Shown piece by piece: positions 1-64,000 of a DNA stretch of 64,000 nt. The notes beneath the pieces were generated by a model, which saw only the letters and a program-made list of their open reading frames with translations, was not told the DNA's origin and made no database searches. The stretch covers positions 556,513-620,512 of the forward strand of contig NZ_FOKE01000002.1 of the NCBI RefSeq assembly GCF_900112065.1, read 5' to 3'. Every line of letters begins with the position of its first letter. Positions within the stretch are counted from its first letter, which is position 1. The position numbers and the translations under genes are program-made. The stretch is from Cohnella sp. OV330 (lineage in GTDB: Bacteria > Bacillota > Bacilli > Paenibacillales > Paenibacillaceae).

Positions 1-164
1 ACCGTCTCGCCGTTCACCATCACGTACGGGGACAGGTAGCACTCGCCGCAGTTGCCCAGGCAGCCGTATTCGATCGTCTCCAAGTCCGGCAGCTTATTCA
101 GCTTGTCGATGAGCCGATCGGTGCCGTGGTGAGCGTTGCTGACGCAAAATTCAACGATATTCAT
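1..164 (-). CDS. yuzB: YuzB-like DUF1450 protein (partial, 3' end outside window)
   Basis: The first ~54 residues of a small protein are visible; the C terminus lies off the left edge. The protein opens MNIVEFCVSN and contains GCLGNCGECY, the cysteine-rich signature of the DUF1450/YuzB family (about 75-80 residues in Bacillus). Function is unknown; the cysteines and thioredoxin-like size suggest metal or redox chemistry (inference). Two ATGs are possible: the outer one at 170 sits one base from the AGGAG, the inner one at 164 has a 7-base spacer, so 164 is chosen. It is divergent from the NifU-like gene at 241, sharing a 76-bp promoter region. Confidence 0.85.
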   Translation of the reverse strand, partial: MNIVEFCVSNAHHGTDRLIDKLNKLPDLETIEYGCLGNCGECYLSPYVMVNGET

Positions 165-196
165 CGCCATACTCCTTTCTCGGAGACATCCATTTT

Positions 197-210
197 AATT
201 GCGCGCAATT
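197..210. promoter_or_regulatory. Perfect 14-bp palindrome in divergent promoter region
   Basis: AATTGCGCGCAATT is a perfect inverted repeat between the divergent yuzB-like and NifU-like genes. A TATAAT hexamer follows at 216-221 on the plus strand. The site overlaps the position expected for the -35 element, so an operator role is possible. No cognate regulator is visible nearby; function is inference. Confidence 0.35.
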
Positions 211-240
211 TGTATTATAATAAGCTGAAGAAGGGAGTGG

Positions 241-495
241 ATGATTGTGAGTGACAACGTTCAAGAAGCAACGAAGTACGACGAGGTGCTCGAAGTACTC
301 GACAAGTTGCGCCCGTTCCTGCAGCGCGACGGCGGAGACGTCGAACTGGTCGACGTAGAGGACGGCATCGTCAAGCTTCGCCTGATGGGCGCTTGCGGCA
401 GCTGCCCGAGCTCCACGATCACGCTGAAGGCCGGTATCGAGCGCGCTCTGCTCGAGGAAGTCGAAGGCATCGAGGAAGTCGTACAAGTATTCTAA
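241..495 (+). CDS. NifU C-terminal domain Fe-S scaffold (YutI/Nfu type)
   Basis: An 84-residue stand-alone Nfu domain that would bind a [4Fe-4S] cluster and hand it to apo-proteins in the cytoplasm. The diagnostic core [10 protein letters not shown] carries the CxxC cluster ligands at about residues 51-54, preceded by the conserved [14 protein letters not shown] segment. Length matches Bacillus YutI (~80 aa). An SD (GGGAG) lies 3 bases before ATG 241 and 9 bases before GTG 247, so the shorter start (residues SDNVQEA) is possible. It is monocistronic and followed by a hairpin at 517-563. Confidence 0.93.
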
Positions 496-516
496 TATTC
501 CCTCGCGGGAACGTTC

Positions 517-563
517 GAAGCCCTGCCCGTCCGGCTCACCGCCGGCGGCGCGGGGCTTCTTTG
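517..563 (+). terminator. Hairpin terminator after NifU-like gene
   Basis: GAAGCCC at 517-523 pairs with GGGGCTTC at 552-559, followed by CTTTG. It lies between convergent genes and may serve both. The U-tract is weak. Confidence 0.5.
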
Positions 564-565
564 TG

Positions 566-1357
566 TCATTCGTCCTTGGCGCGCCGCACGTTGCTCTTGA
601 TCGGGTCCAAGCCGCCGGAGACGTCGATCGTATTGCCCGTCACGAAGTCGGATTCGGGCAGGCACAGGAAGCCGATGACGCGGGCGACGTCCTCGCCGGT
701 GCCCGGCCTCCCGCGCGGGGACTCCTCGTCCAGCACGCCAGCGGCGTCCGCGATGCCCTTTTCCTTGAAGCTGCCGCGGATGTCGCCCGGGCAGATCATG
801 TTCACCGTGATGCCGCTGGCCGCCTCTTCGACGGCAAGCGTCTTGGTGAAGGAGACGAGCCCGACCTTGGCTGCCGCGTAAACGGCGCGGTGCGGCCAGG
901 ATCTCGCCTCGGCCGCATGCCCGAAGCCGAAGTGGATGATGCGTCCCCAGCCCCGCTCGCGCATGCCCGGGAGCACCTGAAGGTCCATATGCATCGTGCC
1001 GACCAGGTTGCCGTTCATCAGGAAGTCGATCTCCTCGGCGGAATAGTCGGCGAACAGCTTGCGCTTGCGGATGAACGGTCCCGCGCTGTTGACGAGGATG
1101 TCTACGCCGCCGAGCCGCTCCTCGGCCGTCCGCACCAGCCGCTCCGTGTCCTCGGCCTTGGCGATGTCCGCCTGTACGGCGATCGCGCGCCTGCCCATCG
1201 CCTCGATCTCCGCGCAGACGCGCAGCGCCTCGTCGCGGCTGTTCACGTAGTTCACGGCCACGTCGCAGCCGAGTCCGGCCAGCTCGAGCGCGGTCCGCCT
1301 GCCGAGCCCCTTGGCGCTGCCCGTTACCAGCGCCGTCCTTCCTGCCAGCTTCCCCAC
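566..1357 (-). CDS. SDR-family oxidoreductase with non-canonical catalytic triad
   Basis: A 263-residue short-chain dehydrogenase/reductase. The Rossmann motif TGSAKGLG is near residue 10, NSAG near residue 90 and the catalytic YAAAK (YxxxK) in the usual place, followed by the NMICPGDI segment typical of FabG-like reductases. The residue at the usual catalytic serine position (13 before the tyrosine) reads His in a GFGHA context, so the Ser-Tyr-Lys triad appears incomplete. The GTG start at 1357 has GGAG nine bases upstream; longer upstream starts would run into the next gene. It follows the HEPN-like gene by 13 bases, suggesting one transcript. Substrate unknown. Confidence 0.85.
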   Translation of the reverse strand: MGKLAGRTALVTGSAKGLGRRTALELAGLGCDVAVNYVNSRDEALRVCAEIEAMGRRAIAVQADIAKAEDTERLVRTAEERLGGVDILVNSAGPFIRKRKLFADYSAEEIDFLMNGNLVGTMHMDLQVLPGMRERGWGRIIHFGFGHAAEARSWPHRAVYAAAKVGLVSFTKTLAVEEAASGITVNMICPGDIRGSFKEKGIADAAGVLDEESPRGRPGTGEDVARVIGFLCLPESDFVTGNTIDVSGGLDPIKSNVRRAKDE

Positions 1358-1370
1358 TTGCGATCGCTCC

Positions 1371-2093
1371 TTAAGCGTGATGCGTCTGTTTCTTCGCTTT
1401 TTTGCACATATGGTTGAACACGAGCGCGAGCGCAAGATACACGAGCTCCCAGCCCTCGTTCAGGTCGTCCATGTTCTCGTCGATGTTCTCGAGGTGCGGC
1501 TGTTCGCGCTTCACGTTCAGCACCTGGAGCAGGTCGTCCTGGAGCTCCGCGTTCATCTGATGAATCTCCATGTTGCGCCTTCTGCGCAGCCGGCCCATCG
1601 TCTCGCGCCGCGGCTCGTACAGCGCCTCCAGCTTCTCGGCCAGCTCGGGATGCAACCCGTTGTGCCGCATGTTGCGAAGCACCGTAAAGAAGGAAAAGTG
1701 GTTCTCCATCCGGTTTTCCGTATCGAGCCCCAAGTACTCGTTCATCAGCGTGCCGAGCTTGTCGAGCACCGAGAACAGGCGGATAAACGCATTTTTATCG
1801 AAGTAGATATGATTGTAATAGTTCAGCCGGTCCTCCGGCGTCATCTCCTCGAACGAGGTCACGTTCAGCATCTTGGCGAACCGCAGCGCCGCGTAGCGGC
1901 TCGACTCCAATTCGTCCAGCGAGCGAAGCAGGCCTTCGGTCCAAATCTGGTACTTGCGGATTCGCGCCGCTTCGACCGAGTCCCCTTCTCCTTGCTCCTG
2001 CATCAGCAGCGCGAAGCGCTCCATCGCGTCGATCGTATTTCGAACCGGTCCGCCCCAATCGTAAGGGGGTTCGCCGAATAAAGCTCGCAACAT
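1371..2093 (-). CDS. HEPN-like (Cthe_2314-type) hypothetical protein
   Basis: A 240-residue, all-helical-looking cytosolic protein. A clear R-x4-H motif, RNMEIH at residues 173-178, is the hallmark of HEPN nucleases, and overall character recalls the Cthe_2314 HEPN family (assigned from memory, not searched). HEPN proteins usually act as RNases in toxin, defence or stress systems, but there is no MNT-type nucleotidyltransferase antitoxin beside it; its neighbour is an SDR. The ATG start has GGAGG six bases upstream. Role unknown; housekeeping stress function or an orphan HEPN are both possible. Confidence 0.7.
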   Translation of the reverse strand: MLRALFGEPPYDWGGPVRNTIDAMERFALLMQEQGEGDSVEAARIRKYQIWTEGLLRSLDELESSRYAALRFAKMLNVTSFEEMTPEDRLNYYNHIYFDKNAFIRLFSVLDKLGTLMNEYLGLDTENRMENHFSFFTVLRNMRHNGLHPELAEKLEALYEPRRETMGRLRRRRNMEIHQMNAELQDDLLQVLNVKREQPHLENIDENMDDLNEGWELVYLALALVFNHMCKKAKKQTHHA

Positions 2094-2306
2094 AGTAGGC
2101 CTCCAACCGGCGCGGCATATATCGAATCTAAAAGAAGGAATCGCGCCATTCGCCTATTTTCTCATTGTACCGCATCGGGGAATCCCGACTCAACTGCGCA
2201 AAACCGTTTAATCGCATGCCGCCGCCTCTTCCGCGAGCAAGCATAGCGGACAATCCCGCGTGAATAAGCTGGACCGTTGCACCCGCAAAAGAGAGGAGTG
2301 ACCGGC

Positions 2307-2594
2307 TTGCTCGATTCTGCCCCCGTCCCCCGCACCGCGCAGCCTTATGTAATGATCGTCATTCCCTCATCGCGGATCCGCGCGTTCGTGCTGTACGATA
2401 TCTTAATGAGTACCCTGATCTATGCCGTCGCCAAGCATAAAGGCAGCGGCGAATGGACGGCGATCGGACTGAGCACGGCGGCGCCCCTTCTTCTAAAGCG
2501 CATGTCCTATTTGCTGGAGGACGGCGGCCGGCGCCGTATTCATCGTGGATCCTTCGACGGCTCCTCCCGTCGCCGCTTCTTTTTCCATCAATAA
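2307..2594 (+). CDS. Possible small hypothetical protein
   Basis: A 95-codon frame begins with TTG at 2307, eight bases after GAGAGGAG. The middle part (FVLYDILMSTLIYAVAKHKG) is hydrophobic with G/C-rich third positions like the neighbours, but the C terminus is Arg/Phe-rich and does not look like a finished protein. I do not recognise it. The rest of the 2104-2680 gap shows nothing beyond promoter-like AT-rich stretches. Confidence 0.25.
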   Translation: MLDSAPVPRTAQPYVMIVIPSSRIRAFVLYDILMSTLIYAVAKHKGSGEWTAIGLSTAAPLLLKRMSYLLEDGGRRRIHRGSFDGSSRRRFFFHQ

Positions 2595-2680
2595 ATCTTC
2601 CCTATGTCCCCGGCGCCGACTATAATGGTACTTGGTGCTCAGAAAGCGCCATACTACCACGATATAAAAGGGGAATTCCC

Positions 2681-4237
2681 ATGAGCATATTGAACGTGCA
2701 AAACTTGAGCCACGGCTTCGGCGACCGGGCGATTTTTAACGACGTGTCCTTCCGTCTCTTAAAGGGCGAGCATGTCGGCCTCGTCGGCGCTAACGGCGAG
2801 GGCAAATCGACCTTCATGAACATCGTGATGGGCAAGCTGGAGCCCGACGCCGGCAAGGTCGAGTGGGCGCGCAAGGTCCGCGTAGGCTATCTCGACCAGC
2901 ACTCGGTGCTGGCCAAGGGCATGACGATCCGCGATGCGCTAAAGACGGCCTTCCAGTACTTGAACGATCTCGAAGCCGAGATGAACGGGATGTACGAGCG
3001 GATGGGCGACGTAGAGCCCGAGGAGCTCGAGCGCCTGCTGGAGGAGGTCGGCGAGATTCAGGACATCTTGAACACCAACGACTTTTACCTGATCGACGCC
3101 AAGGTGGAGGAGATCGCCCGCGGCCTCGGACTGGCCGACATCGGCCTCGAGCGGGACGTCAACGATCTGAGCGGCGGCCAACGAACCAAGGTGCTGCTCG
3201 CCAAGCTGCTGCTGGAAAAGCCGGACATCCTCCTGCTGGACGAGCCCACCAACTACCTGGACGAGCAGCATATCGAGTGGCTCAAGCGTTATTTGCAGGA
3301 ATACGAGAACGCCTTTATTCTCATCTCGCACGATATTCCGTTCCTGAACAGCGTCATTAACCTCATCTACCATATGGAAAATCAGCAGCTCTCCCGCTAC
3401 GTCGGCGACTACGACAACTTCTTGACCCTGCACGAGGCGAAGAAGTCGCAGCTCGAGTCGGCCTACAAGCGGCAGCAGCAGGAGATCGCGGACCTCAAGG
3501 ACTTCGTCGCCCGGAACAAAGCGCGCGTGTCCACGCGGAACATGGCGATGTCTAGGCAGAAAAAGCTCGACGCCATGGACGTCATCGAGCTGGCCAAGGA
3601 GAAGCCGAAGCCGGAGTTCAACTTCAAAGAAGCGCGGACCTCGAGCCGCCTTATCTTCGAGGCAAAGGGCCTCGTCATCGGCTACGACGAGCCGCTCAGC
3701 CGTCCGGTGGATCTGCTCATGGAGCGGGGCCAGAAGGTCGCCCTTGTCGGCGCCAACGGCATCGGCAAGACGACGCTGCTGCGCAGCCTGCTCGGCGAGA
3801 TTCCGTCGCTGGCCGGCTCCGTGGAGCGCGGGGACAACCAATTCGTCGGCTACTTCGAGCAAGAAGTCAAAGGCGGCGCGGACGACACCTGCATCGAGTC
3901 GGTATGGCGCGAGTTTCCGTCGATGACGCAGTTCGAGGTGCGGGCGGCGCTCGCCAAGTGCGGACTGACGACCAAGCATATCGAGAGCCGCATCTCCGTG
4001 CTGAGCGGCGGCGAGAAGGCCAAGGTGCGGCTGTGCAAGCTGATCAACCGCGAATCGAACCTGCTCGTGCTCGACGAACCGACGAACCACCTGGACGTCG
4101 ACGCCAAAGAAGAGCTGAAGCGCGCGCTCAAAGCATATAAAGGCAGTATCTTGCTCATCAGCCACGAGCCTGAATTTTACCGCGAGGTCGCGACGGACGT
4201 CTGGAACGGCGAAGCGTGGACGACCAAAGTCATCTAA
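2681..4237 (+). CDS. ABC-F family ATPase (ribosome-associated)
   Basis: A 518-residue soluble protein with two nucleotide-binding domains and no membrane segments. Walker A motifs are GANGEGKST (first domain) and GANGIGKTT (second); the signatures LSGGQ and LSGGE each precede Walker B motifs ending LLLDEPTNYLD and LVLDEPTNHLD. The inter-domain linker is highly charged and helical, as in ABC-F factors that bind the ribosomal E site. These proteins act in translation or, in some subfamilies, antibiotic protection; nothing here decides between them. The start ATG is preceded by AAAGGGG. It is followed after 81 bases by cardiolipin synthase. Confidence 0.93.
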   Translation: MSILNVQNLSHGFGDRAIFNDVSFRLLKGEHVGLVGANGEGKSTFMNIVMGKLEPDAGKVEWARKVRVGYLDQHSVLAKGMTIRDALKTAFQYLNDLEAEMNGMYERMGDVEPEELERLLEEVGEIQDILNTNDFYLIDAKVEEIARGLGLADIGLERDVNDLSGGQRTKVLLAKLLLEKPDILLLDEPTNYLDEQHIEWLKRYLQEYENAFILISHDIPFLNSVINLIYHMENQQLSRYVGDYDNFLTLHEAKKSQLESAYKRQQQEIADLKDFVARNKARVSTRNMAMSRQKKLDAMDVIELAKEKPKPEFNFKEARTSSRLIFEAKGLVIGYDEPLSRPVDLLMERGQKVALVGANGIGKTTLLRSLLGEIPSLAGSVERGDNQFVGYFEQEVKGGADDTCIESVWREFPSMTQFEVRAALAKCGLTTKHIESRISVLSGGEKAKVRLCKLINRESNLLVLDEPTNHLDVDAKEELKRALKAYKGSILLISHEPEFYREVATDVWNGEAWTTKVI

Positions 4238-4318
4238 CGGACACCGCGGACGAAAGGTGCTGCCACGCATGTCGCGTACAGCCTTGCTAGCGTTTAAGAG
4301 AGACGAGGAGGAAAAACG

Positions 4319-5770
4319 GTGAGCGTAACTTCGATCATTCTCGGACTGTTTCTCGTGCTGAACATGATCTTTGCCGTCTTCGTCGTCTTTCAGGGGCGCC
4401 GCGATATCGGTTCGACGTGGGCATGGCTGCTCGTCCTCTACTTCATCCCGATTCTCGGCTTCATTATGTACCTGTTCCTGGCCCAGGACTATAGAAGAGT
4501 GAAGCTGTTCAAATGGGGCGACCTGGACAAGATCGGCATCCGCAACTTGTCGCAGGCTCAGCTCGACTCGCTAGGCTCCCCCGATTCGATGCGTTCTCTC
4601 GGTAAGATTGCCTCTCGGCACGCCGACCTGATCCATCTTCATCTGAAAGGGAGCCGGGCCTTGTGGAGCCAGGACAACGAAGTGGAGACCCTTACGGACG
4701 GGCGGGCCAAGTTCGACCGGCTGCTCGCGGATATCGCCGCGGCGACCGAGACGGTCCATTTTCAAACGTACATCTTCCGCTGCGACAGCCTCGGACGCGA
4801 GGTGCTGGACGCATTGACCGCCAAAGCCAAGCAGGGCGTCAAGGTTCGCCTGCTGTACGACGAGCTCGGCTCGCGGCGATTGAGCAAGCGCATGCTGCGG
4901 CCGCTCATCGAAGCCGGCGGCGAAGCGGCTGCCTTCTTCCCTTCGCGATTCCGCGTCTTCAACCTGCGGATGAACTACCGCAACCACCGCAAGCTGGTCA
5001 TCATGGACGGCCGAATCGGCTATGTGGGCGGCTTCAACGTCGGCAACGAGTACCTGGGGCTCGACCCGAAGTTCGGCTACTGGCGGGACACGCATCTTCG
5101 CATCCGCGGGTCGGCGGTGCACAGCCTTCAGACGCGCTTCATCCTCGACTGGAACCAAGCGACCCGCAAGCACGACATCATTTACGAGCAGGAGCTGTTC
5201 CCGGAGGATGCCCCCGCGGGAGAGGTCGGCATGCAAATCGTAGCCAGCGGTCCCAACTCCAGATTGGAGCACATCAAGCAGGGCTACATCAAGATGATCG
5301 CTTCCGCGAAGCATTCGATCTATTTGCAGAGCCCGTACTTCATCCCGGACGCGAGCATGCTCGAAGCGCTGCGGATCGCCGTCCTGTCCGGCGTCCACGT
5401 CCACGTCATGATCCCGGACAAGCCCGACCATATGTTCATCTACTGGGCGACGCTTTACAATATCGGGGAGCTGCTCGAGACCGGCGCGAACGTTTATTTG
5501 TACAAAAACGGCTTCATCCATGCCAAGACGCTCGTCGTGGATCAAGAGATCGCCTCCGTCGGCACCGCGAACACGGACGTGCGCAGCTTCAAGCTGAACT
5601 TCGAGGTCAACGCGTTCATTTACGACGCGAACGTCTCCTTGCGCCTCGTCGAAGCGTTCAAGCAGGACATCGCCGTGTCGGAGCTGCTGACGATCGAGAA
5701 GTACCGCAGCCGGCCGCTGCGGATCAAGTTCAAGGAATCGATCTCGCGGCTGCTGTCGCCGATCTTGTGA
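4319..5770 (+). CDS. cls: Cardiolipin synthase
   Basis: A 483-residue phospholipase D-superfamily enzyme that condenses two phosphatidylglycerol molecules into cardiolipin and glycerol at the membrane. Two N-terminal hydrophobic segments lie within the first ~55 residues. Two HKD motifs are intact: NHRKLVIMDG near residue 222 and IHAKTLVVDQ near residue 401. GTG start with GAGGAGG seven bases upstream. A strong intrinsic terminator follows at 5788, so transcription ends here. Confidence 0.97.
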   Translation: MSVTSIILGLFLVLNMIFAVFVVFQGRRDIGSTWAWLLVLYFIPILGFIMYLFLAQDYRRVKLFKWGDLDKIGIRNLSQAQLDSLGSPDSMRSLGKIASRHADLIHLHLKGSRALWSQDNEVETLTDGRAKFDRLLADIAAATETVHFQTYIFRCDSLGREVLDALTAKAKQGVKVRLLYDELGSRRLSKRMLRPLIEAGGEAAAFFPSRFRVFNLRMNYRNHRKLVIMDGRIGYVGGFNVGNEYLGLDPKFGYWRDTHLRIRGSAVHSLQTRFILDWNQATRKHDIIYEQELFPEDAPAGEVGMQIVASGPNSRLEHIKQGYIKMIASAKHSIYLQSPYFIPDASMLEALRIAVLSGVHVHVMIPDKPDHMFIYWATLYNIGELLETGANVYLYKNGFIHAKTLVVDQEIASVGTANTDVRSFKLNFEVNAFIYDANVSLRLVEAFKQDIAVSELLTIEKYRSRPLRIKFKESISRLLSPIL

Positions 5771-5787
5771 GGCATTGGCATTATGCG

Positions 5788-5820
5788 AAAAAGTCAGGGA
5801 GAAATCTCCCTGACTTTTTT
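5788..5820 (+). terminator. Intrinsic terminator of cls
   Basis: AAAAGTCAGGGAGA pairs with TCTCCCTGACTTTT around a short loop, followed by a T run. Confidence 0.92.
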
Positions 5821-5860
5821 GTATTTGCATGTTTGGAATCGTGCGGGAGCGCGCGTGGCG

Positions 5861-6041
5861 TTTGAGCGCTGCAGCGTTGGTTTTCTAGCTTGCAGCTGCG
5901 GCAACGGGAAGTTTGGGCGCTGTAAAGGCGCTTTTCTCGCTTACATGGGAGCTTGGTCGCTGCAGCGGTGCTTTTCTCGCTTGCAGCGGTGGCCGCGGGA
6001 AGTCTTCGCGTTCTAACGGTACTTTTCTAGCTTGCTCTTTT
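5861..6041. repeat. Intergenic tandem array A (four units, 51/40/51 bp spacing)
   Basis: Four degenerate units begin at 5861, 5912, 5952 and 6003. Each has the form (T)TnGnCGCTG..., then CTTTTCTnGCTT, and the longer ones end in a G/C-rich block closing CGGGAAG. Units 1 and 3 contain the palindrome CGCTGCAGCG and a downstream TGCAGC that can pair with GCTGCA. The array fills the gap between convergent genes cls and the acyltransferase-like gene. No coding potential. Confidence 0.85.
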
Positions 6042-6062
6042 GCCTCCCGCTCCCCGCCTTCT

Positions 6063-6878
6063 TCAATGATGTGCGAAAATACCCAATCCGGCTCCCAGCT
6101 TGCCTCCCGCAACCAAGCGCGCCTTGGCCCGCCGCTGCAGGCCGGTGCTCGCGTCGTAGGCGGCAGGATCGGCCTGCAGCGCGCCGAAGATCCGTTCCTC
6201 CGCTTGCCTGGACGCCTCGTCCACCTCATAGATCGCAAACAGTCGCTGGAACTGCATGATGTTCGAGGCCGGGTCCAGCAGTTGGTCCAGGCCCGGGTAC
6301 AGCAGCCAGGAATGGCAGACGAATACCGGCGGCACGCCCCGGAAAAAGGCGCGCGCTTGCGCGAAGGACGCCAGCGCCGCCTGCGGCTCCAACGGCTCGC
6401 CCGCTGGGATGTGGACGTTCAGCACGAGGTCTCCTTTCGCGAACTTCCGATCTCCTACGATCAAATCGCGATCGAGCGGGATCGGCTGAAACTGCAGCCG
6501 ACCGAGCCGGAACAAAGCAAGGCGCACATGCTCCTGCAGCCAGCCCGATTCCTCGATGCCGTATTCCCCGAACGTCGCCTTGCAAACCTCGCTCCAGATC
6601 CGGATATCCGAGAACGTCTCGAAATATACCTCGTCCGGGATTTCTCTCAACCGGTACTCCGCATAAGCGTCCACGGCCATTTTCATAAAGAAGTACAAGA
6701 AGAATGGCCTGCGATCCGCCCGCTGCCTGACCGAAGCCAGCATGGCTTCGCGATCGTTTTGAAAAAAAGCTTTGTGCGCGGGAAAGTCGCCGCTCTCTAA
6801 CCGATCATAGTCCAGCACGAGCGCCGATGCGTCCTCATGCAGTCGGATCGCCGTTGCAAGACTCGCGATATCCATCAT
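6063..6878 (-). CDS. Acyltransferase domain-containing protein (GNAT-like, two-domain)
   Basis: A 271-residue soluble protein. An N-terminal helical half is followed by a C-terminal half with LNVHIPAGEPL and VCHSWLLYPGL, which I associate with the acyltransferase/GNAT-like N- and C-domain family of Paenibacillaceae; assignment is from remembered family motifs. Substrate unknown. Tandem ATGs at 6878 and 6875 follow GGAG by four and seven bases. It is convergent with cls, and array A lies directly past its stop codon. It stands 60 bases downstream of the UbiD gene and may be co-transcribed. Confidence 0.65.
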   Translation of the reverse strand: MMDIASLATAIRLHEDASALVLDYDRLESGDFPAHKAFFQNDREAMLASVRQRADRRPFFLYFFMKMAVDAYAEYRLREIPDEVYFETFSDIRIWSEVCKATFGEYGIEESGWLQEHVRLALFRLGRLQFQPIPLDRDLIVGDRKFAKGDLVLNVHIPAGEPLEPQAALASFAQARAFFRGVPPVFVCHSWLLYPGLDQLLDPASNIMQFQRLFAIYEVDEASRQAEERIFGALQADPAAYDASTGLQRRAKARLVAGGKLGAGLGIFAHH

Positions 6879-6938
6879 TCGACTCCGCCTCCGTTCGTCA
6901 AAACGGGACGCAAAAATGCGTCCCGCCCTGTGCTCGTA

Positions 6939-8714
6939 TTAAGACTTGCGAATCCCGTACTCCCGCCACCTGTCGTCCACGAGCTTCACGATGTCCTCGC
7001 GCGGGAACAACTCGTCCGGATAGCCCGGCTTCATGCGCGCGTCGATGACGATCGGCAGTGCGTAACCGATGTGATGACGGCTCGCGATCGTCTTGGCGTA
7101 CATGTCATGCGCAGGGTTGAACCGCGTGAACACGGTCCAGAGAAACTGCCGCTCGGACTCCGCGATCCCGGCGTCGTCCGCCAGCACGACGAGCGGCCAC
7201 TGCCAGCCGTCGTGCGCGGACAGCGCCTCCGCGAGCCGCTCCGCCAGCTCCGGCTCGCGCTCGAACGCGTCGCCGCGAACGACGAGACAGCCCGGGCCGA
7301 AGACGCGGATGTCCGCGATGCCCGGCAGATCCCCGCCCGCATACGTGTGCGGCAGTTCGCGGATCGGATCGCCGACGCCCAGCATGACGGCCTTCGAGCC
7401 GTGATTGAGCCTGCGGCCGGTGTAGTCCAGCGTGTCGTGCGACGTATTGTCGAACACGAACAGGTCCTTTAGCGGGTCGAACCGCTCCAGCACCGTCGTC
7501 AGCAGCTCGGAAAAATGCTCCAGCTCGACTGGACGGTCCGTCAGCATGAGGAATTTGGTCAGCGACAGCTGCCCCTGTCCGAGGATGCTGAACGCCGTGC
7601 CGAGCGCCTCGCGCGAATAGCTCTCGCGGACGACGGCGGACGCGAGAGCGTGGAAGCCGGTCTCGGCGTATGTCCACAGGCTGCGGATGCCCGGCATGAC
7701 CATCGGAAACGCCGGCGACAGCAGCCGCTGCAGAAACTCGCCTAGGTAATAGTCCTCCTGGCGTGGCTTGCCGACGATCGTCGCCGGATAGATCGCGTCC
7801 TTGCGGTGCCAGACATGGTCGACGTTAAACACCGGAAAGTCATGCGTCAGCGAGTAATAGCCGAAGTGATCGCCGAACGGCCCCTCGGGGCGGCGCAGAT
7901 GCGGCGGCACGCTGCCCTTGATCGCGAACTCGGCCTCTGCCGGGATGCGATGGCCGCCGAGCGGATCCTCCGCCATCGGGAGCTTGCCGCCCAAGATGAG
8001 CGAAGTCAGCAGCAGCTCCGGCAGCCCTTCGGGCGCGGGCGCGATCGCCGAAGCGATGAGCGCGGGCGGACCGCCGAGGAAGACGGATACCGGCAGCGCG
8101 CGGTTCATCTGCTCCGCCTCGTGATAGTGGAAACCGCCGCCCTTGTGAATCTGCCAGTGCATGCCGGTCGTCGAATCGTCGTACACCTGCATCCGGTACA
8201 TGCCGAGATTATGCTTCTTGCCGTGCGCCGGGGACTCGGTGTAGACGAGCGGCAGCGTGATGAACGGGCCGCCGTCCTCCTGCCAGCAGGTAAGCGCCGG
8301 CAGTCCGGCCAGCGGCCGCTCGCGCTTCGCGACGCCGAGCACCGGCGCCGCGTCCTGCGATACTTTCTTCATGCCGACCTTCATCAGGTCCAGCAGCATA
8401 TCCTTCTCCCGCCAGAGCGCGGGCAACGTCGGCGGCATTAGCGTGTCCATCGCGCCGATCAACCGGTTCACGAGCTGCTCGGGCCGCGGACCGAACGCCT
8501 GATCCACGCGGCGGCTCGTCCCGAACAAGTTGGTGACGACCGGGAAGGCGGCGCCTTTGACATTCGTGAACAGCAAAGCCGGGCCCTCTGAATCGATGAC
8601 CCGGCGATGTATCTCGGCGATCTCCAGCACGGGATCGACCGGCGTCTCGATGACCGCCAGGTCGCCCTCTTTCCTCAGCATTTCCAAAAAAGGACGAAGC
8701 GAAGAAAAACTCAT
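6939..8714 (-). CDS. UbiD-family prenylated-FMN decarboxylase
   Basis: A 591-residue decarboxylase of the UbiD fold. The prFMN-binding region GMYRMQVYDD carries the conserved Arg, and EGPFGDHFGYYS carries the catalytic acid pair five residues apart. Family members remove carboxylate from aromatic or polyprenylated aromatic acids, and long forms like this are often annotated as menaquinone-pathway decarboxylases; no mqn genes are in the window, so the substrate is open. No UbiX (prFMN synthase) is adjacent. ATG start with GGAGG five bases upstream; 18 bases downstream of ctaA, so probably co-transcribed with it. Confidence 0.9.
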   Translation of the reverse strand: MSFSSLRPFLEMLRKEGDLAVIETPVDPVLEIAEIHRRVIDSEGPALLFTNVKGAAFPVVTNLFGTSRRVDQAFGPRPEQLVNRLIGAMDTLMPPTLPALWREKDMLLDLMKVGMKKVSQDAAPVLGVAKRERPLAGLPALTCWQEDGGPFITLPLVYTESPAHGKKHNLGMYRMQVYDDSTTGMHWQIHKGGGFHYHEAEQMNRALPVSVFLGGPPALIASAIAPAPEGLPELLLTSLILGGKLPMAEDPLGGHRIPAEAEFAIKGSVPPHLRRPEGPFGDHFGYYSLTHDFPVFNVDHVWHRKDAIYPATIVGKPRQEDYYLGEFLQRLLSPAFPMVMPGIRSLWTYAETGFHALASAVVRESYSREALGTAFSILGQGQLSLTKFLMLTDRPVELEHFSELLTTVLERFDPLKDLFVFDNTSHDTLDYTGRRLNHGSKAVMLGVGDPIRELPHTYAGGDLPGIADIRVFGPGCLVVRGDAFEREPELAERLAEALSAHDGWQWPLVVLADDAGIAESERQFLWTVFTRFNPAHDMYAKTIASRHHIGYALPIVIDARMKPGYPDELFPREDIVKLVDDRWREYGIRKS

Positions 8715-8732
8715 ATGATTCCTCCAATGACG

Positions 8733-9764
8733 TCAGCGACGGGATAGCTGCCAGGCGCGGATGGCCCATAGACACAGCGCGCTGAACAAGATGGATATGA
8801 TGATCGTATGCAATAAACTGGTAAAGACGTATACGTCGTGGTGCTCGAGCGTGGCGGTAAGCAGCCAGCCGCTCAGGCTCTGCAGGATGACGAGCGCGAG
8901 CGATACGTAGCCGATCCGCGTCAGCTCCTCGTGTCCGCCGGTGCGCCGCCGGACGAGCAGCACGATCGCGGCGATGAAGAGGAACAGCAAGATCGCGCCT
9001 ACCCGGTGCAGGAAAACGATCCCTGTCGCGCCGCTCAGCTCCGGCACGACTTCGCCGTTGCAGAGCGGCCAGCCGATGCAGCCGCCCGCCGAATCGGTAT
9101 GGCGCACGTAGGCGCCTAAGTAAACAACCGCATAGCAATAAATAATAACCGACAAGATCCAACCGAACAGGCCGGCAGGCACGGAGACGGCAGACGCGCC
9201 GGCGCCCGCGAAGCTTGGACGAATCTTCGCAGCGGAGCCGCCCTGCCGTCCGCCGTCAAGCGAACCGGGCGCAGGGACGGTCGCTTTGGGAATCGGCCAT
9301 GCCCCGGCATCCCCGGCCCGAAGCGCGCGGTCCCAGCGTCTGGCCCAAGCGTACAACAACCACGTACTGGTAAACGCGATCATCGAGATGCCGAAGTGAA
9401 TGGCGAGCACGGCGTCCGACGTCGGCATGATGACGGCCAACATCCCAAGCACGGCCTGGAAGATGGTGAAAAGCAGCGCGGCGCCCGCGTACATGCGAGC
9501 CTCTCCGCTCGCCGGCTTCAGGCGCATGGTGAGCAGGAAAACGGCGAGGACCAGGAAGCCTTCGAGACCGCTTACCGCGCGGTGGGTGTATTCGACGATC
9601 GATTCGACCGTATAGGCGGGTATGAACTTCCCGTTGCATAACGGCCAGTCCGTTCCGCAGCCGCGGCCGGATTCGGTATTGGTGACGACGACGCCGGCGA
9701 TGAGCACGAGCAGCATGCCGATGCAGCTCCACAAGGCCAGCAGCCTGTAAGCTCTAGCAGTCAT
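8733..9764 (-). CDS. ctaA: Heme A synthase
   Basis: A 343-residue polytopic membrane protein oxidising the C8 methyl of heme O to the formyl of heme A for aa3-type cytochrome oxidase. The first outer loop has CGTDWPLC followed by EYTHR, the second half repeats with CIGWPLC and FLHRVG; both cysteine pairs and the paired histidines (IHFG, LLHT) are present. It is about 40 residues longer than Bacillus CtaA because of a low-complexity Gly/Ala/Pro insert in the central loop (about residues 155-195). The partner ctaB lies 25 kb away at 34500 rather than divergent from ctaA as in Bacillus subtilis. Confidence 0.95.
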   Translation of the reverse strand: MTARAYRLLALWSCIGMLLVLIAGVVVTNTESGRGCGTDWPLCNGKFIPAYTVESIVEYTHRAVSGLEGFLVLAVFLLTMRLKPASGEARMYAGAALLFTIFQAVLGMLAVIMPTSDAVLAIHFGISMIAFTSTWLLYAWARRWDRALRAGDAGAWPIPKATVPAPGSLDGGRQGGSAAKIRPSFAGAGASAVSVPAGLFGWILSVIIYCYAVVYLGAYVRHTDSAGGCIGWPLCNGEVVPELSGATGIVFLHRVGAILLFLFIAAIVLLVRRRTGGHEELTRIGYVSLALVILQSLSGWLLTATLEHHDVYVFTSLLHTIIISILFSALCLWAIRAWQLSRR

Positions 9765-9921
9765 ATTCCATCCCTAATTTCTATAATGAAGTAGTCGGCT
9801 TCAGCCCGTTTTCATTATACCCGAGCGATTGCGGTCAATGCTATGTTCAAACTGTGAACGGTCCCGAACATTGTGAAGAGTGTCACAAAGGCGTCGAATT
9901 TGATCGGCGAGGCCTCGTTGA

Positions 9922-9982
9922 CGCATAAAGAAACACGGGAAAAAGCAGGTGTTTCCTGCATCGTCCCGTGTTTCGTTATGCG
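9922..9982. repeat. Long nested inverted repeat (61 bp)
   Basis: Arms of 19 nt at 9922-9940 and 9964-9982 match except for one base. Inside the loop a second hairpin forms (GCAGG / CCTGC). No T run follows on either strand, so it is not a standard terminator. It lies between ctaA and array B in a 530-bp non-coding gap (9765-10295). Confidence 0.8.
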
Positions 9983-10031
9983 AGGCTAAGCCCGGACGGG
10001 CGCTGGCGAAAAGCAGGCCAAAGAGAGGACT

Positions 10032-10291
10032 GATAACCGTTTTTTTCGGCTATCTCGACCGTTTCGCCGGTCCGCAGAGCGCCGATAGCCGATTTTTTCG
10101 GCTATCTCGGCCGTTTCGCCGGTCCGCAGAGCGCCGATAGCCGATTTTTTCGGCTATCACGACCGTTTCGCCGGTCCGCGGAGCGCCGATAGCCATTTTT
10201 TCGGGCTATCACGACCGTTTCGCCGGTCCGCGGAGCGCCGATACCCGATTTTTTCGGCTATCTCGGCCGTTTCGCCGGCCCGCAGGCCGGC
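10032..10291. repeat. Intergenic tandem array B (five units, exact 52-bp period)
   Basis: Units begin at 10032, 10084, 10136, 10188 and 10240, a constant 52-bp step. Each opens with a hairpin whose arms are GATAGCCGA and TCGGCTATC around four Ts, followed by a nearly invariant spacer containing CCGTTTCGCCGGTCCGC. Variation is confined to a few positions (for example GATAACCGT in unit 1). It sits immediately past the stop codon of the thioredoxin-like gene. The period is not a multiple of three, so it is not a coding repeat. Confidence 0.95.
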
Positions 10292-10295
10292 ACGG

Positions 10296-10646
10296 TCAAG
10301 CCTTCGGCGCGATCTCGGCGGACACCGCCACCGCGCGGTCCAAGAACTGCTCGATCTCTTCGCGCGATTTGCGAAGCTTGCTGACGAAGCGGATCAACTC
10401 GCGTCCCTCGCGGAAGGCAATGAAGCTCGGGATGCCGAGAATGTTCAGCTCGCTGCACAGGTCGGGCAGATCGTCGCGGTCGACCTCGATCAGCCGGAGC
10501 CGATCGGCATAGGCTTCTTCTACCGCGGGCATGAACGGATCGATGAAGTGGCAATCCGGACACCAGGTCGTCTTGAATACCGCCACCGTCAAACCATCCG
10601 CGCCTACGCGCGCCCTGAAGTCGGACTCGTTCGTGATTTTCTCCAT
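10296..10646 (-). CDS. Thioredoxin-family protein
   Basis: A 116-residue cytosolic thioredoxin fold. The redox motif WCPDC lies near residue 30 in the usual TTWCPDC context, and the cis-proline region reads GIPSFIAF. The CPDC dipeptide differs from the CGPC of classical thioredoxin, suggesting altered redox potential or substrate. The start chosen is ATG 10646 (MEKITN), nine bases after GGAGG. It is an isolated minus-strand gene whose 3' end abuts array B. Confidence 0.9.
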   Translation of the reverse strand: MEKITNESDFRARVGADGLTVAVFKTTWCPDCHFIDPFMPAVEEAYADRLRLIEVDRDDLPDLCSELNILGIPSFIAFREGRELIRFVSKLRKSREEIEQFLDRAVAVSAEIAPKA

Positions 10647-10774
10647 GCCGCATAACCTCCTTGGACGAGCGCCGGGATCGGCGTCCGTGTCGTTAACGGT
10701 CATTATACGCCCGTTCCCCTCGCCTTACAACCGCCGCCCGCCAAAGGAATCATGCCTTTAAAACCTGAGGCGCG

Positions 10775-12331
10775 TTACAGATCCCGCTTCACTTCGAGCA
10801 GTTGTTCGCCGTCATAGCCATCGGTGAGCGTATAGGTCGCGTGCAGCATGCCGAGCAGGTCGTCCGCGCTCATGTACGAGACGCCTCCAAGCCGGGCGAC
10901 CGGCGACTGAAGCTGCACGGTCTCGCCGTTAACGAGCGCCTGATCCGAGCCGAGCGTGAGCACGAACTCCTGGATCGTCGGTTCGTCGTAGAAGCGAATT
11001 TGCTTGCGCGCCGCGTCGAACGCGATCGGATTGCCGAACTCGCGCATCGTCTCCTTGACCGGCAAGTACAGGTTGCCGTCGTCGTCGCTCGCGAACGGCA
11101 CGCCCCACTCCGAGCTCAACGTGAACGATTGGTCGTCGATTTGCAGGTCGTTTTTGAGCAAGCCGTACACGGCCGAATTCGCGCTCAGCTGACCGAGCAG
11201 TTTACGCGGCTTCATGGCCGCCAGTTCCTCGACGTCCATGGCGTTCGCAGGTACCTTTACCTCGCCGAGCCCTTGATCCTCGTTGATGTTCCAGGCCTCT
11301 TGGGAGGTGCGGATGACCAAGCTCTTGAGCGGGATGTCTTCCTCTCCGAACAAGCTCGCGTCAAGCGCGATCTCGACGTCGGATTTGCGGACGTGCAGGG
11401 ATTTGTCGGCGTAAAAGTCGCCCTTGAACGTCAGCGCTTCGTTGAACGCCTGCTGCCAATCTTCCTCCGAGCTCGCCTCTTCATATTCGTCGCGCAGCTC
11501 CTTCACGCCGTCCATCACGGTTTGCGCTGCGTCCGTCAGTTCCTCCGGCGTCCAATCGGTGTCTTCGGGCACGATGCCGATCGCGTCCTTCAGATCCTGC
11601 GGCAGATCCGACACCCATGCGGCGAGCTTTTCGATCAGGCTCTTCACGCCTTGACCGTCCGAAAGCACCGAATCGAGGAATACCGGAATCAGTTCGCCCA
11701 GCTCCTTGCCGTTCAACTCGGCATGCACCTTCATCAGGTCGGTCGGCGTGCCGTTGATCGGCACCTGAACCGCTTCGGCCTGAATCTTCGGCGGATTCGG
11801 CAGATGCCCGACCACGAAGGACGCGACCTGCTTCACCGCGTCCCTTACCGCCTGCTCGGCGACTTGGGACGTCATATCGCCAATTCCCGGGAACAGATCC
11901 TCCCCTGGGATCGCGCCCGCCTGAAGCTCTGCTGCATCCAATACGAGAGGCCGCTTAGCGCCCTCGACCGTTAATACCGCGGTCGTCGGGTCGATCTGCA
12001 GCGCGAACGGAATCGTCCGATCGTTCAGGGAGAGACTGCCGCTCGCATTCATATTGCCTTTTTCATCCGACCGCACTTGATCGAGCTGCAGCTTGATTCG
12101 GCTGAAAAGCTTAATCAACCGCTGCGTCTCTTCGTCTTCGGCCGCGATCGCTTCCTCGTCCCAATTCAGTTGAACCTCGAGAGACCCGCTGCCCGCCGAC
12201 GAACGGACGTCCAGCTGCTTGGTCAGCATCTCGTTCAAATTGACGCCGCCCACGGCCTGACAGCCGACGAGCACGATGATCAGGAGGGCGACCAATGCCA
12301 TCCCCAATCCGCGCGACTTCATTTTTACCAC
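10775..12331 (-). CDS. Lipoprotein with C-terminal copper amine oxidase-like domain
   Basis: A 518-residue secreted lipoprotein: a hydrophobic signal ends in the lipobox LVGC with Cys24. The C-terminal ~100 residues (from about FASDDDGNLYLPVKET to the end) resemble the copper amine oxidase N-terminal domain common as a surface module in Paenibacillaceae; it is not catalytic. The middle is rich in charged helices and unrecognised. GTG start at 12331 lies eight bases after GGGAGGGG. Likely attached to the outer face of the membrane; function unknown. Confidence 0.8.
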   Translation of the reverse strand: MVKMKSRGLGMALVALLIIVLVGCQAVGGVNLNEMLTKQLDVRSSAGSGSLEVQLNWDEEAIAAEDEETQRLIKLFSRIKLQLDQVRSDEKGNMNASGSLSLNDRTIPFALQIDPTTAVLTVEGAKRPLVLDAAELQAGAIPGEDLFPGIGDMTSQVAEQAVRDAVKQVASFVVGHLPNPPKIQAEAVQVPINGTPTDLMKVHAELNGKELGELIPVFLDSVLSDGQGVKSLIEKLAAWVSDLPQDLKDAIGIVPEDTDWTPEELTDAAQTVMDGVKELRDEYEEASSEEDWQQAFNEALTFKGDFYADKSLHVRKSDVEIALDASLFGEEDIPLKSLVIRTSQEAWNINEDQGLGEVKVPANAMDVEELAAMKPRKLLGQLSANSAVYGLLKNDLQIDDQSFTLSSEWGVPFASDDDGNLYLPVKETMREFGNPIAFDAARKQIRFYDEPTIQEFVLTLGSDQALVNGETVQLQSPVARLGGVSYMSADDLLGMLHATYTLTDGYDGEQLLEVKRDL

Positions 12332-12454
12332 GAACCCATCCCCTCCCGATTATAACCATCCAATGATATCCAATAATTGATACCCGGTTATGGATAGTTC
12401 GACGCGACATTTGGAAATCCTTCCAAATAGAACGATTCATCGCGAGAGGGGGAG

Positions 12455-13801
12455 ATGACGATCGAAGATACGACCGGCGCTTACCGGAAAAGCAGCGAGC
12501 GTCCGGAGCAACCGGCATGGGCCGCCGTGACCCGCGGGTTGGTTAAAGGCGCGGCTATTAAGGGAGCGGCGCTGCTGGAATCCGTCAGGCTCGCTCGTCC
12601 GCGTTCATCGCTTCGCCTGCCCAAAGGAATCGCCGCCTGGGCCGAATCGGAGCTGAGCGGAGCGATCAATCGGGGTTGGCGCGGCGCCTCCTCCCACCTG
12701 GATGCGACCAACGCGTCGCTCGTTGCCTGCATCCGGGATGAGACGGAGGCGTACAATCGCAACAACGTGACGCGCACGGCTGCCTATATGGAAATGTACA
12801 AAGCTTTGCCGGAGCTGCATTGGGCGCTGCTCGCGCATCTGGTGTCCCGCAACGGCGGATGGAACATGACCGACCTGCAGGGCGCCTGGCTGCCGAAGCT
12901 GCTCACGCACCGGGACAGAGCGACCTTGTTCGGCATGCTCGAATCCTGCAACGCGCTCATCTTCCGCGACGCCTATCCGCAGCTGCGTCTATACGCGGAG
13001 AGCCGCCGGGCGGGGCGCAGCCGGTTTGCGCTGCTGCCCGCCTTCGGCGTGTCCGCGTTCATGCGGCCGTTTTGGGAGCGCTTCTGGATCGAACGGGATC
13101 CGACCGCGCTGACGGTCGCCCTTATCGTGAACGAGCAGCACGTGATCGAACGGCGCGTCGTCCAGGATCCCGCGTACAAGGATACCGTGCTCGGCTCCGC
13201 GGCGTTCAAAGGCATGCGTCCCTTGCAGCTGCAGCAAGTGGTCGTGCCGCTAGGCGGCGTACGGGCCGCGCGTTTGCGGCTCGGGGAGCCGGGCACAGCC
13301 CGCGCAGTCGCGCCGGACGGCGGGGAAGAATCCGCGGACAGCGTGCTGGCCGGCCGCGTATTGGAGTCGTTCACGAACGTCGATGAACGCATCGCGTTCG
13401 GCAAAAGCCTGTACGCCATGCTGTTCGCGTACCCGAAAGTGCTGGGAGGGGCGCTGGCTTTTGCGGAGACGGTCGGCCATACGGGCTCGCGGGCAGACTA
13501 TTGGCCGGAACGGTTCACGGCGGGAGCAGGGCAAGGGGATCGTCCGAAGGAGACTAACGGGGAAGACGAACGGGCCTGGTACAGCCCCAGGCTCGCAGAC
13601 GCCTGGCCCGACCGGCCGCTCGGAAGCGTGAGCGATGGGGATTGGCTGGTCGATCTGAATGTCCTCAAGCACTTGAGGTCGCTGCGGGCGCCGATCAACT
13701 TCGTCATGACGCATGAGCATGCGTTCGGCCAGCGCAAGCTCCAGGTCGCGGCGCTCGCGCTGGAAAGCCTTAAGCGGCGGGCGTCGCGGCCCGAAGCGTG
13801 A
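12455..13801 (+). CDS. DUF2515 family protein (YppC-like)
   Basis: A 448-residue protein without signal peptide or clear membrane segments. The core RNNVTRTAAYMEMY, SRNGGWNMTDLQGAW and the C-terminal INFVMTHEHAFGQRK correspond to the DUF2515/YppC family. It is longer than Bacillus YppC (~330 aa), with extra N-terminal and central Gly/Asp-rich segments. Function is not established. It is divergent from the lipoprotein gene at 10775. Confidence 0.8.
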   Translation: MTIEDTTGAYRKSSERPEQPAWAAVTRGLVKGAAIKGAALLESVRLARPRSSLRLPKGIAAWAESELSGAINRGWRGASSHLDATNASLVACIRDETEAYNRNNVTRTAAYMEMYKALPELHWALLAHLVSRNGGWNMTDLQGAWLPKLLTHRDRATLFGMLESCNALIFRDAYPQLRLYAESRRAGRSRFALLPAFGVSAFMRPFWERFWIERDPTALTVALIVNEQHVIERRVVQDPAYKDTVLGSAAFKGMRPLQLQQVVVPLGGVRAARLRLGEPGTARAVAPDGGEESADSVLAGRVLESFTNVDERIAFGKSLYAMLFAYPKVLGGALAFAETVGHTGSRADYWPERFTAGAGQGDRPKETNGEDERAWYSPRLADAWPDRPLGSVSDGDWLVDLNVLKHLRSLRAPINFVMTHEHAFGQRKLQVAALALESLKRRASRPEA

Positions 13802-13821
13802 ACCGGGACGCGACCGCCCGT

Positions 13822-14229
13822 TCATTCCTTGCAGATCATCAGCTTGTTGCCGTCGAGGTCCTTGAACACGAACCAGTGGCCGTCTTCGATATCCGTAAGC
13901 CGTTCCGCGCCGAGCGCGTCGACGAAAGCGAGCGAAGCCTCGAGATCTGCCGTCGGCAGCATCAGCACGGGCGTCTCGATCGCCGCCGCGCCGCCCGGCT
14001 CGGCACCGCCCCACTTCGGCATCGTATCGAGGATGACGTCGGTGCCGTCCAGCGGCAGCACGCAAATATGGCCGAACAAAATGTCGCGTTCGCTTTCCTC
14101 AAATCCGAGCAGCCTGCAGTACCAGGCCCGCGACCGTTCGATATCCTTTACCGGAATGAACACGCTCGCCACTCTCCGCCCGATCGGACTGGCAGCTGCC
14201 CGGCGATCTTGCGCGGCATTTTCAGTCAT
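13822..14229 (-). CDS. VOC/glyoxalase-superfamily protein
   Basis: A 135-residue single VOC module pair: the strand motifs RVASVFIPVKDIERSRAWY, then HICVLPLDGTDVIL, and the C-terminal half ending FKDLDGNKLMICKE. Such proteins bind a divalent metal or act as resistance/isomerase proteins; no substrate can be assigned. The start at 14229 (MTENAAQ) has GAGGAG nine bases upstream. It is convergent with the DUF2515 gene, with 20 bases between. Confidence 0.88.
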   Translation of the reverse strand: MTENAAQDRRAAASPIGRRVASVFIPVKDIERSRAWYCRLLGFEESERDILFGHICVLPLDGTDVILDTMPKWGGAEPGGAAAIETPVLMLPTADLEASLAFVDALGAERLTDIEDGHWFVFKDLDGNKLMICKE

Positions 14230-14356
14230 CGCTTTTCGCTCCTCGTTTTTCGATTTTGAAGCGGTTATCTCGATTACCAGAATTCCATCCGACATCCATA
14301 AATTATCAATAATGACGCCGAAAAATCAAGCGAAAATAAAAGCGTTAGTCCCCATG

Positions 14357-14390
14357 AAAAGGCCACGTCCATACGGACGTGGCCTTTTTA
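14357..14390 (-). terminator. Intrinsic terminator of flippase-like gene
   Basis: AAAAGGCCACGTCC pairs with GGACGTGGCCTTTT; T-rich on both sides, so it can act in either direction, but it follows the minus-strand gene ending at 14408. Confidence 0.85.
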
Positions 14391-14407
14391 CGATTCGCTT
14401 TAACAGT

Positions 14408-16075
14408 TTAAGCAGTGCCTTTCGTCGCTCGCCCGCCCCGCGCGAAGCGCAGGAACGGACGCAGCACGCGCCGGATGCGCGCCGGATAAGAATCGAGGTC
14501 GTCAGCGCGAAGCACGCCGAACGCCGTGAGCAGCACCGGATACACGGCGCAGATGAGCAAACCGAGCGCGCCGGTGGCGAGCAGATACGGCCACTTCCAG
14601 CCGAGCGGCGCGGCCAGGTGAAGCACGGCATATACGAGAGCGCCGCCCGCCGCGGAAAGAATCAGTACCGTCGCCGCGAAGCCCGTCCAGCGGTCTCCGA
14701 GCGCGCGGACGCCGGCGCGCTTGCGGATGGACATCATGTTGGTCATCGTCGAGAACATGAAGCAGAGCGCTGTCGCCGTGACAAGGCCGTAAACGCCGAA
14801 CAGCGGCGTCAGGATGAGCGACAGCACCAGCTTGATGAAAATGCCCACAAGCGTATGCTTCATCGCGAGTCGCTGCTGGCCGAGTCCATACAGTATCGAG
14901 TTCGATGTCATCATCGTGATCTGGAAAATGGTACCGCCTGCCAGCATGCCGACGATCAAGCTGGCGTCGGGCGTGGAAAACAGCGATCCGTTAACTGCAT
15001 GGGCGCCAACCGTCATAAGCAGTACGAGGGGCATCCCCGAGAAAATGCCGATTCGGAGCGCGAGCGTCGCCTGTTTCTCGACCCGCGATCGGTCTCCGGA
15101 AGCGTATGCCGCCGAGAGCACCGGCAGAATCGATTGGCTGAGCGCGATCGCGAGCACCGGGGGGATGCCGGCGATCGATTGTGCGTTGGTCGTCAGATAA
15201 GCGAGCCACGTCAGCGTCTTTTCCTCGCCGAAGCGCCACTCGCTCAGCCGGGTCAAAAGCGTCTGGTCAATCATATAGATCGCCTGTACGGTCATCGCCG
15301 TCACCAGAATCGGAATGGAGATACGGAAGATCGCCCGGTAAATATCCCGGTTGCTGCGCAGCACCGGAGGACCGCCCGCCGCGCCTCTACCCGGGGATCG
15401 TTCCGCGCGTTCCAGCTCGCCTGTTCGCTCGTCGCTTTTTCTCAGCTTGACGCCGTAATACACCATGACGGCGAACGCGCCGACGCTGCCGACGACGCTT
15501 CCCAGCGCGCCGCCTGCGGCCATCTTTTCATTGCCGTAGCCCCAGCCGTGCAAGGCAAATACGAAACCGATTGCCGTGACAACGCGGGCGATCTGCTCGA
15601 CGACCTGGGACACGCCGCCCGCCATCATGAGCTGACGGCCCTGGAAGTAGCCGCGCATCATCGCGATGACCGGGAACAGCAGCAGCGAAGGGGCGATCGC
15701 GCGGATCGCCAGCGTCGCATGCTGCGTGCCGGCCAGCCACGTATAGACTGGAGCCAAAAGCAGCAATCCGATCGTCAGGACGAGGCCGGCGATCATGCCG
15801 AACTTCATTGCCGCACGATAGATGCGCTTGACCTCGTTGCCCCTGCCGAGCTCGACGCGCTCCGATACCATCTTGCTGATCGCGCTCGGAATACCGGCGG
15901 TAGCGACAACTAATAGCAACAAATAGACCGTATTCGAAATGCCGAACGCGCTGTTGCCCACCTCGTCCATCACATGCTCGAGCGGCACGCGCTGAAAGAT
16001 CCCGATGACGCGGGCGATGAGCGCCGCCGCCGTCAGGATCAGCGTGCCTTTGATAAGCGAATCCTTTTTAACCAT
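14408..16075 (-). CDS. Polysaccharide/lipid flippase (YtgP/SpoVB/MurJ superfamily)
   Basis: A 555-residue MOP-superfamily membrane protein with about 14 hydrophobic segments. The N terminus (SLIKGTLILTAAALIARVIG) and GYFQGRQ.M, followed later by QSIAGIPPVLAIALSQSILP, match the PST group including YtgP and SpoVB. Members export lipid-linked precursors such as lipid II across the membrane. It heads a minus-strand cluster with DUF456 and HAD genes. No strong SD is seen before ATG 16075. Whether it is the vegetative flippase or a sporulation paralogue cannot be decided. Confidence 0.87.
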   Translation of the reverse strand: MVKKDSLIKGTLILTAAALIARVIGIFQRVPLEHVMDEVGNSAFGISNTVYLLLLVVATAGIPSAISKMVSERVELGRGNEVKRIYRAAMKFGMIAGLVLTIGLLLLAPVYTWLAGTQHATLAIRAIAPSLLLFPVIAMMRGYFQGRQLMMAGGVSQVVEQIARVVTAIGFVFALHGWGYGNEKMAAGGALGSVVGSVGAFAVMVYYGVKLRKSDERTGELERAERSPGRGAAGGPPVLRSNRDIYRAIFRISIPILVTAMTVQAIYMIDQTLLTRLSEWRFGEEKTLTWLAYLTTNAQSIAGIPPVLAIALSQSILPVLSAAYASGDRSRVEKQATLALRIGIFSGMPLVLLMTVGAHAVNGSLFSTPDASLIVGMLAGGTIFQITMMTSNSILYGLGQQRLAMKHTLVGIFIKLVLSLILTPLFGVYGLVTATALCFMFSTMTNMMSIRKRAGVRALGDRWTGFAATVLILSAAGGALVYAVLHLAAPLGWKWPYLLATGALGLLICAVYPVLLTAFGVLRADDLDSYPARIRRVLRPFLRFARGGRATKGTA

Positions 16076-16096
16076 CTACGGGTATCAGTCCTATCG

Positions 16097-16576
16097 CTAG
16101 ATTAGCCAGATGAAGAAGATGACGATCATCGCCACCTGGAAGATGACCTTCGCCACCGTGCTGGTGAACAGCCCGACGAGCGAGCCCCAGCCGACGAGCA
16201 TCGCCTTTTTTACGTTCGATCCGCTCACGAGCTCGCCCAGGAAGGCGCCTGCGAACGGGCCGATGATCAGGCCGAAGGCGGGGATGACGAACGGCCCGAT
16301 GAGCACCCCGATCGTGCTGCCCCAGACGCTCGCCTTGGATCCGCCGAAGCGCTTGACGCCCCAAGCGTTCACCACGTAATCCGCGACGAACAAAATAATG
16401 ACGATCAGCGTCTGAAAGCTCCAGAACCACCAGCCGAACGGCTCGAACGAGAAAAACCAGCCGTAGACGAAGAAGGCGAAATAGATCGCCAGCGCCCCGG
16501 GCAGAATCGGATAGACAGCGCCTGCTAGACCGATCGCGAACAACGCGATGACGAGTACCCAGCCCAAAATATCCAT
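16097..16576 (-). CDS. DUF456 membrane protein
   Basis: A 159-residue protein with four to five hydrophobic helices. The signature is a Pro/Gly-rich pair of segments: ILPGALAIYFAFF and GPFVIPAFGLIIGPFAGAFLGEL, typical of the DUF456 (YqgC-like) family. Function unknown. It lies 21 bases upstream of the flippase-like gene and 7 downstream of the HAD phosphatase, implying one transcript. Confidence 0.85.
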   Translation of the reverse strand: MDILGWVLVIALFAIGLAGAVYPILPGALAIYFAFFVYGWFFSFEPFGWWFWSFQTLIVIILFVADYVVNAWGVKRFGGSKASVWGSTIGVLIGPFVIPAFGLIIGPFAGAFLGELVSGSNVKKAMLVGWGSLVGLFTSTVAKVIFQVAMIVIFFIWLI

Positions 16577-16583
16577 TCGGACA

Positions 16584-17327
16584 TCACGCCTTTAAAATAT
16601 AATTTTGAATCACTTGCGCCACGCCGTGCTCGTTGTTCGTGCCCGTCACGACGTCCGCTTCGGCCTTGACGGCGTCCTGCGCGTTGCCCATCGCGACGCC
16701 GAGACCCGCCGCGCGAATCGCCGCCAGATCGTTCAGGCTGTCGCCGACCGCTACGGCTTCGGAGATGTCGCAGCCGATCATGCGGCACACCTCTTCGATC
16801 GCCGCCGCCTTGCTCACGCCCGCGGGGTTCACCTCGATGTTGAAGGGCGACGAATTGCTCAGCTCCAGGCCCTCCCACGTCAGCAGCTCTTCCCACAGCT
16901 TTGCAATGACCGACGCGTCCTCGTCGTAGTAGCCGAATTTGAGCCACGTGCGCGAATACGTATCGTCTACCCATTTTTCCTTGTTGTAAATACCGTCCGT
17001 CGCGTACGCCCAGAACCAGGCGACCGGGTGCCGCTCCGCAAGCATGTGCAGCTTCATGATCTTTTCCGTGTCCATCGGGATGCGCCGGTGGATGCTGTTC
17101 GGCTTCGTCCAGATCTCCCCGCCGTTGACCGTGATCATCGGCGTCTGCAGCCCGAGCTGCTCGACGATCGGCAGCGCCGTCGGGAAGCCGCGTCCCGTCG
17201 ATGCGATGACCGTCACGCCGGCCTCGCTCGCTTTTTGAATCCATTTCTTGTTTTCCTCGCTGATCTCCTGCCGGTCGTTCAGCAGCGTCCCGTCCAGATC
17301 GAGCGCCAGCAGCTTGTATCTGACCAC
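16584..17327 (-). CDS. Cof-type HAD-IIB phosphatase
   Basis: A 247-residue cytosolic phosphatase acting on sugar phosphates or similar small substrates. Motif I is LDLDGTLLN with the nucleophilic Asp, motif II the ASTGR segment, motif III a lysine near the C-terminal half (GVSKAAAI), and motif IV VGDSLNDLAAI. The type IIB cap lies between. GTG start at 17327 with AAGGAG about 11 bases upstream. First gene of the HAD-DUF456-flippase group. Confidence 0.92.
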   Translation of the reverse strand: MVRYKLLALDLDGTLLNDRQEISEENKKWIQKASEAGVTVIASTGRGFPTALPIVEQLGLQTPMITVNGGEIWTKPNSIHRRIPMDTEKIMKLHMLAERHPVAWFWAYATDGIYNKEKWVDDTYSRTWLKFGYYDEDASVIAKLWEELLTWEGLELSNSSPFNIEVNPAGVSKAAAIEEVCRMIGCDISEAVAVGDSLNDLAAIRAAGLGVAMGNAQDAVKAEADVVTGTNNEHGVAQVIQNYILKA

Positions 17328-17394
17328 CTAGCCTACCACTCCTTCTGATGCGGCCGCAGCCTGCTTGCAATCTAAGTCATTCTAACATAATCGA

Positions 17395-17450
17395 GGGGTA
17401 AAAAACGACAAGCCCCCGACCCGCCGCGTCGAAGCGATGGGCCGGGGGCG
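17395..17450 (-). terminator. Intrinsic terminator of first PBP gene
   Basis: On the minus strand a G/C-rich stem (CGCCCCCGGCCC against GGGTCGGGGGC) is followed by TTGTCGTTTTTT. It lies 30 bases past the PBP stop codon. Confidence 0.85.
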
Positions 17451-17479
17451 GATCGGGCATCGGCCCGAACGCCAATCTT

Positions 17480-19528
17480 TTAAGGCTGCTGCGTCATGTC
17501 GACCGCCACGTTCGTCACGATCGGCGGCCTTGGACCTGCGTCCGTCAGGCCGACCTCGGCGTCGTACGCGTCGAAAATCTTGCGCGCGATCGGCGCCGCG
17601 CCCCAGCCGCCGTACCCGCCGTCCGGCACGATGACCGCGACCGCGAGCTTCGGCTTATCCTGCGGGGCGAACGAGATGAAGACGGCGTTCTCGACGAACT
17701 TGCGCTTGCCGACGCCCTGCTGCTGCGACGTGCCGGTCTTGCGGTAGAAGTCGTAGCGCACGCCTTCGAAGCCTTCCACCTTGACCTGTGCCATGCCGTT
17801 TTCGATCGTCTTCCAGTACGAATCGGGCAGCTTGATCTCGTTCAGCACCTCGGGCTTCATCGTCGTCACGACGGTGCCGTCCGCGTCCGTCGTATGGTCG
17901 ACGAACAGCGGCTTCATCCGCTTGCCGTGGCTGGCGAGCGTCGCGGCGTACTGGGCGAGCTGCAGCGCCGTATACTTGCCCTGCTGGCCGAACGAGGAGT
18001 AGATCATCGCGGACTGGTAGCTGTCCCGCGTCGCGCTGTTGAAATAATCCACGATGCCCGGCGATTCCTTCGGCAGTCCGCTGCCGGTTTTGACGCCTAG
18101 GCCGAACTCCTTCATGTGCTTATCCCAGATGTCGACGCTTTCTTTCTTATATTTGATATACAGCGCGTTACCTACCATTTTGGCCATAAACGCATTCGAA
18201 GACTTGGCGATCGCCCTCGTAGGCGTCAGCTCGCCGTTGTACGAGCGTCCCGCATTCTGGACTTCAGCCTGATCGTCGCGCCCGAATTTGAAGTAGCCCG
18301 GATCCGTCCATGTAGACGAAGGCGTGATCAACTTTTCCATGAGCCCGGTCAGAATCGTCAGCGGCTTCTGCGTGGAGCCCAGCGGCACGAGCGACGTCGG
18401 ATGCTGCGAGCGCTCCTTCGGATCGTCGTATGGCGGGAACACCTCGCGAATCGCGCCGTTGCCCATCGCAGGCGTGATCGCGTCAAGCTCCTCTTGACTG
18501 ATGCCGCCCTGCCATACATTCGTGTCGTAATCCGGCATGCTCGCCATCGCCACGACCTTGCCCGTAGCCACCTCGATCGCGACCGCATAGCCCGTCGTCG
18601 GCTGCGCGTCCTTCAGCGTCTTGACCGTAGACGCGCGGGTCGTCGCGATCTGGTCGAGGATCGCTTGCTGCGCGGTGAGCTGCACGTTGCGGTTGATCGT
18701 AAGATAAAGGTTCTGCCCCTTGACCGGCTTGGTCAGCTTCATGTCCCCGACGATCCGGCTCATGCTGTCGATCTGGTAGGACTTGTAGCCGTTCAGGCCG
18801 CGCAGCTCCTTCTGGTACATGAGCTCGATGCCGTCGTAGCCGACATCCTCCGTATCCAAGTATTTCAGCGCCGGATCGGACTGATCCTCGTTGATTTTTT
18901 TGTAAAAATCGAGATTCTGCTTGGCGCCCTTCATCTTGGCCATATAACCGACCAGCTGCGCGGCGACCCGGTCCGGACTGTATTGGCGGATGCTCTCCTC
19001 CACGATCTCCACGTCCGGATATTCGTCGCGATGCTCGCTGAGGTAGGCGATCTCTTCCTTCGTCAGTCCGGACTTGATCCGTCGCTGCTGGAACGGCAGA
19101 TGCGTTCTTCCCTTGATATCCATGGCTTTGACGACGTCCTCCGCCGTCATCGGCTCGGCCGCCGGATCGCCCTTATCGTTGAACAGCTTCACGAGCTTCG
19201 CGGCCATTCCCTCCGCCGTCTCCTGCTTCATGCCCGTCTTCAGCGTGAAGTAAAGGGACTGCGTAGAGATGGAATAGGCGATTCGCTGTCCTTTGGAATC
19301 GTAAATATTGCCGCGGATCGGCGGGATGGACACGCCCTTCGTGATCAAGCTCGTCTGGCGTTCCTTGAGGCTCGGGCCTTCGACGAACTGGAGATACGCC
19401 AGCCGTACGATCAGCATGGAAAATAGGAGAAAGGTGAGCATGAAAAAAACGTTCAGCCGGATGCTGAAGTGACGACGGTTGCGTGATTCCTTTTTTTTCT
19501 GCTCTTCTGTCTTGACTTCGGCGTTCAT
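17480..19528 (-). CDS. Class B penicillin-binding protein (PBP2-like), copy 1
   Basis: A 682-residue peptidoglycan transpeptidase with one N-terminal membrane anchor (residues ~25-45), a dimerisation/pedestal domain with RGNIYDSKGQRIAY, and a transpeptidase domain. The catalytic motifs are STQK (SxxK), SSN (SxN) and KTG in RKTGTSQQ. The shape fits the PbpA/PbpH/MrdA elongation group. Start ATG 19528 (MNAEVK) follows GGGAGG by 11 bases; upstream in-frame codons are not needed. A close paralogue lies at 23528, with a two-component operon between the two. Confidence 0.94.
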   Translation of the reverse strand: MNAEVKTEEQKKKESRNRRHFSIRLNVFFMLTFLLFSMLIVRLAYLQFVEGPSLKERQTSLITKGVSIPPIRGNIYDSKGQRIAYSISTQSLYFTLKTGMKQETAEGMAAKLVKLFNDKGDPAAEPMTAEDVVKAMDIKGRTHLPFQQRRIKSGLTKEEIAYLSEHRDEYPDVEIVEESIRQYSPDRVAAQLVGYMAKMKGAKQNLDFYKKINEDQSDPALKYLDTEDVGYDGIELMYQKELRGLNGYKSYQIDSMSRIVGDMKLTKPVKGQNLYLTINRNVQLTAQQAILDQIATTRASTVKTLKDAQPTTGYAVAIEVATGKVVAMASMPDYDTNVWQGGISQEELDAITPAMGNGAIREVFPPYDDPKERSQHPTSLVPLGSTQKPLTILTGLMEKLITPSSTWTDPGYFKFGRDDQAEVQNAGRSYNGELTPTRAIAKSSNAFMAKMVGNALYIKYKKESVDIWDKHMKEFGLGVKTGSGLPKESPGIVDYFNSATRDSYQSAMIYSSFGQQGKYTALQLAQYAATLASHGKRMKPLFVDHTTDADGTVVTTMKPEVLNEIKLPDSYWKTIENGMAQVKVEGFEGVRYDFYRKTGTSQQQGVGKRKFVENAVFISFAPQDKPKLAVAVIVPDGGYGGWGAAPIARKIFDAYDAEVGLTDAGPRPPIVTNVAVDMTQQP

Positions 19529-19628
19529 CTCGAAGCTTCCCTCCCGGCTCGGACTCTCTATCATTCTAGCATAAATGCGTTCGCGGAGCAGGCGGCCGAT
19601 ATTCCTGCATCCCGAGGTCCTATTCGCC

Positions 19629-19669
19629 AAAAAAACACCGGCCGCCGCTCTTGGGGAGCAGGGCCGGTG
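19629..19669 (-). terminator. Intrinsic terminator after SLH remnant
   Basis: CACCGGCC (19636-19643) pairs with GGCCGGTG (19662-19669); on the minus strand it ends GTTTTTTT. Confidence 0.9.
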
Positions 19670-19682
19670 CCTGTCATCTGAT

Positions 19683-19960
19683 TTAGACCACGGTCTCGAT
19701 AAATCGCTTCAGAATGACCGCGACTTCCGCTCTCGTCGCCGTTTCTTTCGGGGCGAAGGCGCCGTTCTGACGGCCGGCGATCAAGCCGTTGTTCTGGCCG
19801 TACAGTAACGCTTGCTCAGCCCAAGCGTCGATTGCCGATGCATCGGAGTAGCTTAGCTCCGAACCTGCCTCAGTATCCGCATCCGCTTTGATAAACCGCG
19901 CGAAGCGATAGAGCATTACGGCCAGCTCCTGACGCGTCACCTGGCGGCCGCCCGTCTCGA
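19683..19960 (-). pseudogene. SLH-domain gene remnant
   Basis: About 90 codons encode one SLH motif and a half: DFETGGRQVTRQELAVMLYRFARF, then AIDAWAEQALLYGQNNGLIAGRQNG and the closing ATRAEVAVILKRF. Extension upstream meets a stop within about 12 codons of DFETG, there is no SD or plausible start, and no signal peptide. SLH proteins normally carry three repeats plus a large partner domain, so this is the C-terminal stub of a surface-anchored protein. It keeps its own terminator. Confidence 0.7.
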
Positions 19961-19998
19961 AGTCCCTCAGGCATGGTGACGATCTTCATTTCCTAGCG

Positions 19999-21111
19999 TT
20001 ATTTCATTCCTATTGTCAGATGCACGACGCTGCTGTTGAAATCCTTGCCGTCCCATACGGTATAAGCAAAGGCTTGCCCGGAAGGACTCCATACGGTCTG
20101 CGGATTCTCGACGTTCACCGCGATGCCGGTCGACTTGTCGGCCAGCAGGTCGTACACGTACAGCCCCGTCACGTTCGTTCCGGACGAAGCGCCTTTGAGG
20201 CTATAGGCAATGAGCCGCTGGTCCGGCGACCAGGAGACGCCGCCTAGCTCCGTGCCTTCCGCGATTACCTTCGGATTTTTCCCGTCGGCATCGTACATCG
20301 TCAACGTTTTTTTGGAATCGGTGTACTGCAGCACGAGCATCTGCTTGCCGTCCGGGGACGGCACCAGGTCGGATACCCGCGCCAGATTCAGATCGGTCTG
20401 CGTGCCCGTGGCCGGATCCGCCATGTGCAGCGTCTCGTCCGCATTCGAGTTGTAATAAATCTTGCCGTTCATTTGACGCACGATGATCAAGCCTTCCGCG
20501 GGAACTCCTTTCACAACCGTGATCTTGCCGTCCGTACTGGCCGTGTAGGCTCCGCCGCTGTATGCGGCGCCGATCACCTTGCCGTCGTCCGTCCAATGCG
20601 CGCTCATCGCGCCGGCCGTCGGACCGCCTGTAATCGGGAACGAATCCAGCGTCGCAAGGTCCAGCACGCGGTAGATCGGATCGCCCAGCGAAAACTCGCT
20701 GTACAGCAGATGCTTTTTATCCGGCGACAGCTCCCCGTCGCCCAAATTTACGTTTTTTTGTTCTTTCAGCGGTTCCAACTTCTGGGTCCCGAGATGGTAG
20801 CGATAAAGACTCCTCGGGTAGGAATCCGCCAATTCCTCCGAGCTCATCTTGCCCAGCGCTTCATTGGCTTTAATCGCGACCGCCGTCTCATCGTCAAGCC
20901 AGTCGGTAATCGCGACATGCTCGTGAGCGTCGATCTTTCCTACCGTTATATCCGGCGTGCCCGCTTCCTTGCCGGCATCGTCGATGACCGTTATCGTTTT
21001 GCCGGGCTCCTTGATTACTTCGCGGTTGCCGGACTGATTGTCGCTGCACGCGGCGAGCGTCATGAGCAGCGCCGGAACGGCGACCGCCATTTTCAAAGCT
21101 TTTGCTTTCAT
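19999..21111 (-). CDS. Lipoprotein with TolB/WD40-like beta-propeller
   Basis: A 370-residue lipoprotein: signal MKAKALKMAVAVPALLMTLAAC ends in lipobox LAAC. The mature part has repeated propeller-type blades: LSPDKKHLLYS, WTDDGKVIG, PSPDGKQMLVLQY, WSPDQRLIAYS and WSPSGQAFAYTVW. Such extracytoplasmic propellers bind ligands or partner proteins. ATG start with AAGGAGG eight bases upstream. It is the last gene of the response regulator-kinase-lipoprotein unit (100 bases after the kinase), so it may be an accessory or target of that signalling system (inference). Confidence 0.85.
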   Translation of the reverse strand: MKAKALKMAVAVPALLMTLAACSDNQSGNREVIKEPGKTITVIDDAGKEAGTPDITVGKIDAHEHVAITDWLDDETAVAIKANEALGKMSSEELADSYPRSLYRYHLGTQKLEPLKEQKNVNLGDGELSPDKKHLLYSEFSLGDPIYRVLDLATLDSFPITGGPTAGAMSAHWTDDGKVIGAAYSGGAYTASTDGKITVVKGVPAEGLIIVRQMNGKIYYNSNADETLHMADPATGTQTDLNLARVSDLVPSPDGKQMLVLQYTDSKKTLTMYDADGKNPKVIAEGTELGGVSWSPDQRLIAYSLKGASSGTNVTGLYVYDLLADKSTGIAVNVENPQTVWSPSGQAFAYTVWDGKDFNSSVVHLTIGMK

Positions 21112-21211
21112 TGTTATCGCCTCCTTGCCATTCAATTTACCAACCGAATGTAGATAAAGTACGACCGATTGTTTCGAAAATGTAAACAAACATTTCGAGA
21201 ATGAGCGATGT

Positions 21212-22684
21212 CTAAGCGGATTCTCTGCTGCCCCAGGCCGGATAAGCGACGCTAAACGTCGTTCCCTCCGCATCCGACCGCAGGAGCGCGATGGAGCCGC
21301 CTTGCATTTCCGTATATTTTTTAGCCAGAGCGAGTCCCAGGCCGGCACCGCCGTTTTCCCGCGACCGGTTCTTATCCACCGTATAAAAAGGCTCGAAGAT
21401 CTTGTGCACGACCGCTTGCGGAATACCGATGCCCGTATCGGCAATCTCGATGACGACCTGCCCGTTCCGCTCCGCGCAGTTGACGCTGATGCTGCCTTTG
21501 GTCTTGTTATACTTGATCGCGTTGTCGAGCAGGTTCATCAGCACGATCGTCAAGCTGTCGCCGTCCGCGTCCGCGCTGGCTTCTGCCAGGTTCGTCTCCA
21601 GACGGAGGCCGAACTTGTCCATCTTGCCCTGCAGGCTGCCCAGCACCGACTCGATCGTCTTGCGCACGTCCACCTTTTCTTTGGAAAATTCAAAATCGTA
21701 TTTCTCCAGCGCGGACAGCTGCAGCACCTTTTCGACCATTTCGTACAAACGTTGGGTATCGCCGGAAATATTCGTCCTGGCCGTCTGCAGCAGCGCTTCG
21801 TCGTCCGGATACATATCCATCAGATCGAGATAGGCTTTAATCGACGTTAACGGCGTTTTGAATTCATGCGTGACATTGCCGATAAACTGCTTCTGCTGCT
21901 GATCCAGCTTAGACAGCTTGTCGACCGCCAGCTTCAGCTTCTCCTGCTCCTCGTCCTTGTCCCGGATCGTTCGTCTAATGCGTTCGCTCATCATGCGAAT
22001 GCCTTCGCCAAGCTCGCCGAGTTCGTCCTTGCGCGCCAGGACGTCCGTTTCGTAGCTGCCCTCCCGAATCCGGTTTACCGTTTGGTTCAGCTTAATGATG
22101 ACGCCGGATAACGAGTTAAAATAAAAATACGCCAAAAGGAAGCTGAGCAAAAACGTGCCGGCGCCGATATAAACAAACAGCTGCCTGATCTGACGATAAA
22201 AAACGTCGTTCGCGGCCAGATCGTAATAAAACTGCACGACGCCCACCTGTTCGGCGCCGGCCTTTAAGGGGGACAGGTAATAAAGCGAATCGCCTTCGAC
22301 TAAATAAGCCGTTTTCTGCTGAAGCGCGTAGGCCAGCGTCTGGCCGATGCCCTCGGACACGGCGCCGGATTTGTTTTTATAGATCGCCTTCCCGTTCGCA
22401 TCGTACAATTCGACCGTCTGGCCGCTGATCCACTCCAGCTGCCTGCCGAATTCCTCTCCTTTAGTGGCGAGGTATGTCTCGGGCACCTTGTACGATTGTG
22501 TGAGCGTCAACGATTGGTAGAGATACGTATTCGCCGTCGATGCCTGCTGCGCCAACAATTGCTCGACCTGCGCGCGCTGATTTTTCTGAATCCCCTGGAG
22601 TACGAGCAAGCTCAGTACGATAACCGTCAACAGCAGCAGCACGGCCAAAAAAGCGCTCGTTTTGAGCTTGATGCTAATTCTCAC
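21212..22684 (-). CDS. Membrane sensor histidine kinase
   Basis: A 490-residue sensor with two transmembrane helices (residues ~10-32 and ~170-192) flanking an extracytoplasmic domain of about 135 residues, then HAMP, HisKA with the phospho-acceptor in NVTHEFKTPLTSI, and an HATPase domain with N box LLDNAIKYN, G1 DTGIGIP and G2 GAGLGLAL. GTG start at 22684 has GGAGG eight bases upstream inside the regulator gene; the two genes overlap by 11 bp, so they are translationally coupled. The location between two PBP genes suggests a cell-envelope signal (inference). Confidence 0.95.
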   Translation of the reverse strand: MRISIKLKTSAFLAVLLLLTVIVLSLLVLQGIQKNQRAQVEQLLAQQASTANTYLYQSLTLTQSYKVPETYLATKGEEFGRQLEWISGQTVELYDANGKAIYKNKSGAVSEGIGQTLAYALQQKTAYLVEGDSLYYLSPLKAGAEQVGVVQFYYDLAANDVFYRQIRQLFVYIGAGTFLLSFLLAYFYFNSLSGVIIKLNQTVNRIREGSYETDVLARKDELGELGEGIRMMSERIRRTIRDKDEEQEKLKLAVDKLSKLDQQQKQFIGNVTHEFKTPLTSIKAYLDLMDMYPDDEALLQTARTNISGDTQRLYEMVEKVLQLSALEKYDFEFSKEKVDVRKTIESVLGSLQGKMDKFGLRLETNLAEASADADGDSLTIVLMNLLDNAIKYNKTKGSISVNCAERNGQVVIEIADTGIGIPQAVVHKIFEPFYTVDKNRSRENGGAGLGLALAKKYTEMQGGSIALLRSDAEGTTFSVAYPAWGSRESA

Positions 22685-23372
22685 TGCGCCCGCCTCCCGC
22701 GGCTTTATACCCGATTCCGTGCACGGTCTGGATCGCCTCGCTGTATGCCTCGCCCAGTTTTTTTCTTAGCCGCTGCACATGGATATCGACGGTTCTGGTC
22801 CCTCCTGCGAAATCCATGCCCCACACCAGGTCGAGCAGTTGCTCCCGCGTGTATACCAAGCCGGGCCGGGCGGCGAGCTGCGCCAGCAGGTCGAACTCCT
22901 TGGGCGTCAAGTCGAGTTGCCTCCCGCCTGCCTCCGCCCGCCTCTTGCCGATATGCAGCGCGATGTCCCCTAGTTCGATTTTGGCGGCTTCCTCTTTTTC
23001 CCCGGCGGCCTGCATCCTTCGCAGCAGCGACCGGAGGCGCGCCAGCAGCTCGCGCATGTCGAACGGCTTGGTCATGTAGTCGTCCGCGCCGAGCTCCAAC
23101 CCGAGTATCTTATTGACGATATCTTCCTTGGCCGTCAGCATGATGACGCCGATGCGCCCTTTGTTCTGCAGCTTTTTGAGAATGTCATAGCCGTCCATGC
23201 CCGGCAGCATCACGTCCAGGATTATGGCATCGGGCTGGTAGATGCTTAGTCTTGCCAATGCCTCGCCGCCGTCGTAGACCGCCTCGACCTCATAGCCCTC
23301 CCGCCTCAGCGCGTAGGCTATGGCATCGGCGATTTTCCGCTCGTCCTCGATCACCATTACTTTTTCGTGCAT
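22674..23372 (-). CDS. OmpR/PhoB-family response regulator
   Basis: A 232-residue regulator. The receiver domain has the acidic pair EDE near residue 8, the phosphorylated Asp in IILDVMLPGMDG, and the Lys in MTKPFDMREL. The C-terminal winged helix reads LDLTPKEFDLLAQL through RTVDIHVQRLRKKLGE, the PhoB-type recognition region. ATG start with GGAGG nine bases upstream. First gene of the operon with the kinase and beta-propeller lipoprotein; targets are unknown, with the adjacent PBPs the obvious candidates. Confidence 0.96.
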   Translation of the reverse strand: MHEKVMVIEDERKIADAIAYALRREGYEVEAVYDGGEALARLSIYQPDAIILDVMLPGMDGYDILKKLQNKGRIGVIMLTAKEDIVNKILGLELGADDYMTKPFDMRELLARLRSLLRRMQAAGEKEEAAKIELGDIALHIGKRRAEAGGRQLDLTPKEFDLLAQLAARPGLVYTREQLLDLVWGMDFAGGTRTVDIHVQRLRKKLGEAYSEAIQTVHGIGYKAAGGGRSEN

Positions 23373-23430
23373 CCGGCGGTTCCTCCGTATTGTAAAGGAT
23401 AAGGATCATTTCCCCATTCACGCTTCGTTT

Positions 23431-23491
23431 AAAAAAAGCTCCGCCGCAGATCGGCTCTCGCGGGAGAACACGGTCGTGCAGACGGAGCTTT
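23431..23491 (-). terminator. Intrinsic terminator of second PBP gene
   Basis: AAAGCTCCG at the 5' end of the RNA pairs with CGGAGCTTTTTTT across a structured loop. Confidence 0.85.
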
Positions 23492-23527
23492 AATCGATGC
23501 TTTTAATCGCAACGGTTCATTTATTCC

Positions 23528-25552
23528 TTATTGCCCCGCAGCCGTACCCGTCGTCGTCTTCGCCGGACCAGCGTCCGTCAAACCCACCGCCGCGTCGTAC
23601 GCGTCGAAGATTTTGCGCGCGATCGGCGCCGCGCCCCAACCGCCGTAGCCGCCCTCGGGGACGACGACCGCGACCGCGAGCTTCGGATCGTTGGCGGGCG
23701 CATAGGCGATGAACACCGCGTTCTCGACGCGGCCGCCGCCGACGTCCTGCTCCGACGTACCGGTCTTGCGCCGGAACGAATACTTGAAGTCGTCGAAGCC
23801 CTGCACCTTGACCTGCGACATGCCGCTCTCGATCGTCTGCCAGTAGCTCTTCGGAAATTCGATCTTGTTCAGCACTTCGGATTCGTAGCCTTGCACGACG
23901 TTGCCGTCCGTGTCCTCGATGCGGTCGACGAACTGCGGCTTCAGCCGTGTGCCGCGGCTCGCGAGGGTCGTCGCGTACTGCGCCAGCTGAAGCGCCGTGT
24001 AGCGCCCTTGCTGGCCGAACGACGAATAGATGAGCGCGGACTGCGCGCTGCCCCGCTTGGACTCGATATAATAGTTGATCGAACCCTTCGATTCGCCCGG
24101 CAGACCGCTCTCCGTCTTGACGCCGAGCCCGAATTCCTTCATGTACTTGTCCCAGACGTCCAGCCCCTTGGAGCCGTCGCGCATGTAAAGCGAGTTGCCT
24201 ACCATCTTCGCCATGTAGGCGTTCGAGGAGTGGGCGATCGCCGATGAAGGCGTCAATGTGCCGTTGGCGGCGCTGCCCGCGTTGCGGACCTTCGTCTTGT
24301 GGCCTTCTCGGCCGAACTCGAAGTAGCCCGGATCGGACATCGTAGAACCTGTTGAGATCAGGCCTTCGTTCAGGCCAAGCAAAATGGTGAGCGGCTTCTG
24401 CGTCGAGCCCAGGTTGACGAGGGAGGACGGGTGCTTTTTGCGCTCCTTCTCGTCTTCGTACGGCGCCTGGACCTCGCGGATCGCGCCGTTGCTCAGATAA
24501 AACTGGAATTGCTCGTAGTTTTTCGCGCTGATCCCGCCCTGCCACACGTTCGCGTCGTAGTCGGGCATGCTCGCCATGGCGACGACCTTGCCCGTCTTGA
24601 CCTCCATCGCCACCGCGTAACCGGTCTTGGCGTTCGGGGCGCGCTCCTGCTTATTGTTAGAAGTGCGAATTTTCTGCAGATGCTGGGTGATCGCGTTTTG
24701 CGTCGCCAGCTGCACGTCCTTGTTGATCGTCAGGTACAGGTTGTCCCCCTTGACCGGCTTGGTGAGCTCCATCGGGCCGATGATCTGGCTCTGATTGTTG
24801 ACCGGATAGGTTTTTAGCCCGTTGCGGCCGCGCAGCTCGGACTGGTACATAAGCTCGAGACCGTCGAAGCCGACGTCCTCGGTATCCAAGTACTTGAGCG
24901 TCGGGTCTTCCTGATCCTTGTTGATATCCTTGTAAAAATCAAGTGAGGTCGCCCCGGACAGCTGCTTCATATAGCCGACGAGCTGCGTCGCGACGCGTTC
25001 TGTGCTGTACTGGCGAATGCTCTCCTCGACGATGTCGATGCCTTCGAACTGGTCGCGGTGTTCGCTGAAGTAAGCGATCTCCTGATCCGTCAGCCCCGAC
25101 TTGATGCGCCGCTGCTGGAACGGGTAGTGAACCTTGCCCTCGAAGTCCATGTCCTCATAGATCTCGGCCGCCGTGAGCGGTTCCTTCGCCTGATCCCCGT
25201 ACTGCTTGAACACCGCCTCGATGCGCGCGGCCAGCGCGAGTCCTTCCGCTTTTTTGGTGCCCGGCTCGAGCGTGAAGTAGAGCGACTGCGTCGACGTGGA
25301 ATAAGCGATCGGAAACCCCGTCGAATCGTAAATATTGCCGCGGATCGGCGGAATAGACACGTCCTTGGTCGCCAGCTGATGTTCCTGCTCCTTCAGATTC
25401 GGCCCTTCGACGAACTGCAGGTATGCGAGACGAATGATGAGAACGGAGAACAATCCGAAAACGGTAAAAAAGAAAAAGTTCAGACGAATGCTGAAGTGAC
25501 GGCGGTTGCGTATCCCTCTCCGCTCCGCCTCTTCCGTCAGCTTGTCGCTCAT
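23528..25552 (-). CDS. Class B penicillin-binding protein (PBP2-like), copy 2
   Basis: A 674-residue paralogue of the protein at 17480 with the same layout: N-terminal anchor, RGNIYDSTGFPIAYSTSTQS segment, then STQK, SSN and KTG (RKTGTSEQD). Long blocks are identical or nearly so in both (for example PFQQRRIKSGLT and GYGGWGAAPIARKIFDAYDA), pointing to gene duplication. Differences cluster in the pedestal and the last ~15 residues. ATG start with GGAGG nine bases upstream. Array C lies just upstream of its promoter region. Confidence 0.94.
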   Translation of the reverse strand: MSDKLTEEAERRGIRNRRHFSIRLNFFFFTVFGLFSVLIIRLAYLQFVEGPNLKEQEHQLATKDVSIPPIRGNIYDSTGFPIAYSTSTQSLYFTLEPGTKKAEGLALAARIEAVFKQYGDQAKEPLTAAEIYEDMDFEGKVHYPFQQRRIKSGLTDQEIAYFSEHRDQFEGIDIVEESIRQYSTERVATQLVGYMKQLSGATSLDFYKDINKDQEDPTLKYLDTEDVGFDGLELMYQSELRGRNGLKTYPVNNQSQIIGPMELTKPVKGDNLYLTINKDVQLATQNAITQHLQKIRTSNNKQERAPNAKTGYAVAMEVKTGKVVAMASMPDYDANVWQGGISAKNYEQFQFYLSNGAIREVQAPYEDEKERKKHPSSLVNLGSTQKPLTILLGLNEGLISTGSTMSDPGYFEFGREGHKTKVRNAGSAANGTLTPSSAIAHSSNAYMAKMVGNSLYMRDGSKGLDVWDKYMKEFGLGVKTESGLPGESKGSINYYIESKRGSAQSALIYSSFGQQGRYTALQLAQYATTLASRGTRLKPQFVDRIEDTDGNVVQGYESEVLNKIEFPKSYWQTIESGMSQVKVQGFDDFKYSFRRKTGTSEQDVGGGRVENAVFIAYAPANDPKLAVAVVVPEGGYGGWGAAPIARKIFDAYDAAVGLTDAGPAKTTTGTAAGQ

Positions 25553-25645
25553 AAGGCAGTTCCTCCTGTAAATGCTTGGCCCGCAAGCGGACCCTCATGC
25601 CGATGCGGCCGCGGTATGGACCGTCGGTACTGCAGGCGATGTCGC

Positions 25646-25927
25646 GATAGCGGCATTTTTTGCCGCTATCGGACGCCGCACACACTTTTCTAGCGCAATA
25701 GCGGTGTTTTTTACCGCTATCGGACGCCGCGCACGCTTTTCTAGCGCAATAGCGGCATTTTTTGCCGCTATCAGACGCCGCGCACGCTTTTCTAGCGCAA
25801 TAGCGGCGATTTTTGCCGCTATCAGACGCCACGCACGCTTTTCTAGCGGAATAGCGGCATTTTTTGCCGCTATTTGACGCCGCACAAACATTTTTAGCGG
25901 AATAGCGGTGGCTTTTGCCGCTATCGG
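25646..25927. repeat. Intergenic tandem array C (six units, exact 51-bp period)
   Basis: The ATAGCGG landmark recurs at 25647, 25698, 25749, 25800, 25851 and 25902, every 51 bp. Each unit has a hairpin (arms ATAGCGGCA-like and TGCCGCTAT around a T-rich loop; compensatory changes such as GGTG/TACC-type pairs occur), then a spacer GACGCCGCGCACGC and TTTTCTAGCG. Because 51 is a multiple of three, both strands show open frames, which I treat as artefact. It lies between the transglutaminase gene's 3' end and the PBP gene's 5' end. Confidence 0.95.
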
Positions 25928-25978
25928 TCGTAGCCCGCACGGGTTCCGTCGCGAAGCGGCCGTTTTTCAGTTTCCGGC

Positions 25979-27100
25979 TTACGCCGATCGAATGTGCGTA
26001 TCGTCGAATCGGGGCGGGTTGAACCAATCGCCCGTCTTCGCCCACGTCGAGTCGAGCGGGATCCACTCGCCGCGATCGCCGAGCAGCACCTCGTTCCAGG
26101 CATGCGGACCGTAGCCGCCCTGCCCGTTGTAGCCCTGGCCGGTCACGACGCGCACGTTCAGGCCGACCGAACGCGCCATGGCCGCGTACAGCCTGGCATA
26201 GTCGATGCAGACGCCCTCGCGCGTGCGGAACGTATCCTCCGGCGACTGCTCGCGCCACTCCCCCCGCTGCTCGTAGGCTTCGGCCTTTCCGTTGTCGTAG
26301 GCCACGCGGGTGCCGACCCACTCGTACAGCGCCCTCGCCTTCGCCTCGTCGCCGTCGGCCTGCGCCGTCACTTCCTTCGCCGCGCTTACGATGTCCGTCG
26401 GCAGGTCGGCGTCGATGATGTCGTAGCGCTTCTGCCATAGCTTATCCATCTCGCCCTGCATCGACGCGGCCAACACCGGCAGCCGCTCGGTCAGCAGATC
26501 GCCGGCGGCCGGCCGGATGATCTGCGCGGCCGCTTCGCGGTAGAGCCCCGACTGCTCGATATACTGGGCAAACACGCTCTGCGGCGATAGCGCGCAGTAT
26601 GCGAACAGGACGGCGGTCACGAGGATCGCCCGTCCGCCGCCCAGCGCCGCGCCGATGAGGCCGCCGACGGTCCGGCTGACCGGCCCGCCGCCCGGTACAA
26701 GAACAAAAGGCGCGGCGCCCACGCGGATGAGCAGCGAGGAGACCGTGCCAAGCACATACCGAAGCAGCAAGTAGGCGATCAAAAACAAAACGGCGAAACG
26801 CAGCAGCGGGAGATCCCGCACGCCTGAATAAGCGGTGTAGCCAAGCTGTCTCCATGTCGAGGCGTCGGCGGCCGGCTGCGCCCATTCGCGATTTGCGAGC
26901 CAGCGCTGGACGGCGGGCGACGCCGCCGATGCGCTCCAGGCGGCAGCACCCATCGAGACGAGCGTTAGGAGCGCGCCCGACAGAAAAAGGAAAAGCTGCT
27001 TGGCGGAGCCCTTGGCGCCCCGCCTCATGCCTTGCAGGAGGGACACCGCTACGAGCGCCAGCAGCGCGATAGTCACGAAGTTCCCGTCCAGCCAGCTCAT
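25979..27100 (-). CDS. Membrane-anchored transglutaminase-like protein
   Basis: A 373-residue protein. The first ~190 residues hold four to five membrane helices with a Gly-rich segment resembling CvpA-type proteins (GGGPVSRTVGGLIGAALGGGRA); the C-terminal third is a transglutaminase-like domain with the Cys in REGVCIDYARLYAAM, His in GPHAWNEV and Asp in IPLDSTW, a complete triad. Such domains act as cysteine proteases or peptidoglycan/cell-surface crosslinkers. The start ATG overlaps the stop of the upstream gene (ATGA), so the pair is coupled. Active domain probably faces outside (inference). Confidence 0.85.
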   Translation of the reverse strand: MSWLDGNFVTIALLALVAVSLLQGMRRGAKGSAKQLFLFLSGALLTLVSMGAAAWSASAASPAVQRWLANREWAQPAADASTWRQLGYTAYSGVRDLPLLRFAVLFLIAYLLLRYVLGTVSSLLIRVGAAPFVLVPGGGPVSRTVGGLIGAALGGGRAILVTAVLFAYCALSPQSVFAQYIEQSGLYREAAAQIIRPAAGDLLTERLPVLAASMQGEMDKLWQKRYDIIDADLPTDIVSAAKEVTAQADGDEAKARALYEWVGTRVAYDNGKAEAYEQRGEWREQSPEDTFRTREGVCIDYARLYAAMARSVGLNVRVVTGQGYNGQGGYGPHAWNEVLLGDRGEWIPLDSTWAKTGDWFNPPRFDDTHIRSA

Positions 27101-27543
27101 TTCGATGCTTGGAGCGCCGTCGTCACGAAGTCGCGAACGGGCCCTTCCATTTTCCACGTGCCCAGCGATACGCTCCGGAACTTCACGTCCACCTCGCCGG
27201 AGTTCGGCGTGCCCGTCAATTCCAGATTCGGAGATTTGACGAGATAGGTGCCGTCCGGGTTCAACGTATAGGTCGCTTTTTTGGCTTCCTCGGCCATCGC
27301 CTTGGACGCCTCGTCCTTCACGGCCGACGTCGCGGTCTCCACGACCTGCCCGCCGATCTCCTTCAGATCGCTCACCGTATAGCCCCCGTAGACGACGACG
27401 CCTACGACGATCGCCGCGGCGAGCACCCACTTCAGCACGGTTTTGACCACGTTCAATATGACCAGCAGCGCGACGACCGCGATCAGGATCAATACCCAAT
27501 GATCGGTGACGAACTGCTTCCAGGCCTCGGGTTCGAAGCTCAT
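27097..27543 (-). CDS. Hypothetical single-pass/two-pass membrane protein
   Basis: A 148-residue protein with a hydrophobic stretch from about residue 17 to 55 (two helices possible), a charged Ala/Glu-rich linker, and a C-terminal ~60-residue beta-rich part (YTLNPDGTYLVKSPNLELTGTP). I do not recognise a family. ATG start with GGAGG seven bases upstream. It is translationally coupled to the transglutaminase gene through a 4-bp overlap, so the two probably work together. Confidence 0.75.
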   Translation of the reverse strand: MSFEPEAWKQFVTDHWVLILIAVVALLVILNVVKTVLKWVLAAAIVVGVVVYGGYTVSDLKEIGGQVVETATSAVKDEASKAMAEEAKKATYTLNPDGTYLVKSPNLELTGTPNSGEVDVKFRSVSLGTWKMEGPVRDFVTTALQASK

Positions 27544-27615
27544 AAGATCTCCTCCATAGCTATAAATCTGTACTCTATTATACTTTACAGATTTGCCCCG
27601 CGTAAAACCCCGGAC

Positions 27616-28018
27616 TTAGGACCGGAATTTGAAAGCTTGCTCGCCGCGCCGGCGCTGGCGGTCTTCGGTCGTGTTGATAATGTAGAGATGCGTCCACCTG
27701 CCGCCGATCCGGATCGCCAGCGGCGCGATGGCGAGCACCAGCGCGGCCGCCGCGGCCAGCCCGATCCAAATAAGCGTCGCCTACCCGTTCGGTCAGCAGC
27801 TTCTCCGGGACCGCCCAGCGCATCATCGAACCCGGCAAAAAATAGACTGCCAACCTAACAGGCACGAACAGCCATCCGAAAAGAGAGCTTCGCAGCGTAT
27901 AGGCCTGCAGGAAGGCAAGCGCGCTGACGAACAGCCCGCACAGTAAATAAGCCGCCAATAAATAAAATATGCTCCCGATTCGGCCGCCATGCGAAAAGTA
28001 CCATGCACCGCCATACAC
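27616..28018 (-). pseudogene. Frameshifted membrane protein gene
   Basis: From GTG 28018 (GAGGG six bases upstream) the frame gives a membrane protein with helices around SIFYLLAAYLLCGLFVSALAF and FGWLFVPVRLAVYFLPG. At about 27780 the frame turns into Arg-rich junk, while the +1 frame continues hydrophobic (LIWIGLAAAAALVLAIAPLA) and then IIN.TEDRQRRRGEQAFKF to a TAA at 27616. The simplest reading is a one-base insertion near ERVGD. It is either a recent pseudogene or a sequencing error. Family unknown. Confidence 0.75.
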
Positions 28019-28127
28019 TTCAAGCCCTCTTTCCCGCGAAAGGTCATATCCTCGTCCGCCTCGGCGTACAAGTAGAATTAACGTTTAAGACGCCCGTCCT
28101 GCGTCTTTGCAAATGGAGGCGAACGCA

Positions 28128-29369
28128 GTGAGGATGGCCATTTGGCTGTATTTGTTTTTGTTCGTCGCGTTCTTCGACCTGCACGCCCAGTATCCGATGC
28201 TCACGCCGTTCGCCGTGTCGCTCGGCGCCGCGCCCTCGTTCATCGGTCTGGTGATGGGGATGTACTCGCTCACGCACCTGCCGGGCAATCTGCTGGCGGG
28301 CTACGGCGTCGACCGGTACGGGAGCCGATTTTTTATCTCGGCCAGTCTCGTAGGCGCCGGCGTGCTGCTTCTGCTGCAGTCCAGGGTCACCGATCCTTTG
28401 CATCTGCTCTACGTCCGCTCGTTGAGCGGATTCGTGCTCGCCTTCTTGTCGCCGGCCTGTCTATCCCTGCTGGCGAAGCTGACGCGGGATCATATCAAGC
28501 GCGGCAAACTGATGGCGGGCAACGGACTCGTCCATACGATCGCCTCCGTCGTGTCTCCCGCCGCAGGCGCCTATCTCGCCGCCAAGGTCGGCTTCGCCCA
28601 GTCGTTCGCCTTCCTCGGTTGGGGGCTGCTCGCGACCGGCTTGCTGTCGCTATGGTTCGTGCGCGATCCGAAGCAAGACGCCGATGCGGATGTCGCTGCC
28701 GATGCGGCCGAGGCCGCGGGCGAAGCCGCGCTGGCGGAACAGACTTCGATGGGTGCGCCTGTTCCGAACGAAGAAGCTGAAGGGGACTCGGCCGCGGCCG
28801 TGCCGCGCAGGTTTCCTTGGGCCGTGTTCCTGCTGCCCGTGGCGATGGCGTTCGCGCAAGGCATCCTCTCCTTCGAGCTGCCGCTGCGGGCGATCTCGGC
28901 CGAGGACGGCGGCGTGCTGACGACGGGCATCCTGTTTTCCGTCGTGAGCCTGGGCGCGCTCGCCACGCTTAGCCTGCTGTTTTTGCAGCGATACTTGCCC
29001 TACTCCCGCTGCGTGATCGGGGTGCTGCTGCTCGCGCTCGCGTACTACGGACTCGCCTCGGACTGGCCGGTCCCCATGATGGCATTGCTGTTTATGGTGG
29101 GTATGGCCAAAGGCGTCGTCTTCCCCGCGATGACGTCGTTTCTGCTGCAGCTCAGCGGCCCTACCCGGTACGGCCGGACGTTCTCGCTCATGGCGATCGC
29201 CTCGTCGGTCGGCGCTTTTCTCGGCCCGGTGGCGGCGGGCGCCTTCCGCGGGCAGTTGTCGCCGTTCTTCCTCTCCTTCGCCATCCTCATGCTCGCGCTG
29301 CTGGCGCTGGCTCCCAAGCCCGTGTACAAGGAAGGCTGGCATCCGCAGCCGGCGGTGCCTCACGCATGA
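28128..29369 (+). CDS. MFS transporter
   Basis: A 413-residue transporter with 12 predicted helices in two halves. The cytoplasmic loop 2-3 motif reads GYGVDRYGSRFF, a variant of the major facilitator signature; the central loop (~residues 185-230) is Ala/Asp/Glu-rich. Substrate unknown; drug or metabolite efflux is typical of relatives. GTG start at 28128 has GGAGG eight bases upstream and yields MRMAIWLYLF; an upstream in-frame start at 28107 lacks an SD. Divergent from the frameshifted gene. Confidence 0.88.
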   Translation: MRMAIWLYLFLFVAFFDLHAQYPMLTPFAVSLGAAPSFIGLVMGMYSLTHLPGNLLAGYGVDRYGSRFFISASLVGAGVLLLLQSRVTDPLHLLYVRSLSGFVLAFLSPACLSLLAKLTRDHIKRGKLMAGNGLVHTIASVVSPAAGAYLAAKVGFAQSFAFLGWGLLATGLLSLWFVRDPKQDADADVAADAAEAAGEAALAEQTSMGAPVPNEEAEGDSAAAVPRRFPWAVFLLPVAMAFAQGILSFELPLRAISAEDGGVLTTGILFSVVSLGALATLSLLFLQRYLPYSRCVIGVLLLALAYYGLASDWPVPMMALLFMVGMAKGVVFPAMTSFLLQLSGPTRYGRTFSLMAIASSVGAFLGPVAAGAFRGQLSPFFLSFAILMLALLALAPKPVYKEGWHPQPAVPHA

Positions 29370-29377
29370 GGCCGAAA

Positions 29378-29417
29378 AACCAACTGCCGCATCCGAAATC
29401 GGGTGCGGCAGTTGGTT
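29378..29417 (+). terminator. Hairpin terminator of MFS gene
   Basis: AACCAACTGCCGCA pairs with TGCGGCAGTTGGTT; a broken T-rich stretch follows. Confidence 0.75.
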
Positions 29418-29439
29418 TGAATAGGGTTTTCTTTTCGTA

Positions 29440-29620
29440 TAGCGATGTACGACATCTCAATTTTGCGTGACATGGGGCGCTTCGTCCCGATAGCGATGCG
29501 ACATATCTTATTTCGCAAAAAATAGGGCGCTATCTCGCAATAGCGATGTGCCGTATCGTTATTTCGCAAAAATCGGGGCTCTATCCCGCAATAGCGATTT
29601 GCGGAATCACTATCTGCATC
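29440..29620. repeat. Intergenic tandem array D (four units, 50-51 bp)
   Basis: TAGCGAT recurs at 29440, 29491, 29541 and 29592. Each unit continues with an AT-rich stretch (ATTTCGCAAAA in the middle units) and closes GGGGC or GGGCGCTAT before CCCGCAA/CTCGCAA. GATAGCG and CGCTATC within a unit can pair over a long loop. It fills the gap between the convergent MFS and ABC transporter genes. Confidence 0.88.
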
Positions 29621-29637
29621 CGACGACGCTCGCGCCC

Positions 29638-31416
29638 TCATCCCGTCCCCCGCTCCTCTTTACCTTGCGAATGCAAATACAACTCCTCATAGTACCCGTG
29701 CTGTTCGAGCAGCTCGGCATGGCTGCCCGCTTCGACGATGCGGCCGCCGCTCATGACGAGGATACGGTTCGCCCGCATGACGGTCGAGAGCCGGTGCGCG
29801 ATGACGAGCGTCGTCCGCTCCCGCGATACGACCCGGAGCGCACGCTGGATCAAGTGCTCGGTGTAAGAGTCCAAATTCGCCGTCGCTTCGTCTAGAATGA
29901 GGATCTTCGGCTTGAACACGATGATGCGCGCGAACGAGATCATCTGCCGCTCGCCCGCGGACAGCCCGCTCCCCCGCTCCGACAGTATCGTGTCGTAGCC
30001 GTCCTTCAGCCGGCCGATCAGATCGTCCGCCCCGACGAACCGGCAGGCGCGAATGACTTCCTCGCGCGTGATCTCCTCGTCGAACATGCGGATGTTGTCG
30101 ACGATGCTGCCCGAGTACAAGTACGGCTCCTGCTGCACGAGTCCGACGAGACGATGAAGCGAAGACTGCGGAAGCGTTCGGATGTCCGTGCCGTCGATGC
30201 GGATATCGCCTTCCCATACGTCATAGAAGCGGCACAGCAGGCTGATCAGCGAGCTCTTGCCGGCGCCGGTCGTGCCGACGATGCCGATCATCTCGCCCGG
30301 CGCGATATGCAGATCCAGATCGTGCAGGACGGACACGCCCGTTTGATAGCCGAACTTAACGTGATTGAAGTCGATCCGCCCGGCGACCTCATCGCGCGCC
30401 AGCAGCTTCGTTTCCGCCGCGTCCTCGATCTCCGGCTTGACGGCGAACAAGCTCCAGATGCGGCCGACCGATACGGTGGTCGACTGCAGCGTGTTCCACT
30501 GCGACGTGATCGTGCTGATCGGTTGAAAAAACTGTCGGATGTACGTGATGAACGCATACAGGACGCCGAACTCGATCGCGCTGTCGAACGCCGCTACCCC
30601 GCCCAGCCAAGTGACGAGCGCAATGGAGAGGCTGCCCAAGATGTCGAACGACCGGTTGAACAGCACGTTGGTGCGGATTTCGCGCAGATTGGCCCGCAGG
30701 TACGTCCGGTTGTTGTCGGTGAACCGGTTCTGCTGCTCCCTCTCCTGGTGGAAGGCCTGGATCAGGTTCATCCCCGCCAGATTTTCCGCGGCGAAGGCGA
30801 TCAGGCGCGACAGCGCCGCACGGGAGATCTGATACGTCTTTCTAATATAAGTACGGAATCCGATCGCGATGAGCGCGATGACCGGTAGCAGGATCAGGCA
30901 GTACAACGTAAGCCTGACGTCGAGCTGGAACATGATCGCGATGATGATAATAAGCGTCAATCCGTCGCGCACCAGCGAGAGGAGCACCTGCGAGAAAAAC
31001 TGGTTCAGCGTCTCCGTGTCGCTCGAAACGTTGGTAATGAGACTGCCCGCCGGCATCCGGTCGAAAAAAGACATCGACTGTTTGCCGATATGCGCGAACA
31101 GGTCCTTGCGGATCCGGCCGATGATATTTTGGCCGAGATATTGGAGCAGATTGTTTTGCAAATAAGTAAAAAGGAAGCCGGACATCGCCAGTCCCAGATA
31201 GATCGCGCTGATGACGAGCAGCGTTTTGTAATCGTCGCGTCCTTTCAGGATGTTGTCGTCGATGGCGATTTTGACGAGATAGGGCTGCGCCAGATCGGCC
31301 GCGATGGCCAGCACCGTGCAGCAGAAGACAAGGAGAAACGAAAGCCTGTGAGGCCGTATATAGCCGAAAAAGGCGCGAAAAGCAGCCTTCTGATCAGCGG
31401 GCGGTCGGTTCTGCAT
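29638..31416 (-). CDS. ABC exporter half-transporter, YheH/BmrD-like subunit
   Basis: A 592-residue half-transporter: six membrane helices then an ATPase domain with Walker A GTTGAGKSS, signature LSAGERQ (degenerate against LSGGQ) and Walker B ILILDEATANLD with the catalytic Glu. It pairs with the product of the upstream gene, whose Walker B lacks that Glu, so one composite ATP site is canonical and one degenerate, as in heterodimeric multidrug exporters such as BmrCD. Start ATG 31416; the gene overlaps the upstream one by 23 bp. Substrates are probably drugs or lipids (inference). Confidence 0.93.
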   Translation of the reverse strand: MQNRPPADQKAAFRAFFGYIRPHRLSFLLVFCCTVLAIAADLAQPYLVKIAIDDNILKGRDDYKTLLVISAIYLGLAMSGFLFTYLQNNLLQYLGQNIIGRIRKDLFAHIGKQSMSFFDRMPAGSLITNVSSDTETLNQFFSQVLLSLVRDGLTLIIIIAIMFQLDVRLTLYCLILLPVIALIAIGFRTYIRKTYQISRAALSRLIAFAAENLAGMNLIQAFHQEREQQNRFTDNNRTYLRANLREIRTNVLFNRSFDILGSLSIALVTWLGGVAAFDSAIEFGVLYAFITYIRQFFQPISTITSQWNTLQSTTVSVGRIWSLFAVKPEIEDAAETKLLARDEVAGRIDFNHVKFGYQTGVSVLHDLDLHIAPGEMIGIVGTTGAGKSSLISLLCRFYDVWEGDIRIDGTDIRTLPQSSLHRLVGLVQQEPYLYSGSIVDNIRMFDEEITREEVIRACRFVGADDLIGRLKDGYDTILSERGSGLSAGERQMISFARIIVFKPKILILDEATANLDSYTEHLIQRALRVVSRERTTLVIAHRLSTVMRANRILVMSGGRIVEAGSHAELLEQHGYYEELYLHSQGKEERGTG

Positions 31417-33157
31417 CTTCGCGGCCCCCCTCCTCTTGAATAGCGTGCAAAGTCGCGTACAGGCCATCTTGCGCCAGCAGCTCCAGATGTGCGCCCCGCT
31501 GCACGATGCGTCCTTCGTCCATGACGACGATCTCGTCCGCATGCTTGAGCGCGCTGATCCGGTGCGCGATGATAATCGTGGTCTTGCCCTTGCGGGCTTT
31601 GCGGATGCCGTCGATGATCCGCTTCTCGGTCACCGCGTCGACGGCGCTGACGCTGTCGTCCATGATGAGCACCGGTGCGTCCTTGATCAGGCCGCGGGCG
31701 AGCCCGGTCCGTTGGCGCTGTCCGCCGGAGAGCGTAACGCCCCGTTCGCCCAATCTCGTATCGAAGCTCTCCGGCAGCTCGGCGATCGAGCCGTAGATCT
31801 GCGCCTGCTTGGCGGCTTTTTCAACCGTAGGCAGCTCTGTATCCCGTTTGTAAAAGGCGATGTTGTCGCGAATCGTCGTGCTGAACAGGAATCCCTCCTG
31901 GGGCACGTAGGCGATCTGGTTCCGCAGGCTCTCGAGCGTAAGATCCCGGATGTCCGCGCCGGCGAGGCGGATCGTACCGGGCGGCGGATCATATGCGCGC
32001 AGCAGCAGCTTGACGAGCGTCGTCTTGCCGCTGCCCGTCTTGCCTAGGATGCCGAGCGTCCGGCCCGGCGCGATATCGAGGCTGATATCGCGCAGCGACG
32101 GCCGCTCGGCATCGGGATAGGCGAAGCTGAGATGCCGAATACCGATCGCAGCCTGATCCAGACTGCGGTGACGAGCGCTCTCCGTTTCCCGGATATCCGG
32201 CTCTACCGCCATCAGATCGCCGATCCGCTCTAGCGAAGCGCGCGAACGCTGCATCGTGTTGATGACGTTGCCGATCGACTGCAGCGGTGCGACCATCATG
32301 CGGATGTACAAGGTGAGCTCGACGAAGTTGCCCAGCGTGATCGTATGCCGAATGGTCAGGTACCCGCCATAGGCGATCGTCACGATCATCGAGAGCGCGC
32401 CGAGAAACGGGATGATTGCCTGAAAAAGCGAAGAGACGCGCACGAGGCGAAGTTGGTTGTCGCGGATGCGATCGACCGTCTCGCCGAAGCGCCGGTTCAT
32501 CGTCGCCTCCGCCGCGAACTTCTTCGTGACGCGTATGCCGCCGAACTGTTCCTCCGCCGATTCCGTCATTTTGCCGAGCGAGTCCTGGACGTTCAGGGAA
32601 CGCTTGCGGATGACGGGACCGAACCGCGTCACGATCCACGGGATCAGCAGCAGCGGCAGTACGCAGACGAGGACGAGATACAGCGGAATGTCGCTGAGCG
32701 TCATCATGACGATCGCCGACAAAATGAGAATCGTCGCGTTGGTCGTCTGGTTGATCCCCATGGAGATCGATTCCCGGACGGCGGTCACGTCGTTCATCAC
32801 GTAACTGAGCAGCTTGCCGACGCCGTTTTTCGAATAGAAGCGCTCGCTCAGCGTCGTGAAGTGGGCGAACAGCTTTTTGCGCATGTCGAACTCGTACAAT
32901 CTGCCGAGCCGCATGACGACGTACTGGCCCGCGCCGGCCAGCACGCCGAAGGCGACGCCGACCGCCAGCAACGCCAGGCTGTAATCGACGATCGCGTCAT
33001 GGGACAGCTTTCCCTGCTGCAGCCGGTCCGTAAAGCTCCCGAGCAGGCGGGGGTAGTAGGACTGGATCGCATTGCCCGCCGCGATGAGCAGGATCGCGAA
33101 ACCGTATACATGCCACTTCGACTTGATGTAATCCCTGAGCATCCGCTTAGGCTTCAA
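31394..33157 (-). CDS. ABC exporter half-transporter, YheI/BmrC-like subunit
   Basis: A 587-residue half-transporter with six membrane helices and an ATPase domain: Walker A GKTGSGKTT, intact signature LSGGQRQR, and Walker B LIMDDSVSAVD in which Asp replaces the catalytic Glu. That substitution marks the degenerate-site subunit of heterodimeric exporters. Translation appears to start at TTG 33157; ATG 33142 is an alternative without SD. In Bacillus the yheI-yheH pair is induced by ribosome-targeting drugs through a leader; I see no clear attenuator here. Confidence 0.92.
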   Translation of the reverse strand: MKPKRMLRDYIKSKWHVYGFAILLIAAGNAIQSYYPRLLGSFTDRLQQGKLSHDAIVDYSLALLAVGVAFGVLAGAGQYVVMRLGRLYEFDMRKKLFAHFTTLSERFYSKNGVGKLLSYVMNDVTAVRESISMGINQTTNATILILSAIVMMTLSDIPLYLVLVCVLPLLLIPWIVTRFGPVIRKRSLNVQDSLGKMTESAEEQFGGIRVTKKFAAEATMNRRFGETVDRIRDNQLRLVRVSSLFQAIIPFLGALSMIVTIAYGGYLTIRHTITLGNFVELTLYIRMMVAPLQSIGNVINTMQRSRASLERIGDLMAVEPDIRETESARHRSLDQAAIGIRHLSFAYPDAERPSLRDISLDIAPGRTLGILGKTGSGKTTLVKLLLRAYDPPPGTIRLAGADIRDLTLESLRNQIAYVPQEGFLFSTTIRDNIAFYKRDTELPTVEKAAKQAQIYGSIAELPESFDTRLGERGVTLSGGQRQRTGLARGLIKDAPVLIMDDSVSAVDAVTEKRIIDGIRKARKGKTTIIIAHRISALKHADEIVVMDEGRIVQRGAHLELLAQDGLYATLHAIQEEGGREDAEPTAR

Positions 33158-33349
33158 CCTGCATCACTTCCCGGTGAGAGATGGTCCTTGCGTATAGGCC
33201 CTATTCTAAAACTTTTTGACAGCGGTCTCAAACGCGCACCCGGTCGCCTGCGCTTAGCATGCCCGATCCGTGTGGTACAATAGAACGAACAACAGACGGC
33301 GAAAGCCGGCCAGCGCCGGCTTCACGCTTTACGAGGAGGCGCCAGCGCG

Positions 33350-33709
33350 TTGGACATCGCCATCATCGTCGAAGGAAAAAACGACCGCAGCCGGCTCGCG
33401 CGCGTCCTGTCTCCGGAAGTGCCGATCCACTGCACCTTCGGCACGCTCAGCTCGAGCCGGATCGAAGCGCTGCGCAAAGCGATCGGTCGCCGGCACGTTT
33501 ACCTGTACATGGACAATGATTCGTCCGGGCGGCGCATCCGCGGCGTCCTTCGAGACGTTTTCCCGGATGCGGACCACATTTATACGCGGCGCGGCTACGC
33601 CGGCGTGGAGGGTACGCCCGAGGAATATCTGATTCAGCAGCTGGAAAAGGCGGGGCTCGAGGAATATATCCGCTACCCGGCGCCCGAGACCGATCCGTGG
33701 CGGGAATAG
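33350..33709 (+). CDS. Toprim-domain protein (YusF-like)
   Basis: A 119-residue stand-alone Toprim domain. The acidic metal-binding motifs are IIVEGKNDRS near residue 8 and MDNDSSGRR (DxDxxG) near residue 55. Small Toprim proteins of this kind may act as nucleases or in 5S rRNA-type maturation as in RNase M5 relatives; this one is shorter than M5 and closest in character to Bacillus YusF. TTG start at 33350 follows GAGGAGG by ten bases. Confidence 0.85.
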   Translation: MDIAIIVEGKNDRSRLARVLSPEVPIHCTFGTLSSSRIEALRKAIGRRHVYLYMDNDSSGRRIRGVLRDVFPDADHIYTRRGYAGVEGTPEEYLIQQLEKAGLEEYIRYPAPETDPWRE

Positions 33710-33720
33710 CGACCAAAAAC

Positions 33721-33764
33721 AAAGCACCCCTCGACGCCGCGACAGGCGCGCCTAGGGGTGCTTT
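33721..33764. terminator. Bidirectional terminator between convergent genes
   Basis: AAAGCACCCC pairs with GGGGTGCTTT; serves the Toprim gene (+) and the SCO gene (-). Confidence 0.85.
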
Positions 33765-33771
33765 ATCCATT

Positions 33772-34494
33772 TTACATCAGCTTCTTGACCGCTTCGTATA
33801 CGTCATCGGCCGTCGCCGCACTCGGCTGGCCGGACGATGCGGGCAGGATTCGATCGCGCATGCGTCCCTTCTTGTCGACGAGGACGATTAGGTTCGCGTG
33901 CGAGAAAAATCCGTCCGCGTCCTTGACCGCGAGTAAGCCGTACTTGGACGCGAGATCCGCCGTCTCGGCTTCGTCGCCGCGCAGGAACTTCCAGCCCGTA
34001 TAGTCGGCGTGGTACTTATCTCCGAACACGCGCAGCGCTTCCGGCGTATCGCGAACCGGATCGATCGTCACGGAGACGATGTCCACGTTTTTGCCGAACT
34101 CGCCGTCTGCCTTGAGCTTGTCCTGTACCTGCGAGAGCATGAACGTCGTCGGCGGGCAAACGTCCGGACAGTTGGTGAAGAAGAAGTAAACCAGGCGCAC
34201 CTTGCCGTCGAGCGAGCTCATGCTTACATCTTTGCCGTCGATATCCTGGTAAGTAAAGTCGGGCGCGGCTCCCAGAACGGGAAGCTTGTCGGCTTGCTGC
34301 TGGCGGATGAGCAGCCAGGCGATCAGCACGAGCAGCAGCGCGAAGAGCGCCAACGAAAAGCCGTACCGCACATACCAAGGCTTCGCAGGCTTGACCTGAA
34401 CGGTGCCGTCCAAATTGACGTTCAGGGGCGCCGGACCCGCGCCGGGTCGTTCTTGATTCCCGGATACGCCGGGTCCTTCGAACTCTTGAGACAT
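33772..34494 (-). CDS. SCO1/SenC-family copper chaperone
   Basis: A 240-residue protein with one membrane anchor near residues 45-65 and an extracytoplasmic thioredoxin-like domain. The copper ligands are the two Cys of NCPDVCPP (CxxxC) and the His in FSHANLIVLVD. SCO proteins deliver copper to the CuA site of cytochrome c oxidase. The N terminus carries an unusual Pro/Gly-rich cytoplasmic tail of ~40 residues. It begins five bases after the ctaB stop, giving a ctaB-SCO operon for oxidase maturation. Confidence 0.94.
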   Translation of the reverse strand: MSQEFEGPGVSGNQERPGAGPAPLNVNLDGTVQVKPAKPWYVRYGFSLALFALLLVLIAWLLIRQQQADKLPVLGAAPDFTYQDIDGKDVSMSSLDGKVRLVYFFFTNCPDVCPPTTFMLSQVQDKLKADGEFGKNVDIVSVTIDPVRDTPEALRVFGDKYHADYTGWKFLRGDEAETADLASKYGLLAVKDADGFFSHANLIVLVDKKGRMRDRILPASSGQPSAATADDVYEAVKKLM

Positions 34495-34499
34495 GTACG

Positions 34500-35369
34500 C
34501 TACACTCCGTTCGTATCGAGTATCATCACGAGAAACATAATCATCAAATAATTGACCGAGAACAGGAAGTCCATTTTCGCCCACTTCTCGGTATCCTTCG
34601 CCACAAGCCCCGAGATTGCGTGGATGAGCCATGCGCCGACGATGACGACCGACAGCACGAGATAATAAATGCCGACGTAGTCGTACGTATACATCAGGAT
34701 CGATGCGACGAGCAAGAGCAGGATGTAAGGAATCATCTGCCACTTGGTACGAAGAATGCCCTTCACGACCGGAAGTACGGGGAAGCCCGCAGCCCGATAT
34801 TCCTCTACGCGGCGGATCGTCAGCGACCAGAAGTGCGGCGGCTGCCAGAGGAACAGCAGCGCGAACAGAATCCAGGCCCCCGCGTCCACTTCGCCGGTCA
34901 CCGCGCAGTACCCGATCACGGGCGGCATCGCGCCGGAGATCCCGCCGATCGACGTGCTCCAGGTGGAGGTCCGCTTCAGCCAGATCGTGTAGACGATGCC
35001 GTAGACGAACATGCCGAGCAGTCCCAGCCAGCCGCAAAGCGGATTGACGAGCAGGAACAATATGGCGATCCCGAGCACGCCAAGCACGATCGAATAGCCC
35101 AGGACAAAGCCCGGGGCGAGCCGTCCCTGCGGGAGCGCGCGATCGCTCGTGCGGGACATCTTGGTATCGAAGTCCCGGTCCCAATAATTGTTAAAGACGC
35201 ATGCCGCAGCCATCGTCAGCGTCGTGCCGATCAGCATCCAGAGCAGCTCCAGCCAAAAATCCCAGCTCTGGATTTGCCACCTGGATGCGACCCAGAACCC
35301 GCCGAATGCCGCTATGAGGTTAAGACGGATGATGCGCGGCTTGGTCAGGGCCACAAGATCTTTGAACAC
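34500..35369 (-). CDS. ctaB: Protoheme IX farnesyltransferase (heme O synthase)
   Basis: A 289-residue UbiA-superfamily membrane enzyme attaching farnesyl to heme b to make heme O, the substrate of CtaA. The first Asp-rich motif NNYWDRDFDTKMSRT (NxxxDxxxD) and the following LPQGRLAPG are intact; nine hydrophobic segments. GTG start at 35369 with AAGGAGG six bases upstream. Operon with the SCO gene downstream; ctaA lies 25 kb away. Confidence 0.95.
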   Translation of the reverse strand: MFKDLVALTKPRIIRLNLIAAFGGFWVASRWQIQSWDFWLELLWMLIGTTLTMAAACVFNNYWDRDFDTKMSRTSDRALPQGRLAPGFVLGYSIVLGVLGIAILFLLVNPLCGWLGLLGMFVYGIVYTIWLKRTSTWSTSIGGISGAMPPVIGYCAVTGEVDAGAWILFALLFLWQPPHFWSLTIRRVEEYRAAGFPVLPVVKGILRTKWQMIPYILLLLVASILMYTYDYVGIYYLVLSVVIVGAWLIHAISGLVAKDTEKWAKMDFLFSVNYLMIMFLVMILDTNGV

Positions 35370-35724
35370 GGTGTGCCTCCTTCAAACATAAAAAGCCGCA
35401 AGCGGCTGAAACGTTATCTATTTCCTTCTATTAGATGATAACCAAATCTGCACACCTTGACAATGTTCGCGCGGGGCTGTTCATCAAATCGCCACCTGTG
35501 CGCCATCGGGCCGACATCCGTCCGCCTTCAAAGCGTCAAAAAGCGTCGGCGTTTGTTGTCACCTTTCGCCCATGGGCGCAATACACTGTACGGAGACATT
35601 CGCCCAGGCGACCGGGCAGGCGACGACTCGCCGCGGACCGCCGCGAAGCAACAGGATGGCAGTCCGATTGCCCGCTCGTTTATTAACCCGCGCTTAGGCG
35701 CCCCCAATTAAAGGAGGATCTCCC
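35370..35724. other. 355-bp intergenic region, no gene seen
   Basis: Contains a small hairpin (AGCCGC / GCGGCT near 35391-35405) next to the ctaB start and a TTGACA at 35457 without a convincing -10. No ORF with SD or recognisable RNA. It separates divergent ctaB and gerQ and presumably holds both promoters. Confidence 0.5.
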
Positions 35725-36207
35725 TTGTACAATCAAATGGCTTGGCCACAGCGCAGCATGCAGCAGATGCCGATGAACGCAACGACCGCAGCACAGCCGA
35801 ACGTCGGCATGATGCCCGCAATGCCTTCCGGCATGGTGGCCGTTCCGAACGGTTCGATGCCGATGAACATGATGCCCCCGGCCGCTATGCCGATCTCTAA
35901 CCCCGGCGTGGCCACGTTCATCCCGGCACCGGGCCGCGAGGAGTCCTACGTCGAGAACATCCTGCGCATGAACCTCGGCAAAGTGGCCACGCTTTACATG
36001 ACCTACGAGAACAACAGCGAGTGGAACGCCAAAATCTTCAAGGGCGTCCTTGAGGCCGCCGGACGCGATCACATCATCATCAGCGATCCCGCGACGGGCA
36101 TGCGGTTCCTGCTGCTTACGCTGAACCTCGACTACATCACGTTCGACGAGCCGCTTAATTATAATTTGCCCTTCGGCACTGCGGGCAATCCGATCACTCG
36201 CCGCTAA
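35725..36207 (+). CDS. gerQ: Spore coat protein GerQ
   Basis: A 160-residue spore coat protein needed for proper localisation of the cortex hydrolase CwlJ; in Bacillus it is crosslinked by transglutaminase. The C-terminal half is strongly conserved (EESYVENILRMNLGKVATL, AAGRDHIIISDPATG, LNLDYITFDEPLNY). The N-terminal ~60 residues are Met/Pro/Asn-rich. TTG start at 35725 has AAGGAGG seven bases upstream. Expected to be expressed in the mother cell late in sporulation. Its 3' end overlaps the convergent gene at 36194 by 14 bp. Confidence 0.95.
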   Translation: MYNQMAWPQRSMQQMPMNATTAAQPNVGMMPAMPSGMVAVPNGSMPMNMMPPAAMPISNPGVATFIPAPGREESYVENILRMNLGKVATLYMTYENNSEWNAKIFKGVLEAAGRDHIIISDPATGMRFLLLTLNLDYITFDEPLNYNLPFGTAGNPITRR

Positions 36208-36511
36208 TCGGCGCGGTTCCGGGAGCGACGAAGTCGACGGGGGCGAAGGTCCACACCCTTAAGCCTTCCCGTCCCCCCTTCACCCATGAAGCCATCTCCG
36301 ACCAAGAACGCCCTTCGAGGCGTTCTTTTTTCATGGCCGATGCTTCTCGCTCGTCCGCGGGCCGACGCAGCTCGACGAATACGCCGGGCTGTTCCCGGTT
36401 TTCCGCCAACTCCGCTTCCTCCCATCTCGACGGCGTCTCGCCGGCCCAGGCCAGAAAGCGTTCCCTGTTCGTTTCCGGAATGCTGTATTCGCAAAACAAG
36501 ATTAAGGACAT
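36194..36511 (-). CDS. Small hypothetical protein
   Basis: A 105-residue soluble protein (MSLILFCEYSIPETNRERFLAWA start; FVELRRPADEREA and VWTFAPVDF later). The beta-alpha-beta look recalls dimeric ferredoxin-like monooxygenase/stress folds, but I cannot name a family. It is convergent with gerQ and overlaps its end by 14 bp. A 95-bp gap separates it from the divergent YfhP-like gene. Confidence 0.7.
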   Translation of the reverse strand: MSLILFCEYSIPETNRERFLAWAGETPSRWEEAELAENREQPGVFVELRRPADEREASAMKKERLEGRSWSEMASWVKGGREGLRVWTFAPVDFVAPGTAPISGE

Positions 36512-36606
36512 GCGGTTTCTTTCCCCTCATATTTGAATGGAGCGGCGCCCATACTATACCGATGCCGCGCCACGCGGCGAATCTGACGGCAAAGGAGATC
36601 ATGATC

Positions 36607-37590
36607 ATGGATTCCGGGACGCATCTCGTTTTCGGGCTCGGACTGGGCGGACTCGCCTTGATCGATCCCGTCATCGCCTCCGAGCCGTACGGCCCCGTCG
36701 CGGTGCTGATCGGCACGGTCGCGGGCTCCCAAGCCCCCGACTTCGACACCGTGCTGCGATTCAAGAGCAATGCCGATTATATCAAAAACCACAGGGGCAT
36801 GTCTCACTCTTTTCCTGCCATCGCCGGATGGGCGGTCCTGATCACGCTGGCGCTTTCGCTTATTTTCCGAAGCGTGTCCTGGTGGCATATCGGCCTTTGG
36901 GTGCTGCTCGCCGTGATCGTCCACGTGCTGAGCGACCTGTTCAACTCTTATGGCACCCAGGCTTTCCGGCCCGTGACGCGCAAATGGGTCGCATGGAATA
37001 TCATCCATATTTTCGATCCGTTTATTTTCGGCGCGCATCTCGTCGCCATTCTGCTCTGGCTCACGGGCTGGGCGAGCCCCACCGTGGTATTTCCCGTGCT
37101 GTACGCGATGTTGGCCGTTTATTATGTCTGGCGGAGCGTCGTGCATCGTCGGCTGTCGGCCCGCATCCCGTCCCGGGATCCCGAACGGCGCGAAGGCGAC
37201 CAGTACACGCTGCTGCCCACGCTGAACCTGCATCGTTGGAACCTGGTGCGTCAATCGACGGACTGCACGTTCGCCATCGGCGAATGGGACAAAGGCGCGG
37301 TGCACTGGATCGACCATACGAAGTGCGACGTCCATCCGGCGGTCGATGCGTCCAAAAAGAACAAGGACGTGCAGGCGCTGCTGAACGTCACGCCGTTTCC
37401 TTGCGCGCAAGTCCGAGAGCAGCCTTGGGGCTACGAGGTTCGCTGGATCGATATCCGGTACCGGCACCGCAAGCAGTATCCTTTTGTGGCGACGGTCATG
37501 ATGGACGCATCCTTTAAGGTCTTTCAATCTTACGTGGGCTGGCTCAGCGACGATCGCCTAGAGAAGCGTCTTCGCATGAACGCTTATTGA
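36607..37590 (+). CDS. YfhP-like membrane-bound metal-dependent hydrolase
   Basis: A 327-residue protein of the LexA-binding/YdjM-type inner-membrane hydrolase group. The N-terminal half has three to four hydrophobic helices and the His-rich motif NHRGMSHSFPA plus HVLSDLFNSYGTQAF; the C-terminal ~130 residues are soluble. Length equals Bacillus YfhP. Of the in-frame ATGs at 36601 and 36607, the second has AGGAG nine bases upstream and is chosen. A short terminator follows at 37623. Confidence 0.88.
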   Translation: MDSGTHLVFGLGLGGLALIDPVIASEPYGPVAVLIGTVAGSQAPDFDTVLRFKSNADYIKNHRGMSHSFPAIAGWAVLITLALSLIFRSVSWWHIGLWVLLAVIVHVLSDLFNSYGTQAFRPVTRKWVAWNIIHIFDPFIFGAHLVAILLWLTGWASPTVVFPVLYAMLAVYYVWRSVVHRRLSARIPSRDPERREGDQYTLLPTLNLHRWNLVRQSTDCTFAIGEWDKGAVHWIDHTKCDVHPAVDASKKNKDVQALLNVTPFPCAQVREQPWGYEVRWIDIRYRHRKQYPFVATVMMDASFKVFQSYVGWLSDDRLEKRLRMNAY

Positions 37591-37622
37591 CCGGCCGCTT
37601 CGCTCCCGTTCGCTTCGCGATC

Positions 37623-37644
37623 AGACGGCTTTGGCCGTCTTTTT
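37623..37644 (+). terminator. Intrinsic terminator of YfhP-like gene
   Basis: AGACGGC TTTG GCCGTCT followed by TTTT. Confidence 0.88.
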
Positions 37645-37702
37645 CGCGCGAGCGATCTTTTTTGCCCGCCAAAGGTTGACCTCGGCGCCGCTTAGGCGCA
37701 CA

Positions 37703-37732
37703 ATAAAAGCCCGAGGGGTTTCCTCGGGCTTT
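37703..37732 (-). terminator. Intrinsic terminator of SASP gene
   Basis: AAAGCCCGAGG pairs with CCTCGGGCTTT; on the minus strand it runs into CTTTTATTG. Confidence 0.88.
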
Positions 37733-37749
37733 CGGTGAGCTAACGGATG

Positions 37750-37974
37750 TTAGCGGCTGCCACCGGAAAGTTGTTGCTCGGCGATTTGAACCAGCTTCTT
37801 GGTGATGTAGCCGCCAAGGGAGCCTGCGTCGCGGGACGTTACGTTGCCATAGTAGCCGTCGGAAGGGATTTGCACACCCAGGGATTGAGCGGCTTCCAAC
37901 TTCATGTTTTCCAGCGCTTGGCGGGCTTGCGGGACCAGAACTTGATTACGGGAACCGGAGCTATTGCTTGCCAT
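37750..37974 (-). CDS. Alpha/beta-type small acid-soluble spore protein
   Basis: A 74-residue SASP that coats and protects spore-core DNA and is degraded by Gpr at germination. The two conserved signature segments are present: EAAQSLGV (with the nearby Gpr-type cleavage region) and GYYGNVTSRDAGSLGGYITKKLV. The N terminus is Ser/Asn-rich. Expected sigma-G (forespore) control. Own terminator at 37703. Divergent from the small DUF5325-like gene. Confidence 0.96.
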   Translation of the reverse strand: MASNSSGSRNQVLVPQARQALENMKLEAAQSLGVQIPSDGYYGNVTSRDAGSLGGYITKKLVQIAEQQLSGGSR

Positions 37975-38078
37975 GATTGATATTTCTCCTTTCGTCCTGC
38001 TTAGAGTGGTGTTGGTTGCAAGCTTGCGTTGTTATTATGCTATGCTTGAAGAAAACTATACTCGGAGGTGAACACATT

Positions 38079-38264
38079 TTGAACAAACCTTTGGGACTTT
38101 TGTTCGCGGTCGTCTCGATGCTGCTTTTGCTCGGTACGGCGATATCGATCGATTATAACGGATGGCTCGCATCCGGCTTGGCCGTGCTGGCATTCGCCTT
38201 CATCGGCTGGGGCTTCACGCTCAAGTCGAAGATCTCGAAGCGGCGGGAGATTAGACAGCGCTAA
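38079..38264 (+). CDS. Small membrane protein (DUF5325-like)
   Basis: A 61-residue protein with two hydrophobic helices (GLLFAVVSMLLLLGTAIS and WLASGLAVLAFAFIGWGF) and a basic C-terminal tail KSKISKRREIRQR. It resembles the DUF5325/YlaF group of Bacillus. TTG start at 38079 has GGAGG ten bases upstream; longer in-frame starts upstream lack an SD. A strong terminator follows. Confidence 0.75.
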   Translation: MNKPLGLLFAVVSMLLLLGTAISIDYNGWLASGLAVLAFAFIGWGFTLKSKISKRREIRQR

Positions 38265-38272
38265 TCGCAAAT

Positions 38273-38317
38273 GAAAAGGCCTGCATGCCTCCTCGAAGGA
38301 GCATGCAGGCCTTTTTT
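38273..38317. terminator. Bidirectional terminator between DUF5325-like gene and trpS
   Basis: AAAAGGCCTGCATGC pairs with GCATGCAGGCCTTTTTTT; fits both convergent genes. Confidence 0.92.
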
Positions 38318-38324
38318 TCGCTTC

Positions 38325-39332
38325 TTATTTGAGCGGCGGCAGGAAGCCCATCGCTTCCTTCACCTCGGACAGCGTCTTCGCCGCGACTGCGCGCGCCCGC
38401 TCGGCGCCTTGCTGGAGGATGCGGTGAATCTCCCCCGACGAGCGGATCTCGGCGTAGCGGCGCTGCAGCGGCTCCAGCACGCCGACGACCTGTTCTGCGA
38501 GATCTTTCTTGAAGTCCCCGTAGCCCTTGCCCTCGTAACGGTTCTGAATGTCCGCGATCGACTCTCCCGAGCAGTTCGCGTATATGCTGAGAAGGTTGCT
38601 GATCTCCGGCTTGTTCTGCGGGTCGTATGCGACCTCGCGGCCGAGGTCGGTCTTAGCGCGCGACAGCTTTTTGCGGATGACGTCCGGCGGGTCGAGCAGC
38701 GCGATGTAGCTGCCCGCGTTCGGATTGCTCTTGCTCATCTTTTTGGAGGCGTCGTCAAGCGACATAATACGCGCGCCTACCTTGGGGATGAACGGCTCCG
38801 GCACGACCAGCGTCTCGCCGAAACGATGATTAAAACGACCCGCGAGATCGCGCGTCAGCTCCAAATGCTGCTTCTGGTCGTCGCCGACCGGGACAAGGTC
38901 CGCTTTGTAGAGCAGGATGTCCGCGCTCATCAGCGGCGGATACACGAACAATCCCGCGCCGACCGCGTCTTTGCCCGCCGACTTGTCTTTGAACTGCGTC
39001 ATGCGCTCCAGCTCGCCCATGTAGGAGAGCGTCGTCATCATCCAGCCTAGCTCCGCGTGCTCGTGCACGTGGGATTGCACGAAAACGGCCGCCTTGTCCG
39101 GATCGATGCCCGCTGCCAGATAAAGCGCCGCAACCGATTCGGTATTTTCGCGCAGCGCCGCCGGTTCTTGCGGCACCGTGATCGCGTGCAGATCCACGAT
39201 CATAAAGTAGCTGTCGCATTCGTGCTGCAGCGAGACGTAATTTTTCATCGCGCCGATGTAATTGCCAAGCGTCAGCTGTCCGCTCGGCTGGATGCCGGAG
39301 AGGACGCGCTTTTGTCCGTTTGCTTCGCTCAT
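38325..39332 (-). CDS. trpS: Tryptophanyl-tRNA synthetase
   Basis: A 335-residue class I synthetase charging tRNA-Trp in the cytoplasm. The HIGH-equivalent lies in SGIQPSGQLTLGNYIGA near residue 15 and the KMSKS loop in DASKKMSKSNPNAG near residue 195. Length is standard for bacterial TrpRS. ATG start with AAGGAG nine bases upstream. Expression is controlled by the T-box leader immediately upstream. Confidence 0.97.
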   Translation of the reverse strand: MSEANGQKRVLSGIQPSGQLTLGNYIGAMKNYVSLQHECDSYFMIVDLHAITVPQEPAALRENTESVAALYLAAGIDPDKAAVFVQSHVHEHAELGWMMTTLSYMGELERMTQFKDKSAGKDAVGAGLFVYPPLMSADILLYKADLVPVGDDQKQHLELTRDLAGRFNHRFGETLVVPEPFIPKVGARIMSLDDASKKMSKSNPNAGSYIALLDPPDVIRKKLSRAKTDLGREVAYDPQNKPEISNLLSIYANCSGESIADIQNRYEGKGYGDFKKDLAEQVVGVLEPLQRRYAEIRSSGEIHRILQQGAERARAVAAKTLSEVKEAMGFLPPLK

Positions 39333-39394
39333 TGTTCATTGCTCCTTCGGTTCGCAGGGATACGCGCGCTTGCTGGCAAGCTCGCGGTGAACGC

Positions 39395-39700
39395 AAAAAG
39401 ACCTCTCCGTCAAAGGGACGAAGAGGTCGTGGTGCCACCCTTAATTCGCTCTCGCCGATCGCATGCCGCCTATTGAAGACGGTCGCCCGACGCGAGCCTT
39501 AAGTTCCGGTAACGGGGAACGGACGGACTGGATGGGAACCTCGCGGTCAGGCAGGCATATGGCCTGAAAGACGCGAAAATTCGTTGCCCAGTCGGCTCCG
39601 AGATCCATTCGGCCTTGGAGGAACGCCGGTTCGCAGCAGCCACCGGCTCTCTGAAGTTCCTTGCCACGCTTACTTGTTCTCATCATCGCCTCGTATGTTA
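39395..39700 (-). promoter_or_regulatory. T-box riboswitch leader of trpS (Trp specifier)
   Basis: The leader carries the AGAGAGCCGGTGG...GAACCGG stem I elements near 39633-39655, the specifier context GAATGGATC with UGG (Trp) at 39605-39607, and the T-box AAGGGTGGCACCACG at 39428-39442. Directly after it the terminator stem GACCTCT/AGAGGTC (39400-39428) runs into TTTTT. Uncharged tRNA-Trp should pair with UGG and the T-box and favour antitermination, raising trpS expression. Matching the specifier to the downstream gene supports both calls. Confidence 0.95.
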
Positions 39701-39706
39701 TCGTCC

Positions 39707-39734
39707 ATTATACGCGAGGAACGTTAGAAGTCAA
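39707..39734 (-). promoter_or_regulatory. Sigma-A promoter of the trpS leader
   Basis: TTGACT (39729-39734) and TATAAT (39707-39712) on the minus strand with a 16-bp spacer. Confidence 0.85.
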
Positions 39735-39905
39735 CCGCCGAATCGGCTGCCGTAAAAGGCGACGAGATCCTCGCATGCATCCGCCAATTCGCTGTTCTGG
39801 AATCGGACAAGTCGCGCATATTTGTAATCGTTGACGGCGACGCGGCGCTCCGGCTTTGCCGGGCGAGACCCGCGCGCGTCCCATCGGAGAGGAGCGTGCA
39901 CGGCC

Positions 39906-41000
39906 ATGACTTTAACCGCGCTGCGCGGCGCGACTTGGGCGGCTGCCGCCGGATGCTTATATGTGGTTTGGAAACTGAATCCGAACTGGCCGTCCGTCTT
40001 TTTTCGTTCTTTCTTTTCCGTCCTGCTCGACGCGTTTCCCTTTCTCGTGCTCGGCGCCCTGGTCTCCGCGGCGCTGGAGACGTTCGTGAGCGACAAACTC
40101 GTCCGCGCCGCCGCTCCCAAGAGCCGGCTGGGCGGCGTGCTGTTCGGCAGCCTGCTCGGCCTCGCGCTCCCGCTGTGCGAGTGCGGCATGATCCCCGTCG
40201 CCCGCCGCCTGATCCGCAAAGGACTGCCTGCATACATCGGCATCGTCTATATCATCGCCGGCCCGGTCGTCAATCCCATCGTCTTCGCGTCCACGGTTGC
40301 CGCGTTTGACGGCGATCCGTCGATGGCCTTCGCCCGCTTGCTGCTCGCCCTGGCCGTCGCGATAGCCGCAGGCACGGCCCTGCTGCTCTTCCTGCGGCGA
40401 AACCCGCTCAAGGAAGAGGCAGGTCCGATCGGATGCACACATGGGCATGAGCACGGCCATAGTCATGAGCATGAGCATGGGCACGGGCACGGGCATGAGC
40501 ACGGGCACGGGCACGGGCACGGGCACGGGCACGGGCACGGGCACGGGCATGGGGCTTCCAAGGCGGCGGGGCGGCGCGCGCGCATGTCGACGGTCCTCTC
40601 GTCCATCTCCTCCCATGCCATGATCGACCTTCGCGACATGGGGAATTATTTATTGATCGGAGCCGCATTGACGGCACTCGTTCAGACCGTGCTTCGGTCG
40701 CAGACATTGGAGGCCGCGGCGGGCCACAACTGGTTGTCGCATATTTTCCTGATGGGCTTCGCATTCCTGCTCTCTCTTTGCTCCACATCCGACGCCTTCG
40801 TGGCAGCACCTCTCGACGGCTTATTCCATCCCGGGGCCATTCTTGCCTTCCTCGTCTTCGGACCCATGATCGACCTCAAGGGCTTGACCGTCATGCTGTC
40901 CGTCTTCCGCAAAGGCTTCGTCATCCGGTTCGCGCTGCTCGTCTTCGCGCTCGTGCTGGCCGGCTCGATCTTGGCCGAAAGACTGCGGTTGCTGAATTGA
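39906..41000 (+). CDS. DUF318/YraQ-type permease with His-Gly metal loop
   Basis: A 364-residue permease with two blocks of about four helices each, containing LPLCECGMIPVARRLIRKGLP in the first and SLCSTSDAFVAAPLDGLFHPGA in the second, as in YraQ/YcgR permeases. The cytoplasmic or outer loop between the blocks is a ~40-residue tract of alternating His and Gly/Glu, a probable divalent metal (Zn, Ni, Co) binding loop. The DUF1980 partner (YcgQ) that usually accompanies YcgR is absent. Start ATG 39906; GAGGAG lies 11 bases upstream, so an upstream GTG is possible. Confidence 0.88.
   Translation: MTLTALRGATWAAAAGCLYVVWKLNPNWPSVFFRSFFSVLLDAFPFLVLGALVSAALETFVSDKLVRAAAPKSRLGGVLFGSLLGLALPLCECGMIPVARRLIRKGLPAYIGIVYIIAGPVVNPIVFASTVAAFDGDPSMAFARLLLALAVAIAAGTALLLFLRRNPLKEEAGPIGCTHGHEHGHSHEHEHGHGHGHEHGHGHGHGHGHGHGHGHGASKAAGRRARMSTVLSSISSHAMIDLRDMGNYLLIGAALTALVQTVLRSQTLEAAAGHNWLSHIFLMGFAFLLSLCSTSDAFVAAPLDGLFHPGAILAFLVFGPMIDLKGLTVMLSVFRKGFVIRFALLVFALVLAGSILAERLRLLN
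40441..40552 (+). repeat. GGGCAC hexanucleotide repeat inside permease gene
   Basis: From 40503 to 40550 the unit GGGCAC is repeated seven times perfectly and closes with GGGCAT; looser copies with GAGCAT extend back to 40441. It encodes the (Gly-His)n loop. As the unit is six bases, length changes stay in frame. Confidence 0.95.
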
Positions 41001-41034
41001 GCGCAATCGCCACGCGCGCTTCGAACGCGACAAA

Positions 41035-41067
41035 GAAGAGGCAGTCGCCGTCGGCGCCTGCCTCTTC
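41035..41067 (+). terminator. Hairpin after permease gene
   Basis: GAAGAGGCAG pairs with CTGCCTCTTC; no T run follows, so termination strength is doubtful. Confidence 0.45.
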
Positions 41068-41084
41068 TACTAGGAATCCCCCGC

Positions 41085-41501
41085 TCAATGCTCGCCGGAT
41101 CTGTCGCGCTTGCCCAATTTTTTGTTGTTTACATGAAATAAAACGTTTGCCATATTATAGTTCGATTCGAACGTCACGCTTAAGTATAACTTGCCTTGCT
41201 TGACTCCAAAATCATATGTAACTTCCCCATGCGTCCAGCTCGTCTTGCGCTTGATCGACTCCACCGCCGCTTTCCGCAGCTCGCCGATCGAGCTATCCGT
41301 CAGCCCATCCGGCTTGACATCCCCCGTCGTCCTGCGTTCCGCCAGATCGACCGGCAGATGGCGAATGCCGAACTTCCCGACGGTATCATTGCGCACTTGA
41401 AGGACGATCGTCCCGGCCGTCATGCCCTTCAACTCGCCTTCCATTTGCCGGAAAGCCATATCCACCTGCCTGGCTAGCGGGACTTCAAACTCATAAGTCA
41501 T
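41085..41501 (-). CDS. Hypothetical protein
   Basis: A 138-residue soluble protein (MTYEFEVPLARQVDMAFRQM start; IKRKTSWTHGEVTYDFGVK in the second half). I do not recognise a family. Its upstream region is unusually AT-rich for this genome and carries a good promoter (41569-41598) and AAAGGAGGAG before the ATG. A short perfect hairpin GGGGAG/CTCCC (41521-41534) sits in the leader between promoter and SD. Confidence 0.7.
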   Translation of the reverse strand: MTYEFEVPLARQVDMAFRQMEGELKGMTAGTIVLQVRNDTVGKFGIRHLPVDLAERRTTGDVKPDGLTDSSIGELRKAAVESIKRKTSWTHGEVTYDFGVKQGKLYLSVTFESNYNMANVLFHVNNKKLGKRDRSGEH

Positions 41502-41568
41502 AATTCTCCTCCTTTAATCTGGGAGATACTCCCCATTGTCGCCAGGTATTACCTACGACTTATGAATC

Positions 41569-41598
41569 ATTATAGGGTAGGTATATTAATTATTTCAA
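41569..41598 (-). promoter_or_regulatory. Sigma-A-type promoter of the gene at 41085
   Basis: TTGAAA (41593-41598) and TATAAT (41569-41574) on the minus strand, 18-bp spacer, in an AT-rich block. Confidence 0.7.
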
Positions 41599-41677
41599 CA
41601 ATAAATTTAGAAAATTCGACTAAATCACTTATTTTTTTCTCTATTTGTTACTTTTCAACAATTTTCATCAAAACGCA

Positions 41678-41708
41678 AAGAACCGCACACCTCAAGTGTG
41701 CGGTTCTT
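41678..41708 (-). terminator. Terminator of pepF-like gene
   Basis: AAGAACCGCACAC pairs with GTGTGCGGTTCTT around five bases; on the minus strand it continues TTGCGTTTTG. Confidence 0.85.
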
Positions 41709-41742
41709 CCGCTCGCTTTCCCATATCGCTATCCTTGAACGC

Positions 41743-43533
41743 TTAACGCGCGCACAGCGCTTCGAACGCATCGACGTCAGCCGTCGCGCGGCGCACGGCC
41801 GCCTGCCAGAAAGCCGGTTTGTCGAGTTCGACGCCCAGATGGCGCCTGCCGAGCTCCTCGACGGTCATCAGGCCGGTATCCCGCAGCAGCCGGTCGTAGC
41901 GCTCGTGGAAGCCCGGACCTTCGGCTTCGGCCACGGCCGCGATGCCCGTGCTGAACAAGTACCCGAATGTGTAAGGGAAATTGTAAAACGGCACGTCCGT
42001 CGCATAAAAGTGCAGCTTGGCCGCCCAGAAGTGCGGATGCCAAGACGCCAAAGCATCCCCGAACGCTTCCTTTTGCGCCGCGACCATCAGCTCGTTCAGC
42101 GCCTCGGCGTCGAGCATCCCGCTCTTGCGCGCTTCGTAGAATCTAGTCTCGAACAGGAACCTCGCTCGAATGTTGTTGCAGAACGCCGAAGCCCGCTGCA
42201 GCCGCTCGTCGAGCAGCGAGAGCCGCTCCGCGTCGCTGCCTGCAGCACGCAGCAGCGCATCGCTCACGAGCCCTTCGGCGAACGTAGATGCCGTCTCGGC
42301 GACGTTCATCGCGTAGTTCCGTCCGAACTGCGGCAAGCCGTCCACGCAGACGTCGTGGTAGGCGTGCCCCAACTCGTGAGCCAGCGTCGAGACGTTGTCG
42401 GGCGTTCCGGAGTACGTCATGAAGATGCGTGTCTCCCCGGTTAACGGGAAGTCGGTGCAGAAGCCGCCTGGCCGCTTGCCCGCCCGGTCTTCGGCTTCGA
42501 TCCAGCGCCCGCCGAACGCGCGCTCGGCAAGCTTGGCCTGCGCGGGCGAGAAGCTGCCGAAGGCGTCCTTGATCAGCGCGGCCGCTTCGTCGTAGCCGAT
42601 CGCGCCTCCTTCCGCGCCTACCGGCGCCGACACGTCGTGCCAATCGAGACGTTCCTTGCCGAGCAGCCGGGCCTTGGCCGCCATGTAGCGCTTGAGCGGC
42701 TCCATCCCGCCCGAGACGCCCTCCCACATCGCATCCAGCGTATCCCGGCTCATCCGGTTGATGAGCAGCGGCTCCTTCAGCGGATCCTGCCACCCGCGCG
42801 CCTGATACAGCTTCAGGCGGAAGCCCGCAAGCCGGTTCAGCGCGTCCGCCGCGAGATCCGCTTGTCCGGCCCAGGCCGCTTCCCACTTGGCGCCCATCTC
42901 GTCGCGCACCTGCTGGCTCGGATGCGACAGCTTGTTGAAGGCCTGCCCCGCGGACAACGTCTTGACCGTGCCGTCTTCTTCCCATGGAATGGCGATTCGG
43001 CTGACGATGGTCTGATAGTTCTCGCCCCAGCCGTGGTAGCCGTCGACGGCCAGTTCGCTGGCGAGCGCCTCAAGGGCGGGCGGCAGCTTCTCCTTGACGA
43101 AGTCCCGCCGCTCGCGGACGACGAAGGCGATCTCGGAGACGGGCTCCGAGGCGATCCAAGCCTCGAGCCGCTCCTCCGGCACCAGAGCCAACGCCGCATC
43201 ATACAGATCGAGCGACTGGCCGAGCTTGGCGGACAACGTCTGGAGCTTCTCCGTCCAAGCCGTCGCCTTGCGGTCCTCCATATTTTGCGCGGACAGGCAG
43301 CCGACGTAGGAGAACGCCTCCCGCAACCGGGCCATAAGGTCCTGCAGCCTGGACGTCCAATCGTTCAATGCCTCGTCGCTCGCAACCTCGCCTTCGCCGG
43401 CGGCTTGAAGCTCCGCGAGCAGCGCGACTGTCTCCTTTTCCAGCGCTTCCGAGAACGCAGCAAATTCCGGGGATTCGGAACCCCCGGAGAAAATTTTGTC
43501 CAGATCCCATATCTGGGAGTAGCTGTCCGTCAT
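41743..43533 (-). CDS. M3-family oligoendopeptidase (PepF-like)
   Basis: A 596-residue cytosolic zinc metallopeptidase cleaving short peptides. The zinc motif HELGHAYH (HExxH) is near residue 390, with the third ligand Glu expected in FAEGLVSDALL about 25 residues later. The N-terminal helical half has the EALASELAVDGYHGWGENY region typical of PepF. ATG start at 43533 without a strong SD. Monocistronic with its own terminator. Confidence 0.92.
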   Translation of the reverse strand: MTDSYSQIWDLDKIFSGGSESPEFAAFSEALEKETVALLAELQAAGEGEVASDEALNDWTSRLQDLMARLREAFSYVGCLSAQNMEDRKATAWTEKLQTLSAKLGQSLDLYDAALALVPEERLEAWIASEPVSEIAFVVRERRDFVKEKLPPALEALASELAVDGYHGWGENYQTIVSRIAIPWEEDGTVKTLSAGQAFNKLSHPSQQVRDEMGAKWEAAWAGQADLAADALNRLAGFRLKLYQARGWQDPLKEPLLINRMSRDTLDAMWEGVSGGMEPLKRYMAAKARLLGKERLDWHDVSAPVGAEGGAIGYDEAAALIKDAFGSFSPAQAKLAERAFGGRWIEAEDRAGKRPGGFCTDFPLTGETRIFMTYSGTPDNVSTLAHELGHAYHDVCVDGLPQFGRNYAMNVAETASTFAEGLVSDALLRAAGSDAERLSLLDERLQRASAFCNNIRARFLFETRFYEARKSGMLDAEALNELMVAAQKEAFGDALASWHPHFWAAKLHFYATDVPFYNFPYTFGYLFSTGIAAVAEAEGPGFHERYDRLLRDTGLMTVEELGRRHLGVELDKPAFWQAAVRRATADVDAFEALCAR

Positions 43534-43665
43534 CTATGATCCCGTCCTCTCTCGCGTTGCCGGCGATCGGCGTACCGATTGCCATCGGCACCCGGACATT
43601 GTCAGCCCGTCCCATCTATTGTATCGTTAATGGACACGGTTTCGCCAGAGAGGAGAGGGGAAGAC

Positions 43666-43902
43666 ATGATCCCATTTCGCAACAGCTTGCCTTACGACAT
43701 CCAGATGAACGAGGTATACGCCTCCGAATGCCCGTTCTGCCGCCAATCCCACGTTCGCCTGCCGATGAAGACCGAGGAGCTCGACCAGCTGCGCGGCGGC
43801 CTCATGAAGCGCACGATCGTCATGCCTTGCTGCAGGTCGAGACTCCAGCTCGTGGACGCCGACAGCGACTACTTACTCGCGAACAAACCGCTCCGCGCCT
43901 GA
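43666..43902 (+). CDS. Small cysteine-containing hypothetical protein
   Basis: A 78-residue protein with CPFCRQSH near residue 23 and MPCCRSRLQLVD near residue 56, a pattern suited to binding one zinc ion (zinc-ribbon-like). GAGGAGAGGGG precedes ATG 43666. No named family recognised. It is convergent with the DUF2225 gene, 7 bases apart. Confidence 0.75.
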   Translation: MIPFRNSLPYDIQMNEVYASECPFCRQSHVRLPMKTEELDQLRGGLMKRTIVMPCCRSRLQLVDADSDYLLANKPLRA

Positions 43903-43909
43903 CCCGCCC

Positions 43910-44611
43910 TCAACTTCCGATCCGCTGCATCTCTTCGGGCAATTCGGCCCCCCTGCCCGACATCTCGTCGCGGACCGCATGCCAGCCTTCGCGCGAGGCG
44001 CGAATCATCGCCGAATCCATGATGCTCTTGTCGTGGATGACCCGGCTGAACCATCTGACCGCCTCGTGAAAATGACCGAGACGCCGGTTCAACTCGCCGA
44101 TCAGGTACAGCAGGCGGGCGTTGTTCATCAGCTCGCGCTCCGACTGATACGTCTTAATATACGCTTCAAGCGCGTACTGAAGGAATCTGCGCTCTTGCTC
44201 CGCATTGCCCTCGTACCGGTACAGCCAAGCGATATGATGCAGGATGCCGGCCACGACGCGATCCTTTTCCTTGATGATTTGCCCCGTCAGAAGCGCAAGC
44301 TTGTAGCAGGCCAGCGCGTCCGCCGCGCTGCGCTCCCCGCCGTAGTCGTTCATCTTCCAATGCTTGCCGATACGCTCGAGATAGGCGTTCCGCTGCCAGT
44401 CCACGAGGCGCTGGTTTGAATTTTCCGTCGAGGCGAATCCGCAGTACGGGCAGACGCGCACGACATAATAATCGGGATTGACCGATTTGAAATAAGAACA
44501 AAAGTCCGAATCCGAACGAATCGCGCGCTTCAGGCTCGGCCTAACACGGGAGGTCGCGAACTCGGCTTCGCAGCATACGCATGCAACCTTGGTCTGGTAC
44601 AGGGGTTCCAT
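43910..44611 (-). CDS. DUF2225 protein (zinc-finger plus TPR-like)
   Basis: A 233-residue protein: an N-terminal metal site from CVCCEAEF and CPYCGFAST (two CxxC pairs), then helical repeats with a TPR character (ALACYKLALLTGQ, AWLYRYEGNAEQERRFLQYALEAY, LYLIGELNRRLGHFHEAVRWFSR). This matches DUF2225 proteins of Firmicutes, whose function is unestablished. It follows the truncated haemoglobin gene by 50 bases in the same direction. Confidence 0.87.
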   Translation of the reverse strand: MEPLYQTKVACVCCEAEFATSRVRPSLKRAIRSDSDFCSYFKSVNPDYYVVRVCPYCGFASTENSNQRLVDWQRNAYLERIGKHWKMNDYGGERSAADALACYKLALLTGQIIKEKDRVVAGILHHIAWLYRYEGNAEQERRFLQYALEAYIKTYQSERELMNNARLLYLIGELNRRLGHFHEAVRWFSRVIHDKSIMDSAMIRASREGWHAVRDEMSGRGAELPEEMQRIGS

Positions 44612-44661
44612 CCCGATCCCTCCATGTGGGACGCGTCCCGGCGAACGCGCGAGACGGTCAG

Positions 44662-45039
44662 TTACTCTTCGGTGTTCACAAAATGATGCGCCGGACCGGA
44701 CAGCCGTTCCAGCACGAAGGCCTTAAGTTCCTCGGACAGCTCCGTCTCGTCGAGCGACCGCCGCATGCAATCCAGCCATGCCTCGGCTCTCGCGGGCGTG
44801 ATCGGGAACGGCAGATGCCTGCCCCGCATCATCGGATGCCCGTAGGCGTCGGAATATAAAGTAGGTCCCCCGAAAAACTGCGTCAGAAACATGTACTGCT
44901 TGTCCATGACAGGCGTGATGTCTTCCGGAAATAGCGGAGCCAGCAGCGGATGCTGCAGCACCTTCGGGTAAAATCCTTCGACCATCTTGCGGACGGTAGC
45001 CGCTCCGCCGATCGCTTCGTACACACTTCCGTAGTTCAT
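44662..45039 (-). CDS. Group II truncated haemoglobin
   Basis: A 125-residue 2/2 globin binding heme and O2/NO in the cytoplasm. YEAIGGAATVRKMVEGFYPKV opens the fold, the proximal His is in the AYGHPMMRGRH segment, and AEAWLDCM contains the group II G8 Trp. Start ATG 45039 is preferred (GGAGG 11 bases upstream); TTG 45048 is too close to the SD. A TATAAT is seen upstream near 45110. In Bacillus the homologue yjbI neighbours spx-related genes; here it neighbours a DUF2225 gene. Confidence 0.92.
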   Translation of the reverse strand: MNYGSVYEAIGGAATVRKMVEGFYPKVLQHPLLAPLFPEDITPVMDKQYMFLTQFFGGPTLYSDAYGHPMMRGRHLPFPITPARAEAWLDCMRRSLDETELSEELKAFVLERLSGPAHHFVNTEE

Positions 45040-45160
45040 AGGTTGCAATCTCCTCCCGATTCATTTTGCGGGTATCGGGACTTACTACCTGAAGTCCCTT
45101 TATTATACCACAAAGACGTAAGACTTCTATCCTAATTTTGCCGTTTCCGCACAAAACAAA

Positions 45161-45181
45161 AATCGCCCTCGTCGGGCGATT
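45161..45181 (-). terminator. Terminator of the 28-codon peptide gene
   Basis: AATCGCCC and GGGCGATT pair around a four-base loop; on the minus strand it ends TTTTTGTTTTG. Confidence 0.88.
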
Positions 45182-45212
45182 GGATGAAATAGAAAACTGG
45201 TTGATCCGGGAG

Positions 45213-45299
45213 TTAAATCTCTTCCTCGGGACCGCTGAGCGACTCCCGAATGACATATACGAAAGCGCACATCAGAAGACCTGCCACGATTCCTGCCAC
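45213..45299 (-). CDS. 28-residue single-helix membrane peptide
   Basis: A frame beginning at GTG 45299 encodes one hydrophobic helix (AGIVAGLLMCAFVYVI) followed by RESLSGPEEEI, an acidic tail. GGGAG lies eight bases upstream of the start. A TACAAT -10 candidate is at 45333-45338 and an intrinsic terminator lies 30 bases past the stop, so it forms a complete small transcription unit. A GTG at 45308 would add three residues but overlaps the SD. No family recognised; small membrane peptides commonly modulate larger membrane proteins (inference). Confidence 0.65.
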   Translation of the reverse strand: MAGIVAGLLMCAFVYVIRESLSGPEEEI

Positions 45300-45369
45300 G
45301 TTAATCACTCCCTGAAGCAATATCGTGGTTCTATTGTACCACACGAATGTAACAGCGACATTACTTTTT

Positions 45370-45383
45370 TGCAACCGCTTACA
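45370..45383 (-). promoter_or_regulatory. Putative CcpA cre site
   Basis: TGTAAGCGGTTGCA on the minus strand fits the TGWAANCGNTNNCW consensus at every defined position. It lies about 30 bases upstream of the -10 candidate of the 28-codon gene. No expression evidence. Confidence 0.45.
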
Positions 45384-45417
45384 AAATAATTTGACGTGTC
45401 AATCTAACAAAGAAACG

Positions 45418-45531
45418 ATGGCAGGAGATCCCGCTTTCCCGCGGATGGCTGCGCACATCGCCGCGCATCATGACGACGTTCTCGGCAGTGGGTTTGCCCG
45501 TCTGTCGGACGAGGAGGCCGTTGAATTTTAA
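45418..45531 (+). CDS. Doubtful 37-codon ORF
   Basis: A frame MAGDPAFPRMAAHIAAHHDD... ends at TAA 45531 just before the strong hairpin at 45561. There is no good SD (AAAGAAACG only), so it may be chance or a remnant. Confidence 0.2.
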   Translation: MAGDPAFPRMAAHIAAHHDDVLGSGFARLSDEEAVEF

Positions 45532-45560
45532 TGTTCATACGGCAGCATGCGCGCATGAGA

Positions 45561-45592
45561 AGAGACCTGCCCGCAAGGGCAGGTCTCTTTTG
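45561..45592. terminator. Bidirectional terminator before pepD
   Basis: AAGAGACCTGCCC GCAA GGGCAGGTCTCTT with TTTTGCG beyond; serves minus-strand pepD. Confidence 0.85.
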
Positions 45593-45597
45593 CGTTT

Positions 45598-47097
45598 TTA
45601 AGCGGATGAAACGTTTAGCGCCCGCAGCACTTGGAGCAGATAAAGCCATGTCCGTTCGACGGAGGAGATCCTGAATCGCTCGTCGGGCGTGTGGATGTCG
45701 TAAAGGTCGGGCCCGTACGAGACGGCATCCAGGTCCGGCATCTTGTCGGCGAATATCCCGCATTCGATGCCCGCATGCACCGCCTTGACCTCCATCGGCT
45801 TCCCGTATTCGCGCCTATAGACGTCTACAAAAACTTCGCGCAGCCGGGACGTCATCCGGTACGGCCAGCCGGGATAGTAATCTCCCGCCTCGAAGCCGCA
45901 GCCGAGTACGCGGGCGAGCGCCTCCATCCTGCTCATGGCCGCTTCGAGCTCCGATCTGAGCGAACTCCGCATCAGGCTCTCGAAGCGCACGCCCTCCTCG
46001 GTCAATTTCACGATCCCCACGTTGGTCGACGTGCGCGGCAATCCCGGGATCGCCTTGTCCATCCGGAGGACGCCGTTCGGGACGAGCAGCAGCGAATCGA
46101 CGAGCGTGCTTTTCGACGCTTCGGAAAATACACGCGCCGCCCCGTCCTCATCGATCTTGGCGGCATCGTCCGCCTCGAACGAGACGCTCACGCCCGGATC
46201 GGACACCGCATACTCCGCTCTGAATTTTGCCTCCCATTCCCGCGCTTCCTCTGCGGCCTCCGCCAATCGCGCCTCCGGCACGTATAAAGACGCCTCGGCC
46301 TCCCGCGGGATCGCATTGGACGCCAAGCCGCCCCCCACGTCCGCGATCGCGTACGGCAGCCGCTTGCGCAAGCCGTCGAGCACCCGTCCGAGCAGCTCGC
46401 AGGCGTTGGCTCGCTCGTGGACGATATCGTCGCCCGAATGCCCGCCGACGAGGCCGAATACGCGCAGCCGCCCCGGGCGCCCGGCCCCGGCCGCATCCGT
46501 CCAAGCGACGGGCACCGTGTGGTAAGCCCGCGCCCCGCCGGCGCTGCTGACGTAGAGGATGCCCTCCCGGTCGGAATCCAGGTTGATCATCGTTCGGCCT
46601 TGCAGCAGGCCGGGATCGAGCTTTCTCGCGCCTTTCATCGACGTCTCTTCCTCCGTCGTCAGCACGATCTCGAGCGCAGGATGCTCGGCATCGCGGGCAT
46701 CGAGCAGCGCCATCGCGAAGGCGACGCCCAGACCGTTGTCCCCGCCGAGCGTGGTGCCTTCGGCCGTCATGAAGTCGTCGTCCAGCCGCAGCCGAATCGA
46801 ATCTCTCAGGAAGTCGTGCGCGACCCCCTCGTTTTTTTCCCCGACCATGTCCAGATGGCCCTGTACGATAACCGGCGGCGCCTGTTCGTAACCTTGCGAG
46901 GCCGGCTTGCGAATGACGAGATTCAACGAAGCGTCCTGGATGGTTTCGTATCCGCGCGCTCTCGCGAATGCTGCCACGTAGTCGCTGGCGGCCCGCTCAT
47001 GGCCCGAGCTCCGCGGGATGGCGGACAGCGCCTCGAAGTACGGAATGACGGGACAGTCGCCCCGATAAAGCCTCGATTCTGCATTCGCGCCGCTCAT
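45598..47097 (-). CDS. pepD: Aminoacyl-histidine dipeptidase (M20C)
   Basis: A 499-residue zinc dipeptidase cleaving Xaa-His dipeptides such as carnosine. Metal ligands sit in VQGHLDMVGE, TTLGGDNGLG and LTTEEETSM, and the C-terminal GIECGIFADKMPDLDAVSYGP contains the last ligand region; a lid domain is inserted mid-protein. Length matches E. coli PepD (485). ATG start with GGAGG ten bases upstream. Divergent from ylbJ. Confidence 0.93.
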   Translation of the reverse strand: MSGANAESRLYRGDCPVIPYFEALSAIPRSSGHERAASDYVAAFARARGYETIQDASLNLVIRKPASQGYEQAPPVIVQGHLDMVGEKNEGVAHDFLRDSIRLRLDDDFMTAEGTTLGGDNGLGVAFAMALLDARDAEHPALEIVLTTEEETSMKGARKLDPGLLQGRTMINLDSDREGILYVSSAGGARAYHTVPVAWTDAAGAGRPGRLRVFGLVGGHSGDDIVHERANACELLGRVLDGLRKRLPYAIADVGGGLASNAIPREAEASLYVPEARLAEAAEEAREWEAKFRAEYAVSDPGVSVSFEADDAAKIDEDGAARVFSEASKSTLVDSLLLVPNGVLRMDKAIPGLPRTSTNVGIVKLTEEGVRFESLMRSSLRSELEAAMSRMEALARVLGCGFEAGDYYPGWPYRMTSRLREVFVDVYRREYGKPMEVKAVHAGIECGIFADKMPDLDAVSYGPDLYDIHTPDERFRISSVERTWLYLLQVLRALNVSSA

Positions 47098-47304
47098 TGG
47101 TCGCGCCCCTCCTTGATGTCGTTTCTTTTACGAAAAGCTTGCGCGGCAAGCCGCTTTGACAGCCCATGCTTGCAATATATAGCAGCGGCTCCCCTTAAGC
47201 AACCAAGGTCCGGCAAGCGCAATGCGCCGACCTTGAAATTTTCCGGCCGGCCGCGCATATACTCGGACAAGAGAGTAGCTTGGTCCAGGGAAGGAAGTGC
47301 GCTT

Positions 47305-48471
47305 GTGTCCGACTTCATCTTGTCGCGAAAAGGAAGCGCCGGCTTCGTCCGAAGAGGGCTGCGGCTGGCAGCGGTGACCGGGGCGGGCGCATGCGTCCTG
47401 CTCGTCGGGCTGCTCGTCCTGCTCATGCCCGGCATCGCGCTCGAAGCCTCGCTCAAAGGCTTGTCCGTCTGGTGGGAAGTGCTGTTTCCCGCCTTATTTC
47501 CCTTCTTCGTCCTGTCCGAGGTACTTCTCGGATTCGGCATCGTCCATCTGGCCGCCGCGCTGCTCGATCCGCTCATGCGGCCGCTGTTCCGCATTCCCGG
47601 GGCAGGCGGCTTCGTGCTGGCGCTAAGCTTTGGGGCCGGCTATCCGATCGGCGCCCGCCTGACGTCCCGGCTCATGGAGCAGAATTTGCTGAGCCGAGGC
47701 GAAGGCGAGCGATTGGTCGCGATGACGACGACCAGCGATCCGATTTTCCTCATCGGCGCGGTCAGCCTCGGATTTTTCGGCCGGCTTGACATCGTGCCGG
47801 TGTTGGCCGCGGCGCATTACGGCGGGGCGATGCTGCTCGGATTGCTGCTGCGGTGGCGCAAGGACGAGCCCGAGCCGGAGGAGCGCGCAAGGCCGGCCCC
47901 TGAAACGCCTGCTTTCGGCGATGAAAACCGGCTTCCCGAATCCAAGCTTGGTCTCGGCAGAGTCAAACAGGCGATCCTCGCGATGCACGAAGCGCGCATG
48001 GCGGACGGACGGCCATTCGGCATCGTGCTGAACCAGGCCATAAAATCCTCGCTCGCCCTCATGATCGTCGTCGGCGGACTGGTCGTCTGCTTTTCGGCCA
48101 CGCTACAGCTGCTTCTGCACAGCGGACTGCTGCTGCCGTTGAAGCACGTTATCGTCCTCGTCCTTCAGACCGTGGGCCTCGAGCCCGGTCTCGCCGGCGC
48201 CTTCGTGCAAGGCGCGTTCGAGGTGACGCTGGGCAACGCCGCGTCGGCAGCCGGAGCCGGTCCGGACGGCGTACCCGCCGCATTGATCGACCGCGTCGCG
48301 GTCGCTTCGTTCGTCCTGGCTTGGGCCGGCCTGTCCGTGCACGCGCAGGTCGCGGGACTCATGGGACGCACCGGCTGGCGGTACGGCCCCTTCGCGCGCG
48401 CGCGGCTGCTGCACGCGGCGATCAGCGTCGCGCTCGTCTACTTGCTCTGGCCCTGGCTTTATGCGGGCTGA
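47305..48471 (+). CDS. ylbJ: Sporulation integral membrane protein YlbJ
   Basis: A 388-residue polytopic membrane protein with two nucleoside-transporter-gate-like halves: FGAGYPIGARLTSRLMEQ and TTTSDPIFLIGAVSLGFF in the first, AFVQGAFEVTLGNA and the C-terminal helices in the second. YlbJ is expressed under sigma-E and needed for heat-resistant spores. GTG start at 47305 has AAGGAAG seven bases upstream. A ~75-residue hydrophilic linker separates the halves. Confidence 0.92.
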   Translation: MSDFILSRKGSAGFVRRGLRLAAVTGAGACVLLVGLLVLLMPGIALEASLKGLSVWWEVLFPALFPFFVLSEVLLGFGIVHLAAALLDPLMRPLFRIPGAGGFVLALSFGAGYPIGARLTSRLMEQNLLSRGEGERLVAMTTTSDPIFLIGAVSLGFFGRLDIVPVLAAAHYGGAMLLGLLLRWRKDEPEPEERARPAPETPAFGDENRLPESKLGLGRVKQAILAMHEARMADGRPFGIVLNQAIKSSLALMIVVGGLVVCFSATLQLLLHSGLLLPLKHVIVLVLQTVGLEPGLAGAFVQGAFEVTLGNAASAAGAGPDGVPAALIDRVAVASFVLAWAGLSVHAQVAGLMGRTGWRYGPFARARLLHAAISVALVYLLWPWLYAG

Positions 48472-48561
48472 TCGCCGCGCCGACATTGTCTTAAGCGCGG
48501 ATATTGTTTATCATCTATGTCAGACAACGATTGAGCGCTTAAGCTGGGAAGGAGCATTCCA

Positions 48562-49422
48562 TTGAAGTATGCGCTGCTCGACAGGGGCGATTCGCTGTCC
48601 CGCGAACTTGCGGAGTCGTTCCACAAGCTCGCGCGCGAACGCGGGCTGACGTCCAACCCCGGCAGTCCGGATCTGATCGTCTCGATCGGAGGCGACGGGA
48701 CGCTGCTGCAGGCCTTTCATTCCTTCGCGGACCGCGTCGAGGACGTGGCCTTCGTCGGCGTGCACACGGGCCACCTGGGATTTTACGCCGATTGGAAAAA
48801 AAACGAGCTCGAGGAACTGGTCACGCTGATCGCGTCCACCGAGCCGCAGAAGGTCAGCTATCCGTTGCTCCATATTCAGGTCGTCACGGATACGGAGACC
48901 AAGTCTTATCTTGCCCTGAACGAATTTACGCTCAAACGGCCCGGCGGCACGCTGGTCGCCCAGCTTAACATTAACGACGAGCCTTTCGAGATGTTCCGCG
49001 GGGACGGCATCGTCGTCTCCACGCCTTCGGGGAGTACGGGATACAACAAGAGCGTGCACGGCGCCATCCTCCACCCGTCGCTCGAGGCGCTGCAGATCGC
49101 GGAACTGGCGTCCATCAACAACCGGATTTACCGTACGCTCGGGTCGTCCGTCATCCTCCCGAAGCATCATCATTGCGATATCGTGACCGACCCGTCCGAC
49201 GATCTCTCGCTGCTCGTCGACCATCTGACCTTGCGTTTTCAAGGCGTTCGCTCGATTATTTGCACGGTCGCGGAGCAAAAGATCCACTTCGCCCGTTATC
49301 GGCCGCATCCGTTCTGGAATCGGGTTCGCAACGCGTTCATCGGATCGCCGAAGGAAATCGTGAGCCAGGACTTCCCTCGCAAAAAGTTCATCGGCTTGGA
49401 CGAAAAAGAGGAATCCAAGTAA
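48562..49422 (+). CDS. NAD kinase
   Basis: A 286-residue cytosolic kinase phosphorylating NAD to NADP. The nucleotide motif SIGGDGTLLQ is near residue 43, the NE motif in LALNEFTLKR and the STGYN segment in VSTPSGSTGYNKS. Firmicutes often hold two NAD kinases; the C-terminal tail (PRKKFIGLDEKEE) fits the second type. ATG start with GGAAGGAG nine bases upstream. Followed by a terminator. Confidence 0.95.
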   Translation: MKYALLDRGDSLSRELAESFHKLARERGLTSNPGSPDLIVSIGGDGTLLQAFHSFADRVEDVAFVGVHTGHLGFYADWKKNELEELVTLIASTEPQKVSYPLLHIQVVTDTETKSYLALNEFTLKRPGGTLVAQLNINDEPFEMFRGDGIVVSTPSGSTGYNKSVHGAILHPSLEALQIAELASINNRIYRTLGSSVILPKHHHCDIVTDPSDDLSLLVDHLTLRFQGVRSIICTVAEQKIHFARYRPHPFWNRVRNAFIGSPKEIVSQDFPRKKFIGLDEKEESK

Positions 49423-49436
49423 AGCTGGCGCGGCTT

Positions 49437-49496
49437 CCGCTGCCTGCCGTCTCCGCTGCTGCACCCCGGTGCGATGGCGGAGGCAGCGGGCTTTTT
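49437..49496 (+). terminator. Terminator of NAD kinase gene
   Basis: CCGCTGCCT pairs with AGGCAGCGG, followed by GCTTTTTCG. Confidence 0.75.
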
Positions 49497-49510
49497 CGTG
49501 TCTCAAATGC

Positions 49511-49559
49511 AAAAAAGACCGGCAGGCTGCAGTCTATCGCCGCCCTGCCGGTCTTTTTT
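49511..49559 (-). terminator. Terminator of yutD-like gene
   Basis: AAAAAAGACCGGCAGG pairs with CCTGCCGGTCTTTTTT; on the minus strand a clean T run follows. Confidence 0.9.
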
Positions 49560-49574
49560 GCTTTCCAATTCTGC

Positions 49575-50795
49575 TTATTCGCCTGTCGGAGCGCCCCGTT
49601 CGGGTTTGCTCCCGCCATCGGCACGCGGTCCGCCGCCGGAACGGGAGGCGCCGCCGTTCGGCCGTTCGGGCCGCTGGCCATGATCGAACCGTTCAGGGCG
49701 CGGACCCTGGTCGAAGCGATCGCTCCGTTCGGGCCGCTGGCCATGATCGGGCCGCTCGCCGCGCTGGCCTTGCTCGGTCCGATGGCCTCCGTCGTGCCGC
49801 GGCTTGCCGGAGGACTGGCCCTGCTGCTGCCCGCCTCCGGGGGAATACCTCGGCGGCGCATTCCCGCCGCCCGTCAACGGTCCTCCAGGCTGGCCCCCGC
49901 CTTGCGGCCCGCGGCGCCTGTTTTTGTTGTTCGGCCACTTGCCGGGCGCGCCGCCGCTGCGATGCCCGCCGCCCGGCGCGCCGCCGGATTGCTGGCCGCC
50001 GCCGCGATAGCCGCCGCCTTCGCCGCCGGAAGCCGACGCGCGATCGCCGGCATCCCGAGGATGCTGGCGATGCTCTTGCTTGTTGTAGCCGCCGGACTGG
50101 GTTCGCCGCTCATATCCCCCGCCGGAAGCGCCGCGGTAACCGCCGCCTCCCGGCTTGCGGTCACGACCGTCGCCGCCGCGTTCCTGGCGGGCGCCGTCGA
50201 AGGGGCTGCCGCGCCCGTACATCTCGTCGCGCGAGCTCGCGGCCGCGGTCTGGGCCGCGGCTGCCCGCCGCTCCGCGCCTTCGGATACGGCGCGCGCGAC
50301 CGCGGACGGGCTCGTCCCCGGCACCCGGCCTCCCGGCCTTTCCTTCAGCGGCCAGCGCATGAGCATGCCGCCCGACGGCAGCGAGATCGCGGCTGCGGGC
50401 GCTTGAGCGGCCGGCTCGCCCTCTTGGCCGTCTTCGCCGTCGCCTGCGGCTTGCTCCGCGGCCGGCGCGCCGGTCGGCAGCTCTTCCAGCCGTACGCCCG
50501 CGCCTTCGGGCACGGCGGCAGGATCTAGCTTTTCGATGACGAAGTAAGCGCAGCCGAAATTGCAATATTCGTGTATATATTCATACAGATGCGAAATGAC
50601 GGATTCCTTCGGCGCCTTCGGCTGCGGATCGCGGAAAAACCCGCGCAGCCGCAGCTGGCTGTAGCCCCAGTCGCCGACGATATAATCGTATCGCTCCAGC
50701 ACCTCGCTGAATCTTTCCCGGAACGCTTCGGGATTCCATCCGTTCTTATGGTCGTGAACAACCGAATAGGCGCTGTTCCCGGTCAGATAGATCAC
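49575..50795 (-). CDS. yutD: YutD-domain protein with long RGG/Pro-Gly-Arg disordered tail
   Basis: A 406-residue protein. Residues 1 to ~95 are a YutD (DUF1027) domain (GNSAYSVVHDHKNGWNPEAF, DYIVGDWGYSQLRLRGFF, HEYCNFGCAYFVIEK). Bacillus YutD ends near there (~100 aa). Here about 300 further residues are low complexity: an acidic/Ala-rich stretch, then Gly/Arg/Gln/Pro-rich repeats with GGGYRG, GQRPER and PERFDHG-type units. No membrane segment or signal. Position next to lipA is conserved with Bacillus. The tail suggests RNA or protein condensation behaviour (inference). Confidence 0.85.
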   Translation of the reverse strand: MIYLTGNSAYSVVHDHKNGWNPEAFRERFSEVLERYDYIVGDWGYSQLRLRGFFRDPQPKAPKESVISHLYEYIHEYCNFGCAYFVIEKLDPAAVPEGAGVRLEELPTGAPAAEQAAGDGEDGQEGEPAAQAPAAAISLPSGGMLMRWPLKERPGGRVPGTSPSAVARAVSEGAERRAAAAQTAAASSRDEMYGRGSPFDGARQERGGDGRDRKPGGGGYRGASGGGYERRTQSGGYNKQEHRQHPRDAGDRASASGGEGGGYRGGGQQSGGAPGGGHRSGGAPGKWPNNKNRRRGPQGGGQPGGPLTGGGNAPPRYSPGGGQQQGQSSGKPRHDGGHRTEQGQRGERPDHGQRPERSDRFDQGPRPERFDHGQRPERPNGGASRSGGGPRADGGSKPERGAPTGE

Positions 50796-50880
50796 GCAAG
50801 GCTCTCCTTCCGTCTCCCGTGCACCGGCCGCAGGCGGCCGCGCGCGAATAAGGTATTCATGGCCGTCGGCGCGATAGCCG

Positions 50881-51813
50881 TCAGCCGCCAGATGCCGCCG
50901 TCGCCGGTACGGTCTCGGGCGTCGCTTGAGCGGCGGACGCGGTCGCCGCCGCGGACTTCACCTGCGAATGCGCATGGTAGGAGCTGCGCACGAGCGGCGC
51001 TGACTCCACGTGCGAGAAGCCGCGCGCCAGGCCTTCGGCCTTGAGCTGCTTGAATTCGTCCGGATGGACGTAGCGCGCGATCGCCATATGCGCGGGGCTC
51101 GGCTGCAGATACTGACCGAGCGTCAGGATATCCACGTCGTTCGCCCGAAGATCGTCCATCGCGGCCAGCACTTCCTCGTAGGTCTCGCCTACGCCGAGCA
51201 TGATGCTGGACTTCGTCGGAATCTTCGGCGCCAGCTCCTTGGCTCTGCGCAGCAGCTCGAGCGACCGCGGATACTTGGCCTTCGCGCGCACGCGGTTCGA
51301 CATCCGCGCTACCGTCTCGATGTTGTGGTTCAGAATGTCCGGTTTGGCGTCCATAACGATGCGCAGCGATTCGAGATCTCCCTGAAAATCCGGAATCAGC
51401 ACCTCGACGCTGCAAAGCGGCAGCTTGCGCCGGATCGCCTTGATCGTGGCCGCGAAGATCGATGCCCCGCCGTCCTTCAGGTCGTCCCGCGCTACCGAGG
51501 TGACGACGCAGTGCTGCAGGTTCATCTGCTCGGCGGCCTCGGCCACCCGCTCCGGCTCCTGCAAGTCGAGCTCCGTCGGCAGCCCCGTCTTCACCGCGCA
51601 GAAGCGGCATGCTCTCGTGCAAATATCGCCTAGTATCATAAAGGTTGCCGTGCGATTTGCCCAGCATTCGTATATATTGGGACACCGTGCTTCTTCGCAG
51701 ACCGTGTGGAGGGTCTTGGTCCTCATCATCTGCTTGATTTCCTGATAATTGTCGCCGGTCGTCAGCTTGATGCGCAGCCAGTCGGGCTTGGGCGTCTTCT
51801 CGCCGTTCTTCAT
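50881..51813 (-). CDS. lipA: Lipoyl synthase
   Basis: A 310-residue radical SAM enzyme inserting two sulfurs into octanoyl-protein to form lipoyl groups on 2-oxoacid dehydrogenases and GcvH. The auxiliary cluster ligands are in [12 protein letters not shown] and the SAM cluster in CTRACRFC (CxxxCxxC). The C-terminal RSSYHA segment carries the conserved RSSY motif. ATG start 51813, after GGGGG. Followed by yutD in the same direction; divergent from the lytH-like gene, as in the Bacillus yut-yun region. Confidence 0.97.
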
Positions 51814-51921
51814 GCCATTCCCCCGCTTTCTGTCCTTTATTATAGCATGATTCACATAAAAACCAACGTTCTGCAAAGGCTACGGATACTTGGGAAAGGG
51901 GAGTCGATGCGAGGTGGCGTC

Positions 51922-52965
51922 ATGTTAGAACGGTTAAGACGGCAGGCAAGCTGCCTCCGGCGTCCGCTGCGGGTGGCGGCGGCATCTGCCCTGGGCTTTG
52001 CGTTGGCATCTCATGTTCACGGGCAGGAGCCCGGTGCCGAGGACAAAGCGCGGCGCGAGCTGTACGACCATGTCGCGGCGATCACGGGAATGACCTGGCA
52101 AAAGGTGGCCGCCGTCGATCAATACGAGCGCTCGATGTCGCGTCTTCGGCCCAAGGAGCGCCCGCTCGGCGAGCATGCGGTCAGCGGGGCTTACGTCGCG
52201 CCCGAGCGATGGGCCGGCGCGCTCAATCCGGACCCGGAGGACCGCTCGCCGCTCTCGATCGCTATATTCGGCGGCATCGGCCGCGATGGGTCCGGCGACG
52301 GCAAGGCCGACAGGAACAACGACGTCGACAGGCTCTATTCGGTCGTGCGGCAGACCATGCTCCAGGGGCCGGGCGCCGACAATATGGCGATCGGGCTGTG
52401 GGAGTATTACCAGAGCTCGAGAGCCGTGCAAAGAGTCCAGCAATTCGACAAGCTCTACTCGTCGTTCGGTACGCTGAACTTGTCCAAGCACGTATTCCCG
52501 CTGCCGCTGAACAGCGTCTATTCCTACCGAAGCACCTGGGGCAACAGGCGCGGATGGGGAGGCGCGAGAATCCACGAAGGGACGGACATTTTCGCCGGCC
52601 AGGGAGTACCCGTGCGCAGTACCTGCTACGGCGTCGTGGAGGTCAAAGGCTGGAACAAATTCGGCGGTTGGCGCATCGGCATCAGGGATATCGACAACCT
52701 GTATCATTACTACGCGCACCTGTCGGGATTCGATAAAAGCATCAGGACCGGGGATGTCGTGGAGCCCGGCCGCGTGATCGGGTGGGTCGGCAGCTCGGGT
52801 TACGGGAGACCGGGTACGCAGGGCAAATTCCCGCCGCATCTGCACTACGGCGTCTACCGGGACCGAGGATTGGTGGAATGGGCGTTCGACCCGTATCCGA
52901 TGCTTCACAGCTGGGAGCGGTCCGAGCTCAAGGCGCTACGGAACCGCAAAGGGGGCGGCGGGTGA
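51922..52965 (+). CDS. lytH: M23 peptidase, LytH-like L-Ala-D-Glu endopeptidase
   Basis: A 347-residue secreted/membrane peptidase: basic N terminus, one hydrophobic segment (about residues 15-32), then a helical region and a C-terminal LytM domain with HEGTDIF (HxxxD), HYYAHL and HLHYG (HxH) zinc ligands. The gene position beside lipA and near yunB equals Bacillus yunA (lytH), whose product trims cortex peptidoglycan late in sporulation. ATG 51922 follows GAGG by seven bases; ATG 51907 is an alternative. Array E starts about 45 bases past the stop. Confidence 0.87.
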   Translation: MLERLRRQASCLRRPLRVAAASALGFALASHVHGQEPGAEDKARRELYDHVAAITGMTWQKVAAVDQYERSMSRLRPKERPLGEHAVSGAYVAPERWAGALNPDPEDRSPLSIAIFGGIGRDGSGDGKADRNNDVDRLYSVVRQTMLQGPGADNMAIGLWEYYQSSRAVQRVQQFDKLYSSFGTLNLSKHVFPLPLNSVYSYRSTWGNRRGWGGARIHEGTDIFAGQGVPVRSTCYGVVEVKGWNKFGGWRIGIRDIDNLYHYYAHLSGFDKSIRTGDVVEPGRVIGWVGSSGYGRPGTQGKFPPHLHYGVYRDRGLVEWAFDPYPMLHSWERSELKALRNRKGGGG

Positions 52966-53011
52966 GTCCGTATCGGCTAATAACGGATTCAACGGGACCG
53001 GATGAGAACGA

Positions 53012-53216
53012 GTTAGCCGATTTTTCCGGCGATCGGCAGCCTCAGCAGCCCAGCGGGGCACGAGAGTTAGCCGGTTTTTCCGGTTATCGGCAGCCTCAAC
53101 GGCCCGGCGGGGCACGAGTTAGACGGTTTTTCCGGCTAACGGCAGCCTAAGGGGCCTGGCGGAGCACGAGTTAGCCGGTTTTTCCGGCTAACGGCAGCTC
53201 CAGTGGACCAGCTCAG
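53012..53216. repeat. Intergenic tandem array E (four units, 52-54 bp)
   Basis: GTTAG landmarks at 53012, 53066, 53118 and 53170. Units 2-4 carry arms GTTAGCCGG (or GTTAGACGG) and CCGGCTAAC/CCGGTTATC around a T-rich loop, followed by GGCAGCCT and a G/C spacer ending GGCACGA. Unit 1 is degenerate. The array lies between the convergent lytH-like and ribokinase genes. Confidence 0.93.
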
Positions 53217-53225
53217 CATGATAGC

Positions 53226-53356
53226 CGAACTTGCGCTAATCGTCATCATGCTCCAAGTGACTGAGGTGCGCCGTTAGCGCCTATTTGCGCTTATCGGCGC
53301 CGCAACGACCGCCACGCAGCCTCCGTTAGCTCCCATATGCGCTTATCGGCGCAGCC
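53226..53356. repeat. Second sub-array E2 (three degenerate units, 52-54 bp)
   Basis: CCGTTAG begins at 53271 and 53323 (52 bp apart), each followed by a short loop and TTGCGCTTATCGGCGC or ATGCGCTTATCGGCGC. A weaker copy (TTGCGCTAATCG) lies 54 bp before the first. Same period as array E but a different hairpin. Confidence 0.7.
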
Positions 53357-53422
53357 TTGCGCGGTAGAATCAACGAAGAAGGCGTTCTGAAGAACCGCTG
53401 TATGAAAAATGCATCCCTGAAA

Positions 53423-53452
53423 CAAAAAACGGCGCCCGCTGAGCGCCGTTTT
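53423..53452 (-). terminator. Terminator of ribokinase gene
   Basis: On the minus strand AAAACGGCGC pairs with GCGCCGTTTTTT. Confidence 0.85.
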
Positions 53453-53505
53453 CCGCATTCCGTCTCACCTGCCGACCCGACCTCTTCAGCACCGCGCGTG
53501 GGTCG

Positions 53506-54420
53506 CTACGCCCGCTCCTGCAGAAATCGCTCGATCTCGGCCTTCGCCGGGATCGAACTCTGCGCGCCGTGCCGCGTAACGGAGATCGCCGCCGCGGCGG
53601 CCGCATAGCGCAGCGCCTCCGCCAGGGCCTGGCCGGCCGCCGTCGCCGCCGCATAGGCGCCGATAAAGGTGTCGCCCGCAGCTGTCGTGTCCGCAGGCTC
53701 GACCTTGAAGGCCGGCACGCGCAGCGCGGCGCCATCGCGATCGAGCGCGAGCGCGCCTTTGCCGCCCAGCGTCACGATGACCCGCCCGACGCCTTCGGCC
53801 TGCAACGTGCGCGCGGCACGCTCGGCGTCTTCCAAGCTGTCCACCGGCAAGCCGCTCACGACTTCCGCCTCGGTCTCGTTCACGACGAGCGTGTCGATGA
53901 GCGGAAGCGCCTCCGCAGGAATTTTCGCCGCCGGGGCCGGATTGTAGCAAGCCTTGATCCCGAACTTCGCGCACAGCTTCAGCGCATGCAAGTTGACCTC
54001 GGCCGGAATCTCGTTCTGCAGCAGCGCGATCTCCGCGCCCGCCAGCGCGTCGCCCGAGACGTCCGCTTCCGTCAGCTTGCCGTTGCTGCCCGCGGACAAG
54101 ACGATCGTATTCTCACCGCTCCCCGAAACGGTGATGAACGCGAGCCCCGACGAGCCGTCCTTGACCGACACGCCCGCCGTATCCACGCCGCGCGACCGCA
54201 ACGAATCGGTCAGCACGCTGCCGAACGCGTCGTCGCCGACGGCGCCGATCATGATCGCGCCGTCTCCCGCCAATGCGGCGGCAACGGCCTGATTCGCGCC
54301 TTTGCCTCCCGGCTGGTACGAGGTTCCGCGGCCGTGAATCGTCTCGCCCGGCTGCGGGAAAGCCTCGACCTGGTTCACGATATCCATATTGATGCTGCCA
54401 ATGACTGCGATCTTGCTCAA
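53506..54420 (-). CDS. rbsK: Ribokinase (PfkB family)
   Basis: A 304-residue sugar kinase phosphorylating ribose at O5. The first PfkB signature is QPGGKGANQAVAAA near residue 38 and the second DTTAAGDTFIGAYAA near residue 250 with the catalytic Asp; N-terminal GSINMDIV is typical of RbsK. TTG start at 54420 follows GGAGG by eight bases. No ribose transport genes are adjacent; upstream in the same direction are HesB-like, yunB and an ADP-ribosylglycohydrolase, a possible source of ADP-ribose-derived ribose (inference). Confidence 0.92.
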   Translation of the reverse strand: MSKIAVIGSINMDIVNQVEAFPQPGETIHGRGTSYQPGGKGANQAVAAALAGDGAIMIGAVGDDAFGSVLTDSLRSRGVDTAGVSVKDGSSGLAFITVSGSGENTIVLSAGSNGKLTEADVSGDALAGAEIALLQNEIPAEVNLHALKLCAKFGIKACYNPAPAAKIPAEALPLIDTLVVNETEAEVVSGLPVDSLEDAERAARTLQAEGVGRVIVTLGGKGALALDRDGAALRVPAFKVEPADTTAAGDTFIGAYAAATAAGQALAEALRYAAAAAAISVTRHGAQSSIPAKAEIERFLQERA

Positions 54421-54460
54421 GAGTCCAACCTCCGGCGATAGTAAGGTATGCTTGTCACGT

Positions 54461-54736
54461 CTAACCGATCTTGAAGGCGATGCCGCCCTCGTCCCGGTCG
54501 ATCGTAAGCGTGCCGTGCTCGATGAACCAGACATCCTTGCTCTCCATATAAAAATGAAGACCGTCGGCGTCCGCTTCGGCAGCGGGATCTACCGGATCGT
54601 CCAGCATGATGCCGAAGCCGTAGGGCTCGCTTCCTCCGCTAATATAACGGACGTAGACGCGAACCTTGTCTCCCCGCCTGTACTCCCATTCCTCCAGGAA
54701 GCAGGCCGCCGCGGCCTTCGATATGCGAAGCTCCAT
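54461..54736 (-). CDS. HesB/YneR-like protein
   Basis: A 91-residue protein of the HesB-like fold (MELRISKAAAACFLEEWEY, RVYVRYISGG, GFGIMLDDP, WFIEHGTLTIDRDE). It lacks the three conserved cysteines of IscA/SufA, as does Bacillus YneR, so it is unlikely to hold an Fe-S cluster the same way. ATG start has GGAGG eight bases upstream. 40 bases upstream of rbsK, likely co-transcribed. Confidence 0.85.
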   Translation of the reverse strand: MELRISKAAAACFLEEWEYRRGDKVRVYVRYISGGSEPYGFGIMLDDPVDPAAEADADGLHFYMESKDVWFIEHGTLTIDRDEGGIAFKIG

Positions 54737-54813
54737 GTCGCCGACCTCCATTCTCGCTCGATGCTTGCTGCCAGTATTATAGCAGTCCGGCTTCGGAGGG
54801 AACAAGCCGTCGT

Positions 54814-55536
54814 TCATCGGCCGGCGGGCGCAAGAGGTTCCGGCAAGCTTAGAATCGGCGCCTGCGAAGCGCCGCTGCCCACGGGATTGCCGCTTCCGTC
54901 GTAATAATAAAGCGGCGTGTCCCCCGCTACCATCACGTAGGAGAGCGGGATGTCCGTCTCGATCCGGTTCGGCTCCCGGTCGAACGGGATGACGATCGCG
55001 ATATCGGTCGTCACGTGAATATACACCTCGACGAGGACATTGTTGATGCCCGCGCTCGTCTGGCGGGTCCGCACCTCCGCTTGCACGGTGCTGATCGGAT
55101 GCAGCCGGACCGCCACGCTCGGGCCGAGCGACGAGAGAAACGGACTGTCTACGGCATGGCCGATCGGGATTCGCTCATGGAGCGCCTCCTGCTCCTTCAG
55201 CGCGTTTTCGACGACAGTGATCGTCTGCGCGGTGATCCGCATTTGTTCCTTATAATCGATCTCGATGCCGGTCGTCTTGCCGTCCGCGTTCGTTTTCCAC
55301 TGCACCATCTTGCTGCCGTCCGAGCCAGCCGCGATATTTTCGGTAATGGCGGCGTTGATCGCCTGAACGGCCATCTCGGTGATGCGCTCCTTGGCGAGAA
55401 ACATGAGCGGCTCCCTCAGATAACGATCCAGGTACATAAAGGATTGAACCGCGGCGAATAATGCGATCGCCAGCAGCGCGAGAAAAAAATACCTGCGCGG
55501 AAGACGAGGCCTCCGACCCGCGCGGCCGCCTGCCAT
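54814..55536 (-). CDS. yunB: Sporulation protein YunB
   Basis: A 240-residue protein with one N-terminal membrane helix (YFFLALLAIALFAAVQSFMY) and an outer domain containing VQAINAAITENIA, DYKEQMRITAQTI and PIGHAVDSPFLSSLGPS, the YunB hallmark. It is a sporulation protein of unknown biochemical role in the yunA (lytH)-yunB region. The start is uncertain: ATG 55536 gives the Bacillus-like length but has no SD; the same frame is open to GTG 55755 with an Arg-rich N terminus. Confidence 0.88.
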   Translation of the reverse strand: MAGGRAGRRPRLPRRYFFLALLAIALFAAVQSFMYLDRYLREPLMFLAKERITEMAVQAINAAITENIAAGSDGSKMVQWKTNADGKTTGIEIDYKEQMRITAQTITVVENALKEQEALHERIPIGHAVDSPFLSSLGPSVAVRLHPISTVQAEVRTRQTSAGINNVLVEVYIHVTTDIAIVIPFDREPNRIETDIPLSYVMVAGDTPLYYYDGSGNPVGSGASQAPILSLPEPLAPAGR

Positions 55537-55838
55537 ACGAGCCCTGACGGGATACGTGCGCGCCGGCACGGCCGGCTTGCTCCTGGAAGGGCGAGCAACG
55601 AATCCTCTGCTTCTGCCGCCATAGGCTTGCGACGTCCTCGGCCGAAAGGACGCGCTTCTCGCGCTTTTCCAGCCTCTCGCTGCGGGCAATCTCAAGCTCC
55701 AGCTTCTGCCGGCCGGCGGCCAGCGCCCCCATTTTCTGCGCATCCGGGACTTCACATCCCTTCCCTAAGCATGCCGAATTCAGGACGAACTCTCTTCATG
55801 CTTATGTCGGGAAGGCGCAAAATAGATCGGCGTTCGCC

Positions 55839-57248
55839 TTATCTTCCGGCGGGCGTCGCGGCTTGTTCGCGAATGCGCAGAAAGACCTGGTAGCTCCGCT
55901 CCGCGCATGCCGAGATCGAGATCGGATCGAATCCCGTCAGGTCGGCGTAAAACGTATCGTTCAGCGGTTCGATCCACGATGCGGGCAAAGCCGTTGCGCC
56001 GAGGCTGGCTCCCAGAATCGAGCCGACCGTCGCGCCGTTGCAGTCCGTGTCCCAGCCGCCGAGCACCGCGGTCGTGATCCCCTTTTCAAAGTCGCCTTGC
56101 GAATGGATCAGCGCCGCCGCCACCAGGGCCGCGTTGTTGTTCGTATGGACCGGGTCGTAGTGTTTGAACGCCTCCCAGATGCGGTCAACCAGTTCGATCT
56201 GATCCTTCGCGTCCTTCGCGATGTCGACAGCCTGCGCGATGTCGCGGGCAAGCCGCGAGGTGCTCGGGATCTCGCGCAGTCCCGCTTCGACGATCCGCTC
56301 CGGGTCGGTCTCCGTGAAGGCTGCCGCGATCATCGCGGCCGCGAACATTTCCCCGTAGATGCCGTTTTTCACGTGAGAAAAAGAAGCGTCCCGCCAGGCC
56401 AGCTCCGCCGCCAATTCCGGGTTGCCCGCCGCGCCGTACGCGAAGCCGTCCGCCCGGATCTGCGCTCCGATCCACTCGCGGTACGGGTTCAGATGCGTGC
56501 GCACCCACTCCTGCTTGGCCGCCCAATCCGCCGGCCTGTCCCGGTTTATATGAGACGTTACCTGCCCGAAGTTCAAATAAGCCTGCGTCTCCGCCGTGCA
56601 CACCTGCTGGTAAGTCAAGCGGCTATGCCAGAGCTTGCCGATATCCCAAGCGTCCCAGTCCAGCCCCTTTTCCTCCAGCATGAGGAGACCGAGCACCGTG
56701 TACCTGACATCGTCGTCGCTCTGCATGAAACGAATCTGCTCGCGCGTGCTCTTCAAGCACCATTCCACAATGTGGATGTGTTCGGATTCCGCCCGCGACC
56801 GCTCCGGCGTATAGCCGCGAATCGGCCAGGCGTCGGCCCCTTCGAACCAGAGCTGCACGTTGCGCCAGCCCGGATTGCCGTTCGAGCCGCCCATCATCGG
56901 CCACGACTCGAGCGGCTTGCCGAGCGCGCAGCCGCTCAGCCTGCCCAGCCAGGCGCCGAGAAACTTGTCGCGCCAAGCCGCTTCGCTTGGTTCCGGGCCG
57001 CTGTCTGCTTGGGACCGCCCCTCACCGGGACGAAGCGCGCGGATAGCTGCCAGATCCGACGGCTCGTTAAAAGGAAAATCCGGCTTCGGCGCGAGCGCGC
57101 TTAATTCCCCATACAGCGACATCAGCTTCTCTTCGTCTTCCCCGCACTGCGCCAGCCGGCTCTCGAATCCATCTACGGCGCAGCCTTCCTCGCCCCGTTG
57201 AATGATTTCCCTGCGCACGAGCCCGCTCAATTTTTCCCATCCTGCCAT
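55839..57248 (-). CDS. ADP-ribosylglycohydrolase-family protein
   Basis: A 469-residue protein with an N-terminal ~90-residue extension and an ADP-ribosylglycohydrolase domain. The family motifs are FLGAWLGRLSGCALGKPLES, FMQSDDDVRYTVLGL (acidic triplet for Mg) and GGWDTDCNGATVGSILGA (second metal site). Members remove ADP-ribose from proteins or hydrolyse related glycosides. ATG start; AAGGGG lies ten bases upstream. It sits 106 bases downstream of an AraC regulator, which may control it (inference). Confidence 0.9.
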   Translation of the reverse strand: MAGWEKLSGLVRREIIQRGEEGCAVDGFESRLAQCGEDEEKLMSLYGELSALAPKPDFPFNEPSDLAAIRALRPGEGRSQADSGPEPSEAAWRDKFLGAWLGRLSGCALGKPLESWPMMGGSNGNPGWRNVQLWFEGADAWPIRGYTPERSRAESEHIHIVEWCLKSTREQIRFMQSDDDVRYTVLGLLMLEEKGLDWDAWDIGKLWHSRLTYQQVCTAETQAYLNFGQVTSHINRDRPADWAAKQEWVRTHLNPYREWIGAQIRADGFAYGAAGNPELAAELAWRDASFSHVKNGIYGEMFAAAMIAAAFTETDPERIVEAGLREIPSTSRLARDIAQAVDIAKDAKDQIELVDRIWEAFKHYDPVHTNNNAALVAAALIHSQGDFEKGITTAVLGGWDTDCNGATVGSILGASLGATALPASWIEPLNDTFYADLTGFDPISISACAERSYQVFLRIREQAATPAGR

Positions 57249-57354
57249 CGTTTACGCACCCCTTCGGTATCGGTGATTTCTATCCTCACCTTAACGTGAA
57301 ACGGAGAACGCATTCATCTCGTTTTGGCCGGCTTCCGTTCTTATAAACGGCTAT

Positions 57355-58200
57355 TCATCGGTCCATGTACCTCTCCCGGTACTGTTGGGGGTGCAAGCCT
57401 ACCAGCTGCCGGAACGAGCGATAAAAAGGCGCCGCGCTCTGAAAGCCGCAGGCCAGATACACCTCCGTCACCGACAAGTCGCTCGTCGCCAGCAGACGCT
57501 TCGCTTCCTGCATACGTACGAACGTCAAGTACGCCTTGAATCGTTTGCCCACGCCCTCGACGAACAGATGACGCGTTCGCGATTCGCTAAGCGAGAGCGC
57601 CTCCGCCGCTTCGCGCAGGCCGAAGGGCTCTCTGAACCGCTCGGCCACCGCTTCCAGCGCGGGACGCAGTCGCTCCAGCGCGTCGCTTCGCTCCCGCCAT
57701 TTTCTGCGCCCGTATCGCTCCTCTTCGGCCCGGTACAGCCAGACGGCGAGTCTCAGCAGCGACGACCGCAGGAGCGGGCCGTACGCGGAAGGCTTCGCTG
57801 CGTACTCGGCGAGCATGGCGGCGAGCAGCGGTCCGGGGGGCTCGGACGCCAAAGTCCGATGCGAGCGCCATTCAGGCTCGCTCCAGGTCGCCGCCCGCGC
57901 GAACGGCCGCAGCAAATACCGGTCCTCGGAGGAAAATAAAGACTCGCTGAAATAAACGAACGCGAACCGGCATCCTTCTGCCTCCGCCATGGCGATGTGC
58001 GGCTCGTAGGGCGGAAAAAGCATCAGCGTGCCCGGCTCGACGGTCACCGTCTCCTCCCCGATGAAAAACGCGCCGCGTCCCTCGAGGCAGTAACCGATCT
58101 CGTAAAAAGAATGCCAATGCTGCTCGGTACGCTCCTTCTTCAATCCGTATTCGAACAGATGAAGCGGCACCGCGGCGTCGAAGCTGAACATCTCGAGCAT
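57355..58200 (-). CDS. AraC-family transcriptional regulator
   Basis: A 281-residue regulator: an N-terminal cupin-like domain (HWHSFYEIGYCLEGRGAFFIGEE, PGTLMLFPPYEPH) and a C-terminal double helix-turn-helix (FGLREAAEALSLSESRTRHLFVEGVGKRF; FLACGF-type second HTH VTEVYLACGFQSAAPFYRSFRQLVG). These usually sense a sugar and activate a nearby transport or hydrolase gene; the ADP-ribosylglycohydrolase downstream is the likely partner. ATG start at 58200 with GGAG five to eight bases upstream. Confidence 0.92.
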   Translation of the reverse strand: MLEMFSFDAAVPLHLFEYGLKKERTEQHWHSFYEIGYCLEGRGAFFIGEETVTVEPGTLMLFPPYEPHIAMAEAEGCRFAFVYFSESLFSSEDRYLLRPFARAATWSEPEWRSHRTLASEPPGPLLAAMLAEYAAKPSAYGPLLRSSLLRLAVWLYRAEEERYGRRKWRERSDALERLRPALEAVAERFREPFGLREAAEALSLSESRTRHLFVEGVGKRFKAYLTFVRMQEAKRLLATSDLSVTEVYLACGFQSAAPFYRSFRQLVGLHPQQYRERYMDR

Positions 58201-58282
58201 GTCGAATCTCCTCGCGTTCGCGCCGATCGCATCCCGGCGCTTTTAGCGCTAATATACTTGCCAACCGCGTTATTCGGCAACA

Positions 58283-58313
58283 AAAAAAAGCGGCGGAGCC
58301 TATGCTCCGCCGC
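58283..58313 (-). terminator. Terminator of YceI gene
   Basis: GCGGCGGAGC and GCTCCGCCGC pair around four bases; on the minus strand CTTTTTTTTG follows. Confidence 0.95.
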
Positions 58314-58337
58314 CTCGCGTTAGGGATAATTGCTTGC

Positions 58338-58868
58338 TTACGCCTTAACGGCTTCCAGTTCGAGCGAGATCGCAACGTCGTCGCCCAGCATGACGCCGCC
58401 CGTTTCCAGCGCCGCGTTGTAAGTCAGGCCGTAGTCGCTGCGCTTGATCTTGCCCTTCGCGCTGAAACCCGCGCGTTGGTTGCCCCAAGGATCCTTCGAA
58501 GCGCCTTCGTACGTGACTTCGAACGTCTCTTGCTTCGTGACGCCGTGAAGCGTAACGTCGCCGGTCACGTCATATTCGCCATTGCCGGTCTTGACGATGT
58601 TGGTCGCCTTGAAGATCAGCTTCGGGTGGTTCTCGACGTCGAAGAAATCGGCGTTGCGCAAGTGCGCGTCGCGGTCTGCGTTGCGCGTGTCGATGCTGGA
58701 CAGGTCGATGGACAGCTCGATATCGGCCGTCGTCAGATCGTCCGTATCCGCGTTAACGTTCGCTTCGAACGTGTGGAACGTGCCTTTTACCTTCGAGATC
58801 ATCAAGTGGCGGATCGAGAAATCGATCGAGCTGTGCGAAGCGTCAATACCCCATGCGGATTTTGCCAT
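58338..58868 (-). CDS. YceI-family lipid/isoprenoid-binding protein
   Basis: A 176-residue lipocalin-like beta-barrel of the YceI family: WGIDASHSSIDFSIRHLMISKVKG start, FEANVNADTD, DAHLRNADFFDVENHPKLIF, and the C-terminal DDVAISLELEA. It has no signal peptide, so it is a cytosolic form that may bind polyisoprenoids. Start ATG 58868 follows AAGGAGG by eight bases. The AT-rich upstream region has two TTARTTAA-type sites that look like operators. Confidence 0.92.
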   Translation of the reverse strand: MAKSAWGIDASHSSIDFSIRHLMISKVKGTFHTFEANVNADTDDLTTADIELSIDLSSIDTRNADRDAHLRNADFFDVENHPKLIFKATNIVKTGNGEYDVTGDVTLHGVTKQETFEVTYEGASKDPWGNQRAGFSAKGKIKRSDYGLTYNAALETGGVMLGDDVAISLELEAVKA

Positions 58869-58884
58869 TTTATTTTCCTCCTTA

Positions 58885-58927
58885 TAATTAACTAACATTT
58901 TGGAACATGCTTTATTTAGTTAAGTAA
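58885..58927 (-). promoter_or_regulatory. Two TTAGTTAA-like sites upstream of YceI gene
   Basis: TAATTAACTAA (58885-58895) and TTAGTTAAGTAA (58916-58927) are near-palindromes with centres about 31 bp apart, three helical turns. Such TTAGTTAA sites suit MarR-type repressors controlling redox-stress genes; no marR gene is in the window, so this is tentative. Confidence 0.35.
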
Positions 58928-59008
58928 CATATCCTAAATATAGAGTAATATCGGGCAGCTGTCAACTGTGTATTTTCCCCTTACACTTACAACACAATTA
59001 AATCACTA

Positions 59009-59034
59009 AAAAAGCCGGCCGATATCGGCCGGCT
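59009..59034 (-). terminator. Terminator of lipoprotein gene
   Basis: A perfect palindrome (AGCCGGCCGA/TCGGCCGGCT) followed on the minus strand by TTTTTTAG. Confidence 0.92.
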
Positions 59035-59066
59035 CCTACATTCATACCCATGAATCGAATGTCGCT

Positions 59067-59906
59067 TCAATATCGAAGCAGCCACCCGATCAGCTCCCGC
59101 GTGGTCCGGTCGAACACGGCGACCATCGGGCCAAGCATACCATCTTGGGTCGTCCGGAACGTGACGGATATAAACCGATCGGCTCCGTTTCCCGGAATCC
59201 GAATCAGCTTGCCGTCTCCGTCAACGGCAGACAAGCCCGCTTCGCCGACATCGCGGACAGACACGGCGGCTTCCCGCCAGTCGTCCACGACCGACGCTCT
59301 GTCTCCTTTAGGTATCGCGTCCCACGCGAGCTTGCGCAGGGCATCCGCCTCTTCGTCCCCGCTGGCGCTTACGCCAAAGTAATAAGGCACCGTACCGCCC
59401 GGCCAGGTCGCGGTAATCACGAACAAGCGGTCGCCCTCGCCGGCAGGGATTTGAATCGTCGAACCTGCGGTCTCAATCGCTTCGGCCGGACGTTCCTCGT
59501 AGGGAAAGGATACGGTCACGTGCATTTCATCCGGCGGTTCTACCGACCAGGCCAGCGTGACGAAGTCTCCGGCGCGCACGCGCGGCTTGCTTTTCACGTT
59601 CTCAATGGTCGGACCCGTGGCCGCGTCCGCGCATTGTCCGACGCCTTTTTCCCGTTCGGTCCAGCAATAGCTGCTCATCCGGGCAGCCACGGTCTCCCCG
59701 CCTGCCGTCACTTCAAGGCGCGGGACGACGTCCACCGTCTTGAAGGGGTCCGGCGAGGCCACAGGCAAGCCCGATGAAGCTGCCGCCGAGACAGGCGGCG
59801 AGCTCGACGATTCGCGCGAAGACAGCTCCTTCGAGAGCGCTCCCTCCCCGCAGCCCTGCAACGGCAGCAGAACGGCCAACGCTCCCATGACAATCAGCTT
59901 CCTCAC
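59067..59906 (-). CDS. Lipoprotein of unknown function
   Basis: A 279-residue lipoprotein: signal MRKLIVMGALAVLLPLQGC with lipobox LQGC and a Ser-rich linker. The mature part has beta-rich segments (RVRAGDFVTLAWSVEPPDEMHV, SFPYEERPAE, GTVPYYFGVSASG) with an Ig-like feel; no family is recognised. It is the last gene downstream of the MFS-AEC pair, 70 bases after the AEC stop codon, in the same direction. Confidence 0.75.
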   Translation of the reverse strand: MRKLIVMGALAVLLPLQGCGEGALSKELSSRESSSSPPVSAAASSGLPVASPDPFKTVDVVPRLEVTAGGETVAARMSSYCWTEREKGVGQCADAATGPTIENVKSKPRVRAGDFVTLAWSVEPPDEMHVTVSFPYEERPAEAIETAGSTIQIPAGEGDRLFVITATWPGGTVPYYFGVSASGDEEADALRKLAWDAIPKGDRASVVDDWREAAVSVRDVGEAGLSAVDGDGKLIRIPGNGADRFISVTFRTTQDGMLGPMVAVFDRTTRELIGWLLRY

Positions 59907-59976
59907 CTTGCCCTCGCCCCCTGTCCGGCTTGATAACGTCCTGACGCTACCCGCTTGGCAAAAGTTGCAGCGTGCG

Positions 59977-60903
59977 TTAAACGCCCAGCATCGCGATAAC
60001 CGCAGCCACCGTCACCGTGCTGACCGCGGTCGAAGCGAACACCGTCTGCGAGGCGAACTCAGGCTCATTGTCGAATTCGACGGCGAGCAGCACGCTGCTG
60101 AGCGAGGTCGGCACCGACGACGAGACGATCAGTGCGCTTGCGAGCAAGCCGTGCGCGCCGATCGCTTCGCAAGCGCCCCAAGCGAGCAGCGGACCGGCGG
60201 CCAATCTCAGCGCCAGAGACAAGCCGATGTCCGACAGCAGCCTGCGGCTGATGCGCCAAGCCATGCTGCCAAGCTGGACGCCGAGCGTGATCAACGCCGT
60301 GCCGATGAAGGCATTAGACAAATAGTCGACGGAGGTCACGACGGAGTCGGGCAGCGGCACCGAGAGGTAGCGCATGAGCAGCGCCACGGGAATGACGTAG
60401 ATGACCGGCATCGACAAAATCACGCGGCGAATCTGACGCCAATCCGACTTGTGCGCATTGACGCTGTAGACGCCGTATGTATTCGGAATGAGGGACTGCA
60501 TCATCATGATCAACACCTGTACGGACAGCGTATACGGATTGTTGTGGAAGGCCAGCTGATTAAGCGGGATCCCGTAATTCGCGCTATTGTAGAACAGCAC
60601 GCTGCACCGCATCGCGCTGCGCATCGACGGATCGTATCCGCGAAGACGGACGACCGCCGAGACGAGCGCGTACTGGAGCAGCATAAAAAGGGCGAAAAAC
60701 GCCATAACCGTCCCGAATAGGGAAAGCGAGATCGCCGTATTGTACAGCAGCTTGAACATGATCGCCGGAGAAAATAAATAAAAGTTCAGCTTCGAAAGCG
60801 TCCGAATGTCCAGTTTAAAGCTGCGTTGAAGCACGATCCCGAGCGCGATCAATATCGAAATCGGAAGCACGTTGTTCACGAGAATATGAAGAAAAACGGT
60901 CAT
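59977..60903 (-). CDS. AEC-family (auxin efflux carrier-type) transporter
   Basis: A 308-residue membrane transporter with ten hydrophobic segments in two five-helix halves: NNVLPISILIALG and LFYNSANYGIPLNQLAF in the first, FIGTALITLGVQLGS and SVPTSLSSVLLAVEF in the second, as in AEC carriers that move malonate, malate or similar organic acids. Substrate unknown. Its ATG overlaps the MFS stop codon (ATGA), so the pair is coupled. Confidence 0.92.
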   Translation of the reverse strand: MTVFLHILVNNVLPISILIALGIVLQRSFKLDIRTLSKLNFYLFSPAIMFKLLYNTAISLSLFGTVMAFFALFMLLQYALVSAVVRLRGYDPSMRSAMRCSVLFYNSANYGIPLNQLAFHNNPYTLSVQVLIMMMQSLIPNTYGVYSVNAHKSDWRQIRRVILSMPVIYVIPVALLMRYLSVPLPDSVVTSVDYLSNAFIGTALITLGVQLGSMAWRISRRLLSDIGLSLALRLAAGPLLAWGACEAIGAHGLLASALIVSSSVPTSLSSVLLAVEFDNEPEFASQTVFASTAVSTVTVAAVIAMLGV

Positions 60904-62120
60904 GCAGCGCCCTCCCCGGCTGGGCGGGATTCAGGGCGGTCCAAGTGCCGCTTGCGGAAAAGCAGGACGGCGGAGCACAGCAGCATGATGCCGTTCAGCA
61001 CGAAAACCCAACGGATCGGGATCCAGCCGGAGAGCAAGCCGCCGAGCACCGGTCCGAGCATCGTAGCAAACTGCGTGGACGACTGGCTGAGGCTGAATGC
61101 GCGCCCCCGGAACTCCGGCGCCGTCACCCGTACGATCATGGCGTTAAGCGCGGGATAGACGCCCGCGAAGAACAGGCCGTACACGAAGCGAAGCGCGCCG
61201 AATTCCGTATAATGCCCGACGAAGTATTGGAGCAGATTGCCGATGCCCCCACCCGCGAGACCGATGACCAATACCTTGATGAAGCCGATTCGCTGGCCGA
61301 TCTTGCCCCACTGCGGCGCCGCGATGAGCGTCGCTATGCCGACGGCCGAGAAGACGATGCCAGCCTGCAGCGACGCGTCCGACTGCTCCCCGCCGAGCTG
61401 CGTCATGTAGATCGTGAGAAGCGGTTCGAGGATCATGACGGAGAAGGTGCTGAGGCCGACGAGCAGGAGCAGCGTGATGAACGTGCGGTTGTGCACCGCC
61501 TGCGACAGATCCTCGCGAATGCTCGACCGCTTCGCCGAGCGGTTGAACTTCTCCTCTTTGACGAAAAAGCTCGCGATCAGCGCCGAGATGAACACGACCG
61601 CCGCCGAAAATAAAAAAGCCTCCCGGTTGCTCGTCAGATGGCTCACGACGCCTCCGACGAGCGGCCCGATGATGCCGCCGCTTGCGCTTGCCGTCGCCAT
61701 GACGCCGAGCGCGTATCCCGTTTTTTCCTCCGGCGTGTTCGTCGCGACGAGCGTGATCGAAGCCGGCACGTAGCCTGCTAGCAAGCCTTGGCACACCCGG
61801 ACCAACAGAAACACGTACGGGTCTTTCACGAAAAAGGTGACCAGGTACAGCGCCGCGAGACAGTAACCCGAGCGGATCAGCATCGGTCTGCGCCCGTATT
61901 TGTCGGCCAGCGACCCCCAATACGGGGCGATCAACGCGCTTGCGAGAAAAGTAACGCCGAACGCGAACCCCGACCATTGGTTGACGTGATGCTCCACGCC
62001 AAGGTCGTTTTTCAGGAACAAAGGGATGAACGGTATGGCGGCCGAGTAAGCCATGCTGCAAAAAAACACGCCGGTCCAGAGTACGTACAGGTTCCTCTTC
62101 CATGAAACGTTCAAAGCCAT
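60900..62120 (-). CDS. MFS multidrug-type exporter
   Basis: A 406-residue, 12-helix transporter. Loop 2-3 motif GSLADKYGRRPMLIRSG is canonical, and helix 5 carries the drug/H+ antiporter motif C-type segment LGVMATASASGGIIGPLVGG. Overall this fits DHA1 drug exporters of Firmicutes. ATG start at 62120. Coupled with AEC by a 4-bp overlap; drug or metabolite efflux is likely (inference). Confidence 0.92.
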   Translation of the reverse strand: MALNVSWKRNLYVLWTGVFFCSMAYSAAIPFIPLFLKNDLGVEHHVNQWSGFAFGVTFLASALIAPYWGSLADKYGRRPMLIRSGYCLAALYLVTFFVKDPYVFLLVRVCQGLLAGYVPASITLVATNTPEEKTGYALGVMATASASGGIIGPLVGGVVSHLTSNREAFLFSAAVVFISALIASFFVKEEKFNRSAKRSSIREDLSQAVHNRTFITLLLLVGLSTFSVMILEPLLTIYMTQLGGEQSDASLQAGIVFSAVGIATLIAAPQWGKIGQRIGFIKVLVIGLAGGGIGNLLQYFVGHYTEFGALRFVYGLFFAGVYPALNAMIVRVTAPEFRGRAFSLSQSSTQFATMLGPVLGGLLSGWIPIRWVFVLNGIMLLCSAVLLFRKRHLDRPESRPAGEGAA

Positions 62121-62149
62121 TCACTTCCTCGGGTGAAATAACAAAAGCA

Positions 62150-62172
62150 GACCCCCCCGCGCTGGGGGAGTC
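62150..62172 (-). terminator. Terminator of acetyl esterase gene
   Basis: On the minus strand GACTCCCCC pairs with GGGGGGGTC, followed by TGCTTTTG. Confidence 0.75.
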
Positions 62173-62205
62173 CGTACGCTAATAAGTATACCACGATCGA
62201 TCGGA

Positions 62206-63165
62206 TTAGTCCCGCATAAAGAACTGCATCGTCTTGTCCGAAGAGCCCGGCAGGCCTTCGTGACCGAAGTCCGGATAAATGACGAGATCCTTCTTAGCCG
62301 TGATCTTGTTGTAGGCGGCGAACTGCGTCGATGGCGGACAGACCGAGTCCATCAGCCCGACGAACATGAGTACTTCGCCTTGAATGCGGTCGGCCAGGTA
62401 TTGAAGATCGATATAGCCGAGCTTGGTGAATACCTCTTCCTCCCGCTCGTGCGTAGGGTCGAAGCGGCGGAAGTAGTCGCGCAGCTCCTGATAGGCGTCC
62501 TTCGCCAGATCCATCTCCCAGACCCGCTTGTAGTCGCAGAGAAAAGGGAAGACCGGTGCAAGCTTGGATATACGCGGTTCAAGCGCCGCGCAAGCGATCG
62601 TAAGCGCGCCGCCCTGCGAGCCGCCGGCCGCATAGACCCGGGCAGGGTCGACCTCGGGCAGGCCTAGCGCGATGCCGGCGAGCTGCGCCGTGTCAAGGAA
62701 AATATGGCGGAACAGCAGGTTGTCCTGATGATCGTCCAGACCGCGGATAATATGGCCGTTCAGCGTATTGCCCTTCACGCCGCCGACATCCTCGGATTGG
62801 CCGCCTTGACCGCGGGCGTCCATCGACAGCACGGAATAGCCGAGCGCGGCGTATGCGAGCTTGTCGTTCCAATCGCCTGCGCTGCCCGAATAGCCGTGGA
62901 ACTGCACGAGGGCCGGATGCGGCTCCTGCACGTTTTTGGGACGAACGTACTTCGCATGGATGCGTGCGCCTCTGACGCCCGTGAAGTACAAGTCGAAGCA
63001 CTCTGCCTGCGGCGTCTGGAATTCGCTCGGAACGAGCTCGACCTGCGGATCGGTCGCCTTCAGCTCGGCTAGCGCGCGCTCCCAGTACTCGTCGAAATCG
63101 GCCGGGCGCGGGTTGCGTCCCCGGTACTCTTTTAACTGCTCTAAAGGCATGTCAAGTGCAGGCAC
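62206..63165 (-). CDS. Acetylxylan esterase/cephalosporin-C deacetylase (AXE1 family)
   Basis: A 319-residue alpha/beta hydrolase (carbohydrate esterase family 7). The RGQGGQSED oxyanion-region motif, nucleophile GGSQGGAL, catalytic Asp in GLMDSVCPPST and His in FGHEGLPG are all in order. CE7 enzymes deacetylate xylooligosaccharides and cephalosporin C; no signal peptide, so imported oligosaccharides are the probable substrates. ATG start at 63165; no close SD. No xylan locus is visible around it. Confidence 0.94.
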   Translation of the reverse strand: MPALDMPLEQLKEYRGRNPRPADFDEYWERALAELKATDPQVELVPSEFQTPQAECFDLYFTGVRGARIHAKYVRPKNVQEPHPALVQFHGYSGSAGDWNDKLAYAALGYSVLSMDARGQGGQSEDVGGVKGNTLNGHIIRGLDDHQDNLLFRHIFLDTAQLAGIALGLPEVDPARVYAAGGSQGGALTIACAALEPRISKLAPVFPFLCDYKRVWEMDLAKDAYQELRDYFRRFDPTHEREEEVFTKLGYIDLQYLADRIQGEVLMFVGLMDSVCPPSTQFAAYNKITAKKDLVIYPDFGHEGLPGSSDKTMQFFMRD

Positions 63166-63302
63166 AACGATCTTCCCCTTTGACGATTGGTATAGCGGGA
63201 TGGCATTCCCGGCTCCGTCCGTATTGAAGCGTATTCATTGTACCATAGACTGGAAAAACTGTCCCCCTGCATATCTTGCGTATTTTGCGTTCTTTTATGG
63301 CT

Positions 63303-63627
63303 TTATTGCCATTCGATATGGCGTACGTGCCCGAGTCCGTGGAGCGCGGTCAGCAATCGTTCCTTGTCGCAGGAAGCAGGCAGCTTGACGGACAGGTCGA
63401 CGGCGACCTCGCCTCTGCCGTCACGGTTGGTCTGAATGCCGATCAGAGGCACCTCGAGCTCCTTCAGCCGGCCGAGCAATTGTTGGATCGCGCCGTCATC
63501 GTCGATCAGTGCCGACGATAAAGTGCGTCTTAATGCCCGCTTCCTTCATTCTGCTCTTGCGCTCGTAGCCGATGATCGCTCCGCATAACCCCGCGGACGC
63601 GATTCGGAGCAGCCATTCCCATTCCAT
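63303..63627 (-). pseudogene. MgtC/SapB-family gene with internal deletion
   Basis: From ATG 63627 the first ~43 residues match an MgtC N terminus (MEWEWLLRIASAGLCGAIIG, YERKSRMKEAGIKTHFIVG). The frame then ends within three codons. Just past the break another frame encodes about 70 residues of the C-terminal ACT-like domain (DDDGAIQQLLGRLKELEVPL, GRGEVAVDLSVKLP, ending HVRHIEWQ). The middle ~110 residues with the remaining membrane helices are missing. MgtC proteins are ~225 aa, so this is a decayed gene. Confidence 0.85.
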
Positions 63628-63716
63628 CCGGACCACGCCCCTCTCCAAATAGTTTTTTGGGCGAAATAGGTGCCCATAACCGTTTTATTACCCCTGCTGC
63701 CGATATCCCGCAACGC

Positions 63717-63745
63717 AAAAAGCCGGACTCCGATTGGAGTCCGGC
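63717..63745 (-). terminator. Terminator of groEL
   Basis: GCCGGACTCC and GGAGTCCGGC pair around a short loop; TTTTTGCG follows on the minus strand. Confidence 0.95.
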
Positions 63746-63774
63746 CAGTATTGCTGTATTCGAGGGGGCGTGGA

Positions 63775-64000
63775 TTAGAATCCGCCCATGCCGCCCATAT
63801 CGCCCATGCCGCCAGGCATGCCGGCAGGCCCTTTGTCCTTCTCGGGCTTGTCGGTGATGACCGCTTCGGTCGTCAGGAACAGGCCGGCGACGGACGCCGC
63901 GTTTTGCAGCGCGGAGCGTGTCACCTTCACCGGATCGATGATGCCGGCTTCGAACATGTTGACCCATTCGCCGGTAGCGGCATTGTAGCCGACGCCGACT
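63775..64000 (-). CDS. groEL: Chaperonin GroEL, C-terminal part (partial)
   Basis: The last ~74 residues of the 60-kDa chaperonin; the rest lies right of the window. Visible are the C-terminal equatorial segment [17 protein letters not shown], then [19 protein letters not shown], and the flexible Gly/Met-rich tail ([18 protein letters not shown]) that faces the folding cavity. A strong terminator follows at 63717. Confidence 0.98.

What the first reader, a model, noticed from the sequence alone, without database searches (positions are those of the whole stretch)
5861..53356. Five locus-specific intergenic tandem arrays share a 51-52 bp period and a hairpin-with-T-loop architecture
Five gaps (5861-6041, 10032-10291, 25646-25927, 29440-29620, 53012-53356) each hold a tandem array. 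Period is 52 bp x5 exactly (B), 51 bp x6 exactly (C), 51/50/51 (D), 54/52/52 (E) and 51/40/51 (A). B, C and E carry the same structural idea, a TAGC...GCTA stem of 9-10 bp closing on a T-rich loop, but each locus has its own stem and spacer sequence. So the arrays are homogenised within a locus and diverged between loci, while length and form are kept. 51-52 bp is about five helical turns, which would place all hairpins on one face of DNA (inference). I know of no named family matching this; it could be a REP/MITE-like element amplified in place, a nucleoid-protein site, or a transcription-collision/termination buffer.
Basis: partly seen in the sequence, partly recalled or inferred. Interest (0 to 1): 0.85.

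Follow-up and report, generated by a model that had tools for sequence, protein, structure and literature searches.

The report
Intergenic repeats spaced exactly 51 bases
Between the genes of Cohnella and some related soil bacteria lie repeats whose short, often palindromic cores recur while the linkers look random, yet the cores sit about 51 bases apart, close to five turns of DNA, which suggests that the spacing itself matters.

Summary
The five arrays are real and the stated periods are right to the base. The genome is a Cohnella. Of 1,256 Cohnella intergenic regions, 95 hold repeats and 54 of these have a primary period of 50-52 bp (38 exactly 51); in 702 regions of other records, nearly all Paenibacillus, it is 1 of 24. 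In the whole host genome, CCGCTAT core-arm pairs allowed to lie 37-67 bp apart are 50-52 bp apart in 98 of 100 listed (of 123) matches. Linkers of different loci are 26-32% identical, near random. Six genomes of other genera, picked because they had such pairs, hold mostly isolated pairs: 89 of 120 at 50-52 bp, 10 at 62-63. About 40% of arrays have no clear hairpin, so spacing is more general than the hairpin. Arrays are rare between divergent genes and lie 3' of genes. A REP transposase, the STAR motif, intrinsic terminators and Rfam families are not supported. Best reading: DNA-level, helically phased sites of a REP/BIME/STAR-like kind, spacing held by selection or by a duplication ruler. 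The mechanism is inferred; function is untested.

The parts
5867..6033 (.). Array A: TTTTCT(A/C)GCTT-bearing units at 51/40/51 bp (TRF period 91 x 1.8), between the 3' ends of a PLD-domain gene (+) and a GNAT_C/NAT_N gene (-), beyond a terminator-like hairpin (5788-5819)
10032..10285 (.). Array B: 5 units of 52 bp, hairpin GATAGCCGATTTTTTCGGCTATC, 10 bp beyond the stop of a thioredoxin gene (-), upstream of a COX15-CtaA gene (-)
25643..25927 (.). Array C: six cores at exactly 51 bp, hairpin ATAGCGGCATTTTTTGCCGCTAT, downstream of a transglutaminase-domain gene (-) and upstream of a penicillin-binding-protein gene (-)
29440..29620 (.). Array D: four TAGCGAT-bearing units at 51/50/51 bp with weak, imperfect hairpins, between convergent MFS (+) and ABC transporter (-) genes
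53008..53198 (.). Array E, first part: four cores like GTTAGCCGGTTTTTCCGGCTAAC at 54/52/52 bp, downstream of an M23 peptidase gene (+)
53220..53356 (.). Array E, second part: three cores of a different type (GTTAGCGCCTATTTGCGCTTATC-like) that continue the spacing (50/53/52); a similar two-part order recurs at G000:C8 (locus L242, 6120-6496) beside other genes
13802..13821 (.). Site F: 20-bp gap between convergent genes with no array here and none in G013; G012, G005 and C. rhizosphaerae carry a 51-bp array in this gap; G018 has 218 bp there with no TRF array

Best explanation
These are arrays of a dispersed intergenic DNA element found in Cohnella and in some other families of its order (the order name Paenibacillales is recalled). 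The element is a core of about 21-25 bp, often a hairpin-forming palindrome of one of several families. Cores stand 51-52 bp apart (less often 62-64 bp), mostly as isolated pairs in the other genera looked at and as arrays of about 2-19 cores in Cohnella. SHOWN: linkers near random between loci, spacing fixed, arrays mostly 3' of genes, gain and loss between close relatives, covarying inner stem pairs in one core family. INFERRED: the fixed spacing, close to five helical turns, puts successive dyads on one face of the duplex, so that a dimeric or architectural DNA-binding protein, or a topology-related activity as described for BIMEs and gyrase, can engage neighbouring cores together; local tandem duplication supplies new copies and linkers, and copies in register are kept and homogenised. 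Which protein, and what benefit, is unknown.
For: Spacing: 54 of 95 repeat-bearing Cohnella intergenic regions at 50-52; 98 of 100 listed (of 123) CCGCTAT pairs in the host at 50-52 with 37-67 allowed; 89 of 120 in six genomes of other genera with 35-65 allowed, the six being chosen for having matches. Linkers near random between loci: 0.29 in family I (8 loci, two of them orthologues of two others), 0.32 in II (12 loci, four being site C in four species), 0.26 in III (7); their cores score 0.78-0.89, but the core arms were fixed by the search pattern. Free of that: in G097, 25 of 44 listed matches compared, linker 0.33 and core positions outside the pattern 0.72; all-against-all unit comparison groups 27 of 38 arrays in five families. 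Unit length kept more than substitutions predict: 81 of 111 units with 3-12 mismatches unchanged in length vs 57 of 130 control blocks, p = 8e-6; with 0-2 mismatches 70 of 82 vs 51 of 64, no clear difference. 51-type arrays reach four or more copies in 32 of 48, other intergenic arrays in 0 of 18 by TRF copy number (1 of 18 if G013:66546 is read as 61.7 bp x about 8.6), p = 1e-5. Stem covariation score, paired cells and two-sided changes exceed all 500 shuffles. Second spacing near one more turn: 10 of 120 at 62-63, 24 of 30 in G075 at 63-65 with 63-93 allowed. Non-51 lags lean to whole turns, p 0.012-0.033 at a fixed turn length. Position: divergent gaps depleted, convergent enriched.
Against: No protein is identified. 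The helical test is p = 0.06 once the turn length is scanned, and 64 minus 52 is 12, not 10.5. Several unrelated core families argue against one sequence-specific protein. Some 51-bp arrays have no hairpin. Two of the five covariation measures do not exceed shuffles (pairs changed on both sides 365/500, further pair types 91/500). A mutational ruler would also give a fixed spacing. The unit-length test may be biased because TRF finds regular arrays more easily. In 77 of 119 genomes of the order the family II pattern at 50-52 bp has no match.
Confidence: 0.45

Rival explanations
1. Mutational ruler: a replication, repair or recombination process duplicates DNA in steps of about 51 bp, perhaps primed by hairpins, and the arrays have no function. 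Spacing is fixed because the machine fixes it.
For: Unrelated unit groups (16 among 38 arrays) share the step; at site B the linker of G012 resembles, by eye, flank DNA present in the array-less G005; arrays come and go between close relatives at sites A, B and F.
Against: Isolated pairs in G097 and G128 keep 51 bp while linkers differ (G097 linkers measured near random), so spacing outlives linker identity. The two Cohnella intergenic repeats that TRF scores at 100% identity have periods 42 and 66 (G010:83550; L131:16578), not 51; two cases only. It does not explain recurring cores.
Confidence: 0.25
2. RNA level: transcribed 3' hairpins that protect or process mRNA, as proposed for some REP elements.
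For: Arrays lie 3' of genes, closer to the upstream stop in 17 of 21 tandem cases; stems are mostly Watson-Crick paired (1685 of 1813 cells); on the gene strand of tandem arrays G-T mispairs outnumber A-C 26 to 10.
Against: By locus the G-T excess is 6 against 3 with 12 ties; loop polarity is inconsistent between tandem and convergent sites; a terminator-like site lies before the array in 5, after it in 4 and is not found in 25 of 34 tandem cases; some arrays have no hairpin; an exact 51-nt step has no evident RNA reason.
Confidence: 0.12
3. Site-guided insertion: a mobile core is inserted at a fixed distance from an existing core by an unknown enzyme.
For: Isolated pairs with differing linkers at 51 bp in several genera of the order; shared two-part array at E and C8.
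Against: No linked enzyme known: Y1_Tnp is in 12 of 37 Cohnella genomes and absent from the host, other enzymes were not tested; within arrays the linkers are homogenised, which fits duplication better.
Confidence: 0.1
4. Common descent of one 51-bp array with concerted evolution and no constraint on length.
For: Core families are shared by loci and species.
Against: Linkers are at or near random identity, yet spacing stays within 1-2 bp; control intergenic DNA with as many mismatches changes length more often; 16 unrelated groups.
Confidence: 0.08

Closest known systems
STAR elements of staphylococci (PMC3532100; start of abstract and passages seen)
   Same: Intergenic tandem arrays of about 50-nt units, short conserved motif plus locus-specific linkers (40-44 bp at the gapR locus), copy number varies, linkers not exchanged between loci
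   Different: STAR has one 14-bp GC-rich motif, not found in this window; here there are several, often palindromic cores, and a 51-bp spacing shared by unrelated core families and by isolated pairs
REP elements and BIMEs with RAYT transposases (PMC2817692; start of abstract and passages seen)
   Same: Intergenic palindromic cores, several families per genome, regular spacing in clusters; one genome (G075) shows 52- and 64-bp spacings in succession, which recalls short and long BIME linkers (recalled)
   Different: No GTAG-type foot on the B, C and E cores; no RAYT in the host; linkers near random between loci with one main spacing; head-to-tail arrays of up to about 19 cores
Mycobacterial MIRU-VNTRs (recalled; nothing read on unit lengths)
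   Same: Intergenic tandem units of about 50-80 bp
   Different: Recalled as one sequence family; not compared here
MITE-borne minisatellite of Porphyromonas gingivalis (PMC4596501; search listing and start of abstract only)
   Same: Short tandem units
   Different: Carried in a MITE; whether any of the present arrays lie in a MITE was not examined

Membership tests
REP/BIME | Intergenic palindromic core in many copies | tested here: met
REP/BIME | GTAG/GTGG-type conserved foot at one side of the hairpin | tested here: not met
   cores B, C and E as read have GATAGCC, ATAGCGG and GTTAGCC feet; feet seen in the REP table of PMC2817692
REP/BIME | Associated RAYT (Y1_Tnp) transposase in the genome | tested here: not met
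   PF01797 absent from host, G005, G012, G018; present in 12 of 37 Cohnella genomes, G013 among them
REP/BIME | Binding of gyrase, IHF or DNA polymerase I | not testable with these tools
   needs footprinting or ChIP
STAR element | 14-bp motif T(G/A/T)TGTTG(G/T)GGCCC(C/A) | tested here: not met
   0 matches in the window with up to 2 mismatches; 0 exact matches in 267 fetched loci
STAR element | About 50-nt tandem period, locus-specific linkers | tested here: met
   STAR description in PMC3532100
Known RNA family | Rfam match at gathering score | tested here: not met
   0 matches in the window; other loci not scanned
Intrinsic terminator cluster | Hairpin followed by a U run | tested here: not met
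   3 of 57 arrays contain a terminator-like site on the strand tested
Coding repeat | Excess of open frames through arrays | tested here: inconclusive
   18 arrays of period 51: 35 open frames against 28.9 expected from column-permuted units; arrays L250 and L251 overlap ORFs of the simple gene caller
CRISPR array | Constant repeat with unique spacers | tested here: not met
   linkers are homogenised within arrays

The most novel reading that the evidence does not exclude
A positional code spread over the order: DNA cores of many families must stand one precise distance apart, about five helical turns (sometimes six), whatever lies between them. This would be the footprint of an unknown nucleoprotein assembly that reads dyads on one face of DNA at gene 3' ends, or of an unknown machine that places new cores at that distance.
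Probability: 0.4. Interest if true: 0.8.

Novelty: new variant of a known kind. Interest (0 to 1): 0.68.

Why it matters
Bacterial intergenic repeats are usually defined by their sequence. Here linker sequence is nearly free and spacing is the most general property, across unrelated core families and, for one core family, across several genera. That makes the question 'what reads or writes a 51-bp distance?' directly testable with spacing mutants, footprinting and pull-downs in cultivable soil bacteria, and it gives a new handle on why REP-like elements sit at gene 3' ends. No description of it was seen in the listings of the ten full-text searches made here; the library holds only openly licensed papers.

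Tried and rejected
RAYT / Y1 transposase link: rejected for the host. Rfam family: none in the window. tRNA genes: none in the window. Intrinsic terminators: rejected. Coding arrays: no clear sign (the null was unsuitable for a period divisible by 3 and was replaced). RNA-strand test by G-T against A-C mispairs and by A/T loop polarity: inconclusive. The first indel test was flawed, because some self-alignments slid to zero offset; replaced by unit segmentation. Array G000_C16:7220 (period 315) was first counted as 51-type and later found irregular; it is left out of the 51-type set from then on but is inside the counts. Orthologous arrays of close relatives were counted separately, so the p values assume more independence than there is. 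G024 was left out because gene calling failed there (coding 0.38), as were coding-like repeats at G013b 118-121 kb; targeted loci were left out. The intergenic filter uses a simple ORF caller of my own: two 51-bp arrays of G041 (L250 6624-7073, 8.8 copies; L251 6198-7108, 17.9 copies) overlap ORFs it called and were therefore dropped from the array sets. The consensus-unit fold test used only the first sub-unit of multi-unit consensi and so understates hairpins. The three core families were collected with patterns that fix the core arms, so their core identity is partly by construction. Match lists are cut by the tool, so 'listed' is not 'all'.
Full report
OBSERVATION. Array E continues: three cores of a second type carry on the spacing (50/53/52) to 53347. 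Array A is a 51/40/51 composite.

GENOME-WIDE. In 860 kb of the host (window plus stretches), intergenic tandem repeats found by TRF have periods of 50-52 (10) and near-multiples 100-103 (6) and 153 (1) among 31 intergenic arrays of any period; coding repeats show none at 50-52. A lag test free of TRF gives 17 of 313 intergenic regions at lag 51, 7 at 50 and 5 at 52, with 0.0 in shuffles. Over 1,256 intergenic regions of Cohnella (34 pieces; G024 left out), 95 hold repeats and 54 have a primary lag of 50-52 (38 at 51); next come short lags (12-23, 18 regions) and 42 (3); for 702 regions from 56 other loci (Paenibacillus, two titled Bacillus) it is 1 of 24. Other Cohnella lineages also show it: G010 (50 bp x 14.7; 51; 258), G016 (51, 51), G003 (254), G024 (51, 50, 52, 153); G006 gave only a 42-bp repeat in 100 kb and G009 none in 40 kb. 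Distances between hairpins peak at 51, 102, 153 and 204. Pattern searches of the whole host genome with free distance: CCGCTAT pairs 98 of 100 listed at 50-52 (27 of 28 clusters; 123 matches in all); AGGCGAT pairs 81 of 100 listed (14 of 32 clusters, one of them, C13:462568, a single pair that looks coding; 214 matches in all), the other 18 clusters having scattered distances, 14 of them divisible by 3.

ANATOMY. 38 arrays (one later found irregular) fall into 16 unit groups, five of them with more than one array (13, 6, 3, 3, 2). Anchored on the core, different loci share the core and not the linker: family I 0.89 vs 0.29, II 0.79 vs 0.32, III 0.78 vs 0.26; the core arms were fixed by the patterns used, so the weight lies on the linker values. 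Family II is a 23-mer with a 9-bp stem and a 5-nt loop; its outer bases are constant by the way it was collected, its two inner pairs vary and covary (13 cells changed on both sides, covariation score 0.146 against 0.043, each 0 of 500 shuffles; number of pairs changed and of pair types not above shuffles). Hairpins in register occur in 22 of 37 arrays (counted), so the period is more general than the hairpin. Arrays E and C8:6120-6496 share a two-part order over about 350 bp beside other genes, with similar cores and diverged linkers.

SPACING IS CONSTRAINED. Units with 3-12 mismatches to their consensus keep their length in 81 of 111 cases, against 57 of 130 blocks of ordinary intergenic DNA with as many mismatches between relatives (p = 8e-6; with 0-2 mismatches 70 of 82 against 51 of 64). 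TRF favours regular arrays, so this is not free of bias. 51-type arrays have a median of 4.8 copies, other intergenic arrays 2.45; four or more copies in 32 of 48 against 0 of 18, or 1 of 18 if G013:66546 is read as 61.7 bp x about 8.6. Sixteen non-51 lags lean towards whole turns from 51 (p 0.012-0.033 for a fixed 10.2-10.5 bp turn, 0.06 after scanning): suggestive only.

POSITION AND TURNOVER. Of 37 arrays with known context, 3 (two in one gap) are in divergent gaps (background 166 of 622, p = 0.007); convergent gaps are enriched (13 of 34 non-divergent against 68 of 456, p = 4e-4); in tandem gaps 17 of 21 are nearer the upstream stop (p = 0.007). Sites are gained and lost between close relatives: B is filled in the host, G012, G013 (two cores) and C. 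rhizosphaerae (one core) and empty in G005 and G018; F is empty in the host and G013, filled in G012, G005 and C. rhizosphaerae, and 218 bp without a TRF array in G018. At B the G012 linker resembles, by eye, flanking DNA that the array-less G005 also has, which suggests local duplication of core plus flank (one site only).

BEYOND COHNELLA. In 119 genomes of the order, 42 (host and G003 included) have CCGCTAT pairs at 50-52 bp; most of these have one to four matches, close to the reversed control. Eleven, the host included, have five or more on both strands together: G075 (83), G153 (57), G097 (42), G128 (25), G138 (12), G113 (11), G147 (10), G035, G057 and G124 (6 each), with reversed controls of 0-2 (host 7); the control itself reaches 12 in one genome, G141. 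With 35-65 bp allowed, six genomes of other genera, chosen for having matches, give 89 of 120 at 50-52 (71 at 51) and 10 at 62-63, in 96 clusters, so most are isolated pairs; this share is raised by the choice, least so in G097 (42 of 44) and G128 (25 of 45). Of the six loci fetched, the four with distances 50, 51, 52 and 62 lie outside called genes and the two with distances 36 and 54 inside. For G097, 25 of 44 matches compared: linker identity 0.33, core positions outside the pattern 0.72. With 63-93 bp allowed, G075 gives 24 of 30 at 63-65; the other five genomes show no such peak. Other core families were not surveyed outside Cohnella.

MECHANISM. The facts that need explaining are a fixed distance, a free linker, and recurring cores of several sequence families at gene 3' ends. 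A phased protein platform or a topology-related function acting on DNA explains all three with one assumption, selection on spacing (inferred, 0.45). A mutational ruler explains the distance but not the recurring cores nor the isolated pairs with differing linkers (0.25). RNA-level function lacks strand evidence (0.12). The two Cohnella intergenic repeats scored at 100% identity have periods 42 and 66, which would fit births at various lengths with retention at 51, but two cases prove nothing.

KNOWN KINDS. In form it works like REP/BIME and STAR elements (passages of PMC2817692 and PMC3532100 seen) but fails defining features of both: no RAYT and no GTAG foot; no STAR motif. Hence a new variant of a known kind. 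The main text of the RepRanger paper (PMC12306157) holds neither Cohnella nor Paenibacillus (term search).

Noticed in passing
window 17480-19630 and 23528-25552: Two paralogous genes on the minus strand (the second a penicillin-binding protein by Pfam, the first not scanned), about 72% identical in DNA, about 4 kb apart; cross hits show both in G012, G013 and G018.
   Followed up: no
window 40440-40553: CATGGGCACGGG-type repeat inside an ORF, with 6-, 18- and 24-bp periods.
   Followed up: no
G005 stretch (C304), 46309-51346: A 318-bp unit repeated 15.8 times inside called coding sequence.
   Followed up: no
G018, between orthologues of window 6755 and 6939: About 12 kb of extra DNA in G018 at this point.
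   Followed up: no
G075 contigs C1, C22, C37: Cores in succession at 52, 64 and 52 bp, which recalls short and long BIME linkers.
   Followed up: partly
G097 and G128 pairs: Many linkers hold GGGAAAT direct repeats a few bases apart, recalling half-sites of the Noc-binding sequence (recalled, not tested).
   Followed up: no
L172:17832-18414 (Paenibacillus nanensis): A 51-bp array of 11.4 copies, the only intergenic TRF array of period 51 among the 56 non-Cohnella loci.
   Followed up: no
G041:C28:85146-86105 (L251): Nineteen family II cores, 51 bp apart except a first step of 72 bp (51 plus 21); the stretch overlaps an ORF of the simple gene caller.
   Followed up: partly
L267 (G097), about 1424-1560: Three cores read by eye, the first inverted, at roughly 62 and 51 bp.
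   Followed up: no
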